Of a stretch of DNA of 44,056 bases, positions 1-44,056 are shown one piece after another. Each line of letters starts with the position of its first letter. Within the stretch, counting starts at the first letter, position 1. The position numbers and the translations under genes were made by a program. Source of the stretch: Bacillus sp. ISL-55 (GTDB lineage: Bacteria > Bacillota > Bacilli > Bacillales > Cytobacillaceae); contig NZ_JAGGQU010000019.1 in the NCBI RefSeq assembly GCF_018613155.1, positions 1 through 44,056 on the forward strand, in the 5' to 3' direction. The notes beneath the pieces were generated by a model. It made no database searches. It was not told where the DNA came from and saw only the letters and a list, made by a program, of their open reading frames with translations.

Positions 1-44
1 TATAAAAGTTTTGACAATACGATCTTTACAAAGGGGGAAACAAA

Positions 45-1055
45 ATGAAAAAGTTTTTAGCGACGGCTGCGGCATTCACGATGCTGCTGGCAGCAGGATG
101 TTCTAACCAGTCTTCTGGCGATGGCAATGCAACAGGGGAAAATGGGGAATGGAAACCGACTCAACCGATTGAAATTACCGCTCCAGCTGGACCAGGCGGC
201 GGTTGGGATACAACAGCACGTATGGCTTCACAGGTTTTTGAACAGGAGAAAATCATTGACAAGCGTCTGCCGGTTGTCAATAAGGCTGGTGGAGGGGGAG
301 CCATTGGCTGGGCTTATATCGCCGGTAAAAAGGACAGCGAGCATCATATGTTCGTTGCTTCACCACCATTAGTGTTAGTGCCTTTGAATGGGCAATCCGA
401 GTACGGATATGAAGACTTCACACCTCTTTCAAACCTGATTGCAGACTACGGTGCATTCGTTGTTAAAGCAGATGCGAAGTGGAATAACCTGAATGATCTG
501 TTTGAAGATATGAAAAAGGATCCTGCAAGCGTCAGCGTTATTGGAACTTCATCACCGGGCAGTATGGACCATATGCAGTTTGTGAAGATTGCTAAGGCCG
601 CTGGCGTTGATGTAACGAAAATCAAGTATATTTCTGACCCGGATGCTGGTGGTTTAACGGCTGTATTGAATGGAAGCGTGGATGTTTATACAACAGGTGT
701 AGCAGAAACGATTGAACAAGTAAAAGCAGGAAAAATCAAAGTTCTCGGTATCACTTCTGAGGAGAGACTGGAAGGAGAAGTCTTATCTGACTTCCAAACT
801 GCCAAGGAACAGGGAATTGATGAAACGTTTGTAAACTGGAGGGGCTTCTTCGGACCTCCGGGAATGGACCCTGCAGCCGTTAAGTACTATGAAGAAAAAT
901 TCAAAGAGCTAAGCGACTCGCCTGCGTGGGATGAAATCCGCAAGAAGTATGGATGGGGAGAACTTTACATGGATAGCGAAGAGTACAGCGAGTTCTTGAA
1001 AAAAGAAGCGGAAGACATGAAGACACTTCTTGAAGAGTTAGGATTGTCACGCTAA
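45..1055 (+). CDS. tctC: Tripartite tricarboxylate transporter substrate-binding lipoprotein (TctC family)
   Basis: This 336-aa protein is the extracytoplasmic binding component of a TTT-family secondary transporter for carboxylates such as citrate. The N-terminus is a lipoprotein signal with a lipobox ending at Cys19 (LLAAGC). Next comes the family's PAGPGGGWDTTAR segment near residues 47-59, which contributes to ligand binding, and the overall length is normal for TctC. An AAAGGGGG ribosome binding site lies just before the ATG. The next two genes encode the small and large membrane subunits, so this is a complete tctCBA set. The exact substrate cannot be read from sequence. Regulators and the operon promoter may lie to the left of the window. 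Confidence 0.93.
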   Translation: MKKFLATAAAFTMLLAAGCSNQSSGDGNATGENGEWKPTQPIEITAPAGPGGGWDTTARMASQVFEQEKIIDKRLPVVNKAGGGGAIGWAYIAGKKDSEHHMFVASPPLVLVPLNGQSEYGYEDFTPLSNLIADYGAFVVKADAKWNNLNDLFEDMKKDPASVSVIGTSSPGSMDHMQFVKIAKAAGVDVTKIKYISDPDAGGLTAVLNGSVDVYTTGVAETIEQVKAGKIKVLGITSEERLEGEVLSDFQTAKEQGIDETFVNWRGFFGPPGMDPAAVKYYEEKFKELSDSPAWDEIRKKYGWGELYMDSEEYSEFLKKEAEDMKTLLEELGLSR

Positions 1056-1085
1056 CTTCTAGTCTGAATAAAAGGAAACGTATCG

Positions 1086-1118
1086 GAAGATAGAGCAGTC
1101 AGGCCTGTTCTATCTTTC
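1086..1118 (+). promoter_or_regulatory. Intercistronic hairpin between tctC and tctB
   Basis: GAAGATAGAGCAG pairs with CTGTTCTATCTTTC (13 pairs, one bulge) around a short loop. No long U-tract follows, so it is more likely an mRNA-stabilising or partial-termination element. Such an element would keep the binding protein more abundant than the membrane subunits. The structure is seen; the role is inferred. Confidence 0.5.
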
Positions 1119-1143
1119 ATTCTATTAAAAGAGGTGACCACCA

Positions 1144-1602
1144 TTGCTTAGCAGGATCAACCAAAAAATTGCAGTCATCCTGGGGATTCTATCAGGCTTC
1201 TATTTGCTATTAAGCTATAACCTGCCGAAATACCCAAATGCCATCATCGATGCGGATGTTGTGCCGAAGGGTTTAGGCTTACTATTGCTGTTTTTCGCTG
1301 TCCTTCTATATTTTGATAAAAATGAAGAGACTGAAGCTGAAAAGCTAAAGCGTACAATCACTAAAGAGAATGTTCTATTGTTATTAGCGGTTCTTGTTTT
1401 TATATTAATCTATATTTTTCTACTAGAAATCATTGGATTTTTACTCATGACTGCTTTATTTATATTTGGATGTTCATTATTCCTTGGATATAAAAAGCAT
1501 GTAGCAAATGCAATAGTTTCGATTACATTTTCCTTAGTTATTTATGGACTATTCAACTATCTTTTGAAAATTAATCTACCAGCAGGAATTATCCCGTTGT
1601 AA
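1144..1602 (+). CDS. tctB: Tripartite tricarboxylate transporter small membrane subunit (TctB family)
   Basis: This 152-aa hydrophobic protein has about four predicted membrane segments, roughly at residues 8-26, 40-60, 78-100 and 104-145, as expected for the 4-TM TctB subunit that pairs with TctA. TctB proteins are poorly conserved, so the call rests on size, topology and its place between tctC and tctA. The start is TTG, chosen because a GAGGTGA ribosome binding site sits a few bases before it. It ends 14 nt before tctA, consistent with one transcript. Confidence 0.85.
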   Translation: MLSRINQKIAVILGILSGFYLLLSYNLPKYPNAIIDADVVPKGLGLLLLFFAVLLYFDKNEETEAEKLKRTITKENVLLLLAVLVFILIYIFLLEIIGFLLMTALFIFGCSLFLGYKKHVANAIVSITFSLVIYGLFNYLLKINLPAGIIPL

Positions 1603-1616
1603 AAGGAGGGTAGAGC

Positions 1617-3128
1617 ATGGATGCATTTCAAGGTTTAATGTCAGGGTTTCAAGTGGCTTTTAGTATAGAAGGAATCATGTTTGTATTTATCGGTGTTTTT
1701 GTGGGGACATTCATCGGAATGATGCCAGGATTGGGACCAATCAGTGCAATCGCCATCATGATCCCGATTACTTATAGCATGGATCCGACGGTAGCATTGG
1801 TTATGATGGCCGGGGTCTACTATGGTGCCATTTTTGGAGGCTCAAGTTCCTCGATTCTCTTAAACGCACCGGGTGTTGCCGGAACGGTCGCTACTGCGTT
1901 TGATGGATATCCTATGGCCCAGCAGGGTAAAGCAGGCAAGGCACTGGCAATTGCCGCTATTGCCTCGTTTACTGGCGGAACAGTCAGTGTTATTTTGCTC
2001 ATGTTATTCACGCCAGTTTTATCAGCTGTGGCGGTATCGTTCGGGCCAGCTGAGTATTTTGCTTTGATGTTCATGGGACTGACTGCCATTTCAAGTTTGT
2101 CAGATGGCTCAACCATCAAGGCATTCATCTCGGCAACCTTAGGGTTTATCGTAGTGACAATTGGAATCGACAGTCAGACTGGTACAAGCAGATTCACTTT
2201 TGGGAACCCGAATCTTCTTGAGGGAATAGACTTCCTAGTCATTGCGCTGGGATTATTCGCTTTAGCGGAGGTTAGTACACTTATCTTGAATCGTAAAGAT
2301 AATTCAATGAGTGAAAATAAAGAGATTGGCAGCTTGCGTTTGTCTAAGGAAGATGTAAAAGAAATGAGTGGTCCGATGACAAGGCAATCCTTTCTGGGCT
2401 TCATTATCGGTGTCTTGCCAGGAGCGGGAGCAACGATCGCTTCCTTCATTGCTTATATTACCGAAAAAAAGCTGGCGAAAAACCCAGAGGAATTCGGAAA
2501 GGGGTCAATCAAAGGGTTGGCGGCGCCCGAAACAGCGAATAATGCCGCAACTGGAGGAGCATTTGTGCCACTTCTCAGCCTGGGAATTCCAGGGTCGGGG
2601 ACTACAGCAGTTCTATTGGGTGCTTTTTTAGTATTAGGAGTACAGCCGGGACCACTATTAATTCAGGACCGTCCTGAAGTATTCTGGGGAATCATCGCCA
2701 GTATGTATATCGGGAATATTTTTCTATTAATCCTGAACCTTCCGTTGATTCCTTACATCGCCAGGGTACTCAGGATTCCAAGACCGCTATTGATCTCACT
2801 CGTAATCATTTTCAGCTTGATTGGAGTCTATGCCATAAGCTTCAACACATTCGATTTGTACATGTTAGTCGCGTTTGGAATCATTGGATTCCTGATGAGG
2901 ATGTTCTCGTTTCCGGCGGCGCCATTTATCCTCGCCTTTATTCTCGGTGGGATGATGGAACAAGCCTTCAGACAAACGCTGACCATTTCAAACGGAAGTC
3001 TGGCTATCTTTATGGATAAGCCAATCGCGCTGACACTGATCATTGTAAGCCTGCTGACAATTCTAGTTCCGATGTTTACAGGACGAAAAAAGCTTAGTGC
3101 GAAAAACGATGCTGGGAAACCTTTATAA
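1617..3128 (+). CDS. tctA: Tripartite tricarboxylate transporter large permease (TctA family)
   Basis: This 503-aa protein is the main translocation subunit of the TTT system, moving a carboxylate across the cytoplasmic membrane with an ion gradient. It has about 10-12 hydrophobic segments and the glycine/proline-rich family motifs: GMMPGLGP near residue 37 and a related GVLPGAGAT near residue 265. Two such halves are typical of TctA. Length matches the family (about 500 aa). The ribosome binding site is AAAGGAGGG. It is the last gene of the operon and is followed immediately by a strong terminator. Confidence 0.95.
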   Translation: MDAFQGLMSGFQVAFSIEGIMFVFIGVFVGTFIGMMPGLGPISAIAIMIPITYSMDPTVALVMMAGVYYGAIFGGSSSSILLNAPGVAGTVATAFDGYPMAQQGKAGKALAIAAIASFTGGTVSVILLMLFTPVLSAVAVSFGPAEYFALMFMGLTAISSLSDGSTIKAFISATLGFIVVTIGIDSQTGTSRFTFGNPNLLEGIDFLVIALGLFALAEVSTLILNRKDNSMSENKEIGSLRLSKEDVKEMSGPMTRQSFLGFIIGVLPGAGATIASFIAYITEKKLAKNPEEFGKGSIKGLAAPETANNAATGGAFVPLLSLGIPGSGTTAVLLGAFLVLGVQPGPLLIQDRPEVFWGIIASMYIGNIFLLILNLPLIPYIARVLRIPRPLLISLVIIFSLIGVYAISFNTFDLYMLVAFGIIGFLMRMFSFPAAPFILAFILGGMMEQAFRQTLTISNGSLAIFMDKPIALTLIIVSLLTILVPMFTGRKKLSAKNDAGKPL

Positions 3129-3132
3129 TGAT

Positions 3133-3165
3133 GAAAAACTGCAAGCCACAGGCCTGCAGTTTTTC
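3133..3165 (+). terminator. Intrinsic terminator after tctA
   Basis: A perfect 11-bp stem (GAAAAACTGCA / TGCAGTTTTTC) encloses a small inner GCC/GGC stem, with the T-run inside the 3' arm. Confidence 0.85.
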
Positions 3166-3281
3166 AATTTCCAAAGAGCAACTGTCTTCCAATATTTACA
3201 TTTCATCTCTTCTCGGATAATGTTTACCAGCGTCCAGTTAGGCTATAAGTATATTAGAGTGTAAAAGGAAGGAGTGGCGAC

Positions 3282-3524
3282 ATGGAGAAAAGAAACTTAA
3301 TGCTTTCATTCACATTGGGGACAGGCCTATTGCTTGCCGGCTGTGGAGCCACTGAAGAGCCCCCGCCGGAAGAAGATCCGGTGATGGAACAGGATGAACA
3401 AGCTCCTCCGGCACCAGATGGTACACATGAATTGCCTGACGAACCAAGAAAAGGTACAACCGAGAATGACGAGGAATTAACTGAAGAAGAACAGCAGATC
3501 ATTGAGGAGTCTACTGAAGAGTAA
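3282..3524 (+). CDS. Small acidic lipoprotein, unknown function
   Basis: This 80-aa protein has a lipoprotein signal peptide with lipobox LLLAGC (Cys21). The remaining ~59 residues are dominated by Glu, Asp and Pro and appear disordered. A strong AAGGAAGGAG ribosome binding site lies 7 nt before the ATG, and a terminator follows, so it is probably a real single-gene unit. No enzymatic motif is visible. A second tiny acidic lipoprotein lies just downstream on the opposite strand. Secreted acidic lipoproteins of this kind are common in Bacillaceae and mostly uncharacterised. Confidence 0.75.
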   Translation: MEKRNLMLSFTLGTGLLLAGCGATEEPPPEEDPVMEQDEQAPPAPDGTHELPDEPRKGTTENDEELTEEEQQIIEESTEE

Positions 3525-3533
3525 CGCAGGAAA

Positions 3534-3567
3534 AGAACCTTAGAACCGTACCTGTACTAAGGTTTTT
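3534..3567 (+). terminator. Intrinsic terminator after the small lipoprotein gene
   Basis: An 8-bp perfect stem AACCTTAG / CTAAGGTT, extendable by a G-U and an A-U pair, is followed by a T-run. Confidence 0.75.
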
Positions 3568-3629
3568 TCAATAAAAGTCAATATGCTACAAGGAGAGAAA
3601 AAGGTTGAGAAAAGCCATTATACCGTTGA

Positions 3630-3743
3630 TCATCTGAAACCTCGGACGAGCCGGGACTCGGTGTCTACCATGGCCCTGTTGCATAATTAGGAGAAGCAGG
3701 CTGGGAGCAATTCGGAAAACAGGCAATCACGTACAAACGATAA
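3630..3743 (+). pseudogene. Possible relic of a protein-coding gene
   Basis: One forward frame reads 18 protein-like codons (including EPGLGVYHGPVA), then a TAA at 3684-3686, then 18 more protein-like codons (LGEAGWEQFGKQ...) before a second TAA. The composition (Trp, Gly, Tyr, Gln) is unlike the AT-rich intergenic DNA around it. This could be the 3' remnant of a gene with one nonsense mutation (CAA to TAA would restore it). I do not recognise the family, and no start codon with a ribosome binding site is visible in frame. Low confidence. Confidence 0.25.
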
Positions 3744-3748
3744 CAAAG

Positions 3749-3791
3749 AAAAAATGCTGTTCCTTCTATATATGAAGAAACAGCATTTTTT
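3749..3791. terminator. Bidirectional terminator
   Basis: A perfect 13-bp stem AAAAAATGCTGTT / AACAGCATTTTTT gives T-runs on both strands. It can end the minus-strand lipoprotein transcript and anything read from the left. Confidence 0.85.
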
Positions 3792-3815
3792 GAAAAGGTA
3801 AAAGGTCTTGATGTC

Positions 3816-3986
3816 TTACTTCCCATCGCTATCAGATTTATCATCATCCAGTTTGAAATCTTCATCTTCCACATCATTTTCAGTATCCTCGACAGGCGGT
3901 TCATTTTCCTCGTCCGTCTCTGCGGAACAACCTCCAATAAATATCGCCAGTGCCAATGGGATTCCATAGAAAAGTTTCTTTTTCAT
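3816..3986 (-). CDS. Tiny acidic lipoprotein, unknown function
   Basis: This 56-aa protein begins MKKKLFYG and has a lipobox ending at Cys20 (FIGGC). The tail of ~36 residues is almost all Asp, Glu, Ser and Lys. I chose this ATG rather than an in-frame start 21 nt upstream because an AAAGGAG ribosome binding site lies immediately before it. A bidirectional terminator follows. It resembles the other small acidic lipoprotein at 3282-3524 in design but not in aligned sequence. Function unknown. Confidence 0.7.
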   Translation of the reverse strand: MKKKLFYGIPLALAIFIGGCSAETDEENEPPVEDTENDVEDEDFKLDDDKSDSDGK

Positions 3987-4130
3987 AATCAGACTCCTTT
4001 CTTCCAAAACACCTTGTTTGGATAGGATTATTATTATCTAAAACATACCCGGTCATAATCCTTATAAACGTGAGAAGTTTTTTATTGAAAATAAAAGCAT
4101 ATCAGCCTAAAAAGTACAAAAACTAAAGCC

Positions 4131-4602
4131 AAAGAAAGATTCTATAAGCCCAAAAAGAGGAGGAATCCGCAAAAAGGTCACATAGAAAGATTCTAAAAGC
4201 CCAAAACGAGGAGAAACCTGCAAAAAGGTCACATAGAAAGATTCTATAGGCCCGAAACGAGAAGAAACTCGCAAAAAGGTCACATAGAAAGATTCTATAA
4301 GCCCAAAACGAGGAGGAACCCGCAAAAAGGTCACATAGAAAGATTCTACAAGCCCAAAACGAGGAGAAGCCTGTAAAAAGGTCACATAGAAAGATTCTAT
4401 AAGCTCGAAACGAGGAAGAATCCGCAAAAAGGTCACATAGAAAGATTCTACAAGCCCAAAAAGAGGAGAAACCCGCAAAAGGTCACATAGAAATATTCTA
4501 TAAGCCCAAAACGAGGAGAAGCCTGCAAAAAGGTCACATAGAAAGATTCTATAAGTCTAAAACGAGGAAGAATCCGCAAAAAAGGTCACATAGAGAGTTT
4601 CT
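4131..4602. repeat. 51-bp tandem repeat array (8 full and 2 partial copies)
   Basis: The unit contains AAAAAGGTCACATAGAAAG followed by ATTCTATAAGCCC and an AAACGAGGAG-type end. Eight full units run head to tail; the first partial unit lacks its start and the last stops after GGTCACATAG. Each carries a small palindrome, TAGAA-AGA-TTCTA. Because 51 is a multiple of three, the minus strand stays open for 123 codons and reads a 17-residue repeat (ESFYVTFLR...). That frame begins mid-array at a TTG without a ribosome binding site and is broken by a one-base deletion near 4476. I therefore treat the array as non-coding. Confidence 0.85.
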
Positions 4603-4638
4603 TAACCACCAGGTCTTAAATACAAAGGGGGTGATCAT

Positions 4639-4761
4639 ATGGCGAAGAAGAAACCTAAGCATGATAAAGCTCTTCCAAAAGCAGATATTGAATTTGCTGA
4701 GGAAAGAGGAAATGGTTTTGAAAAGGTAGCATTAAAAGCTCAACGGAAACAAAATAAATGA
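4639..4761 (+). CDS. 40-aa basic hypothetical protein
   Basis: The ORF starts MAKKKPKHDKALPKADIEF and is rich in Lys, with some Glu. A strong AAAGGGGGTGAT ribosome binding site lies at the right distance from the ATG, the best argument that it is translated. There is no membrane segment or signal peptide. It is short, charged and soluble, and recalls the small basic proteins of Bacillus sporulation or stress regulons, but I cannot name a family. It sits directly after the 51-bp repeat array and before the brnQ terminator. Confidence 0.65.
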   Translation: MAKKKPKHDKALPKADIEFAEERGNGFEKVALKAQRKQNK

Positions 4762-4825
4762 TTTGCTTCTGAATTTTATAAGACAGCCACTTGAAGATTT
4801 TTTGAAAAATTATTCCCAGGAATAG

Positions 4826-4860
4826 AAAAAGAACTGCAGAGAAAATCTACAGTTCTTTTT
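4826..4860. terminator. Bidirectional terminator downstream of brnQ
   Basis: A perfect 11-bp stem AAAAAGAACTG / CAGTTCTTTTT. The right arm includes the last codons of brnQ on the minus strand; the T-run on each strand would end brnQ and the 40-aa ORF transcript. Confidence 0.85.
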
Positions 4861-6211
4861 GGTATCTTTTCATTGGTAATAGAGCTTTAGGTGAAATATA
4901 CCCCACTACAGCCCCAAGGAAAGCGGGAATGATCCACCCTAGACCAACATCGTATAGAGGAAGGTAGTTCATATAAAGAGAGGTTATATTATTGAATAAA
5001 GAAAAATTGATATTTGGCAGGTTAGCCACTAATGCGTTATAACCGTCAAAAACACTCACAATGAATGTCATCGATATTGAAGCGGTATATACGCTTTGCT
5101 TATTTTTGAATAGCGGCGATAGCAGCGTCAATAAGATAAGGATGATTGCTAATGGATAAAGGAACATTAGAGCCGGTACAGCAAATTGGATGATATTGTT
5201 CAAACCAAAGTTTGCTACTGTGAAAGAAACGATACATAGGAGGAGCACAAACCTTTGATATGAAACCTTTGGCAGTAAATCATGAAAAAATTCGCTGCAG
5301 GCCGTAATTAATCCAATGCTTGTTTTTAAACATGCCAGAACAATAATGATAGCCAGCAAGATTGCCCCGAAAGGCCCAAAATAGTGTTCGGCAACTGCAG
5401 AAAAAATCTGTCCGCCATTCTCGAAGGTTCCGATAGCTGATACGCTAGATGCTCCCATATACGTTATTAGTCCATATATCAGCATCATCAATGACATGGC
5501 GAATATGCCGGATTTTAATGTTGCCCTGGCAATTTCCTTCCTGGAGGTAATTCCCTGCCTTTTAATGGCGTTGATGACAACAATCCCGAATGCCAGGGAT
5601 GCAAGGGCATCCATTGTATTATATCCCTCTTTGAATCCGGTAATAAAAGCTAGATTAGCATATTCACCACTTGGTCCCCCGAAGCTCCCCATTGGCTTCA
5701 TGACTGAGATGCCTATTAATAAAAATAAAAAAACGAGAAAAGCAGGTGTCAGGTATTTTCCAATGTAGTCCATCACTTTTGCAGGATGCAGTGAAAAAAA
5801 GTAAACAATGGCAAAGAAGGCGAAGCTGAAAACGCCCAGCCATAAAGCAGTCTGTCCAGAATCAATGTAGGGTTCAAAACCAACAACGAATGGAACTGTG
5901 GCTGTCCTCGGTATCGCGAAAAAAGGTCCTATTGTCAAGTAAAGAACTGTCGCAAAGCCGACACCAAAAATAGGATGCACTCTGCTGGCTAAATCACGCA
6001 GCCCTGAACTTCCTGAAAGGCCTATAGCCAGTATGCCCAGAAAGGGGAGGCCGATGGCTGTTACCAGGAAGCCAATCAATGCAGTCCAGAAGTTCGTGCC
6101 TGCCAGTTGTCCTAGTTGAATAGGGAAAATCAAATTCCCCGCTCCAAAGTACATTCCAAATAGCATGGTCCCAATCAGGGCATAAGTTGAAAATGAAATT
6201 TTTTGCTGCAT
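4847..6211 (-). CDS. brnQ: Branched-chain amino acid transport system II carrier protein
   Basis: This 454-aa membrane protein imports leucine, isoleucine and valine with a cation (LIVCS family). It has about 12 hydrophobic segments, and an N-terminal region (GMYFGAGNLIFP, residues ~18-29) that is diagnostic for BrnQ. Length is normal. An in-frame GTG lies two codons upstream, but the AGGAG ribosome binding site is only 4 nt from that GTG and 10 nt from this ATG, so I prefer the ATG. The gene is monocistronic: a promoter lies about 200 nt upstream and a terminator overlaps its stop codon. The long leader may be regulatory. Confidence 0.93.
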   Translation of the reverse strand: MQQKISFSTYALIGTMLFGMYFGAGNLIFPIQLGQLAGTNFWTALIGFLVTAIGLPFLGILAIGLSGSSGLRDLASRVHPIFGVGFATVLYLTIGPFFAIPRTATVPFVVGFEPYIDSGQTALWLGVFSFAFFAIVYFFSLHPAKVMDYIGKYLTPAFLVFLFLLIGISVMKPMGSFGGPSGEYANLAFITGFKEGYNTMDALASLAFGIVVINAIKRQGITSRKEIARATLKSGIFAMSLMMLIYGLITYMGASSVSAIGTFENGGQIFSAVAEHYFGPFGAILLAIIIVLACLKTSIGLITACSEFFHDLLPKVSYQRFVLLLCIVSFTVANFGLNNIIQFAVPALMFLYPLAIILILLTLLSPLFKNKQSVYTASISMTFIVSVFDGYNALVANLPNINFSLFNNITSLYMNYLPLYDVGLGWIIPAFLGAVVGYISPKALLPMKRYQKEL

Positions 6212-6404
6212 ATACACTTGTCTCCTCTTCTTGATGTTGTGAATTCTGGTTCAACGACTTCTTTAGTTGGTTTAGGAGAAAGTTCCATAAAACCTTAAAA
6301 ACAGGGAGATAAATTCCGATTATTGGAAAGACAGTTAAAGAATGTTCAATCTATCACAAGAGAATATAGCCTAGCTTCTAAACCAACCCAAAAGAAGAAT
6401 AATA
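6212..6404 (-). promoter_or_regulatory. Long untranslated leader of brnQ with a distant inverted repeat
   Basis: From the predicted start site near 6404 to the brnQ start there are ~190 nt. GTTGGTTTAG (plus-strand 6266-6275) and CTAAACCAAC (6378-6387) are perfect reverse complements about 100 nt apart, so the leader can close into a long-range stem. I see no T-box consensus (AGGGTGGNACCGCG) and no terminator. Whether it is a regulatory RNA is unknown. Confidence 0.4.
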
Positions 6405-6410
6405 CACACT

Positions 6411-6439
6411 ACTATATAGACTAACTCTTCACAAGTCAA
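6411..6439 (-). promoter_or_regulatory. Sigma-A-type promoter of brnQ
   Basis: On the minus strand, TTGACT and TATAGT are separated by 17 nt; each box matches consensus at five of six positions. Confidence 0.7.
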
Positions 6440-6597
6440 TTGAGTTTTTAGTATTTTTCGAATAGAAGGACAGAAGTCAGCCGTGCATTTAAGGAATATG
6501 GTTATTCACAAGAGAAAGTTTATTTTTTAGTCGCTGTAAAAAATGCTATCCCCATCCGATACTATAGAAGGAAAAATTTTATTCGGGAGAGAATCTG

Positions 6598-6720
6598 ATG
6601 ACAATCGAACAAGCAAAAGCCATATTGAAGAATCCGGAAATTGTCCGGTATTTGACAAAAGAAGAAATGAAAGCAATTGACTTCTTGATCAGTATGGCAG
6701 AAAGAAAAGAGCAGAAGTAG
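6598..6720 (+). CDS. 40-aa hypothetical protein
   Basis: The ORF begins MTIEQAKAILKNPEIVRYL and appears to be a compact, helical, charged protein. A CGGGAGAGA ribosome binding site is correctly spaced before the ATG. There is no signal peptide or membrane segment. The helix-rich start with an Asn-Pro-Glu turn could be a small protein-protein interaction module, but that is speculation. It is flanked by brnQ's promoter region and by a duplicated non-coding repeat. Confidence 0.6.
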   Translation: MTIEQAKAILKNPEIVRYLTKEEMKAIDFLISMAERKEQK

Positions 6721-6824
6721 GCTTTCTCCTGTTCTTTTGTTTAGGCTCTTTTCTCAAACTTTGTTGCTTTTGATACAAAACAGGATTTCAAGACCTATTT
6801 TTTTCGTAAAGTTGACTCTATTTA

Positions 6825-6933
6825 TGAGAAAAGAGCATGCAAACTTAGTACCGACCTGCAAAATGGCTTTTTATTACGTTAAAATCGGCTTTAGGATTTT
6901 AACAACAATCTTTACGAAAACAGCGTTTGTTTA
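6825..6933. repeat. Interspersed repeat, copy 1 (~109 bp)
   Basis: It runs from TGAGAAAAGAGCATGCAAAC through GTTAAAATCGGCTTTAGGA to TTTACGAAAA. A second, diverged copy begins 138 bp downstream. A 65-codon ORF across it has no ribosome binding site and is judged spurious. Confidence 0.7.
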
Positions 6934-6962
6934 ATTAAAGCTCAAGTCTCGCTCTCCTTTTG

Positions 6963-7070
6963 TGAGAAAAGTGCATCCAAACTCAATTACAATCTGCAAA
7001 ATAGCCTTCTATTAAGTTAAAATCGGGCTTTAGGAATTTAACAGCAACTTTACGAAGAAAATAGGTTTAT
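6963..7070. repeat. Interspersed repeat, copy 2 (~108 bp)
   Basis: It aligns with copy 1 over its whole length, sharing TGAGAAAAG.GCAT, CTGCAAAAT.GC and GTTAAAATCGG plus a CTTTAGGA.TTTAACA block. It has many substitutions and short gaps. The divergence suggests an old duplication or two members of a dispersed non-coding family. Confidence 0.7.
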
Positions 7071-7100
7071 TCAACCCCATTTTGTAGTCAATAGCAACAA

Positions 7101-7130
7101 AAGAACCCTTGCGATTGTGCAAGGGTTCTT
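7101..7130. terminator. Terminator of the met operon
   Basis: A perfect 12-bp stem AAGAACCCTTGC / GCAAGGGTTCTT with a 6-nt loop. The minus-strand T-run follows, just past the amidohydrolase stop. Confidence 0.9.
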
Positions 7131-7148
7131 ATTTGAAGTAAATAATGA

Positions 7149-8363
7149 TTAATTATTCTCCGCTGCTTTTCTTAGCTCGAATTCAGCTTTGATATCTGTT
7201 AATAATTCCTGGTCTGTAATTAATTCAAAAGCTGTCAAAGCAAGTGCTTTTGCTCCTTTAAGCAAGGCTTCATCACCCTGAGGCGAAGCGGCTGCTTCAC
7301 GGAACGGAACAGTATGGGCAACAAGATTGTCCGGTCCAATTTTGATATAAGGATGAATGGTTGGCACGACTTGGCTAATATTACCGGTATCGGTTGAGCC
7401 AATTCCCTCCCTTTCATCAGTTGCAACTGACTCCCCAAGATCTTCGATAACATTTTTGAAAACTACATTATATCGATCATTCAACAGAAGATTATCAACT
7501 TCATTTTGGAAGGCTATTATATTCAGCTTAGCACCTGTTGCAAGGGCTGCTCCCTCAGCAACTGCCTTTACGCGCCGGGTAACCTCATTTAATCCACTCC
7601 GTGTTGCAGCACGAATGAAGAACCTTGCTTTTGCGTATTCAGGAATGATGTTCGGTGCATCGCCTCCATGGGTAATGATTCCGTGGATTCGGACGTCATC
7701 CGTCAACTGTTGTCTCAAGGCATTGATACCATTAAAGAGCTGAATCACCCCATCCAATGCATTAATACCTTCATGAGGCGATGCGGCTGCATGGGCTGGT
7801 TTGCCGATAAATTCAAAGTCGAGTGGATCAACAGCAAGGGAAGACGATGTCAATCTTGTTTGTCCTGAAGGGTGCAGCATTAATGCTGCATCGATTCCTT
7901 CAACAAGGCCATGCTTTACGAAGCTCCCTTTAGCACTTCCATTTGGTCCGCCCTCCTCGGCAGGCGTTCCAAATACGACTGCTTCACCGCCAGTTTCATT
8001 CAATACCTTGCTTAGCGCAATTGCAGCTGCGACACTGGTCGTGCCTATGATGTTATGTCCGCAGGCATGGCCAATCCCAGGCAAGGCATCGTACTCTGCA
8101 AGAAAGGCGATTGATGGTCCTGGTTTTCCGGACTTTTTGCGTGCAACAAAGGAGGTTTCGTGTCCCGCTACCGCTTTTTCAACTTCAAAACCTTCATCCT
8201 TTAAAATCTTGATTAGGCGGGCAGATGCGAAAAATTCCTCATTGCCGATTTCCGGTCTTTCATGGATTTCATGGCTAGTTGATAAGTACAGCTCCTTATT
8301 AAGCTCAACGTTACCTATAATAGTTTCTTTTAACTCGTTAATTGCTTTTACTGATGTTGACAT
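7149..8363 (-). CDS. M20-family metallo-amidohydrolase (N-acyl amino acid deacylase-like)
   Basis: This 404-aa enzyme belongs to the M20 peptidase/aminoacylase superfamily, which cleaves N-acyl or amide bonds with a dinuclear metal site. Visible ligand motifs are GHACGHN (Cys101, His103), TPAEEGG (Glu136, Glu137) and LMLHPS (His164), with a late His in the NLVAHTVPF segment. The central dimerisation domain lies around residues 190-300. The AAGGAGG ribosome binding site is ideal. It is the last gene after metN-metI-metQ on the same strand. By analogy with Bacillus systems that import and deacylate sulfur compounds, I infer that it releases methionine or cysteine from an N-acylated derivative. 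The substrate is not visible in the sequence. Its terminator follows directly. Confidence 0.85.
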   Translation of the reverse strand: MSTSVKAINELKETIIGNVELNKELYLSTSHEIHERPEIGNEEFFASARLIKILKDEGFEVEKAVAGHETSFVARKKSGKPGPSIAFLAEYDALPGIGHACGHNIIGTTSVAAAIALSKVLNETGGEAVVFGTPAEEGGPNGSAKGSFVKHGLVEGIDAALMLHPSGQTRLTSSSLAVDPLDFEFIGKPAHAAASPHEGINALDGVIQLFNGINALRQQLTDDVRIHGIITHGGDAPNIIPEYAKARFFIRAATRSGLNEVTRRVKAVAEGAALATGAKLNIIAFQNEVDNLLLNDRYNVVFKNVIEDLGESVATDEREGIGSTDTGNISQVVPTIHPYIKIGPDNLVAHTVPFREAAASPQGDEALLKGAKALALTAFELITDQELLTDIKAEFELRKAAENN

Positions 8364-8403
8364 CCTGAATCCTCCTTAATTTTTAAAAAAATGGATGGAA
8401 GGG

Positions 8404-8440
8404 GGGGCAGTTTCCACCCTTAAAAGCTGATACTTGCCCC
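8404..8440 (-). promoter_or_regulatory. Hairpin between metQ and the amidohydrolase gene
   Basis: On the minus strand GGGGCAAGT pairs with ACTGCCCC (one bulged A). The next T-run is about 15 nt away, so this looks like an mRNA-stability or partial-termination element inside the 137-nt gap. Confidence 0.4.
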
Positions 8441-8500
8441 ACCGTGCAAATTCTTTAGATCTACAAAACCACCTTGTTGTCACGGAAATGCCGATGCTGA

Positions 8501-9337
8501 TTACCAACCAATATTGCTAAGCGGCACAAAGGTAGGAAGTGTATTACCTTTATATTCCTTCTCGATGAACTCCTTTGTGTCATCCTGCTGGTAAAGTTCA
8601 GCTAATCTTTTCAAAGTTTTATTGTCTTTGTCTTCTTCCCGCACAGCGATGATGTTGATGTATGGAGTGGCAGTTGCACTCTCAAGGAAGATGGCGTCTT
8701 TCTTTGGTGTAAGTCCTGCGTCTACTGCGATACCATTATTGATGATGGATGCAGCGACATCTGGCAGTACCCTCGGAGTTTGGCCGGCAACAAGCGTCAC
8801 AAATTCAAGGTTCTTGGGATTTTCCACGATTTTATCAAGGGAGCCAATACCATCGAAGCCGTCCTCAAGCTTGATCAAACCAGCTTCCTGGAGTAAAAGA
8901 AGTCCTCTTCCCATATTCGTAGCTTCATTTGCAAGGGCAATCTTCCCGCCTTCAGGAATATCTTTAACGTCTTTGTATTTATCAGAGTATAGACCCATTG
9001 GTGCAATCAGTGTGGTTGCGATTGGTACAAGGTCAAGATTATGCTCCTTGATAAAAGCATCAAAATAGGAAACGGTCTGGAATGAGTTTGCATCTAATTC
9101 ACCTTCAGCAAGCGCAAGGTTCGGCTGGACATAATCCGAGAATGTGACAATTTCGACGTCAATTCCTTCTTTCTCAGCTTTTTTAGCAACAAAATCCCAG
9201 ACTCGGTGATCTGTTCCGCTGACCCCAAGCTTTACTTTGACAGTTTCTCCGCCTTTCGCGGATGATGAAGAACTGGAACATGCGGTGCTGATTAATGCCA
9301 GACTAAGTACGATCAATGCTAGTAAAAGTTTTTTCAT
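8501..9337 (-). CDS. metQ: Methionine ABC transporter substrate-binding lipoprotein
   Basis: This 278-aa NlpA/MetQ-family lipoprotein captures methionine (or a relative such as methionine sulfoxide) outside the membrane for the MetNI importer. It has a lipobox ending at Cys20 (ALISTAC) followed by a serine-rich linker, then the NlpA domain with LGVSGTDHRVWDFV near residue 37 and FQTVSYFDAF near residue 83. Length is typical. The AGGAGG ribosome binding site overlaps the gap after metI, whose stop is only 16 nt upstream. It is therefore translated from the same S-box-controlled message. Confidence 0.94.
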   Translation of the reverse strand: MKKLLLALIVLSLALISTACSSSSSSAKGGETVKVKLGVSGTDHRVWDFVAKKAEKEGIDVEIVTFSDYVQPNLALAEGELDANSFQTVSYFDAFIKEHNLDLVPIATTLIAPMGLYSDKYKDVKDIPEGGKIALANEATNMGRGLLLLQEAGLIKLEDGFDGIGSLDKIVENPKNLEFVTLVAGQTPRVLPDVAASIINNGIAVDAGLTPKKDAIFLESATATPYINIIAVREEDKDNKTLKRLAELYQQDDTKEFIEKEYKGNTLPTFVPLSNIGW

Positions 9338-9353
9338 TTTATTTTCCTCCTGG

Positions 9354-10004
9354 TTATCTTCTTCTGATTTTTTTAGCTGTTATATTTCCAAGTGATTGCA
9401 AACCCTGTACCATGACAATCAAAATGCCTACTGTGATGAACATTGTCTGAGTATCAAAACGCTGATAGCCATATGTAATTGCCAGGTCACCCAGTCCGCC
9501 GCCGCCGATTGCCCCGGCCATTGCCGATGCACCGATCAGTCCGACGGTTGCGATCGTGAAAGCAAGAATCAGTGAACTCATCGCTTCTGGAAGAATGAAT
9601 TTGAAAACAATCTGCCAGGGAGTGGCACCCATTGATTCGGCTGCTTCAATAACTCCGGGATCGACTTCCAACAAAGAATTCTCTACCAATCTTGCAATAT
9701 ACGGACCTGCATAGAAGACAAGCGGGACAACAGCCGCAGCTGTACCAATCGATGTGCCAACAATCAACCGGGTCAGCGGGATGATTGCGACCAGCAGGAT
9801 AATGAATGGCACTGAGCGAAAGACGTTGATGACGCTATTTAGTACATTGAAGACAGGGGTGCTTTCAAGCAAATGGCCCTTCCTGGTGACGACAAGCGCA
9901 ATACCAAGCGGCACTCCAAGGACTGCTGAAAAAAGCAGGGAGAAGGCAACCATTTGCAGTGTTTCAATTAAGGCCTGGATGATTTGTTCTGAATTAACTA
10001 GCAT
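9354..10004 (-). CDS. metI: Methionine ABC transporter permease
   Basis: This 216-aa inner-membrane protein forms the methionine channel as a dimer. It has five to six hydrophobic segments and the permease EAA loop (EAAESMGATPWQIVFKFILP, residues ~140-159), which docks on the ATPase. Length fits MetI. Its ATG lies inside the end of metN (11-nt overlap), implying translational coupling, and its ribosome binding site AAGGAAGTG is within metN. Confidence 0.95.
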   Translation of the reverse strand: MLVNSEQIIQALIETLQMVAFSLLFSAVLGVPLGIALVVTRKGHLLESTPVFNVLNSVINVFRSVPFIILLVAIIPLTRLIVGTSIGTAAAVVPLVFYAGPYIARLVENSLLEVDPGVIEAAESMGATPWQIVFKFILPEAMSSLILAFTIATVGLIGASAMAGAIGGGGLGDLAITYGYQRFDTQTMFITVGILIVMVQGLQSLGNITAKKIRRR

Positions 10005-11025
10005 GTGCTGTCACTTCCTTTATGTTGACTTTTTGCTGGCCGATAAAATTAAGGGCCCTCAATATTTCTTTATCACTGCCCTGGAACTCGACAATCAGAT
10101 TTCCGAAAGGAATTCCCTGCAGTTCAGTAATATTGCCGAACAGAACATTGACATGGATATCAAACTTTTTTGACAGCTGAGACAGCAGAGGCTCGCCAGC
10201 TGCTTCACCGACGAAGTTGATCCGGAATACCTTTTGCAGCCCTGAATGGCCCTCAATGATTTTGCGGACTGAATCGGGAATATTGTCATTCATGATGGTG
10301 CTGACGAAATTCCTGGCTGTAACTGTTTTAGGAGCAGAAAAGACTTCAAAGACAGACCCTTCCTCAATGATTCTTCCTTCCTCGATAACTGCCACCCGGT
10401 CACATATTTCCCTGATAACGGACATTTCGTGGGTAATAATCAAAATCGTGATGTTGTACTCCATGTTGATTTTTTTTAAAAGCTGAAGAATCGAACTAGT
10501 AGTCTGCGGATCCAGCGCTGATGTCGCTTCATCGCAAAGCAGGATTTTAGGCTGGGTTGCCAGTGCACGGGCAATACCAATCCGCTGTTTTTGGCCGCCT
10601 GAAAGCTGGTCCGGATAATTATTTGCCTTATCAGCGAGACCGACAAAGTCGAGGAGCTGATAAACCCGCTCTTTGATTTTCGCCTTCGGAAGCTTACCTA
10701 GAACTAGTGGCATCGCGACATTTTCAAATACTGTCTTGGAGTTTAAGAGATTGAAATGCTGGAACACCATTCCAATATTCCTTTTCACTTCCCGTACTTC
10801 TTTTACAGCAAGGGAAGTCATGTCGCAGCCATCAACAATCACCCGGCCAGATGTCGGCTGTTCCAACAGATTCACACAGCGGATCAGTGAGCTTTTACCA
10901 GCACCGCTAAATCCAATGACTCCAAATATTTCTCCTTCTTTGATTTCCAGATCAATTCCATTCAGTGCCGCTACCTTATTTCCGCGGCTTTCATACACTT
11001 TCTCCACTCTCTCAAACGTAATCAA
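9994..11025 (-). CDS. metN: Methionine ABC transporter ATP-binding protein
   Basis: This 343-aa ATPase has Walker A (GFSGAGKSS, residues 38-46), the ABC signature LSGGQKQRIG, Walker B ending CDEATSALD, and a switch histidine in IITHEMS. A C-terminal NIL domain from about residue 265 senses methionine and inhibits transport (known for this family). I start at a TTG because a perfect AAAGGAGG ribosome binding site lies 7 nt before it. The reading frame stays open further upstream, but that would run through the riboswitch terminator and aptamer. First gene of metNIQ, controlled by two SAM-I riboswitches. Confidence 0.95.
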   Translation of the reverse strand: MITFERVEKVYESRGNKVAALNGIDLEIKEGEIFGVIGFSGAGKSSLIRCVNLLEQPTSGRVIVDGCDMTSLAVKEVREVKRNIGMVFQHFNLLNSKTVFENVAMPLVLGKLPKAKIKERVYQLLDFVGLADKANNYPDQLSGGQKQRIGIARALATQPKILLCDEATSALDPQTTSSILQLLKKINMEYNITILIITHEMSVIREICDRVAVIEEGRIIEEGSVFEVFSAPKTVTARNFVSTIMNDNIPDSVRKIIEGHSGLQKVFRINFVGEAAGEPLLSQLSKKFDIHVNVLFGNITELQGIPFGNLIVEFQGSDKEILRALNFIGQQKVNIKEVTAHAS

Positions 11026-11049
11026 CTGATTTCCTCCTTTATAAATGCA

Positions 11050-11083
11050 TAAAAAAAACCTCTTCCTGGAAACAGGAAGAGGG
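11050..11083 (-). terminator. Terminator of SAM riboswitch B
   Basis: On the minus strand, a 10-bp stem (CCTCTTCCTG / CAGGAAGAGG) with a GAAA/TTTC loop is followed by eight T's, just before the metN ribosome binding site. This is the off-state hairpin of the gene-proximal riboswitch. Confidence 0.9.
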
Positions 11084-11113
11084 TATGCCGCAACAAATGC
11101 TGGACAATGTCTC

Positions 11114-11218
11114 TTCTTATCTCCCAAGCTATTGCTTGCTGGAATTGGCACAGTTCTCCAAAAGGAGTCCGCTGCCGAGGCTTCATAGGGCCAGTCCCTC
11201 TGCCTCTCTTGATAAGAA
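11114..11218 (-). ncRNA. SAM-I (S-box) riboswitch, gene-proximal copy B
   Basis: It has the canonical S-box core: AGAGAGGCAGAGGGACTGGC, then CCTATGAAGCCTCGGCAGC, and a closing P1 helix TTCTTATC / GATAAGAA (8 bp). When S-adenosylmethionine binds, P1 is stabilised and the downstream terminator forms. Without it, part of the P1 3' strand (GAAGAG) can pair with the terminator. It regulates metNIQ and probably the amidohydrolase gene. It is preceded by a second complete copy. Confidence 0.95.
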
Positions 11219-11250
11219 AGTCGATATGAAATTGTTTAAGGGGATATTTT

Positions 11251-11285
11251 GAAAAACAAAAAGTCCCCTTCAGAAAGAAGAGGAC
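11251..11285 (-). terminator. Terminator of SAM riboswitch A
   Basis: The stem GTCCTCTTC / GAAGGGGAC (9 bp including one G-U) with a 5-nt loop is followed by a T-rich tract on the minus strand. Its 5' arm CCTCTTCTT is fully complementary to AAGAAGAGG at the end of aptamer A, so an antiterminator is possible. Confidence 0.88.
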
Positions 11286-11306
11286 ATTAAATGAAAAGTC
11301 GGCCTC

Positions 11307-11410
11307 TTCTTATCTGTCAAGCGCATGCTTGCTGGATTTGGCACAGTCCTCCAAAGGAGTCCGCTGCCGAGGTGTCATAGGGCCAGTCCCTCAACCTCTC
11401 TTGATAAGAA
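11307..11410 (-). ncRNA. SAM-I (S-box) riboswitch, promoter-proximal copy A
   Basis: A second complete S-box aptamer lies 192 bp upstream of copy B and is nearly identical through the core (GAGGGACTGGCCCTATGACA, CCTCGGCAGCGGACTCC) and P1 (TTCTTATC / GATAAGAA). It has its own terminator and antiterminator. The arrangement looks like a tandem duplication of a whole aptamer plus expression platform. Confidence 0.95.
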
Positions 11411-11443
11411 GTAACGAATATTGAATTGTAAATCTTGTTTATT

Positions 11444-11472
11444 ACTTTACTGCGTCATAGAAAGAGTGTCAA
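11444..11472 (-). promoter_or_regulatory. Sigma-A-type promoter of the metNIQ operon
   Basis: On the minus strand a perfect TTGACA is followed after 17 nt by TAAAGT. Transcription would begin about 27 nt before aptamer A, so both riboswitches lie in the leader. Confidence 0.75.
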
Positions 11473-11551
11473 TCATTTTGTGGATTTTTTCTTTAGTAAA
11501 ACGAAAAATAGGAATTTAGTATGAAATGCCAAGAGATAGGTGAAAAAATAA

Positions 11552-11575
11552 AAACCCTTGCAGCAGCAAGGGTTT
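11552..11575 (-). terminator. Terminator after map
   Basis: A perfect 10-bp stem AAACCCTTGC / GCAAGGGTTT with a 4-nt loop; the minus-strand T-run follows. It separates map from the met promoter. Confidence 0.85.
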
Positions 11576-11594
11576 CAAACGAGAAAAGGGAGCT

Positions 11595-12365
<771 letters not shown>

Positions 12366-12490
12366 TTAAAAAGCCTACGATTAGATTATCCTTTTTGAGT
12401 ACGAAAATCCAACCTTGAGTTTTATGGACCATTAAAAAGGACTGGTTGCCTGTTTTTATAAGTTCCCCAACTAAAACTTTATCCACTTCT

Positions 12491-12505
12491 ATGAAAACGA
12501 TAACA
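12491..12505 (+). promoter_or_regulatory. CcpA cre site upstream of the glucan importer genes
   Basis: ATGAAAACGATAACA matches the Bacillus cre consensus WTGNAANCGNWNNCW at every defined position. It lies ~145 nt before the first permease gene. Carbon catabolite repression of the glucan importer is inferred. No convincing -35/-10 pair could be assigned around it. Confidence 0.65.
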
Positions 12506-12575
12506 ACATGATGGTATCAATATTTTGTTCTATAAACCTAAAACTAAAAAAATGGTACCATAAGCAAAATTCGAT

Positions 12576-12603
12576 GGCTTATAAATGTAAGCCCTTTTTT
12601 TTA
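12576..12603 (+). terminator. Attenuator-like hairpin in the importer leader
   Basis: GGCTTA / TAAGCC with a 6-nt loop is followed by an eight-T run, only ~45 nt before the first permease gene. The upstream gene is on the other strand, so this terminator lies in the operon's own leader. A TAAGC at 12561-12565 could compete for GCTTA, suggesting an antiterminator, but this is inference. Confidence 0.5.
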
Positions 12604-12648
12604 TGATAAAGGTACAAGAAAGACAACAGCAACTAAGGTGGTGAAGAA

Positions 12649-13635
12649 ATGGAAGTCAAGATTCAACAGCCAGTCGAACAACCAGTCAGTGACACCATAA
12701 TGGTAGAGCCTACAAAAAAAGAAAAATTTAAAAAAATTAAAAAGACAATCATTTCTCAAAAGTATTTGCAAGTGATGGCCCTTCTCGGTGTAGTTTGGAT
12801 GTTCGTCTTCAACTATATTCCTATGTACGGGTTAATCATCGCATTTAAGGAATACAGCATCATCAAGACAATCTCAGAAGCACCTTGGGTAGGCTTGATG
12901 CAGTTTAAGGAATTCCTGCAGGATGAGAATTTCTGGATCGTCCTGAAAAACACTCTCGGAATCAGCTTGATTAAATTAATTATCGGGTTCCCGCTTCCAA
13001 TTATATTTGCTCTTTTGCTTAATGAACTTACATCAATGAAGCTTAAGAAAGCGGTTCAAACAATTTCTTACTTGCCGCACTTCATTTCATGGGTTGTACT
13101 TGGAGGGATTTTGACAACATGGCTCGCAGATATCGGGGTCTTAAACGATATTTTGCTAGGTTTAGGGTTGATCAGTGAACGTACGAATTTCCTTGCTTCA
13201 CCTGATAACTTCTGGGCAATCGTCATTCTCTCGGATATATGGAAAGAACTTGGATGGTCAGCAATCATTTATCTTGCAGCAATTGCTGGTGTATCTCCAG
13301 AACTATACGAATCGTCTACGATTGACGGAGCAAATCGCTTCCAAAAGATGTGGCATGTCACATTGCCGTCAATTCGCCCGACAATCACAATTCTTTTTAT
13401 CCTTGCTGTAAGCGGTGTCTTAAATTCAAACTTCGACCAGATCTTGATTCTGCGTAACTCGTTGAATGAAAGCGCCAGTAATGTAATTGATATTTATGTC
13501 TACCAGATGGGTCTGCAAAATGCCCGCTACTCATATGCAACAGCAGTCGGTTTATTGAAAGCAATCATTGCCTTTATCCTGCTCCTGTCTGCTAACAAGA
13601 TTGTCAAGAAACTGAATGGAACATCTTTATTCTAA
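12649..13635 (+). CDS. Carbohydrate ABC transporter permease, LplB-like
   Basis: This 328-aa CUT1 importer permease has six hydrophobic segments after a ~40-residue Lys-rich cytoplasmic N-terminus. The EAA-type loop (ESSTIDGANRFQKMWHVTLP, near residues 224-243) contacts the ATPase. Length and the long N-terminus fit the LplB/YteP group, which usually work with the LplC/YtcP group (next gene, 12 nt away). The context of glucanases indicates import of beta-glucan oligosaccharides. No ATPase gene is in the window; in Bacillus such importers share MsmX, so that is presumed here. The ribosome binding site is AAGGTGGTGA. Confidence 0.9.
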   Translation: MEVKIQQPVEQPVSDTIMVEPTKKEKFKKIKKTIISQKYLQVMALLGVVWMFVFNYIPMYGLIIAFKEYSIIKTISEAPWVGLMQFKEFLQDENFWIVLKNTLGISLIKLIIGFPLPIIFALLLNELTSMKLKKAVQTISYLPHFISWVVLGGILTTWLADIGVLNDILLGLGLISERTNFLASPDNFWAIVILSDIWKELGWSAIIYLAAIAGVSPELYESSTIDGANRFQKMWHVTLPSIRPTITILFILAVSGVLNSNFDQILILRNSLNESASNVIDIYVYQMGLQNARYSYATAVGLLKAIIAFILLLSANKIVKKLNGTSLF

Positions 13636-13647
13636 GGGGGTGAGGTT

Positions 13648-14547
13648 GTGTTTAAACTTTTTAAACGGAACCGGCGAACAACAAGCGAGTACATCTTTGA
13701 CAACATTAACATTCTCATCATGCTCTTTATATGTGCCATAACGATCTACCCAATCTGGTATGTTCTCGTCAATTCACTGAATGACGGTGTTGATGCTATG
13801 AGAGGCGGAATTTACTGGTGGCCTCGAGAGTTTACATTTGAAAACTACAAGGCTGTGTTTCAAACACCAGGTATTGTCACATCCTTTGGCGTAACAATTG
13901 CCAAAACGGTTATCGGAACAATCACACACGTATTCTTTACAGCGATGGTTGCTTATGCCATTTCAAGACGTGACCTTTACGGCAGGAATTTCTACATGCT
14001 GGTCGGTGTCATCACAATGTTTTTCAGCGGTGGATTGATTCCTTACTTCCTATTGATCAGGGATCTTGGATTGTTTGATAACTTCCTTGTATATATCATT
14101 CCAACAATGTTTAACTTCTTCCATCTAATCATCTTTGTATCATTCTTCAGGGAATTGCCAACTTCTCTTGAAGAAGCAGCAAAAATAGATGGAGCGAATG
14201 ACTTTATGATTTTTATCAAAGTAATCATCCCGCTCTCAATGCCGGTTATTGCAACAATCGCATTGTTCCAGGGAGTATACCAGTGGAACGACTACTTTGC
14301 CGGAGTTATCTTTGTAAATAATCCCGACCTGCAGCCAATCCAGACGTATTTATACAAGGTGGTTGCTGAGTCCAGCTCAAATCAGATGATGACGAATGCA
14401 GCAGGATCGATTGCCACGAAGACGGTAACATCCCAGTCTATCAAACTGGCAACGATGGTTGTAACAACACTTCCAATCATGTTAGTCTATCCATTCCTGC
14501 AAAAGTACTTTGTAAAAGGAATGCTGATTGGATCAGTAAAAGGTTGA
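13648..14547 (+). CDS. Carbohydrate ABC transporter permease, LplC/YtcP-like
   Basis: This 299-aa partner permease has six hydrophobic segments. Its EAA loop reads EEAAKIDGANDFMIFIKVIIP, around residues 175-195. It begins with GTG behind a GGGGGTGAGG ribosome binding site. The C-terminus KGMLIGSVKG is characteristic of this subfamily. It forms the importer channel with the preceding LplB-like protein, and the binding protein is encoded ~210 nt downstream after two hairpins. Confidence 0.92.
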   Translation: MFKLFKRNRRTTSEYIFDNINILIMLFICAITIYPIWYVLVNSLNDGVDAMRGGIYWWPREFTFENYKAVFQTPGIVTSFGVTIAKTVIGTITHVFFTAMVAYAISRRDLYGRNFYMLVGVITMFFSGGLIPYFLLIRDLGLFDNFLVYIIPTMFNFFHLIIFVSFFRELPTSLEEAAKIDGANDFMIFIKVIIPLSMPVIATIALFQGVYQWNDYFAGVIFVNNPDLQPIQTYLYKVVAESSSNQMMTNAAGSIATKTVTSQSIKLATMVVTTLPIMLVYPFLQKYFVKGMLIGSVKG

Positions 14548-14561
14548 TCTATTAAACTTCG

Positions 14562-14594
14562 ATTTAAATTTTTCTTCACTGAAGAAATTTAAAT
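14562..14594 (+). promoter_or_regulatory. Hairpin after the permease genes
   Basis: ATTTAAATTTTTCTTC pairs with GAAGAAATTTAAAT (two unpaired T's) around a tight loop. No T-run follows. A likely mRNA 3'-end stabiliser or processing element. Confidence 0.5.
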
Positions 14595-14655
14595 AACCCA
14601 GGCTTCATTATTGAATGACGTGCTTTATTCATGAAGGATACCCCCTTCTGACCTT

Positions 14656-14690
14656 GGGAAAGGCTGGTACTTAAGAAAAAAGCCTTTCCC
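14656..14690 (+). promoter_or_regulatory. Second hairpin before the binding-protein gene
   Basis: A perfect 10-bp stem GGGAAAGGCT / AGCCTTTCCC with a 15-nt loop. Only a weak CTCTTT follows, so termination would be partial. It may set unequal amounts of permease and binding protein. Confidence 0.5.
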
Positions 14691-14757
14691 GCTCTTTAAA
14701 AGCAGTGTACATTTAGTAATGTGGCCCAAAATAACACAAAAGAGAGAGGGTCAAAAA

Positions 14758-16413
14758 ATGAGGAAAAAATTCTTTTCCAAAGGCTTTTCATTATTGCTAG
14801 TTCTATCATTGGTTTTAGCACTATTTTCAGGCTGTTCCAGCAAGACAAATGAAAACGCTTCCGATGAAAAGGACGCAGATAAACCGAAAGCAAGTGCAGA
14901 TGCACCTGGCTGGCAAGACAATAAAGATCCAATTACGTTTGACTGGTACGTTAACTTTTCATGGTTCGCACATAAATGGGGCGACGATGCTGTCTCCAAA
15001 TATGTAACGGATAAAACTGGTGTATCAGTTAACTTTATTTCACCAGCAGGTAACGAAGCAGAGAAAATGAACACAATGATTGCATCTGGAAAACTTCCTG
15101 ATTTCATCACAATCGGCTGGTGGGAAGATGCTGTTAAGAAGATGATTGAAGGCGAGCTTGTCCTTCCATTAAATGAACTTGCAGATCAATATGATCCATA
15201 TTTTTATAAAGTAGCAGACGGAGCAAAAATCGAGTGGTATAAGCAAGAAGATGGAAACACATATGGCTATCCAAATGCTTCTTCTTCACCAAAGGATTTT
15301 GACAAGTATAAAAACCTTAAGCCATCAAACCAGACATTCCTTGTAAGAAAAGATATGTATGAAGCGATTGGCAGCCCGGATATGAGCACTCCTGAAGGAT
15401 TCTTAAAAGCTCTAGAAGCTGCTAAGGAAAAATACCCTGAAGTGAACGGTGCACCATTGATTCCATTCGGATTGAATGAATTTACAGATGTAGGAAACAC
15501 TTCTCTTGAAGGCTATCTGCAAAACTTCTTGAACATCCCGATGGAAAAAGACGGAAAGGTTTATGACCGCAGTCAGGATCCTGAATATCTTGCATGGTTA
15601 AAGACTTTCAGAGAAGCAAATGACAAAGGACTTCTTGCAAAGGACATCTTCATTGACAAGCGTCCACAAATGGAAGAAAAGATTTCACAAGGCCGTTACT
15701 TCGCAATGCTTTACCAGCGCAGTGACCTTGCAGCACAACAGCACGCATTGTATGCAAAAGATCCTAATTCAGTTTACATTGCAGTAGACGGCCCAGCGAA
15801 CTCTAATGGAGACGGCCCAGCATTAGCGGGTGACAGCATCTCAGGCTGGACAGTGACTTTGATCTCTAAAGATGTAAAAGACAAAGAAAGAGCAATCCAA
15901 TTCCTGACTTACATGATCAGTGAAGAAGGACAAATGGACCTTTACATGGGTAAAGAAGGCGAAACGTATGATATGGTAAACGGTAAGCCTGAATTCAAAC
16001 CGGAAGTTCTTGATCTATTGAACAAAGACCGTGCAGCATTTGACCAGCAGTATGGCGCTTCATTCAAATACTGGATGCTAATGGATACAAACATGAGCCT
16101 TGCATGGGCACCGCCAGCTTCTGAACCATTCAAGCAAATGGAAGACTGGACAAAAGGAAAGACAGTCAGCTATGCAGAATTTGATGGCATCAGCCCAACT
16201 GGAACTTCTGCAGAAGGTGTAGCAGCAAGCAAGATCGCACAGGAATGGGGCAAAACTCTTCCTAAGCTTCTACTAGCTAAATCTGATAAAGAGTTCGATA
16301 AGGTTTTCAACGAATTCCTGAAGAAGCGTGATTCTTTCGGCTATGAAAAAGTTGAAAAGTATCAGCAGGAAGTATATGAAAAGAACAAGGCAAAACTTGA
16401 GTCAGCAAAATAA
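14758..16413 (+). CDS. Extracellular sugar-binding lipoprotein of the glucan importer (LplA-like)
   Basis: This 551-aa family 1 solute-binding protein has a lipobox ending at Cys26 (ALFSGC), a charged linker, then a large two-lobed domain. Its size is typical of LplA/YtcQ-type proteins that bind long oligosaccharides. An in-frame ATG 39 nt upstream would put polar residues before the signal peptide, so I start at the ATG behind AGAGAGGG. Trp/Tyr-rich stretches (TFDWYVNFSWFAHKW; AWAPPASEP) suit carbohydrate stacking. Between its permeases and a two-component system, it should capture laminarin oligosaccharides. The ligand is inferred only. Confidence 0.92.
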   Translation: MRKKFFSKGFSLLLVLSLVLALFSGCSSKTNENASDEKDADKPKASADAPGWQDNKDPITFDWYVNFSWFAHKWGDDAVSKYVTDKTGVSVNFISPAGNEAEKMNTMIASGKLPDFITIGWWEDAVKKMIEGELVLPLNELADQYDPYFYKVADGAKIEWYKQEDGNTYGYPNASSSPKDFDKYKNLKPSNQTFLVRKDMYEAIGSPDMSTPEGFLKALEAAKEKYPEVNGAPLIPFGLNEFTDVGNTSLEGYLQNFLNIPMEKDGKVYDRSQDPEYLAWLKTFREANDKGLLAKDIFIDKRPQMEEKISQGRYFAMLYQRSDLAAQQHALYAKDPNSVYIAVDGPANSNGDGPALAGDSISGWTVTLISKDVKDKERAIQFLTYMISEEGQMDLYMGKEGETYDMVNGKPEFKPEVLDLLNKDRAAFDQQYGASFKYWMLMDTNMSLAWAPPASEPFKQMEDWTKGKTVSYAEFDGISPTGTSAEGVAASKIAQEWGKTLPKLLLAKSDKEFDKVFNEFLKKRDSFGYEKVEKYQQEVYEKNKAKLESAK

Positions 16414-16425
16414 ATAACTATGGAA

Positions 16426-16479
16426 AGACTGTTCCTTCTCGAATTAAATTTCTTGAAGGGGCAGTCTATTCCTCTTTTT
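16426..16479 (+). terminator. Terminator after the binding-protein gene
   Basis: AGACTGTTCCTTC pairs with GAAGGGGCAGTCT (13 bp including G-U pairs), followed by ATTCCTCTTTTT. It separates the importer genes from the two-component system. Confidence 0.75.
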
Positions 16480-16615
16480 ACATACAGGCAGGAATCACGG
16501 CTTTTGGCGTTTGATTACACGAAATAACTTCATCAAATTGAAACACTTTACCACAATATTAATATTGAATATCATTTATAATATTTTTTAGCGGACAAAT
16601 GATGGATGTGAAAAT

Positions 16616-18478
16616 ATGGATTTTCAAAAGACAATAAAAAAAGCTGGATCATGGTTAAATCGACTCTCCCTGCAACAAAAGCTGATTGCCTTATATATCA
16701 TTATTATTATCATTCCTATTATCATTTTCATTTCTATTTATTCCAGTAACGTTTATGGCAGGGCGATCAATGAAATCAGGATTAAAAGTGAAAATGCTCT
16801 TGAAATCGAGAAAATCCATATAAAAAACAATATTGAATCTATGAGACGAACGGCTCAAATGGTCGTTTCGGATATGGAATTCATCGACTTTGTTAAAAGC
16901 AGGAACGAAGCAAATATTGATCAGCTAATTGATTTCAGAATGAACGAGTTGTCGAATGTGACCAGGCTGCAGGCTAATAATCCAGCTATTGAAAATATCC
17001 GGCTGTATACCACCAATCCATATATAACCGAGATGTGGCCGATACTTTTTAAAGAAAATCGAATCATGGAAAAGCCATGGAGGGAAGAGGTCATCAACAG
17101 GAATGGGATGGAGGTATGGTGGTTCGACCAGCAGACCGAGGATGTCCTTGAAAGACTTCCATCACAAAACACAGCTAAGATCTCATTGTTGCGGGAATTG
17201 GATTACCCAAAGGATGAACATTTAGGCATCATTGAAATCAATATGTTTTTGAAAAACTTCTTCCCTAAAATGTTCGGAACGGTGCAGGACCCTGATTCGG
17301 TCTATGTGGTCATTGATAAGGATAACAATATGATCAGGAATTTTCATCACACCTATTTTGAAGATGCCGGTATTGACACTGAAGATCTGAAACGTAAATT
17401 CAACAAATCAAAACATGAAGGCACAGGCAGTTTTGAATTTGAAAACAATGAAACTCCGTACCTGGTTATCACTGCCTATATTGATGATTTGGATGCATAC
17501 CTGCTGAATGTCATTTCCCTTGAAGGCCTTTATGCTGAAACGGCAAAGACCAGGAATGTTATTTTTAGCGGAATTATCTTTCTTGTTATTATTCTTTCTT
17601 TTGTTACCTATGTATTGGTTTTATTGCTTTTGAAAAAAATGTACAAATTGAAAGATTCAATGAAGCAGGTAGAACAAGGAGACTTTTCTGTTGATGTTGA
17701 GATTAATGGACAAGATGAGATTTCGGAGCTTGCATTTCATTTTAAAAGTCTTCTTGGTAAAATGAATGGATTGATCGCCGAAGCTGTCAATAAGCAGGCG
17801 ACAGCCAAAGAAACAGAATTAAAGGCCTTGAAAACGCAAATTGACTCTCATTTCCTTTACAATACGTTGGAAAACATCAAGATGATGGCAGAAATAGAAG
17901 GGCAGTACCCTATTTCTGATGCCGTGACCTCCCTTGGTGAAATGATGCGCTACAATCTTAAATGGAAGAATGATTTTGTAGTGCTGGATGAAGAGTTGAA
18001 TTATATAAAGAATTATGTAGACATTATGAATTTGCGTCTGGATGGATTACTAACCTTGAATATTGATATCCCCCATGAATTGCATGATCAGGAAGTTCTG
18101 AAAATGTCGCTGCAGCCGATCATTGAGAATGCCATTAAACATGGAATCATTCCAAATGACCAGAAAAATGAAGGCATCCTGCAGGTGAATGGGATATGTT
18201 CAGAGGACCATATCATCATTGAGATAAAAGATAATGGTGTGGGAATGACAAAAGAGGAATGTGAATCCCTCAACTTATCCATTCAAACAGGGGTAAAAAC
18301 TCAAAATTCCGGTTCTAAAGGTGGAAATGGCATAGGTATCCACAATGTGAATGAGAGAATCCAGCTTTACTATGGACCGGAGTATGGAGTGTTTGTGACA
18401 AGTGAGAAAGGCGAATTCACGATGGTAACGATAAAAATGCCTTGTAAAATCATGAAAGGAGGCAGCCAAAGTGTATAA
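16616..18478 (+). CDS. Sensor histidine kinase, YesM-like
   Basis: This 620-aa membrane kinase has TM1 at residues ~24-43, an extracellular Cache-type sensor of ~270 residues, TM2 at ~315-342 and a HAMP domain. The His_kinase domain has phosphoacceptor His412 in SHFLYNTLENI, and the C-terminal ATPase has an N-box (IIENAIKHG) and G-box (DNGVGM; GGNGIGIHNV). This architecture is the YesM/LytS group that in Bacillus and Paenibacillus controls polysaccharide utilisation genes. It sits between the importer and the glucanases, so it probably detects oligosaccharides or the loaded binding protein. The ribosome binding site is weak. A TATAAT lies at 16577, without a clear -35. It overlaps the regulator gene by 8 nt. 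Confidence 0.92.
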   Translation: MDFQKTIKKAGSWLNRLSLQQKLIALYIIIIIIPIIIFISIYSSNVYGRAINEIRIKSENALEIEKIHIKNNIESMRRTAQMVVSDMEFIDFVKSRNEANIDQLIDFRMNELSNVTRLQANNPAIENIRLYTTNPYITEMWPILFKENRIMEKPWREEVINRNGMEVWWFDQQTEDVLERLPSQNTAKISLLRELDYPKDEHLGIIEINMFLKNFFPKMFGTVQDPDSVYVVIDKDNNMIRNFHHTYFEDAGIDTEDLKRKFNKSKHEGTGSFEFENNETPYLVITAYIDDLDAYLLNVISLEGLYAETAKTRNVIFSGIIFLVIILSFVTYVLVLLLLKKMYKLKDSMKQVEQGDFSVDVEINGQDEISELAFHFKSLLGKMNGLIAEAVNKQATAKETELKALKTQIDSHFLYNTLENIKMMAEIEGQYPISDAVTSLGEMMRYNLKWKNDFVVLDEELNYIKNYVDIMNLRLDGLLTLNIDIPHELHDQEVLKMSLQPIIENAIKHGIIPNDQKNEGILQVNGICSEDHIIIEIKDNGVGMTKEECESLNLSIQTGVKTQNSGSKGGNGIGIHNVNERIQLYYGPEYGVFVTSEKGEFTMVTIKMPCKIMKGGSQSV

Positions 18479-19982
18479 AGTTCTTATAGCTGACGATGAG
18501 AAAAATATCAGATTGGGTATACAGGCTATGATCAAGCGGGAATATCCAAATTTCGAAACTTTCATTGCATCAGATGGACAGGAAGCCCTGGACGGTGTTT
18601 TGAAAAATAAACCGGATATCGTGATCACTGATATCAAAATGCCAAGGATGGATGGCATTCAATTAATCAAAGAGCTCCAACAGCAAGAAGACATAAATAC
18701 ATCGATTGTGATTCTCAGCGGTTACGATGATTTCACGTATGCCAAGGAAGCGATCAAACATAAGGTAAAGGATTACTTATTGAAGCCGGTAAACCGGACA
18801 GAGCTATTCAAAACATTGAATACCATCATAGAAGAACTGGAAAACAGCCAGAAAATGACCTACCAGCATATGGATGACTACCGTGCCAGTCAACTGAATT
18901 ACATTTTGCTTAATCCTAATATTCAACAGGCAGATGTAGAAGATCTGTATAAGAAAATGAAAATAGATTCGTATCCGGATGGTTACTATGTGGGAATCAT
19001 TCAGGTGGATGGAGATATAGATGGTGAGGACTTTCTTAATAAGATCAATCAGCTGATCCATTCCAGCAGTGATAGCATCCCGTTCCTTGATAAAGACGGC
19101 CGGGTGACAATCATTTCATCAGACTTTGAGCAATTTTCGTTTCTGAAAGAACAGCTTGGCAGGGACAGACATTTGATTTTTACCATTGGCATTAGCGAAA
19201 AGGCGCATGATATAAGGGAATTTAAAAAAACTTATGGCCAGGCAGCCACAGCAATCAAGTATCATTTCCTCTATCCGCGTCGTCAGACTATTTTATATGA
19301 GAATGTTAAAGAGAAACCAGAAGTGGACTCTCTCCCAGCTGACCTTATCAATAAAATTTCCAATATGCTGGGGACTGAACGGGAAAAGGAAATTAAAGAT
19401 AACCTCAGGCAGGTTATGGATTTCGATGTCATTGCCCACAGCAGCATCGACTATCTTGAAAACCTTAATGAGGAAATCAATGAGACGATCTTCAAAGGCT
19501 TTTTCAAGAGGTTGGGGGAAGAATCTCTTGTAACGTTCGAGCTTTTAAATAAGATAGACAATATCTATAACTTTGACAACTTCCATGAATACTTCCATGC
19601 CCTCGAGGATTTGCTGATGAGAATCCATGAATACAATAAACAGGTAAAAGCAGTGTATTCAGAGCAAAAGTACATGGATCGGGCAATTGCGTATATTAGG
19701 GAAAATTATCATAAGGATTTGAATTTAGCTGTAGTCGCTAATTACATTTCATTGAATTATTCCTATTTCAGCCATATGTTCAAGGAGTATATTGGACAAA
19801 ACTTCGTTGACTACTTGAAGATGGTCAGAGTAGAAAGTGCAAAGCGGCTGCTGAAAGAGACGGATTTCAAGATACTGGAAATCAGTGAGATGGTAGGGTA
19901 CAAAAACCCAAAACAATTTGCGAGAGTGTTCCGTGATGTTGAAGGGATTTCACCAAAAGAATATCGGGAACTGAATGGATGA
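18471..19982 (+). CDS. AraC-family response regulator, YesN-like
   Basis: This 503-aa regulator has a receiver domain at residues 1-120 with acidic residues near the start (ADDEKN), phosphoacceptor Asp54 (IVITDIKMPRMDG) and Lys in LLKPV. A ~270-residue middle region of unknown fold follows, then a C-terminal AraC DNA-binding domain (~400-503, two helix-turn-helix motifs, ending GISPKEYREL). It begins with GTG behind AAAGGAGG and overlaps the kinase gene, so the two form a dedicated pair. It should activate the adjacent glucan genes when phosphorylated. No binding site could be defined by eye. Confidence 0.93.
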   Translation: MYKVLIADDEKNIRLGIQAMIKREYPNFETFIASDGQEALDGVLKNKPDIVITDIKMPRMDGIQLIKELQQQEDINTSIVILSGYDDFTYAKEAIKHKVKDYLLKPVNRTELFKTLNTIIEELENSQKMTYQHMDDYRASQLNYILLNPNIQQADVEDLYKKMKIDSYPDGYYVGIIQVDGDIDGEDFLNKINQLIHSSSDSIPFLDKDGRVTIISSDFEQFSFLKEQLGRDRHLIFTIGISEKAHDIREFKKTYGQAATAIKYHFLYPRRQTILYENVKEKPEVDSLPADLINKISNMLGTEREKEIKDNLRQVMDFDVIAHSSIDYLENLNEEINETIFKGFFKRLGEESLVTFELLNKIDNIYNFDNFHEYFHALEDLLMRIHEYNKQVKAVYSEQKYMDRAIAYIRENYHKDLNLAVVANYISLNYSYFSHMFKEYIGQNFVDYLKMVRVESAKRLLKETDFKILEISEMVGYKNPKQFARVFRDVEGISPKEYRELNG

Positions 19983-19983
19983 A

Positions 19984-20009
19984 GAGGGCTGAATAGGCTC
20001 TCTTTTTTC
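19984..20009 (+). terminator. Terminator after the response regulator gene
   Basis: GAGGGCT pairs with GGCTCTC around GAATA, followed by TTTTTTCTGTTTTTT. Confidence 0.7.
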
Positions 20010-20123
20010 TGTTTTTTCAAGTTATTAATGGGGGGCAAATTAAATCTCTATAAAAGAATGCTCAATCAGTATTAGGTAATAAGTTTTATAATTTCTCGGC
20101 ACAAATGGAAAAGTCCCCCGGGG

Positions 20124-20799
20124 TTCGGACAAAATCTTGTCGGAGGGGCCTGTAATTTGTCCGAAGTCACCTCGGGTTCGGACAAAATCACGCTGGAGCG
20201 TCTTCAATTTGTCTGAAGTCCCCTCAGGTTCGGACAAAATCACGCTGGAACGTCTTCAATTTGTCTGAAGTCCCCCCAAGTTCGGACAAAATCTTGCTGT
20301 AGCGTCTTCAATTTGTTCGAAGTCCCCCCAGGTTCAGACAAAAGCACGCTGATGCGTCTACAATTTGTCTGAAGTCCCCCCAAGTTCGGACAAAATCTCG
20401 CTGGAGCGTCTCCAATTTGACTGAAGTCCCCCTAGGTTCAGACAAAATCACGCCGGTGCAGGTTAAATTTGTCTGAAGTCCCCCCAAGTTCGGACAAAAT
20501 CTCGCAGGAGCGTCATCAATTTGTCTGAAGTCACCCCGGATTCGGACAATATCAAGCCGGTGCGTCATCAATTTGTCTGAAGTCCCCCCAAGTTCGGACA
20601 AAAACTCGCTGGAGCGTCATCAATTTGTCTGAAGTCACCCCGGATTCGGACAAAATCTCGCAGGAGCGTCATCAATTTGTCCGAAGTCCCCTCTGGTTCG
20701 GCCAAATTCTCACTGGAGCGTCTTCAATTTGTCTGAAGTCACCCCAAGTTCGGACAAAATCTCACCGGAGCATCTTCAATCTGTCCGAAGTAACTCCCA
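20124..20799. repeat. 52-bp tandem repeat array, 13 copies
   Basis: Each unit runs TTCGGACAAAAT, ~20 variable nt (often CGCTGGAGCGTC), AATTTGTCTGAAGTCC, CCCAAG. Thirteen units lie head to tail. TTCGGACAAA and TTTGTCYGAA are reverse complements, so each unit can form a 10-bp hairpin with a ~20-nt loop. The end of one unit can equally pair with the start of the next across a ~12-nt loop. The spacing is not a multiple of three, and ORFs of 60-100 codons on both strands shift frame between units, so the array is not coding. It lies between the regulator gene and the glucanase operon. Confidence 0.9.
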
Positions 20800-20871
20800 A
20801 TTCATTTTTATCAGCGTTTATATGGGAATTCACTTAAAACCCAATTAATCTCGAACTATTTTAACGTTTTT

Positions 20872-20885
20872 TGGAAGTGTTTTCA
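20872..20885 (+). promoter_or_regulatory. cre-like site upstream of the glucan enzyme operon
   Basis: TGGAAGTGTTTTCA matches TGNAANCGNTNNCA with a single deviation (T for C in the central CG). It lies 25 nt before the -35 box. Catabolite repression is inferred. Confidence 0.45.
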
Positions 20886-20910
20886 CAGGATTCTACGCTC
20901 TTCTAAAATA

Positions 20911-20939
20911 TTGACACCCTAAACAAAATTCTCTATCTC
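20911..20939 (+). promoter_or_regulatory. Candidate promoter of the glucan enzyme operon
   Basis: A perfect TTGACA is followed after 17 nt by TATCTC, a poor -10 box. A weak -10 suits a promoter needing an activator such as the YesN-like regulator. About 85 nt separate it from the first gene. Confidence 0.5.
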
Positions 20940-21024
20940 AAGATGCAGGACTGGCAAAGGTAGAATAGGAATTGAGATATATTTTGTTCGCAGCAACGAG
21001 TTTTTTCAGAAAGGGGCGGTTTAG

Positions 21025-21831
21025 GTGGAGTCAAAAAATCAGGGCAATTTAAGCAAAGAAATGATGACGCTTTCAAATTCAGAAGCGGAATGGAAGTTAG
21101 TTTGGGAAGAGAATTTTAATCTTTCTGAGATAAATGAAAACAACTGGAATTTTGTTGAGGCTGGCAATGGCTTCGGGAATGAAGAATCCCAGTACTATAC
21201 AAGACGGAATGAAAACGCTCGAATCGAGAATGGCATGCTGGTGCTTGAGGCGAGGAATGAGGAGTATAAAGGGATGGATTATACATCCGCGAAATTGACG
21301 ACTAAAGGCAAGGCAGCTTGGACTTACGGACGATTCTCATTTCGGGCTAAATTGCCTGAAGGCCAGGGAATCTGGCCTGCCATCTGGATGATGCCAGAGG
21401 ATATGGAAAAGTATACTGGATGGCCAGCCTGCGGGGAAATCGACATCATGGAGAGTATCGGCCATCAACCTGGTACGGTTTATGGAACGCTCCATTATGG
21501 CATGCCTCACACCTACACAGGAGACAACTTCACTCTTCCGGAAGGTAAGAAGTTCTCTGATGATTTCCATGTCTTCACCCTTGATTGGGAACCAGGCGAA
21601 TTCAGATGGTATGTAGATGATGTCCTCTATGCAAGACAGACTGAATGGTTCAGCAAGGCTTCGGAATCAGAAGATAAGCAGCCTGGTTTTGCACCATTTG
21701 ACCGCGAATTTTACCTGCAGCTGAATCTTGCTGTCGGTGGAAAATGGCCGGGATACCCTGATGAAACAACCCAGTTCCCACAGAGAATGACAGTTGATTA
21801 CATCAAAGTTTACGAGAGAAAAGATCAATAA
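21025..21831 (+). CDS. GH16 beta-1,3-glucanase (laminarinase-type), no signal peptide
   Basis: This 268-aa protein is a bare GH16 catalytic domain. The active-site motif GEIDIMES is intact: nucleophile Glu138, Asp140 and acid/base Glu143. Flanking signatures IWPAIWMMP and TLDWEPGEFRWYVDD point to the endo-beta-1,3(4)-glucanase branch. There is no signal peptide or membrane segment; the N-terminus MESKNQGNLSKE is polar. It therefore should act in the cytoplasm on imported oligosaccharides, unusual for GH16. The start is GTG behind AAAGGGG. It is the first gene of a GH16-GH1-phosphorylase-GH30 cluster. Confidence 0.9.
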   Translation: MESKNQGNLSKEMMTLSNSEAEWKLVWEENFNLSEINENNWNFVEAGNGFGNEESQYYTRRNENARIENGMLVLEARNEEYKGMDYTSAKLTTKGKAAWTYGRFSFRAKLPEGQGIWPAIWMMPEDMEKYTGWPACGEIDIMESIGHQPGTVYGTLHYGMPHTYTGDNFTLPEGKKFSDDFHVFTLDWEPGEFRWYVDDVLYARQTEWFSKASESEDKQPGFAPFDREFYLQLNLAVGGKWPGYPDETTQFPQRMTVDYIKVYERKDQ

Positions 21832-21850
21832 CATTTGAGGTGAGAAATGG

Positions 21851-23185
21851 ATGACTAGATTTTCAAAAGATTTTATTTTCGGCACAGCAACATCATCCTA
21901 TCAAATTGAAGGAGCCTATCAGGCAGATGGCAGAACGCTTTCGATATGGGATACATTTTCCCGGACTCCCGGGATGGTCTTCAACATGGATAATGGGGAT
22001 ATCGCCTGTGACCATTACCACTTATATGAAAAGGATATTGAGATTTTAAAAACGCTTGGTGTGGATTCCTATCGCTTCTCGATTGCCTGGCCAAGAATTT
22101 TTCCAGAGCAAGGAAAGTATAACGAAGCTGGGATGAATTTTTATAAAAAACTTATAGCTCGTCTGATCGAAAATGGAATCAAGCCTGCAGTCACTCTTTA
22201 TCACTGGGATTTGCCAATGTGGGCCCACGAAAAGGGCGGCTGGACGAACAGGGAATCCGTCAACTGGTTCATGGAGTACGCAGAGAAATGCTTCGAGGAA
22301 CTTGATGAGCATGTGGAAATGTGGATTACCCATAATGAACCGTGGTGTGCAGGTTTTCTTGGTTACCATCAAGGAATACACGCTCCGGGACACACGAATA
22401 TGGATGAGGCGCTAAAGGCTGTCCACCATATATTGCTGTCTCATGGAGAAGCGGTTGAGCTTTTAAAGGGGAAGTTTGCTTCGGCAACGCCAATTGGCAT
22501 CACACTAAATCTTTCACCAATGTATCCTGAGAGCAATTCAGCCAATGACCAGCTAGCTGCCAATAATGCAGATGGTTATTCTAATCGATGGTTCCTTGAT
22601 CCTGTGCTAAAAGGTTCTTACCCTGCAGATATGATGAATCTGTTCTCTAAATATGTCCACTCCTACGACTTTATCCAGGAAGGGGATTTGGAGAAGATTT
22701 CGATCGAATGTGATTTCTTCGGAATTAATTTTTACAGCCGCGGTTTAGTTAAATTCAATGCTGCCTCGGATTTCCTGTTCACACATGCGTATTCAGACTA
22801 TCCGAAAACGGGAATGGGATGGGATATTTCGCCTGCTGAATTCAAGGATCTGATTCACCGTTTGCGTAAAGAGTATACGAATCTACCAATCTATATAACT
22901 GAAAATGGCGCTGCATTCGATGATCAGGTTTCTGAGGACAACCATGTCCATGATCCCGACAGGCAGGATTATGTTGAAAAGCATATTCGGGCAGTCGCCG
23001 AGCTTAATGAAGACGGCATGAACATCGCTGGATATTATCTATGGTCATTGCTCGATAATTTTGAATGGGCATTTGGCTACGACAAACGTTTTGGGATCAC
23101 GTATGTTGATTTTAAAACTCAGGAAAGAATCCTTAAGGATAGCGGTTACCGTTATGCAGAAATAATCAGGAACCGTTCAATTTAA
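21851..23185 (+). CDS. GH1 beta-glucosidase
   Basis: This 444-aa cytoplasmic TIM-barrel enzyme splits glucose from the non-reducing end of beta-glucosides. Acid/base Glu163 is in THNEPW and nucleophile Glu351 in ITENGAA; the N-terminal GTATSSYQIEGAY signature is intact. It lacks features of phospho-beta-glucosidases as far as can be judged, which fits substrates delivered unphosphorylated by an ABC importer. It is 19 nt after the GH16 gene, with a GAGGTGAGAAATGG ribosome binding region. Confidence 0.93.
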   Translation: MTRFSKDFIFGTATSSYQIEGAYQADGRTLSIWDTFSRTPGMVFNMDNGDIACDHYHLYEKDIEILKTLGVDSYRFSIAWPRIFPEQGKYNEAGMNFYKKLIARLIENGIKPAVTLYHWDLPMWAHEKGGWTNRESVNWFMEYAEKCFEELDEHVEMWITHNEPWCAGFLGYHQGIHAPGHTNMDEALKAVHHILLSHGEAVELLKGKFASATPIGITLNLSPMYPESNSANDQLAANNADGYSNRWFLDPVLKGSYPADMMNLFSKYVHSYDFIQEGDLEKISIECDFFGINFYSRGLVKFNAASDFLFTHAYSDYPKTGMGWDISPAEFKDLIHRLRKEYTNLPIYITENGAAFDDQVSEDNHVHDPDRQDYVEKHIRAVAELNEDGMNIAGYYLWSLLDNFEWAFGYDKRFGITYVDFKTQERILKDSGYRYAEIIRNRSI

Positions 23186-23211
23186 ATCCAATGACTTCGG
23201 AGTGATCAATT

Positions 23212-26200
23212 ATGGAAAGATACCGCTTTGATGATAATCAATATCTTGTAATCGAGGAATTTGACCAGGCAAAAACATTCTCAAGCTTCCTTCCTGGTCT
23301 GGCAGGTTTATACGGAATACCAATCTGGGCGTTCTACGTCAACAGAGGGCAGGGAATCGTCAGCTTTGGTGTGCAGGATAAAAATCATGCTATAACTGAA
23401 TTTTTCCCTGCAAACCAGGCATATCAGCGAGTAGGGACCAATGGTTTCCGCACATTTATCAAGCTGAATGGAAGTACCGTTTTCGAGCCATTCTCTTCAT
23501 ACGGCAGCAAAAAAGACCGAAAGAGAACGATGTCTATAAAAGAAAATGAAATGAAGCTGGAAGAAATCAACCATCAATATGGCGTGAAAACAGTAGTAAC
23601 GTATTTCACGCTTCCGAATGAGAACTTTGGAGCTCTTGCGAGAAAGGTGGAGGTCGAGAATCTTTCTGATGGTCCGCTTGAACTTGAGGTCATTGATGGG
23701 CTTCCTGCAATCATCCCGTTCGGAATTGATGATGCTGCCTATAAAGCAGTGGGAAATACACTAAAAAGCTGGATGGATGTATTCAACCTTGAAAATGGCA
23801 TTCCGTACTACCGAGTCCGGTCATCAACGAATGATTCGGCGGAAGTTGAAGAGGTGACAAAGGGACATTTTTATTTAAGCTTTGATGATGAAGGCCAACT
23901 GATTAAACCAATTGTGGACGCGGATTTGATTTTTGGTTCGAACAGTTCGCTGTCTTATCCTGATGAGTTTGAGAAATTATCTGTTAAAGAGGTATCAGCA
24001 GCTGAGCCGGTAACCTCCAATAAAGTTCCTTGCGGTTTCTCTGGTTTGGGCAGAGTGCTTGAGCAAGGTGGGAAATTGAGCTTCCATACATTGATCGGAC
24101 ATGTGAAGGACATTGAGATCATCAATGAAAAAGCAGCTGACATTAGAGCTGCCGGATATATGGAAAGAAAATACGAAGAAGCGCAGAGTCTGGTTACGGA
24201 GATTACGAGGGATGTTGAAACAAAGACAGCGTCCCCTCTATTTGATGCCTATGTAAACCAAAGCTACCTTGACAATGTGCTGCGCGGCGGTTTTCCAATT
24301 GAAGTGGAAACGGATGATTCTGCCTTTACTTATTATGTTTTTTCCCGTAAACACGGAGATCTGGAGCGGGATTATAACTTTTTCTCGCTTGCGCCTGAAT
24401 ACTTCTCTCAGGGGAACGGCAACTTCCGTGATGTGAACCAGAACCGCAGGAATGATGTGTTTTTCCATCCTGAGACGGGTGACTATAATATCAAGCTGTT
24501 CATGAGCCTGATCCAGGCGGATGGCTATAACCCGCTCGTCGTAAAAGGAGCAAGCTTTGAACTAAGTGATCAGTCTGATTGGGGATGGCTGGATGAACTG
24601 GTTCCAGTCCAAAAGGATGCAGATTTCATTAAAAAGAAGCTGAGCGGAACCTATACACCAGGCGATTTGCTTCAAACGATTTCTGACAGCGATATTCAGC
24701 TTGCATCTTCACTTCCGGATTTCCTGAAAAAAGTTCTTTCAAGGAGCTCCCAGAACATTGAAGCGGAGTTTGGAGAAGGGTACTGGATGGACCACTGGAC
24801 GTACAATCTCGACCTGGTTGAAAACTATTTGAAGGTTTATCCGGAAAATAAAGCGCAGCTATTGTTCGATGATTATGGCTACAAATATTTCCACAGTCCG
24901 GTATTTGTGAATCCGCGTTCTGAAAAATATGTACTGGCTAATGGTAAGGTCCGCCAATACGATGCCATCAATGAATTTGGACATCAGAAAGAGTCGAATT
25001 GGGTGAGGAGACCTGACGGTGAGTTCTTTACATCCAATCTTTACAGCAAATTGTTCTCGCTAGCATTGCTGAAATTTTCTACATTGGACCCTTATGGAAT
25101 GGGTGTGGAAATGGAAGCGAATAAGCCAGGCTGGAATGACTCGATGAATGGCCTGCCAGGAATTTTCGGTTCAGCCATGAGTGAGACATTAGAGCTGAAA
25201 CGCCTGCTTGAATTTGTCATTGCTTCTGGTGAGGCTGGTGACTTGGAGATTACACTTCCTGCAGAAGTGGTCGAACTGGCTGAGACAGTTGTAGAATTCC
25301 TGAATCAATTTGAAAATGGCGAACTCGATGATTACAGCTACTGGAATCAAACAGCGGCTGCCCGTGAAAAATATCGCGAATCAGTGAAAAACGGCTTCGA
25401 AGGTACGGAAAAGAATATTGAGTTACAAAAGCTTACTTCTTATGCAAAGCAAATGCTTCTTAAAACAAAAGCAGGAATAGACAAAGCGACAGATCTTGGA
25501 AATGGACTCATCCCAACTTATTTCTCCTACGAAGCAGTTGACTGGGAAAAGATTGTCGATGACAACGGAAATGAAATCCTGAATAAAAAAGGCTTGCCGT
25601 TAGTTCAGGTCAATAGCTTTGAGGTGTCTGTTCTTCCGCATTTCCTTGAAGGTCCTGCAAGGGCATTGAAGACTGCGGATCTTCAAACAGCCTTGTCGAC
25701 ATATCAACATGTTAGAAACTCTGAAATTTACGACAGCAAGCTGAAAATGTACAAAACTTCCGGTTCTCTTGAAGACCAAACATTTGATATCGGCCGGGCG
25801 AGAGCATTCACCCCGGGATGGCTTGAGCGCGAATCCATCTTCATGCATATGGAATTCAAGTATCTGCTCAGTGTCTTGAAGTCCGGATTGTATGATGAGT
25901 TCTATGAAGATATCAACTATGCGATGCCGCCATTCATGGATGCAGAAGTGTATGGAAGAAGTGTTCTCGAGAACTCATCCTTTATCGCTAGCAGCGTGAA
26001 CCCTGATTCCAGCCTCCATGGACAAGGTTTTGTCGCGAGGCTGAGTGGAACAACCGCAGAATTCTTAAGTATCTGGCAAATGATGATGATGGGGAAAAAG
26101 CTTTTTGACGTAAACGAAGAAGGTTTGACGCTGAAGCTTGAGCCGATCCTTCCTTCATGGCTTTTTGATTCAGAGGGCAAGGTGCAATTTACAATGTTGG

Positions 26201-26391
26201 GCAAGACTCAGGTAACCTATCACAATCCATCTAGGAGAAATACTTTCGGTGCAGAAGGTGCAAAGACAGTAAAGTATGTACTCCATATGAATGGAGAAGA
26301 GGTAGAGGTTCATGGCGACCAGCTGCAAGAATCCTATGCACAAGCTGTTAGGGAAGGAAAAGTTTCAAAGATAGATGTTTACCTAGATTAA
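23212..26391 (+). CDS. Large beta-glucan phosphorylase-like protein (GH94/GH161 type)
   Basis: This 1059-aa cytoplasmic protein resembles the GH94 clan of inverting phosphorylases. The best marker is PGWNDSMNGLPG, with Asp643 in the position of the GH94 catalytic Asp. Other segments are the N-terminal beta-sandwich region (residues 1-300), the (alpha/alpha)6 core with HGDLERDYNFF and FRDVNQNRRNDVFF near residues 383-425, and a C-terminal HGQGFVARLSGTTAEF segment. At this length it is longer than GH94 disaccharide phosphorylases and closer to GH161, known to phosphorolyse beta-1,3-glucan oligosaccharides. I infer glucose-1-phosphate release from imported laminarin oligosaccharides. It is 26 nt after the GH1 gene. 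Automated annotation may call it cellobiose phosphorylase. Confidence 0.75.
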   Translation: MERYRFDDNQYLVIEEFDQAKTFSSFLPGLAGLYGIPIWAFYVNRGQGIVSFGVQDKNHAITEFFPANQAYQRVGTNGFRTFIKLNGSTVFEPFSSYGSKKDRKRTMSIKENEMKLEEINHQYGVKTVVTYFTLPNENFGALARKVEVENLSDGPLELEVIDGLPAIIPFGIDDAAYKAVGNTLKSWMDVFNLENGIPYYRVRSSTNDSAEVEEVTKGHFYLSFDDEGQLIKPIVDADLIFGSNSSLSYPDEFEKLSVKEVSAAEPVTSNKVPCGFSGLGRVLEQGGKLSFHTLIGHVKDIEIINEKAADIRAAGYMERKYEEAQSLVTEITRDVETKTASPLFDAYVNQSYLDNVLRGGFPIEVETDDSAFTYYVFSRKHGDLERDYNFFSLAPEYFSQGNGNFRDVNQNRRNDVFFHPETGDYNIKLFMSLIQADGYNPLVVKGASFELSDQSDWGWLDELVPVQKDADFIKKKLSGTYTPGDLLQTISDSDIQLASSLPDFLKKVLSRSSQNIEAEFGEGYWMDHWTYNLDLVENYLKVYPENKAQLLFDDYGYKYFHSPVFVNPRSEKYVLANGKVRQYDAINEFGHQKESNWVRRPDGEFFTSNLYSKLFSLALLKFSTLDPYGMGVEMEANKPGWNDSMNGLPGIFGSAMSETLELKRLLEFVIASGEAGDLEITLPAEVVELAETVVEFLNQFENGELDDYSYWNQTAAAREKYRESVKNGFEGTEKNIELQKLTSYAKQMLLKTKAGIDKATDLGNGLIPTYFSYEAVDWEKIVDDNGNEILNKKGLPLVQVNSFEVSVLPHFLEGPARALKTADLQTALSTYQHVRNSEIYDSKLKMYKTSGSLEDQTFDIGRARAFTPGWLERESIFMHMEFKYLLSVLKSGLYDEFYEDINYAMPPFMDAEVYGRSVLENSSFIASSVNPDSSLHGQGFVARLSGTTAEFLSIWQMMMMGKKLFDVNEEGLTLKLEPILPSWLFDSEGKVQFTMLGKTQVTYHNPSRRNTFGAEGAKTVKYVLHMNGEEVEVHGDQLQESYAQAVREGKVSKIDVYLD

Positions 26392-26409
26392 TAGATGAGG
26401 TGCTGACAG

Positions 26410-27744
26410 ATGGAATTAAAAATCATTCAGAGTGCTAAGAATACCGGAGAACGTTTTGCTGACAAGGGCAATCTTTCTTTTACAGATGAGACAGGCCAAG
26501 ATCTTGTGATGAAGCTTGATCCAGAAAAGAAATATCAAACCTTCATGGGATTTGGCGGAGCTTTTACAGAGGCAGCTGCTTACACGCTGGCGCAAATTCC
26601 TGAGGAAGAACGCGCAAAAATAATCGACAGCTATTTTAACCAGGAGACAGGTCTTGGTTACAGCCTTGGCAGGACCCATATCCATAGCTGCGATTTTGCC
26701 CTGGAGAATTACACTTATGTCGAAGAAAATGACGTTGAGTTAAAGACTTTTTCAATTGAACGGGAACAGAAATACGTATTGCCGCTAATTAAGGACGCTA
26801 TGAAGGCGAGGGGAGAAGAATTGACGATTCTTTCTTCTCCCTGGAGCCCTCCAGCCTGGATGAAGACGAATAATGAAATGAACAATGGCGGAAAGCTGAA
26901 GTCAGAATTTAATGATACATGGGCTTTGTATTACACGAAATACATCAAGGCAATGGAATCAGAAGGAATTCCAATCTGGGGAATCACTGTCCAGAATGAG
27001 CCGGAAGCAACACAGGTCTGGGATTCCTGCAGATATACAGCAGAAGAAGAACGTGACTTTGTGAAAAATCATTTGGGTCCAGTCATGGAGCAGGAAGGTC
27101 TGGGTGATAAGGAAATCATCATCTGGGACCACAACCGGGATATTGCCTATGAAAGGGCAAAAACGATTTTATCAGATTCGGAGGCTGCAAAATATATTTG
27201 GGGCACAGGGCTCCACTGGTATGTATCAGAAGAATTCGAGAATCTGAGCAAGATTCATGAAGATTTCCCTGATAAGCATCTGATTTTTACCGAAGGCTGC
27301 ATTGAAGGCGGAGTACAGCTAGGCGCATGGCATACGGGAGAACGTTACGCAAGAAACATCATGGGTGATATCAACAACTGGCTTGAAGGCTGGATTGACT
27401 GGAATATCGTCCTGAACGAACAGGGCGGGCCGAACCATGTAGGCAATTATTGCGACGCACCGGTCATCGTCGATACTAAAACTGGAGAGGTTCACTATAA
27501 CAGCTCGTTTTACTATATTGGACACTTCAGCAAATACATTAAGCCGAACGCAGTTAGAATTGGACATGAACTAAACCATGAATCTTTAAAAGCAGTATCA
27601 TTCAAAAACGAAGATGGCTCGATTGTTGCTGTTGTCATGAATGATGCAGACACTACAGAGTCATTCACACTATCGGTCGGAGGCAAAACTGCCAAAGCCG
27701 AGCTGCCTGATCATTCGATTACAACATTCCTTATAGAAAGTTAA
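26410..27744 (+). CDS. GH30 glycosidase (glucosylceramidase-like; possible beta-1,6-glucanase)
   Basis: This 444-aa protein has the GH30 fold: a (beta/alpha)8 barrel with acid/base Glu197 (VQNEPEA) and nucleophile Glu295 (FTEGC), plus a C-terminal beta-domain. There is no signal peptide, so it is cytoplasmic. Bacterial GH30 enzymes with this layout include beta-glucosidases and beta-1,6-glucanases. Next to beta-1,3-glucan enzymes, removing beta-1,6-linked glucose branches of laminarin is the likely role. This is inference from context. The gap to the preceding gene is only 18 nt. Confidence 0.85.
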   Translation: MELKIIQSAKNTGERFADKGNLSFTDETGQDLVMKLDPEKKYQTFMGFGGAFTEAAAYTLAQIPEEERAKIIDSYFNQETGLGYSLGRTHIHSCDFALENYTYVEENDVELKTFSIEREQKYVLPLIKDAMKARGEELTILSSPWSPPAWMKTNNEMNNGGKLKSEFNDTWALYYTKYIKAMESEGIPIWGITVQNEPEATQVWDSCRYTAEEERDFVKNHLGPVMEQEGLGDKEIIIWDHNRDIAYERAKTILSDSEAAKYIWGTGLHWYVSEEFENLSKIHEDFPDKHLIFTEGCIEGGVQLGAWHTGERYARNIMGDINNWLEGWIDWNIVLNEQGGPNHVGNYCDAPVIVDTKTGEVHYNSSFYYIGHFSKYIKPNAVRIGHELNHESLKAVSFKNEDGSIVAVVMNDADTTESFTLSVGGKTAKAELPDHSITTFLIES

Positions 27745-27750
27745 GATCTG

Positions 27751-27815
27751 CCACCTCCTTGTCATGACAAAATGTACTTTACGCTATGTGATGAATATGA
27801 AAAGGAGGTGGTTTT
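27751..27815 (+). terminator. Terminator after the intracellular enzyme genes
   Basis: CCACCTCCTT pairs perfectly with AAGGAGGTGG (10 bp) across a ~41-nt loop, followed by TTTTATTTT. The 3' arm looks like a ribosome binding site. It lies ~50 nt before the secreted GH16 gene, so partial read-through is possible. Confidence 0.65.
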
Positions 27816-27863
27816 ATTTTAGAAGTCTTTTAACACTTGTAAAATAATGAAGGAGGAATTGGT

Positions 27864-30800
27864 ATGAAGAAGACCTTGGCTCTTTTGTTGAGTGCCATGA
27901 TGATTTTGCCTGCAGCCAGTATCGCAGCTCCTAAAGATAAGCTGGGAAATGAAGACCTGAAAAACAAACAGAACAAATCCGAGTGGTCCCTGGTCTGGTC
28001 AGATGAGTTCAGTGGCCCGGAAATCGACCGCAGCAAATGGACCTATGATATCGGGAACTGGATCGTGGACGAGGATGGAAATGGAATAACTCCTGGCTGG
28101 GGGAACAATGAGAAAGAGTATTATACGGATTCAAATGAAAACGCTTTTATTGACGATGGCAAGCTAGTCATAAAAGCAAAAAAAGAGCAGGTTACGGATC
28201 AATTTGGAACGTATGATTATACTTCAGCCAAGCTGAAAACAAAAGGCCTGTTCAGCAAAAAATACGGCCGATATGAAATCAAAGCAAAGCTTCCGGTTGG
28301 TAAGGGACTTTGGCCGGCAATCTGGATGCTTCCTGAGGAAGATAAATATGGTACATGGGCAGCCTCGGGTGAGATTGATATTATGGAGTCATGGGGCAGC
28401 AGGCCGCATACGGTGGCAGGAACAATTCACTATGGCGAAGGCTGGCCAAATAACAAGTATACAGGCAAGGAATTCGAACTTCCTGAAAACAGAGGGATCG
28501 ACAAGTGGCATACATATGCGCTTGAGTGGGAACCAGGAGAATTGCGCTGGTATGTAGATGGAGAACTTTATCAAACTCAGAACAAATGGTATTCAAAAGG
28601 AAAGGATAACGCAGCAAACTTTTCATACCCTGCACCTTTTGACCAGGAATTCTATTTAGTTATGAACCTCGCAGTTGGCGGATGGTTTGACGGGGAACCT
28701 GATGAGAAGACGAAATTCCCAAGCCAGATGGAAGTCGACTATGTCAGGGTTTACGATCTGAAAAAACGCGATTACCGCGAACCGGTTGAACCGCCGGCAG
28801 AGCCTGTGGAATTGCCTGCAGGAGCTAAGCAACCGCTGGAAGATGGGAATCTGATTTATGACCAGAATTATGAAGAGCCGATTACCTTTGTGGATCAGCC
28901 TGGTGTAGAACTAAATCCTGTGTATTGGAACTTTGTGAAGTTACCAGAGTTTGGTGGTGATGGCGCGTTTTCATTAGATAATCTTAATGAGCAACATTTT
29001 GCAAAGATCGATATTGCTAATCCTGGAACCCAGCTGTATTCCTTGCAAATGATACAGAACCTTTCTCTTGGCAATGGCGGAAAATACAAAGTCAGCTTTG
29101 ACGCCAAGTCGAATGCTGCCAGAAACATAATGGTAAAAGTCGGTGCGGGCAGTGAAAGAGGATGGGCAAAGTATTCAAATGAGGAGTCCTTCCAGCTTTC
29201 TGATGAATTGCAAACCTATGAATTCACTTTTGATATGCTGAATGATACGGATATTGCAGCCCGACTTGAATTTAATCTTGGCGGGAACGGAACAAATCCA
29301 GTTTGGATTGGCAATGTAAGAGTCGAGGATATCACTGGCGAAGCTGTAGACGAAGATGCGCCTAAACAGCCGCTGCCAAATGGGAACCATGTTTATAATG
29401 GAACATTCGATCAAGGTGGCATGGATCGGATGATGTTCTGGAATTTCTCAGTTAAAGATGCAGCTGCAACGGCATCTGTCTCTGAAAACACACGAGAACT
29501 GCTTGTGGCAATTGAAAATGGCGGCAGTCATCCTGAAGCAGTCCAGCTTGACCAACAAGGGATGAACCTGGTTGCGGGAAATGATTATAAGCTTAGCTTT
29601 AAAGCAAGAGCAGACGAACCAAGAACGATTCAAGCTGCCCTGTTGAATAAATCAGGCACAACTGATTACTCTGGCATTAACATAATTGAGCTCACTTCCA
29701 ATATGGAAGAGCATACATTTGAATTTACAATGCCAGAGGATGCTTCTGATCAAGAAGCGCAACTTGTCTTTAACTTTGGCGGCGGAGATGGCGATGTCTA
29801 TTTGGATGATGTAGTTCTGCTGAAGACCTCGAACATCCCTGATTATGGGAACATTGACTTGTATCCGCTGAAAAATGGTGATTTTGCGGATGGTATTGAT
29901 CCATGGACGAATTACATCCACTTTGATGCTCAAGCCGGTATCTCAGTGGAAAATGGCGAAGCAAAAGTGGCAATCGACAGTGAAGGCAATGAACCATGGA
30001 GTGTCCTTTTGGAACAAGGAAACTTAAGCCTTGCTCAAGGAGTCGTATATGAGCTTAGCTTTGCCGCTCGTTCTACAGTGGAAAGAAAGGCTGAAGTTAC
30101 GGTTGAAAACGCTGCTTACACCAGATTCATAAGTGAGTCCATAACAATTAGTGACGAAATGCAGCAATTCACGTATGAGTTCACAATGCCTGCCGATGAA
30201 ATCGTATCCTTGAAGATGCTGCTTGGCAAGACTGCTTTGTCACCAATCGGCCAACATGATGTATTCATTGATAATGTGGTTTTGAAGGTTAAGGACGCAC
30301 CGAACGAGCAGGTCCCAGAGCCCGTTTCCACTCCTGGAATTGATAATGGAAACTTTTTAGATGGAACAAAAAGTTGGACCGCATGGTGGGGCGACCAGTG
30401 GAGCGGTAATGCTGAAGGTACAATGGATGTTGAAAACGAAGAACTGAAGGTTGCGATTTCACAGGTTGGCGGTGCATCGTATTCTCCTCAGGTCTTTCAG
30501 AAGGACTTGCTTTTTGAAAATGGCAGCAGCTATACAGTAACTTTTGAGGCAAGAGCTGACGTGCCAAGGAAAATGAATGTCAATATAGGGAAAGAGCTTT
30601 CATATGATCCCTGGTTCATTGGTTATGTGCCAACGAGAACAATTGATTTAACTACAGAAATGAAAACATACACATTCACTTTTGCCATGACTGAAGAAAC
30701 CTTTAACGATGGCAAAATCGTTTTCGAGCTCGGCAATATTTTAGAAGGCAATGCAGCAACAAATGTTTATCTCGACAATGTAAGCATCATAAAAAATTAA
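27864..30800 (+). CDS. Secreted multidomain GH16 endo-beta-1,3-glucanase
   Basis: This 978-aa extracellular enzyme has a signal peptide (MKKTLALLLSAMMILPAA, cleavage near residue 22). A GH16 domain spans ~41-298, with GEIDIMES placing nucleophile Glu170, Asp172 and acid/base Glu175. A Pro/Glu linker (~303-320) follows. Four CBM4/9-like beta-sandwich modules then begin near residues 324, 502, 668 and 826, each opening with an (N/D)GN or NGDF motif and containing YxLSFxAR/YTVTFEARAD strands. No SLH or LPXTG anchor is visible. It probably binds insoluble or long beta-1,3-glucan and cuts it for the importer. The ribosome binding site is GAAGGAGG. It ends the locus. Confidence 0.93.
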   Translation: MKKTLALLLSAMMILPAASIAAPKDKLGNEDLKNKQNKSEWSLVWSDEFSGPEIDRSKWTYDIGNWIVDEDGNGITPGWGNNEKEYYTDSNENAFIDDGKLVIKAKKEQVTDQFGTYDYTSAKLKTKGLFSKKYGRYEIKAKLPVGKGLWPAIWMLPEEDKYGTWAASGEIDIMESWGSRPHTVAGTIHYGEGWPNNKYTGKEFELPENRGIDKWHTYALEWEPGELRWYVDGELYQTQNKWYSKGKDNAANFSYPAPFDQEFYLVMNLAVGGWFDGEPDEKTKFPSQMEVDYVRVYDLKKRDYREPVEPPAEPVELPAGAKQPLEDGNLIYDQNYEEPITFVDQPGVELNPVYWNFVKLPEFGGDGAFSLDNLNEQHFAKIDIANPGTQLYSLQMIQNLSLGNGGKYKVSFDAKSNAARNIMVKVGAGSERGWAKYSNEESFQLSDELQTYEFTFDMLNDTDIAARLEFNLGGNGTNPVWIGNVRVEDITGEAVDEDAPKQPLPNGNHVYNGTFDQGGMDRMMFWNFSVKDAAATASVSENTRELLVAIENGGSHPEAVQLDQQGMNLVAGNDYKLSFKARADEPRTIQAALLNKSGTTDYSGINIIELTSNMEEHTFEFTMPEDASDQEAQLVFNFGGGDGDVYLDDVVLLKTSNIPDYGNIDLYPLKNGDFADGIDPWTNYIHFDAQAGISVENGEAKVAIDSEGNEPWSVLLEQGNLSLAQGVVYELSFAARSTVERKAEVTVENAAYTRFISESITISDEMQQFTYEFTMPADEIVSLKMLLGKTALSPIGQHDVFIDNVVLKVKDAPNEQVPEPVSTPGIDNGNFLDGTKSWTAWWGDQWSGNAEGTMDVENEELKVAISQVGGASYSPQVFQKDLLFENGSSYTVTFEARADVPRKMNVNIGKELSYDPWFIGYVPTRTIDLTTEMKTYTFTFAMTEETFNDGKIVFELGNILEGNAATNVYLDNVSIIKN

Positions 30801-30808
30801 GTTCTTTA

Positions 30809-30845
30809 GGGGGCAGAACAGCAATTCCATTCTGCCTCTTTTTCT
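30809..30845 (+). terminator. Terminator after the secreted glucanase gene
   Basis: GGCAGAA / TTCTGCC, extendable by a G-U and a G-C pair, with an 11-nt loop and CTCTTTTTC after it. Confidence 0.75.
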
Positions 30846-30943
30846 TCCATTTCAGAAAATAAGTTTTAACTTGCCGTTGAATATGACAAGGCCAGCGTAA
30901 TACTGACCATCATAGTGAATTTTTTAAAGGTGGAAAATGCAAG

Positions 30944-32314
30944 ATGACTATACAAAAAAACAACAGTCTGCCTAAACAGATTGGATTATTAGCACTTACC
31001 TGGCCGATTTTTATAGAATTATTTTTGCATATGTTAATGGGCAGCACGGATACTTTTATGCTGTCCCATATTTCGGATGAGGCCGTTGCGGCTGTAGGGG
31101 TGGCTAATCAGCTCGTATTTTTCATGATCCTCGTATTTGGTTTCGTTGCCACAGGGACGGCCGTGTTAGTCTCACAAAACCTTGGGGCGGGACTTCAAGT
31201 GGATGCGAGGAAGATATCGGGTCTTTCGCTATCTCTCAATCTAGTATTCGGAGTATTAGTCAGTGTCATTGTTGTCGGCTTCAATGATTTATTTTTACAA
31301 ATGTTCAATCTCACTCCGGAAATACACCGACTGGCCCAACAGTATTTGACCATAGTTGGCGGAACACTTTTTACCCAGGCGCTCCTTGTTACTGCGTCGG
31401 CCATACTGCGGGCAAATGGGTTAACGAAAGAGGCAATGTTCATTTCAATTATAATGAATGTTATTCACCTTGTCGGGAACAGCCTATTTATATATGGACT
31501 ATTCGGCGTCCCGGAAATGGGCGTTCAGGGTGTAGCGATCTCGACAGCCATCTCTCGTGCCATCGCCGTCATACTCATATTCCGCTTGCTATACCGCAGG
31601 CTTCCTATGAAAATTGCAGTAGAAGATTATTTGAACTTCAATAAATCTTTTATAAAAAAGATCCTGAAAATAGGTGTACCATCTGCTGGAGAGAATGTTG
31701 TCTATAACACCAGCCAGATGGCCATTACCGTCATAATTGGTTTGCTGGGGGCTATGGCACTGACAACAAGGGTATACACCTTTAACATCATGTCATTCAT
31801 GATGCTTTTCGGGATCGCAATTGGGCAGGGTACGCAAATTCTGATTGGATACAAAGTAGGGGCGAGAGAGTTTGATAAAGCCTATCACCAGCTATTAAAA
31901 AGCCTGAAACTAAGTATCATCATCACGATGGCGATCACCGTGGTAATCGTTGCAATCAGAGAACCTATACTTGGGGTCTTTACCGATAATAAGGAAATCA
32001 TCAGGGAAGGGAGCAAGGTCCTGCTCCTGTGCTTGATCCTTGAACCAGGCCGAACCTTCAACATTGTTGTCATCAGTTCACTACGGGCAGCCGGAGATGC
32101 CGTATTCCCGGTGAAAATGGCATTTGTCTCGATGTGGGGAATCAGCGTTCCACTCTCCTATTTCTTAGGGATTCATATGGGTTTTGGCCTCTCTGGTATT
32201 TGGATAGCGTTTATCATTGATGAATGGTTCAGAGGAATCATCATGTATATCAGATGGAGAAGCCGTGTCTGGGAGAAGAAGGTCCTGGTTGAAGAAAGGG
32301 TACAAACAGCATGA
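30944..32314 (+). CDS. MATE-family multidrug efflux transporter
   Basis: This 456-aa inner-membrane protein has 12 hydrophobic segments in two homologous halves. MATE features include GSTDTFMLSHISDEAVAAVG near residue 29 and GQGTQILIGYKVGA near residue 293. MATE proteins export cationic drugs or secondary metabolites using a sodium or proton gradient; the substrate here is unknown. The ribosome binding site is AAAGGTGG. Two aldo/keto reductase genes follow at 29 and 34 nt, so they form an operon. Confidence 0.92.
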   Translation: MTIQKNNSLPKQIGLLALTWPIFIELFLHMLMGSTDTFMLSHISDEAVAAVGVANQLVFFMILVFGFVATGTAVLVSQNLGAGLQVDARKISGLSLSLNLVFGVLVSVIVVGFNDLFLQMFNLTPEIHRLAQQYLTIVGGTLFTQALLVTASAILRANGLTKEAMFISIIMNVIHLVGNSLFIYGLFGVPEMGVQGVAISTAISRAIAVILIFRLLYRRLPMKIAVEDYLNFNKSFIKKILKIGVPSAGENVVYNTSQMAITVIIGLLGAMALTTRVYTFNIMSFMMLFGIAIGQGTQILIGYKVGAREFDKAYHQLLKSLKLSIIITMAITVVIVAIREPILGVFTDNKEIIREGSKVLLLCLILEPGRTFNIVVISSLRAAGDAVFPVKMAFVSMWGISVPLSYFLGIHMGFGLSGIWIAFIIDEWFRGIIMYIRWRSRVWEKKVLVEERVQTA

Positions 32315-32343
32315 TCGTTGATTTTTGAGAGGAGGGCAAGAAG

Positions 32344-33279
32344 GTGAATTACAGACAGCTTGGAAGCACAGGGATAAAGGTGTCAGAAGTTGGTTTTGGT
32401 GCCTGGCAGCTCGGCAACGCCAGGGACTGGGAAGGTATGGAGGACAATCATGCAATCAGGCTGGTGCATGAATCGCTTGATCAGGGCTGCAATTTCTTTG
32501 ATACCGCTCCGAATTATGGCGGGGGAAATAGTGAATCCTTGCTTGGGAAAGCTCTTTCTGGAAAAAGGAGCGAGGCGGTGATTAACAGCAAGTTTGGTCA
32601 TCATCCAGATAATACCCTCAATTTTGATTCGCAGAAAATCCGAAGTTCGGTTGAAGATAGCTTACGCCGGCTTAAAACGGATTATCTCGATTCAATTTTA
32701 TTGCATAACCCACCGTTTGAAATCCTGACCGGGGTTACGGATCATTTCGATGTGTTGGAATCCCTCAAGCATGAAGGAAAGATTCGGGCTTATGGAGCTT
32801 CAGTGGACTCTGCGAGAGAAATGGACGAGCTTATTCGGAATACTGGAAGCCAGGTTATTGAGGTAATGTTCAACATTTTTCATCAGGAGCCAAGACAAGC
32901 CTTCAAGAAGGCAGCGGAAAAAGATGTAGGGCTGATTGTAAAAGTTCCGCTTGATTCTGGGTGGCTATCAGGTAAGTATGATGAGAATAGTGTATTTACA
33001 GACATAAGGAGCCGTTGGGACAGGGATCAGCTTAAAAAAAGAGCAGAGCTCCTGCCTGTACTTAAGGATATGCTCGAACCAGAAGAGTCGCTTGTCCAGT
33101 TGGCTTTAAGGTATATTCTTTATTATCAGGAGGTCTCTACAGTCATTCCTGGAAACAAGAATCTTGAGCAGCTGATTGAGAATTTATCTGCTTCAAATAA
33201 AAGGATCTCAGCGGAGAAGGCGAAAAAGATAGAAGAGATTTGGGAACAAAAGCTGCAAGCCGCCCCGTTGGGATGGTAG
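32344..33279 (+). CDS. Aldo/keto reductase
   Basis: This 311-aa NAD(P)H-dependent oxidoreductase has the TIM-barrel AKR signatures: FGAWQLG (residues ~19-25), Asp and Tyr of the catalytic tetrad in FFDTAPNYGGGNSE, and the Lys in NSKFGHH. It starts with GTG behind GAGGAGGG. It belongs to the broad group that reduces aldehydes or sugars. It is not a close duplicate of the next gene, which is a different AKR subfamily. Confidence 0.9.
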   Translation: MNYRQLGSTGIKVSEVGFGAWQLGNARDWEGMEDNHAIRLVHESLDQGCNFFDTAPNYGGGNSESLLGKALSGKRSEAVINSKFGHHPDNTLNFDSQKIRSSVEDSLRRLKTDYLDSILLHNPPFEILTGVTDHFDVLESLKHEGKIRAYGASVDSAREMDELIRNTGSQVIEVMFNIFHQEPRQAFKKAAEKDVGLIVKVPLDSGWLSGKYDENSVFTDIRSRWDRDQLKKRAELLPVLKDMLEPEESLVQLALRYILYYQEVSTVIPGNKNLEQLIENLSASNKRISAEKAKKIEEIWEQKLQAAPLGW

Positions 33280-33313
33280 AAAAACAATATAGAGTTTTTG
33301 GAGGTTTTAAATA

Positions 33314-34303
33314 ATGGCATATCAACCAGACAGTAATCGCTATGAAACAATGACATATAACAGGTGCGGAAAATCAGGTCTTAAATTGCCGGCCATTTCC
33401 TTAGGGCTTTGGCACAATTTCGGAGGCCAGGATCCTTTTGAAAATGGCCGTTCGTTAATTAGAAGAGCTTTTGATCTTGGCATTACTCATTTCGATCTTG
33501 CGAATAACTATGGCCCGCCGCCAGGATCAGCAGAAGAGAACTTCGGCGCAATTCTTAAAAAGGATTTTTCAGGATACCGTGATGAAATGGTGATTTCTAC
33601 GAAAGCTGGTTATGGCATGTGGCAGGGGCCTTATGGCGACTGGGGTTCAAGAAAATACCTCGTTTCGAGTCTTGACCAGAGCTTGAAAAGGATGGGACTT
33701 GATTATGTCGACATTTTCTACCATCACAGACCGGACCCGGAAACTCCATTAGAGGAAACAATGATGGCGCTTGATCATGTTGTCAGGCAGGGTAAAGCTT
33801 TGTATGTAGGGCTATCAAATTATGGTGTCGAGGAAACGAAGCAGGCCATCGGAATTTTAAAAGAGCTGGGTACTCCATTGCTGATCCATCAGCCTGCTTA
33901 TTCGATGTTTAACCGATGGGTAGAAGACGGACTGACTGATTTGCTTAAAGATGAAGGAGTCGGATCGATCGCATTTGTTCCACTTGCTCAGGGATTGCTG
34001 ACAAACCGATATATCAATGGAATTCCTACAGATTCCAGGGCTTTAAAGCCAAACAGCTTCCTGAATGAGGGAGATGTATCTGAAGAAGTTCTTACTAAGG
34101 TTAGAAAATTAAATGAAATAGCACAGGACCGCGGCCAGTCACTTGCCCAGATGGCACTTGCCTGGGTGCTCAGGGAACAGAAAATCACCTCAGCCCTCAT
34201 CGGTGCAAGCAAGGTCAGCCAAATCGAAGAAAATGTCGCTGCGCTGAAACGCCTTGATTTCAGTGAATCAGAACTGAATATGATCGATGACATCTTAAAA
34301 TAA
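33314..34303 (+). CDS. Aldo/keto reductase, YghZ-like (L-glyceraldehyde 3-phosphate reductase family)
   Basis: This 329-aa AKR14-type enzyme begins with the MTYNRCGKSGLKLPAISLGL pattern and has FDLANNYGPPPGSAEENFG, holding catalytic Asp and Tyr, then STKAGYGMW with the catalytic Lys. This subfamily uses NADPH to reduce L-glyceraldehyde 3-phosphate and methylglyoxal and binds the beta subunit of voltage-gated K+ channels in animals. A detoxification role is likely. It is the last gene of the MATE-AKR-AKR operon, and a strong terminator follows. Confidence 0.92.
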   Translation: MAYQPDSNRYETMTYNRCGKSGLKLPAISLGLWHNFGGQDPFENGRSLIRRAFDLGITHFDLANNYGPPPGSAEENFGAILKKDFSGYRDEMVISTKAGYGMWQGPYGDWGSRKYLVSSLDQSLKRMGLDYVDIFYHHRPDPETPLEETMMALDHVVRQGKALYVGLSNYGVEETKQAIGILKELGTPLLIHQPAYSMFNRWVEDGLTDLLKDEGVGSIAFVPLAQGLLTNRYINGIPTDSRALKPNSFLNEGDVSEEVLTKVRKLNEIAQDRGQSLAQMALAWVLREQKITSALIGASKVSQIEENVAALKRLDFSESELNMIDDILK

Positions 34304-34310
34304 CTCTTCA

Positions 34311-34345
34311 AAAAAGCTGTAAAACCATTTGGTTTTACAGCTTTT
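34311..34345 (+). terminator. Terminator after the aldo/keto reductase operon
   Basis: A near-perfect 15-16-bp palindrome, AAAAGCTGTAAAACCA then TGGTTTTACAGCTTTT, with T-runs on both strands. Confidence 0.9.
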
Positions 34346-34536
34346 GTTGTATAACGGAATTGTTTTCTTGTATTTAGGGTAAAGGTGATTTGGTCTTATA
34401 TCAAGAGTTCTCTTTTTACTAGAGGTGGATGCTTTGGTAGTATTTAGCTTAGCTTGATGTAACTGAAAATAAGAAATCCTCAAAGTGCTAACACTATTTA
34501 TTAATTAAAATACAAGAGAATATAGGGGTGAAAAAA

Positions 34537-35484
34537 GTGATCAGCTTTGAAAATGTATCGAAGAAATATGACGATGGAACCTATGCGGTAAATAACTTTA
34601 ATTTACATATCAAAGAAGGGGAATTGCTTGTCCTGATCGGGCCAAGCGGTTCTGGCAAAACGACCACATTAAAAATGATCAATCGATTGATTCCTCTTAC
34701 GGAAGGTTACATTAAAATCAAGGATAGGATGATCAGTGACTATGATATTCATGAGCTTCGCTGGGACATTGGATATGTCCTTCAGCAAATAGCGCTATTT
34801 CCGCATATGACGATCGAAGAAAATATTGCGGTTGTTCCGGAAATGAAGAAATGGGAGCAGCAAAAGATTGATCGCCGTATAGATGAATTGCTGAATATGG
34901 TGGGACTTGAACCAAAAACCTATCGTAAAAGGCTGCCCCATGAATTATCAGGAGGGCAGCAGCAAAGAATTGGCGTAGCCCGTGCGCTGGCTGCAAACCC
35001 GCCGATTATTTTAATGGACGAGCCATTCAGTGCGCTGGATCCCCTGAGCAGGGAAAAGCTCCAGGATGATCTAATTGAACTTCAAAAAAACATAAAGAAA
35101 ACCATTGTATTCGTTACCCATGATATGAACGAAGCATTAAAGCTTGGAGATCGGGTTTGTTTGATGAGGAAAGGAGAAGTTGTGCAGACTGGCACACCTG
35201 AAGAGCTGATTCAACAACCTGTAAATGAATTTGTCCGTGAATTTGTAGGGATAGATCATGGAAACAGAACAAATGTTGATGTGCGGGAAGCTATCCAACC
35301 GTTAACATCTAAAGAACTGAACAATCTGCCTGTAATTGCCTCAACAGTGTCTATTAATGAAATTCTCTCGTTATTGAGTGAGCATGAACAGCTGGCGGTT
35401 CGAGAAATGGATGAAATAATTGGGACCATAGACAGGCAGGGAATGATCATGATTTTATCCAGGCAGATGGAGGGGATGAAATGA
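34537..35484 (+). CDS. OpuCA/EgtV-like ABC transporter ATP-binding protein
   Basis: This 315-aa ATPase has Walker A GPSGSGKTT, signature LSGGQQQRIGVARAL, Walker B IILMDEPFSALD and switch His in VTHDMNEAL. A C-terminal region of ~65 residues may be a shortened regulatory (CBS-type) domain compared with the longer OpuCA. The frame is open from a GTG 9 nt upstream, but the AGGGGTGA ribosome binding site overlaps that codon and suits this GTG, giving MISFENVSKKY. It drives import with the next gene, which it overlaps by 4 nt. Confidence 0.9.
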   Translation: MISFENVSKKYDDGTYAVNNFNLHIKEGELLVLIGPSGSGKTTTLKMINRLIPLTEGYIKIKDRMISDYDIHELRWDIGYVLQQIALFPHMTIEENIAVVPEMKKWEQQKIDRRIDELLNMVGLEPKTYRKRLPHELSGGQQQRIGVARALAANPPIILMDEPFSALDPLSREKLQDDLIELQKNIKKTIVFVTHDMNEALKLGDRVCLMRKGEVVQTGTPEELIQQPVNEFVREFVGIDHGNRTNVDVREAIQPLTSKELNNLPVIASTVSINEILSLLSEHEQLAVREMDEIIGTIDRQGMIMILSRQMEGMK

Positions 35485-36998
35485 ATAGCTGGACTTCCAC
35501 ATTTATAGATAGAAAGGAAGAGCTACTAGGTTCCCTTCTGGAACATATCCAAATTTCTTTTATAGCACTATTTTTCGCTGTCCTAATTGCTATACCATTG
35601 GGCATCTTTCTTACCAGAAGGAAGCAAATTTCGGAAGGGATCATCGGGATAACAGCTGTTCTGCAAACGATTCCTTCGCTTGCATTGCTTGGCTTATTAA
35701 TCCCTCTGTTCGGCATTGGGAAGGTCCCTGCAATCATCGCGCTTGTGGTTTATGCGCTGCTGCCGATCCTAAGGAATACATATACAGGAATCAATGAAGT
35801 GGATCCTTCCTTAATCGAGGCCTCTCGTGCCATGGGAATGAACAGCAAGCGACGACTGATGAAAGTCGAACTCCCGTTGGCGATGCCAGTCATTATGGCG
35901 GGAATCAGGACGGCTATGGTATTGATTGTCGGAACAGCGACGATTGCCGCGCTGATCGGAGCAGGTGGTTTGGGAGACCTGATCCTCCTCGGAATCGACA
36001 GGAATAATACTGCATTAATCGTTCTTGGCGCCATTCCGGCTGCCTTGCTTGCTATTTTGTTCGACATTGTGCTCAGAAGGTTTGAAACTGTGTCCTTTAA
36101 AAAATCTCTTATCACGATTGGTGCCATATCTTTAGCAGTTCTATTAATAATGGTCATTCCATTTTTAGGCGGGAAAAATGAAGAAGAGTTCGTCATTGGA
36201 GGAAAACTAGGTTCCGAACCAGAGATTTTAATCAACATGTATAAGCTTCTTATTGAAGAAGAAACAGACCATTCTGTCCAGTTGAAACCTGGTCTGGGGA
36301 AGACTTCGTTTGTTTTTACAGCATTGGAAAACGGCAATATTGACATTTATCCCGAATTCACTGGCACGGCCATCTCGGAATTTTTAAAAGAAACAGCCGG
36401 CAGCACAAACAGGGAAGAAGTATACCAGCAGGCAAAAGAAGGAATGAAAAAAGAGTTTGGTATGGAAATGCTTCAGCCAATGGATTATAACAATACCTAT
36501 GCTTTAGCTGTTCCTAAAAAGTTTGCAGAAGAAAACAACTTAAAAACCATCTCAGATCTAAAATCGATTGAATCCTCGCTGAAAGCAGGTTTCACACTTG
36601 AATTTTCCGATCGTGAAGATGGCTACAAAGGTATCAAAAAACTCTATGGCTTAAAGCTGCCAAGCTTGATCACGATGGAGCCAAAACTGAGATATCGAGC
36701 GATTAAAAATGGTGAAATTAACTTGGTCGATGCATACTCAACCGACAGTGAGCTCCAGCGCTATAAACTCGTCGTGCTTGAAGACGATAAAAACTTATTC
36801 CCTCCGTATCAGGGAGCTCCTCTGCTAAGAGCAGAAACAGCAGAAAAATATCCCGAAATCGTCGACGCACTTAACAAGCTCGCAGGTAAAATCACCGATG
36901 ACGAAATGCGGAAAATGAATTACGAGGTGAATGTAAAAGGGAAGTCGGCTGAGGAAACAGCACGGGAATATTTGAAGGAAGCGGGATTATTGAAATAA
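35481..36998 (+). CDS. OpuC/EgtU-like ABC permease fused to its substrate-binding domain
   Basis: This 505-aa fusion has an N-terminal permease (residues ~1-200, five or six hydrophobic segments, EAA loop EASRAMGMNSKRRLMKVELP). A membrane segment follows at ~210-228, then an OpuAC/ProX-type binding domain (residues ~235-505) starting FVIGGKLGSEPEILINMYK. Fusions of this kind import betaine, carnitine or choline; the related EgtUV system imports ergothioneine. Aromatic cage residues cannot be assigned by eye, so the ligand is open. It shares an ATGA overlap with the ATPase gene, implying coupled translation. Confidence 0.9.
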   Translation: MNSWTSTFIDRKEELLGSLLEHIQISFIALFFAVLIAIPLGIFLTRRKQISEGIIGITAVLQTIPSLALLGLLIPLFGIGKVPAIIALVVYALLPILRNTYTGINEVDPSLIEASRAMGMNSKRRLMKVELPLAMPVIMAGIRTAMVLIVGTATIAALIGAGGLGDLILLGIDRNNTALIVLGAIPAALLAILFDIVLRRFETVSFKKSLITIGAISLAVLLIMVIPFLGGKNEEEFVIGGKLGSEPEILINMYKLLIEEETDHSVQLKPGLGKTSFVFTALENGNIDIYPEFTGTAISEFLKETAGSTNREEVYQQAKEGMKKEFGMEMLQPMDYNNTYALAVPKKFAEENNLKTISDLKSIESSLKAGFTLEFSDREDGYKGIKKLYGLKLPSLITMEPKLRYRAIKNGEINLVDAYSTDSELQRYKLVVLEDDKNLFPPYQGAPLLRAETAEKYPEIVDALNKLAGKITDDEMRKMNYEVNVKGKSAEETAREYLKEAGLLK

Positions 36999-37021
36999 AT
37001 TAATTTTGGAACATCAATTAA

Positions 37022-37064
37022 GACAAGAGGCAGAAAAACCAATTGGTTTTTCTGCCTCTTTGTC
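37022..37064. terminator. Bidirectional terminator after the OpuC/EgtU-like operon
   Basis: A 16-bp perfect stem AAGAGGCAGAAAAACC / GGTTTTTCTGCCTCTT closes on AATT; an outer GAC/GTC pair extends it. It also serves the minus-strand 54-aa gene. Confidence 0.9.
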
Positions 37065-37084
37065 AGTGGGAGAATTAATACAGA

Positions 37085-37249
37085 CTAATTATTTAATCTG
37101 GATAGAAAGCGAGCTTTTGCCTGTTCGAAAATGGCATTGATTTCGCCATGAATGGAATCTCTTTCATTTTTATTAGCCACATCTATAACCTTGTATTTTA
37201 ATTCCTTCACTAAATTATGCTCTTCTGAAGTCAAAATATCCTTAAACAT
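37085..37249 (-). CDS. 54-aa hypothetical helical protein
   Basis: The protein begins MFKDILTSEEHNLVKELKYK and ends KARFLSRLNN. It is charged and apparently all-helical, with no signal peptide or membrane segment. A perfect AGGAGG ribosome binding site precedes the ATG, and the bidirectional terminator lies right after the stop. It is probably a genuine single gene. I do not recognise the family. Confidence 0.7.
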   Translation of the reverse strand: MFKDILTSEEHNLVKELKYKVIDVANKNERDSIHGEINAIFEQAKARFLSRLNN

Positions 37250-37660
37250 ATGAATCCTCCTGTTGAATGCGTTGAGAAATTTAAAATCTCATGATGGAAA
37301 AACCGAATTTGGCTTTCTTGATAGATGATTGTTTACCCGCTTTTGAAAACTAATAAACTTTTTCTGAACACCAATATTTTAATAAGAGTCCTTACAAGGC
37401 TTACTGGCTAGATAATCAAGCAAACAATCAGCCATCTATTTAGTAGGTGTCCAAGTGATTCAGAGTGGGGATAGTTCATATGGCGATTTGTATGGTGATT
37501 TACTTAGCGTATACGGCGTTAGTGGATCCTTGATTATATGAGTAGATATTGATCCATTGTGTCCGTTTGCAGCCTGGCAGATTATGTTGCGTAATCAGGT
37601 ATAATGAGTTTAAGGTATTTTTATTAGGATCGGTGGCGAACCAGTATAGGAGGACCAAAA
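37250..37660. other. 411-nt intergenic region
   Basis: No convincing gene is present. A 17-codon ORF at 37480-37533 was judged spurious. A perfect TATAAT lies at 37600-37605, probably the -10 of the Dph6-like gene, without a good -35 box. The rest is AT-rich with no evident repeat or stem-loop. Confidence 0.5.
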
Positions 37661-38341
37661 ATGAAAATAGCAATCTCATTCAGTGGCGGGAAGGACTCTA
37701 CGCTAGCATTATACAAAATACAAAGCAATCCTGATTTTGAGGTTGATTCATTGCTTGTGACCCTGACAGAAGGATTCGATCGCGTAACGATTCATGGAGT
37801 CCGATACGAGCTGTTGAAGCTGCAGTCTGAGTCATTAGGCATTCCATTAAGAGAGGTATGGCTTCCTCAGGACTGTCCGGACGAAAAGTATCAAGAAATA
37901 ATGGGGAAAGCAGTTGCTGGTATGAGAGAAGACGGAGTTACCCATATCGCTTTTGGCGATATACATCTTCAGGATGTTCGAGAATATCGAGAAAAAATGT
38001 TATCATCATCGGGAATAATCCCATTATTTCCTCTCTGGGGTTTACCGGTTGAGGAAGTAAGTCGTGAGTTTGTTAATCTTGGATTCAAAACGGTTTTAAC
38101 ATGTGTTGATTTAGAAAGTCTGGAGCCGTCCTATGCAGGCAAAGTATATGATAGAAAATTTATCACGGAATATCCGAAAGACCATGATATTTGCGGAGAG
38201 AATGGAGAATTCCATTCATTTGTATTTGATGGTCCTAACTTTGAATTTCCTATCAACTTTAGATTAGGTGAGAAAAAAGTGACAAAGGATTATTTCACTC
38301 AAAAAGAACGATTTTTGTTTGTAGATTTAATCCCGGATTAA
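37661..38341 (+). CDS. Dph6-like ATP pyrophosphatase (diphthine-ammonia ligase family)
   Basis: This 226-aa protein has the PP-loop SGGKDS (residues 8-13) that binds and cleaves ATP to AMP and pyrophosphate. It also has the family signature DICGENGEFHSFV (Cys178 onward). Eukaryotic and archaeal members amidate diphthine on elongation factor 2, but bacteria have no diphthamide, so the substrate here is unknown; amidation of a small molecule or RNA is possible. The ribosome binding site is AGGAGG. Its stop codon overlaps the stop of a small minus-strand ORF. Confidence 0.88.
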   Translation: MKIAISFSGGKDSTLALYKIQSNPDFEVDSLLVTLTEGFDRVTIHGVRYELLKLQSESLGIPLREVWLPQDCPDEKYQEIMGKAVAGMREDGVTHIAFGDIHLQDVREYREKMLSSSGIIPLFPLWGLPVEEVSREFVNLGFKTVLTCVDLESLEPSYAGKVYDRKFITEYPKDHDICGENGEFHSFVFDGPNFEFPINFRLGEKKVTKDYFTQKERFLFVDLIPD

Positions 38342-38445
38342 ATCTTATAAACTTTAATGTTCAAATAGATCGTTAAAAGACTGCCAGCCAGAAAAATAAT
38401 GACTCCCGAAACAGAATTTGGAGATAGATAATGTAAAAAATCCAT
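38338..38445 (-). CDS. 35-aa single-span membrane protein
   Basis: The protein reads MDFLHYLSPNSVSGVIIF, then a hydrophobic helix (residues ~13-30), then a short basic tail (NIKVYKI). An AAAGGGGTG ribosome binding site lies 6 nt before the ATG. Upstream is a near-consensus promoter (TTGATA, 17 nt, TATAAT) shared with the divergent marR operators. Its stop overlaps by 3 nt the stop of the Dph6-like gene on the other strand. These signals make it a credible small membrane protein, likely repressed by the MarR regulator. Function unknown. Confidence 0.7.
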   Translation of the reverse strand: MDFLHYLSPNSVSGVIIFLAGSLLTIYLNIKVYKI

Positions 38446-38471
38446 AAAAAGCACCCCTTTATTCATATGTG

Positions 38472-38490
38472 AATATCGTATTACGATATT
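38472..38490. promoter_or_regulatory. MarR operator 1
   Basis: A perfect 9-1-9 palindrome, AATATCGTA-T-TACGATATT, adjoins the -35 box of the marR promoter and lies just downstream of the predicted start of the divergent transcript. Confidence 0.7.
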
Positions 38491-38518
38491 TTGTATTTTA
38501 ATTATATCGTGTTAAGAT
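38491..38518 (+). promoter_or_regulatory. Candidate promoter of the marR-like gene
   Basis: TTGTAT and TAAGAT are separated by 16 nt. The -10 lies inside operator 2 and the -35 abuts operator 1, so self-repression would follow from repressor binding. Confidence 0.5.
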
Positions 38519-38529
38519 ATATTTATCAA
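38501..38529 (-). promoter_or_regulatory. Promoter of the divergent 35-aa membrane protein gene
   Basis: On the minus strand TTGATA and a perfect TATAAT are separated by exactly 17 nt. Operator 2 fills the spacer. Confidence 0.65.
38503..38521. promoter_or_regulatory. MarR operator 2
   Basis: TATATCGTG-T-TAAGATATA is an imperfect copy of operator 1 (seven of nine arm pairs). Its centre is 31 bp from that of operator 1, about three helical turns, so both lie on the same DNA face. Confidence 0.6.
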
Positions 38530-38550
38530 TAAGAAAGTAAGGTGGAATTT

Positions 38551-38934
38551 TTGCTTAGTAAAGACGTATATGAGTACCTGGCTGAGTTTCGGTACCAATT
38601 GAGGAAGTTCCAGAAGTTCAGTGAAACAGCAGCTGAAAATATGGGCATCACAGCCCAGCAGCACCAATTGATGCTAGCGATAAAAGGGTACCCGGAAAGG
38701 GATTATGCTACACCGAGCGAACTGGCAGAACGAATGCAAATCACCCATCATTCATGTGTTGGCCTGATTGACCGCAGTGAAAAATCAGGACTGGTCTCAC
38801 GCAGGAAAAACCCGGAAGATGGCCGAAGTGTCTTCGTTGATGTAACTGCTAAAGGAATGGAGATTCTTGAAGGCCTTTCTGAGATTCACCTTGAAGAAAT
38901 CAAGCGTATTGGATTGTTTAAGGAGAAGCTTTGA
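38551..38934 (+). CDS. MarR-family transcriptional regulator
   Basis: This 127-aa winged-helix repressor has recognition-helix region TPSELAERMQITHHSCVGLIDR (around residues 53-74) and a wing with SRRKNPEDGRSVFVDVT. The frame is open from a GTG 9 nt upstream, but the AAGGTGG ribosome binding site covers that GTG and suits this TTG. It is preceded by two palindromic operators, so autorepression is likely; MarR proteins usually release DNA on binding phenolic or oxidising compounds. The 35-aa membrane protein gene diverges from the same operators. Confidence 0.9.
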   Translation: MLSKDVYEYLAEFRYQLRKFQKFSETAAENMGITAQQHQLMLAIKGYPERDYATPSELAERMQITHHSCVGLIDRSEKSGLVSRRKNPEDGRSVFVDVTAKGMEILEGLSEIHLEEIKRIGLFKEKL

Positions 38935-38988
38935 ATCTAAAGCAGGGAAATAAACAACTGAAAAAATTAGTTTATTATGAGGTTACTT

Positions 38989-39687
38989 ATGAAAAAAATA
39001 ATCATCTATCTTGGAATTATAATTACAATCCTATTCCTTTTTTTGCTGGGGACTTATAAATTAATGAATTCCCGGACTTTTCAATTGTTCGGCGGCCTAA
39101 CATCCCAAGTGGAAACCGAAGAAAAAGTAGTCGCTATAACCTTTGATGATGGCCCAACAAATAAAGTGGAAGATATATTGCCAATATTGGAGAAGTACGA
39201 TGCTAAGGCAACATTCTTCCTGATTGGAAATGAAATCGAAAAAAATTCAGAAGCAGCACAAATGATTGCCCAGGCAGGTCATCAAATTGGAAATCACACC
39301 TATTCGCACAAAAGGATGGTGTTGAAATCCCCTTCCTTTATCAAAGAGGAAATTGAGAAAACCAATAAGCTGATAGTACAAGCAGGCTTTACCGGTGAAA
39401 TTGACTTCAGGCCGCCTAATGGAAAAAAACTGCTCGGTCTCCCTTATTACCTGAATCAGCAAAATATCGACACGATCACCTGGAATCTCGAGCCGGATTC
39501 CTATTACACCAAGTCATCCGACAAGATAAATTATGTAAAGAAAAATGTAAAACCGGGATCCATTATTCTATTGCATCCTATGTACGATAAGACAGGCGAA
39601 GAGCTTAAAGCACTTGAGGGAATCTTAAAGACATTGAGTACAGAAGGATATACATTCATCACGGTAAACGAGCTTCAGGAGATGTAA
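38989..39687 (+). CDS. Membrane-anchored polysaccharide deacetylase (CE4 family)
   Basis: This 232-aa protein has an N-terminal membrane anchor (residues ~4-21) and an extracellular NodB domain. CE4 motif residues are intact: Asp53 and Asp54 (TFDDGP), His103 and His107 (GNHTYSHKRM), the RPPNG loop, and His196 (LLHP). It should remove acetyl groups from peptidoglycan or another wall polysaccharide. I start at the second ATG because a GAGG ribosome binding site lies 5 nt before it; a start 12 nt upstream lacks one. A strong terminator follows. Confidence 0.9.
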   Translation: MKKIIIYLGIIITILFLFLLGTYKLMNSRTFQLFGGLTSQVETEEKVVAITFDDGPTNKVEDILPILEKYDAKATFFLIGNEIEKNSEAAQMIAQAGHQIGNHTYSHKRMVLKSPSFIKEEIEKTNKLIVQAGFTGEIDFRPPNGKKLLGLPYYLNQQNIDTITWNLEPDSYYTKSSDKINYVKKNVKPGSIILLHPMYDKTGEELKALEGILKTLSTEGYTFITVNELQEM

Positions 39688-39716
39688 ATGATATGTAAAT
39701 CCTAAATGGACAAATA

Positions 39717-39752
39717 AAAAAACTGCAAAACCAATTGGTTTTGCAGTTTTTT
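39717..39752. terminator. Bidirectional terminator between the deacetylase and tRNA-Ala genes
   Basis: A perfect 16-bp stem AAAAAACTGCAAAACC / GGTTTTGCAGTTTTTT closes on AATT. It ends the deacetylase transcript and, on the other strand, the tRNA transcript. Confidence 0.9.
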
Positions 39753-39758
39753 AGTAAG

Positions 39759-39831
39759 TGGAGAATAGGGGGCTCGAACCCCTGACCTCAACGCTGCCAG
39801 CGTTGCGCTCTCCCAGCTGAGCTAATCCCCC
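39759..39831 (-). tRNA. tRNA-Ala (anticodon GGC)
   Basis: This 73-nt gene folds into a full cloverleaf. The acceptor GGGGGAT pairs with ATTCTCC (G-T pairs at two positions), the D-arm is GCTC..GAGC, the anticodon stem CAACG/CGTTG holds loop CTGGCAG (anticodon GGC), and the T-arm AGGGG/CCCCT has TTCGAGC. The discriminator is A and no CCA is encoded. It reads GCC/GCU alanine codons and stands alone. Confidence 0.95.
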
Positions 39832-39859
39832 GTATCTAAATAAATAAGGTACAAGAAAG

Positions 39860-39888
39860 ATTATATAACCATCTTGCCGGACATGCAA
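39860..39888 (-). promoter_or_regulatory. Promoter of the tRNA-Ala gene
   Basis: TTGCAT, a 17-nt spacer and a perfect TATAAT on the minus strand, about 29 nt before the mature tRNA. Confidence 0.75.
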
Positions 39889-39904
39889 GACAAAATTTTG
39901 AGGA

Positions 39905-39933
39905 AACTAAAAAAGCCGCGATTGAGCGGCTTC
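39905..39933 (-). terminator. Terminator after the MgtC-like gene
   Basis: AAGCCGC / GCGGCTT (7 bp, loop GATTGA), followed on the minus strand by TTTTTT. It lies immediately beyond the stop codon. Confidence 0.85.
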
Positions 39934-40629
39934 CTACAAACCTTCAATTTCAACCCGGTTAATCCCTTCGATTTCCGACACCGTTTCGTAAACATCGGTC
40001 GTCTTTCTGCGGAAGTCCACGGTTACAATCAACTGAACCAGCTGGTAACCTTCTGCAAGATCCTTGATGCGGACATTTTTCAAAGCGATTTTTTCTTCCT
40101 TGATCTTGGTAATAATATCAGCAATGCTTTCCCGGCTATCGACATTGAACTGCAGGCGGATCTCTTTTTCCCTTAATTGTCTTGGCCCTATGAAAGTCAT
40201 CAAGAATGGGATGAATTCCACACTCACAATGAGTAAAGCTACACCAGCAATGGCTTCCCAGTAAAATCCGGCGCCAACCGTTATTCCGATACCAGCGGCA
40301 CCCCAAATCATCGCGGCCGTAGTCAGGCCCGAAATTGTGTCATTCCCTCTTCGTAAAATAACCCCGGCACCAAGGAACCCGATTCCCGAGACAATCTGGG
40401 CTGCCAAACGGAGAGGATCCATCGTGATATTGACATCCTCATCCCCTGGGAACATATAAGCTGATTCACTGGATACAATCGTCAAAAGACAACTGACAAT
40501 CGATATAACCAAACTCGTTTTAAGACCAACAGGTTTTCTTTTAATTTCCCTTTCAAGCCCTATGACCAGGCCCAAGAAAGCGGATATCCCCAGCTTAAGT
40601 AAAATTTCCATATCAATCGAATAGAACAT
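39934..40629 (-). CDS. MgtC/SapB-family membrane protein
   Basis: This 231-aa protein has an N-terminal region with four or five membrane segments (residues ~1-145), carrying the family signature GLVIGLEREIKRKPVGLKT and a GFLGAGVI loop. A C-terminal cytoplasmic ACT-like domain follows. MgtC proteins affect magnesium or phosphate homeostasis and ATP synthase in pathogens; in soil bacteria their role is unclear. Length matches the long form. The ribosome binding site GGAG is well placed. No magnesium-sensing leader was seen upstream. Confidence 0.9.
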   Translation of the reverse strand: MFYSIDMEILLKLGISAFLGLVIGLEREIKRKPVGLKTSLVISIVSCLLTIVSSESAYMFPGDEDVNITMDPLRLAAQIVSGIGFLGAGVILRRGNDTISGLTTAAMIWGAAGIGITVGAGFYWEAIAGVALLIVSVEFIPFLMTFIGPRQLREKEIRLQFNVDSRESIADIITKIKEEKIALKNVRIKDLAEGYQLVQLIVTVDFRRKTTDVYETVSEIEGINRVEIEGL

Positions 40630-40784
40630 ATCGTATCTCCTGCCCCTGATAAGATGTATTTACTTTCCCTAAAAATGGCGAATTAAACTTTTCCAATAAA
40701 AATCAATTTTATTTCAAGATAAAAGTTCGATTTCATTGTAAAATACATATAATTCACAATGAATTTAATTAAAGGAGAATGGAA

Positions 40785-41699
40785 ATGGAATCACCTAAAG
40801 TAAATCCTTATATGGCGTTAGCGATTGGAGTCGTGGCAGTCTCAACTTCTGCGATTCTCGTTAAAGTCTCGTCTGCACCTTCTGGAGTCATAGCTTTTTA
40901 CCGATTATTCTTTTCTGTGCTGTTAATGCTGCCGGTATTTCTAATAAAGTATGTTTCTGAACTCCGTCTTATTACGAAACGGGATTGGGTATTCACAGGG
41001 ATAGCCGGAATTTTTCTGGCTTTTCATTTTATCCTCTGGTTTGAATCACTTAACTATACCTCAGTAGCAAGTTCAACTGTGCTGGTCACTCTTCAACCGC
41101 TATTTGCATTTGTTGGCGCATACCTGTTTTTTAAGGAACGTGTATCCGTTAAGGCGATTCTTAGCGGCTTAATAGCAATTGGCGGCAGTGTCATCATTAG
41201 TTGGGGTGATTTTAAGATCAGTGGAAGCGCACTGTTTGGAGACTTTTTGGCGATTGTTGCATGCGCCTTGGTAACTGTCTATCTATTATTTGGCCAAACC
41301 GTTAGGAAGAGAATGTCTTTAATAACCTATACTTTTATCGTGTACAGTATCAGCTCAATTACTTTGTTCTTCTATGTAATAGCCGTAGGTGATTCGTTTT
41401 ATCCATATCCTACAAGCGATTGGGTTTACTTCATCCTCCTTGCGCTGATACCAACCTTGCTTGGACATACATTGTTCAACTGGTCTATAAAGTGGATCAG
41501 CGCCTCGGTCATTTCTATGGCGATACTATTTGAACCAGTGGGCGCAACCGTCCTGGCCTTTTACCTGCTAGGTGAAAAAGTAATTTTGACACAGGTGATC
41601 GGAGGACTGGTTGTTATTGCTGGGATAACATTATTTTTAGTGGATGAAAGAAAGATGAAGCTGAAAAATCAAGCAGAAATTAAATCAATATCGGGGTAG
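40785..41699 (+). CDS. EamA-family (drug/metabolite) transporter
   Basis: This 304-aa membrane protein has ten predicted helices in two EamA repeats (residues ~8-140 and ~155-290). Family features include SSAPSGVIAFYRLFFS in the first helix pair and SVISMAILFEPVGATVLA in the second repeat. It probably exports small metabolites such as amino acids; the substrate is unknown. An upstream ATG is 1 nt from the AAAGGAG site, so I use the next ATG, 7 nt away. A TATAAT at 40748 is a possible -10 box. It is followed within 10 nt by the GNAT gene. Confidence 0.9.
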   Translation: MESPKVNPYMALAIGVVAVSTSAILVKVSSAPSGVIAFYRLFFSVLLMLPVFLIKYVSELRLITKRDWVFTGIAGIFLAFHFILWFESLNYTSVASSTVLVTLQPLFAFVGAYLFFKERVSVKAILSGLIAIGGSVIISWGDFKISGSALFGDFLAIVACALVTVYLLFGQTVRKRMSLITYTFIVYSISSITLFFYVIAVGDSFYPYPTSDWVYFILLALIPTLLGHTLFNWSIKWISASVISMAILFEPVGATVLAFYLLGEKVILTQVIGGLVVIAGITLFLVDERKMKLKNQAEIKSISG

Positions 41700-41708
41700 G
41701 GGATTAAT

Positions 41709-42254
41709 GTGCAAATTAGAAAGGCTACGAAGAATGATGCGGGCGGTATCGCAAAGGTTCACGTTATAAGCTGGCAAGAAACGTATCAGGGATTGGTAAG
41801 CCAGGAATATTTAGATTCTTTGAAGGTGGAGGACCGGAAAGCTTTATGGGAAAAAGGCTTGTCACTAAATGCTGAAACTTCTCCGGTTTTCGTCGCTGTT
41901 AACTCAGAAGGGGAAATAGTCGGATTCGCATCTTTCGGAAAAGAAAGGTCAGGGAACTTTACAGCTGATGGAGAATTATATGCGATTTATATCCGTAAAG
42001 AGTACCAAAGAGGAAAACTGGGCTTAAGGCTGCTCCAAGCAGGTCTGGAAGATTTATTAAAGAAAGGTTATGAATCCATGCTCGTTTGGGTGTTAGCAGA
42101 TAATGAAAGTCGTAAGTTTTATGAAAGCCTTAACCCCCAAAAAGCTGGAGAAGAAGTTGTGGAAATTGCGGGCAGAGAGTATCTCGAATATGCATATGCT
42201 TGGAAGGAACTAAATATCCTGCAACAGACTGTCATAGAAAAATTAAGGAGATAG
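41709..42254 (+). CDS. GNAT-family N-acetyltransferase
   Basis: This 181-aa acetyl-CoA-dependent acetyltransferase has the conserved YAIYIRKEYQRGKLGLRLLQ motif A around residues 93-112, where the acetyl-CoA pyrophosphate binds, and ADNESRKFYESL in motif B. The start is GTG with a G-rich sequence before it. The substrate is unknown. It is probably co-transcribed with the EamA gene just upstream. Confidence 0.9.
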   Translation: MQIRKATKNDAGGIAKVHVISWQETYQGLVSQEYLDSLKVEDRKALWEKGLSLNAETSPVFVAVNSEGEIVGFASFGKERSGNFTADGELYAIYIRKEYQRGKLGLRLLQAGLEDLLKKGYESMLVWVLADNESRKFYESLNPQKAGEEVVEIAGREYLEYAYAWKELNILQQTVIEKLRR

Positions 42255-42287
42255 ATTTATAAAGACAAATATTAAACGGAGGTTTAA

Positions 42288-42995
42288 ATGAACGTTCAAG
42301 AGATCATGGCCATGCTTGCGGAGCTGAGTTCAGAGCAAACGAAGAAAACTTTCATGAATCATGGAGCGAGTGGAAATCTATACGGCGTAAAGATTGGGGA
42401 TTTGAAAAAGCTTGTTAAACATGTGAAAAAAGACCACGAGTTGGCTCTTGCCTTATATGATACAGGAAATTTTGATGCTATGTATTTAGCAGGTCTGTCA
42501 ATTAACCCCCAATTGGTGACAAAGGAAACCCTCCAAAAATGGGTGAAAAAAGCAGACTGGTACATGCTTGCAGAATATACTGTTGCAGGAGTAGCGGCTG
42601 AAAGTCATTATGCTTTGGAACTTGCACGTGAATGGATGGAGTCAGAAAAAGAAATGACCGCAGTTGCGGGTTGGAGCACATATGCTAATTATTTATCCAT
42701 TACTCCTGATGAAGAACTGGACTTAGAAGAAATCCGAGTCCTGCTGCAAAGAGCAGAAACAACTATTCATCAAGAAAAAAACCGAGTTCGATATTGTATT
42801 AATGGATTTGTAATTAGTGTAGGAGCCTATATAATTGACCTGCATGATGAAGCAATTAAAGTTGCTGAAACAATCGGGAAGGTTCAAGTCAATATGGGTA
42901 ACACTGCGTGCAAAGTTCCTCTTGCCGTTCCTTATATAGAAAAGATTGCAAGTCGTAACAAAATTGGTGTTAAGCGGAAGAGTTGTATCTGTTAA
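42288..42995 (+). CDS. AlkD-like DNA alkylation repair family protein
   Basis: This 235-aa, mostly helical protein belongs to the DNA alkylation repair (HEAT-like repeat) family. AlkD members remove N3- and N7-alkylated purines. Segments such as HGASGNLYGVKIGDLKKLVK (residues 25-44) and WVKKADWYMLAEYTV (residues 85-99) match the family style. Some relatives lack glycosylase activity, so enzymatic function is not certain. The ribosome binding site is CGGAGG, 5 nt before the ATG. A strong terminator lies downstream. Confidence 0.85.
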   Translation: MNVQEIMAMLAELSSEQTKKTFMNHGASGNLYGVKIGDLKKLVKHVKKDHELALALYDTGNFDAMYLAGLSINPQLVTKETLQKWVKKADWYMLAEYTVAGVAAESHYALELAREWMESEKEMTAVAGWSTYANYLSITPDEELDLEEIRVLLQRAETTIHQEKNRVRYCINGFVISVGAYIIDLHDEAIKVAETIGKVQVNMGNTACKVPLAVPYIEKIASRNKIGVKRKSCIC

Positions 42996-43064
42996 GTTCA
43001 AAATTAAGGATGTATAACCTTTTGTGTCCAAACCGCCTTGATGGTTTAGCTAAATGAAATACAT

Positions 43065-43097
43065 AAAAATCGCTTAACAAGTATGTTAAGCGATTTT
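43065..43097. terminator. Bidirectional terminator after the AlkD-like gene
   Basis: A perfect 14-bp stem AAAATCGCTTAACA / TGTTAAGCGATTTT with a 4-nt loop. It serves the AlkD-like gene and the minus-strand 58-aa gene. Confidence 0.88.
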
Positions 43098-43162
43098 GGG
43101 CTTTTATCAATTATTTTATTAGCACTACGAATTCAAATTTTTAACTGATAAACTAAAAAGAG

Positions 43163-43339
43163 TTAAATAAATAGATATGTGAACCTGGAAAACAGTAATG
43201 CGCAAACAGTTGATAAGATTAAAGTTCCTCCATGAACCCTTCCTTCAGCATTGGCGATTTTAATGGCTTCAATGTAGGCAATACTAAATAATAGTACCGC
43301 CATGAATAGAGAGAGATAAAGTGCGATTAATTGCAGCAA
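43163..43339 (-). CDS. 58-aa membrane protein, unknown function
   Basis: The protein starts MLQLIALYLSLFMAVLLFSI and has two hydrophobic segments (residues ~4-22 and ~38-57) joined by a charged loop with IEAIKIANAEGRVHGG. The start is TTG, supported by a GAGGTGA ribosome binding site 7 nt upstream. It reads away from the rRNA operon and shares the terminator of the AlkD-like gene. Two-span proteins of this size with this loop are common and uncharacterised in Bacillaceae. Confidence 0.65.
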   Translation of the reverse strand: MLQLIALYLSLFMAVLLFSIAYIEAIKIANAEGRVHGGTLILSTVCALLFSRFTYLFI

Positions 43340-43481
43340 ATAGATTCACCTCAGTAAATTAGTTTGTCCAAAGCATTATATGAGCACAATGGAGAAATTA
43401 TTAATAAAAAAGATTTAATAAGAAGAAACTCGGAAAAACAAAAAGAATTCTGCCATTGTGAAAAATTCTTTTAAAATTATA

Positions 43482-43510
43482 TTGCAAACATATTTTATCC
43501 ATGGTATATT
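43482..43510 (+). promoter_or_regulatory. rrn promoter P1
   Basis: TTGCAA and TATATT separated by 17 nt, about 250 nt before 16S rRNA. The downstream neighbour of a two-promoter arrangement typical of Bacillus rrn operons. Confidence 0.75.
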
Positions 43511-43588
43511 TAATCTCGCTTCAGAAAAACAACGTTGAATTGAAAAAATAAACATCAGTTTTTACGAAAAAGAAAAACAAAAATGATG

Positions 43589-43617
43589 TTGACAATAACA
43601 AATCAGCGTGTTATATT
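43589..43617 (+). promoter_or_regulatory. rrn promoter P2
   Basis: A perfect TTGACA and TATATT separated by 17 nt. Confidence 0.85.
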
Positions 43618-43623
43618 AATAAA

Positions 43624-43670
43624 GTCGCTTCTGGGCGACGAACTGAACAAATTGTTCTTTGAAAACTAAA
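43624..43670 (+). promoter_or_regulatory. rRNA leader antitermination region (hairpin and boxA)
   Basis: A small stem GTCGC/GCGAC is followed by TGTTCTTTGAAAACT, a boxA-like sequence that recruits the Nus antitermination complex in Bacillus rRNA operons. Confidence 0.75.
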
Positions 43671-43761
43671 CAAACAAGCGTCAACAAACAATAAATGATC
43701 ATGGCTTCTATTATAGAAGAACATGAGCCAACGTTTTAAATTATGAGCTAAACTCATACTC

Positions 43762-44056
<295 letters not shown>

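Follow-up and report, generated by a model that had tools for sequence, protein, structure and literature searches.

Loci for the use of laminarin are already known from Gram-positive bacteria. The closest described system is that of Bacillus weihaiensis Alg07, in which, as far as the published accounts describe it, the locus Bw3263-Bw3268 encodes a GH16 (3268), a GH1 (3267), a hypothetical protein (3266), a GH30 (3265) and another GH16 (3263) (PMC5128808). The GH161 that has been attributed to this locus (PMC6484121) would correspond in position to 3266. Its GH16 enzymes 3263 and 3268 are active on laminarin (PMC5128808; PMC6484121). The genes 3263, 3267 and 3268 were reported by qRT-PCR to be up in kelp culture at 24 h, and the laminarin genes to show no change in the first-stage RNA-seq (PMC5128808). 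In Paenibacillus polymyxa, the PapP cluster combines a GH161 with a GH1 and an ABC importer; PapP, itself a GH161, acts on chains down to the disaccharide, and most importers in the GH161 loci covered in that report lacked an ATPase (PMC6484121). The laminarin PULs of marine Bacteroidetes such as Formosa and Muricauda are described as using GH17 enzymes and an MFS transporter, and a Muricauda PUL includes a GH30_1 without signal peptide that is thought to be a beta-1,6-glucosidase (PMC13188888).

Here, we describe a locus in Bacillus sp. ISL-55, contained in a window (the whole stretch of DNA analysed) of 44,056 nucleotides. It is very probably a GH161-type locus for the utilisation of laminarin-like beta-1,3-glucan. 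A preceding sequence-only reading had assigned ten genes to positions 12491-30845, and ORF calling with Pfam, NCBIfam and PDB matching found all ten at these positions and with the families it had named:

12649..13635, + strand: ABC permease A (PF00528)
13648..14547, + strand: ABC permease B (PF00528)
14719..16413 (likelier start 14758), + strand: sugar-binding lipoprotein, related to AlgQ1/AlgQ2 (PDB matches)
16616..18478, + strand: YesM-type sensor histidine kinase (HAMP, His_kinase, HATPase_c)
18471..19982, + strand: YesN-type AraC-family response regulator (Response_reg, HTH_18)
21025..21831, + strand: GH16 endo-beta-1,3-glucanase without signal peptide (PF00722)
21851..23185, + strand: GH1 beta-glucosidase, cytoplasmic (TIGR03356, 599 bits, cut-off 478.5)
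23212..26391, + strand: GH161 beta-1,3-oligoglucan phosphorylase, cytoplasmic (PDB 9qqk GH161A)
26410..27744, + strand: GH30 enzyme, cytoplasmic, candidate beta-1,6-glucosidase, GH30_1-like (PF02055)
27864..30800, + strand: secreted GH16 with four CBM_4_9 modules (PF00722, four PF02018 stretches)

The five enzymes follow one another as GH16, GH1, GH161, GH30 and GH16, which are the families and, by gene number, the order of the B. weihaiensis locus, where 3263 lies two genes on; this reference order is taken from the gene numbers in PMC5128808 and the GH161 in PMC6484121, not from a comparison of sequences. The PapP cluster differs in that no GH16 or GH30 is named in its description (PMC6484121). 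The Formosa and Muricauda PULs share endo-glucanases with the window, but where they are described as using GH17 and an MFS transporter, the window has GH161 phosphorolysis and an ABC importer (PMC13188888). The 20 window ORFs scanned contain no domain of the SusC/SusD pair that characterizes Bacteroidetes-type PULs. The implied novelty of a Gram-positive laminarin locus without its own ATPase did not hold, as the same enzyme families are reported in PMC5128808 and PMC6484121, and PMC6484121 describes GH161 loci most of which lack ATPase genes. The locus is thus of a kind already described and largely ordinary; what it adds is detail on the importer, on candidate control sites and on a genomically linked reductase.

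Catalytic residues, as had been pointed out, are readable in the translations: both GH16 proteins have GEIDIMES, the GH1 has NEP and ITENG, and the GH30 has QNEP and FTEG; in GH30, E197 and E295 are invariant in 21/21 aligned homologues. The top PDB matches of the inner GH16 include laminarinases (best E 4e-70). The phosphorylase, initially labelled 'GH94/GH161-like', is a GH161, since its residues 9-1059 match GH161A (9qqk) along the full length with an E-value of 1.2e-274; an assignment to GH149 was rejected at 93.5 bits against an NCBIfam cut-off of 1150. By analogy to PapP, which shows this activity (PMC6484121), it is predicted to phosphorolyse beta-1,3-oligoglucans. The GH30 enzyme scores 283 bits against human glucosylceramidase (GH30_1) and 212 bits against BT3312 (5ngk, GH30_3). 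Its best NCBIfam match is the BT3312 model, at 297.6 bits under a cut-off of 700, and two features of BT3312, a Trp located six positions past the nucleophile, and a Cys pair (PMC5481569), were not seen in the GH30 alignment (A1). It is perhaps a GH30_1.

The division into four signal-less enzymes and one secreted enzyme was borne out as well. An in-frame stop directly precedes the start of the inner GH16 and lies one codon further upstream in GH30, so that neither can hold a signal peptide; likewise, there is no codon before the aligned start in frame in 14 of the 19 loci with an orthologue of this GH16. The B. weihaiensis GH30, by contrast, is predicted to be secreted (PMC5128808, as described there). 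The outer GH16 has a signal peptide by eye and carries, as proposed, four binding-like modules.

The binding lipoprotein, whose likelier start at 14758 is the one given by the sequence-only reading, has a lipobox (LALFSGC, by eye) and no Pfam or NCBIfam match. In the PDB it matches 5xs8 (E 2e-17) and AlgQ2 (E 4e-12), and its only solved relatives with a specific name are AlgQ1 and AlgQ2, which we take to be alginate binders. Its distribution falls within that of GH161: of the 151 relatives, 20 have an orthologue, and each of these also has GH161; counted by genus, the figures are 5/5 versus 15/78 (p 1.4e-4). Conversely, at the cut-off the binding protein was not matched in 13 of the 33 GH161-bearing genomes (among the 151), and another importer is present in some of their loci. 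The E-value cut-offs, one per protein and chosen before each search, were 1e-150 for the binding protein and 1e-95 and 1e-125 for the two reductases discussed below (AKR1 and AKR2).

No ABC ATPase was found by Pfam among the ten locus proteins, in agreement with the sequence-only reading, which had invoked a shared MsmX. An MsmX-type gene is indeed present elsewhere in the genome (C25:180860-181951, 508 bits), with no permease gene by eye in the preceding 6.8 kb and the contig ending 0.4 kb after it, and it is a candidate for the ATPase of this importer. Another match, C31:78217-79299, also exceeds the cut-off (446 bits) and is located near galactoside genes at the end of a contig. The ATPase that serves the importer is probably of the MsmX type and encoded elsewhere.

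Among 21 genomes of the genus to which the window belongs (Mesobacillus, judging from its relatives), 18 have GH161, and the proposed synteny search recovered the ten-gene order in one stretch in 12 of the 17 GH161-bearing genomes besides our own. Parts of the locus are dispensable, since two loci (L072 and L066) have no secreted GH16 at the locus place and the frame of the inner GH16 is broken in L072 and L078. One genome (G006) has the enzymes, with neither binding protein nor kinase found. Other Bacillaceae have GH161 loci with a LacI-type regulator and another sugar importer (L087), and a Halobacillus locus (L012) has parts of both modules. L087 and L012 both encode GH161 and GH30, L087 also GH1; the LacI-type regulator and this other importer, whose permeases are 25-28% identical to those of the window, replace the YesM/YesN module or occur alongside it.

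The intergenic regions hold the following candidate control sites and repeats:

12492..12505, + strand: cre-like operator TGAAAACGATAACA, candidate CcpA site upstream of the importer
12554..12585, + strand: conserved promoter-region block GGTACCATAAGCAAAATTCGATGGCTTATAAA (alignment of relatives)
12562-12572, + strand: candidate response-regulator site AAGCAAAATTC, inside this block (alignment)
12576..12593, + strand: terminator-like hairpin in the importer leader (hairpin scan)
19981..20005, + strand: terminator-like hairpin after the regulator gene (hairpin scan)
20111..20791, no strand: 52-bp tandem repeat array of 13.1 copies between two units (repeat analysis)
27751..27811, + strand: long hairpin CCACCTCCTT / AAGGAGGTGG with T-rich tail, between GH30 and the secreted GH16 (read directly)
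30810..30845, + strand: terminator-like hairpin GGCAGAA...TTCTGCC with T-rich tail (read directly; loop too long for the hairpin scan)

Promoter-like (46 versus 39.1) and terminator-like counts (15 versus 14.4) are close to those of shuffled sequences, and we therefore rely only on sites that are kept in relatives or were read directly; Rfam yields nothing within 12491-30845 at gathering scores. The cre-like site agrees in 14/14 positions with TGNAARCGNWWWCA, which we take to be the cre consensus. In 18/18 loci, window included, its best match is at least 12/14 (13 or 14 in 16 of them), a level that random 190-mers reach in 16% of cases for 12/14 and in 1.3% for 13/14, and it lies 148-158 nt before the start in all 18 tested. 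The pattern AARCAAAATTC, a candidate regulator site judging by the alignment, recurs at 20921-20931 and has 22 matches in the genome versus 12 for the reversed pattern. The role of the hairpin in the importer leader is doubtful, because its stem is lost in L074, L077, L078 and L016; although ATAAGC...GCTTAT is conserved, we do not propose a terminator/antiterminator switch on these grounds.

The genes are adjacent, as implied by the description of the locus as one contiguous run, but the hairpin after the regulator gene and the repeat array interrupt it, and the locus is predicted to have at least two transcription units. Of the 14 loci of the own genus, counting the window, 13 have a T-tailed hairpin after the regulator gene, and L074 has one without T tail; arms similar to those of the hairpin behind GH30 occur in many aligned relatives. 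Inverted repeats within the array units were matched by 19% to 50.5% of shuffles in six of seven 51-52-bp units, and by 1.5% of 200 shuffles for the L075 unit, the only one in which they exceed chance. In a limited literature collection, no paper on a Bacillus intergenic 52-bp tandem repeat was found.

The earlier proposal of a path from polymer to glucose and glucose-1-phosphate fits the gene content and order, the co-occurrence, the MsmX-type ATPase, the glucokinase and phosphoglucomutase-family genes present in the genome, and the B. weihaiensis locus; we infer its substrates, inducer and order of steps from these. The secreted GH16 would cut the polymer outside the cell with the help of its binding modules, and the lipoprotein would catch the oligosaccharides, probably including 1,6-branched ones, and pass them to the two permeases, powered by the shared ATPase. 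In the cytoplasm, the second GH16 would shorten long oligomers, GH30 would remove beta-1,6-linked glucose, GH161 would phosphorolyse the chain to glucose-1-phosphate down to the disaccharide, and GH1 would split the latter to glucose. The YesM/YesN pair would switch the system on, and CcpA would probably repress it on glucose.

Laminarin is the natural polymer that we favour, but the same machinery may serve another beta-glucan, such as fungal 1,3/1,6-glucan, callose, curdlan or a mixed-linkage glucan. GH16, GH30, GH161 and GH1 fit any 1,3(1,6)-glucan, and the relatives belong to several genera; several of the best PDB matches of the inner GH16 nevertheless carry the name laminarinase, and the nearest published locus is that of a kelp degrader (PMC5128808). 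We regard another substrate as a serious but lesser possibility, and one compatible with a beta-1,3-glucan locus.

It is far less probable that the locus is a composite island, in which the importer and YesM/YesN take up a different sugar, for example an acidic one from alginate or pectin, and merely adjoin a beta-glucan operon with its own promoter. The AlgQ relationship of the binding protein, the hairpin and repeat array dividing the halves, and the enzyme half of G006 would all suit such an arrangement, as would the B. subtilis YtcQP-YteP importer, described as taking up galacturonan and rhamnogalacturonan (PMC5730181). However, there is no acid-sugar enzyme among the ten proteins, none of the 151 genomes has the binding protein without GH161 at the cut-off used, and in the four other genera that have it, its gene adjoins that for GH161.

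Downstream of the ten-gene locus lie two further genes:

32344..33279, + strand: AKR1, aldo/keto reductase linked to GH161 loci (orthologue co-occurrence)
33314..34303, + strand: AKR2, YghZ-like aldo/keto reductase (NF007388, 479.6 bits, cut-off 448)

AKR1 orthologues occur in 23 of the 151 relatives, 22 of them with GH161, and in B. pinisoli the gene lies inside the locus; the link is weaker for AKR2 (51 of 151, 26 with GH161). No paper on an aldo/keto reductase in a laminarin utilization locus was found in a limited collection. That GH161 loci are modular, with a GH161-GH30 core and either a LacI-type module or the YesM/YesN module with its AlgQ-related importer, and that AKR1 takes a hitherto overlooked part in the pathway, strikes us as unlikely though worth naming; the substrates of AKR1 might then be, for instance, laminarin chains that end in mannitol, or reactive carbonyls formed by rapid phosphorolysis.

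While no new kind of system is opened here, the published Gram-positive laminarin locus is extended to most sampled genomes of one genus, and an AlgQ-related binding protein is tied to beta-1,3-glucan enzymes. Moreover, side-chain removal is proposed to take place inside the cell, and a reductase with a testable role is named.

ORF calls recovered all ten genes of the locus at the coordinates assigned by the sequence-only reading, and matches to Pfam and NCBIfam profiles agree with the families named there. The choice between GH94 and GH161, which had been left open, falls to GH161. Residues 9–1059 of this protein match the solved GH161A phosphorylase (E 1.2e-274, PDB search), and the GH149 model reaches 93.5 bits only, with a cut-off of 1150. 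The last GH16, described as secreted with four binding-like modules, has four CBM_4_9 stretches (profile search) and, by eye, an N-terminal signal sequence. As had been proposed, neither the inner GH16 nor the GH30 can carry a signal peptide in the window, because an in-frame stop lies directly 5′ of the former's start and a single codon precedes the latter's. The inner GH16 has no in-frame codons before the aligned start in 14 of the 19 loci with an orthologue; L073, L074, L077, L078 and L082 (loci of relatives) have 13 to 97 extra codons upstream.

Features of the window
4133–4602: 51-bp tandem array (9.2 copies), close to the gene of a branched-chain amino acid transporter (4847–6217)
11114–11410, minus strand: tandem pair of SAM riboswitches ahead of a methionine-type ABC importer (NIL-domain ATPase, permease, NlpA lipoprotein)
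12562: AARCAAAATTC, importer promoter region
12649–30800: ten-gene locus
19981–20005: T-tailed hairpin 3′ of the regulator
20111–20791: 13.1 copies of a 52-bp tandem repeat, separating the regulator from the inner GH16
20921: AARCAAAATTC, enzyme promoter region
21025–21831: inner GH16
27864–30800: secreted GH16
30944–32314: MATE efflux gene, between locus and reductases
32344–33279: aldo/keto reductase AKR1
33314–34303: aldo/keto reductase AKR2
43763–44056: 16S rRNA gene, within which the contig ends

The genome comprises 4.5 Mb in 69 contigs, one of which (C12, 44,056 bases) is the window. The nearest named GH161 relatives (93–95%) belong to Bacillus sp. ISL-37, -41 and -45 and Mesobacillus selenatarsenatis, and we infer from GH161 and similar matches that the genus is Mesobacillus. 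The record of one related locus (L003) is titled Chryseobacterium sp. ISL-80; since its GH161 is 91% identical to that of the window and its gene order is the same, this label appears wrong.

GH161 is present in 18 of the 21 genomes of this genus, as grouped by the search tool. The proposed search for gene order found the full series permease–permease–binding protein–kinase–regulator–GH16–GH1–GH161–GH30–GH16 in 12 of the 17 other GH161-bearing genomes, for which the stretch was fetched; L078 is counted among them, though its inner GH16 is split in two pieces. In L072, the secreted GH16 is absent at the locus and the inner GH16 is broken. Contig ends cut four of the 17 loci (genomes G004, G005, G006 and G010). 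G005 (L066) is also without the secreted GH16 at the locus position and has its binding protein on a different contig, as does G004, there in two pieces. In G006, the binding protein was not found at E 1e-150, nor the kinase at E 1e-60 in a search run without a positive control; its contig begins inside the regulator–GH16 repeat array, so that assembly loss is possible. Bacillus pinisoli (L009/L082) has all ten genes, the first permease being cut by the stretch end, with AKR1 and AKR2 inserted inside the locus.

The locus had been read as a single contiguous run. Given the hairpin after the regulator, a long hairpin between GH30 and the secreted GH16, a terminator-like hairpin 3′ of the latter (coinciding with the proposed end of the locus) and the promoter regions, its genes probably make up at least two transcription units and perhaps three. 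Of the 14 own-genus loci that have the regulator, window included, 13 have a T-tailed hairpin just behind it, the stem varying in some; L074 has a hairpin but no T tail. The importer promoter region contains a cre-like site 157 nt upstream of the first gene. In all 18 loci tested (window included), the best match, 148–158 nt upstream, is at least 12/14, and 13 or 14 in 16 of them; a score of 12 is reached by 16% of composition-matched random 190-mers, and one of 13 by 1.3%. The two AARCAAAATTC occurrences, both inside conserved blocks, are candidate regulator sites.

The searched pattern of the 52-bp array occurs at 10 places in the genome, all within that array. Counting the window, 11/14 own-genus loci have a 52-bp array of 3.5 to 26.8 copies in the regulator–GH16 gap; the unit differs in L078. 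Periods of 51–52 bp with other units recur at L005 21191–21452, L006 14736–15197, L081 1473–1725 and window 4133–4602, the unit of the last being unlike that at 20111. Many relatives have 2–4 copies of a 41–42-bp unit (AATGTGGTCGAATAATTTTAAAATTCGCC...) between the enzyme and MATE/reductase genes (e.g. L003 17804–17913, L004 17622–17744, L013 7723–7856); the repeat finder did not report it in the window.

In the PDB, AlgQ1 and AlgQ2 are among the structures related to the binding protein. At E 1e-150, it occurs in 20 of 151 relatives, all among the 33 GH161 genomes, of which 13 have no match. Owing to shared ancestry, a genome-level p is meaningless as a probability, and we therefore use genus-level values: the binding protein coincides with GH161 in 5/5 genera against a background of 15/78 (p 1.4e-4), and in 4/4 outside the own genus (p 7e-4). 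The importer is presumably of the YtcQP–YteP type. An MsmX-type ATPase is encoded on another contig (C25:180860–181951; 508 bits, above the family cut-off), behind an ORF whose C-terminal end looks PucR/CdaR-like by eye; no permease gene was seen in the 6.8 kb upstream, and the contig ends 0.4 kb downstream. MsmX is thought to power the B. subtilis YtcQP–YteP importer, according to the available part of PMC5730181. Another ATPase match, of 446 bits, sits where contig C31 ends, close to genes read as galactoside genes, and may be an alternative partner.

The GH30 scores 283 bits against human glucosylceramidase (GH30_1) and 212 bits against the endo-1,6-glucanase BT3312 (5ngk, GH30_3). BT3312 is described as having a Trp six residues after the nucleophile and a Cys pair (PMC5481569, in part), for which position counting in a 21-sequence GH30 alignment gave no counterpart. 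Against GH30_1 counts that, among NCBIfam models, the one for BT3312 scores highest, albeit far below cut-off. A GH30_1 without signal peptide in a Muricauda laminarin PUL is a presumed beta-1,6-glucosidase (PMC13188888, in part). From the GH30_1-leaning scores, the missing BT3312 residues and this analogue, we prefer a reading in which the GH30 would strip 1,6-linked glucose inside the cell. By contrast, the model published for Bacillus weihaiensis, as given in the available part of PMC6484121, has a secreted GH30.

Downstream, a search for AKR1 at E 1e-95 gave matches in 23 of 151 relatives, and GH161 is present in 22 of these; by genus, the overlap is 7/8 against 15/78 (p 1.8e-5). It is missing from 11 of the 33 GH161 genomes, including own-genus G002 and G010, and G117 has AKR1 without GH161. 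Where AKR1 occurs in the own genus (16 genomes), the printed coordinates always place it <7 kb from GH161; the distance is <4 kb in G139 and G114 (one of two copies), whereas the two genes lie apart in G094, G107, G120 and G124. AKR2, which is YghZ-like (NF007388, above cut-off; PDB match), is far more widespread (51/151 relatives, 26 with GH161; 9/23 by genus, p 0.006) and sits between GH1 and GH30 in L085 and L086. Solved relatives of AKR1 are distant (best 114 bits, PDB search). We can only guess that the reductases act on laminarin mannitol ends or detoxify carbonyls. In L070 and in L004, which is on the same contig as L071, the interval from the secreted GH16 to AKR1 gave no match to the MATE gene.

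The presumed novelty of a Gram-positive laminarin locus is not borne out, as that of B. weihaiensis Alg07 is already published (PMC5128808; PMC6484121). In the available parts of these papers, it comprises GH16 (3268), GH1 (3267), a hypothetical protein (3266) and GH30 (3265), with another GH16 (3263) two genes beyond GH30 by gene number; both GH16 enzymes are active on laminarin. Genes 3263, 3267 and 3268 were up in kelp culture at 24 h (qRT-PCR), while the laminarin genes were unchanged in first-stage RNA-seq (PMC5128808). The later paper places a GH161 in this locus and describes most importers of GH161 loci as being without ATPase genes (PMC6484121); combining both, we infer that 3266 is the GH161. 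The window locus thus belongs to an already known kind. Besides the co-occurrence of AKR1 with GH161, the present analysis adds that import and control in GH161 loci are served by alternative modules. In L087, GH1, GH30 and GH161 are accompanied by a LacI-type regulator and a different importer. In Halobacillus (L012), a binding protein 69% identical to that of the window and a YesM/YesN pair are followed by a LacI-type regulator, this different importer, GH161 and GH30; the stretch starts within the binding protein, so that any permeases of the first module would fall outside it. Algal laminarin is one possible polymer; a 1,3-glucan of fungi or plants is equally conceivable.
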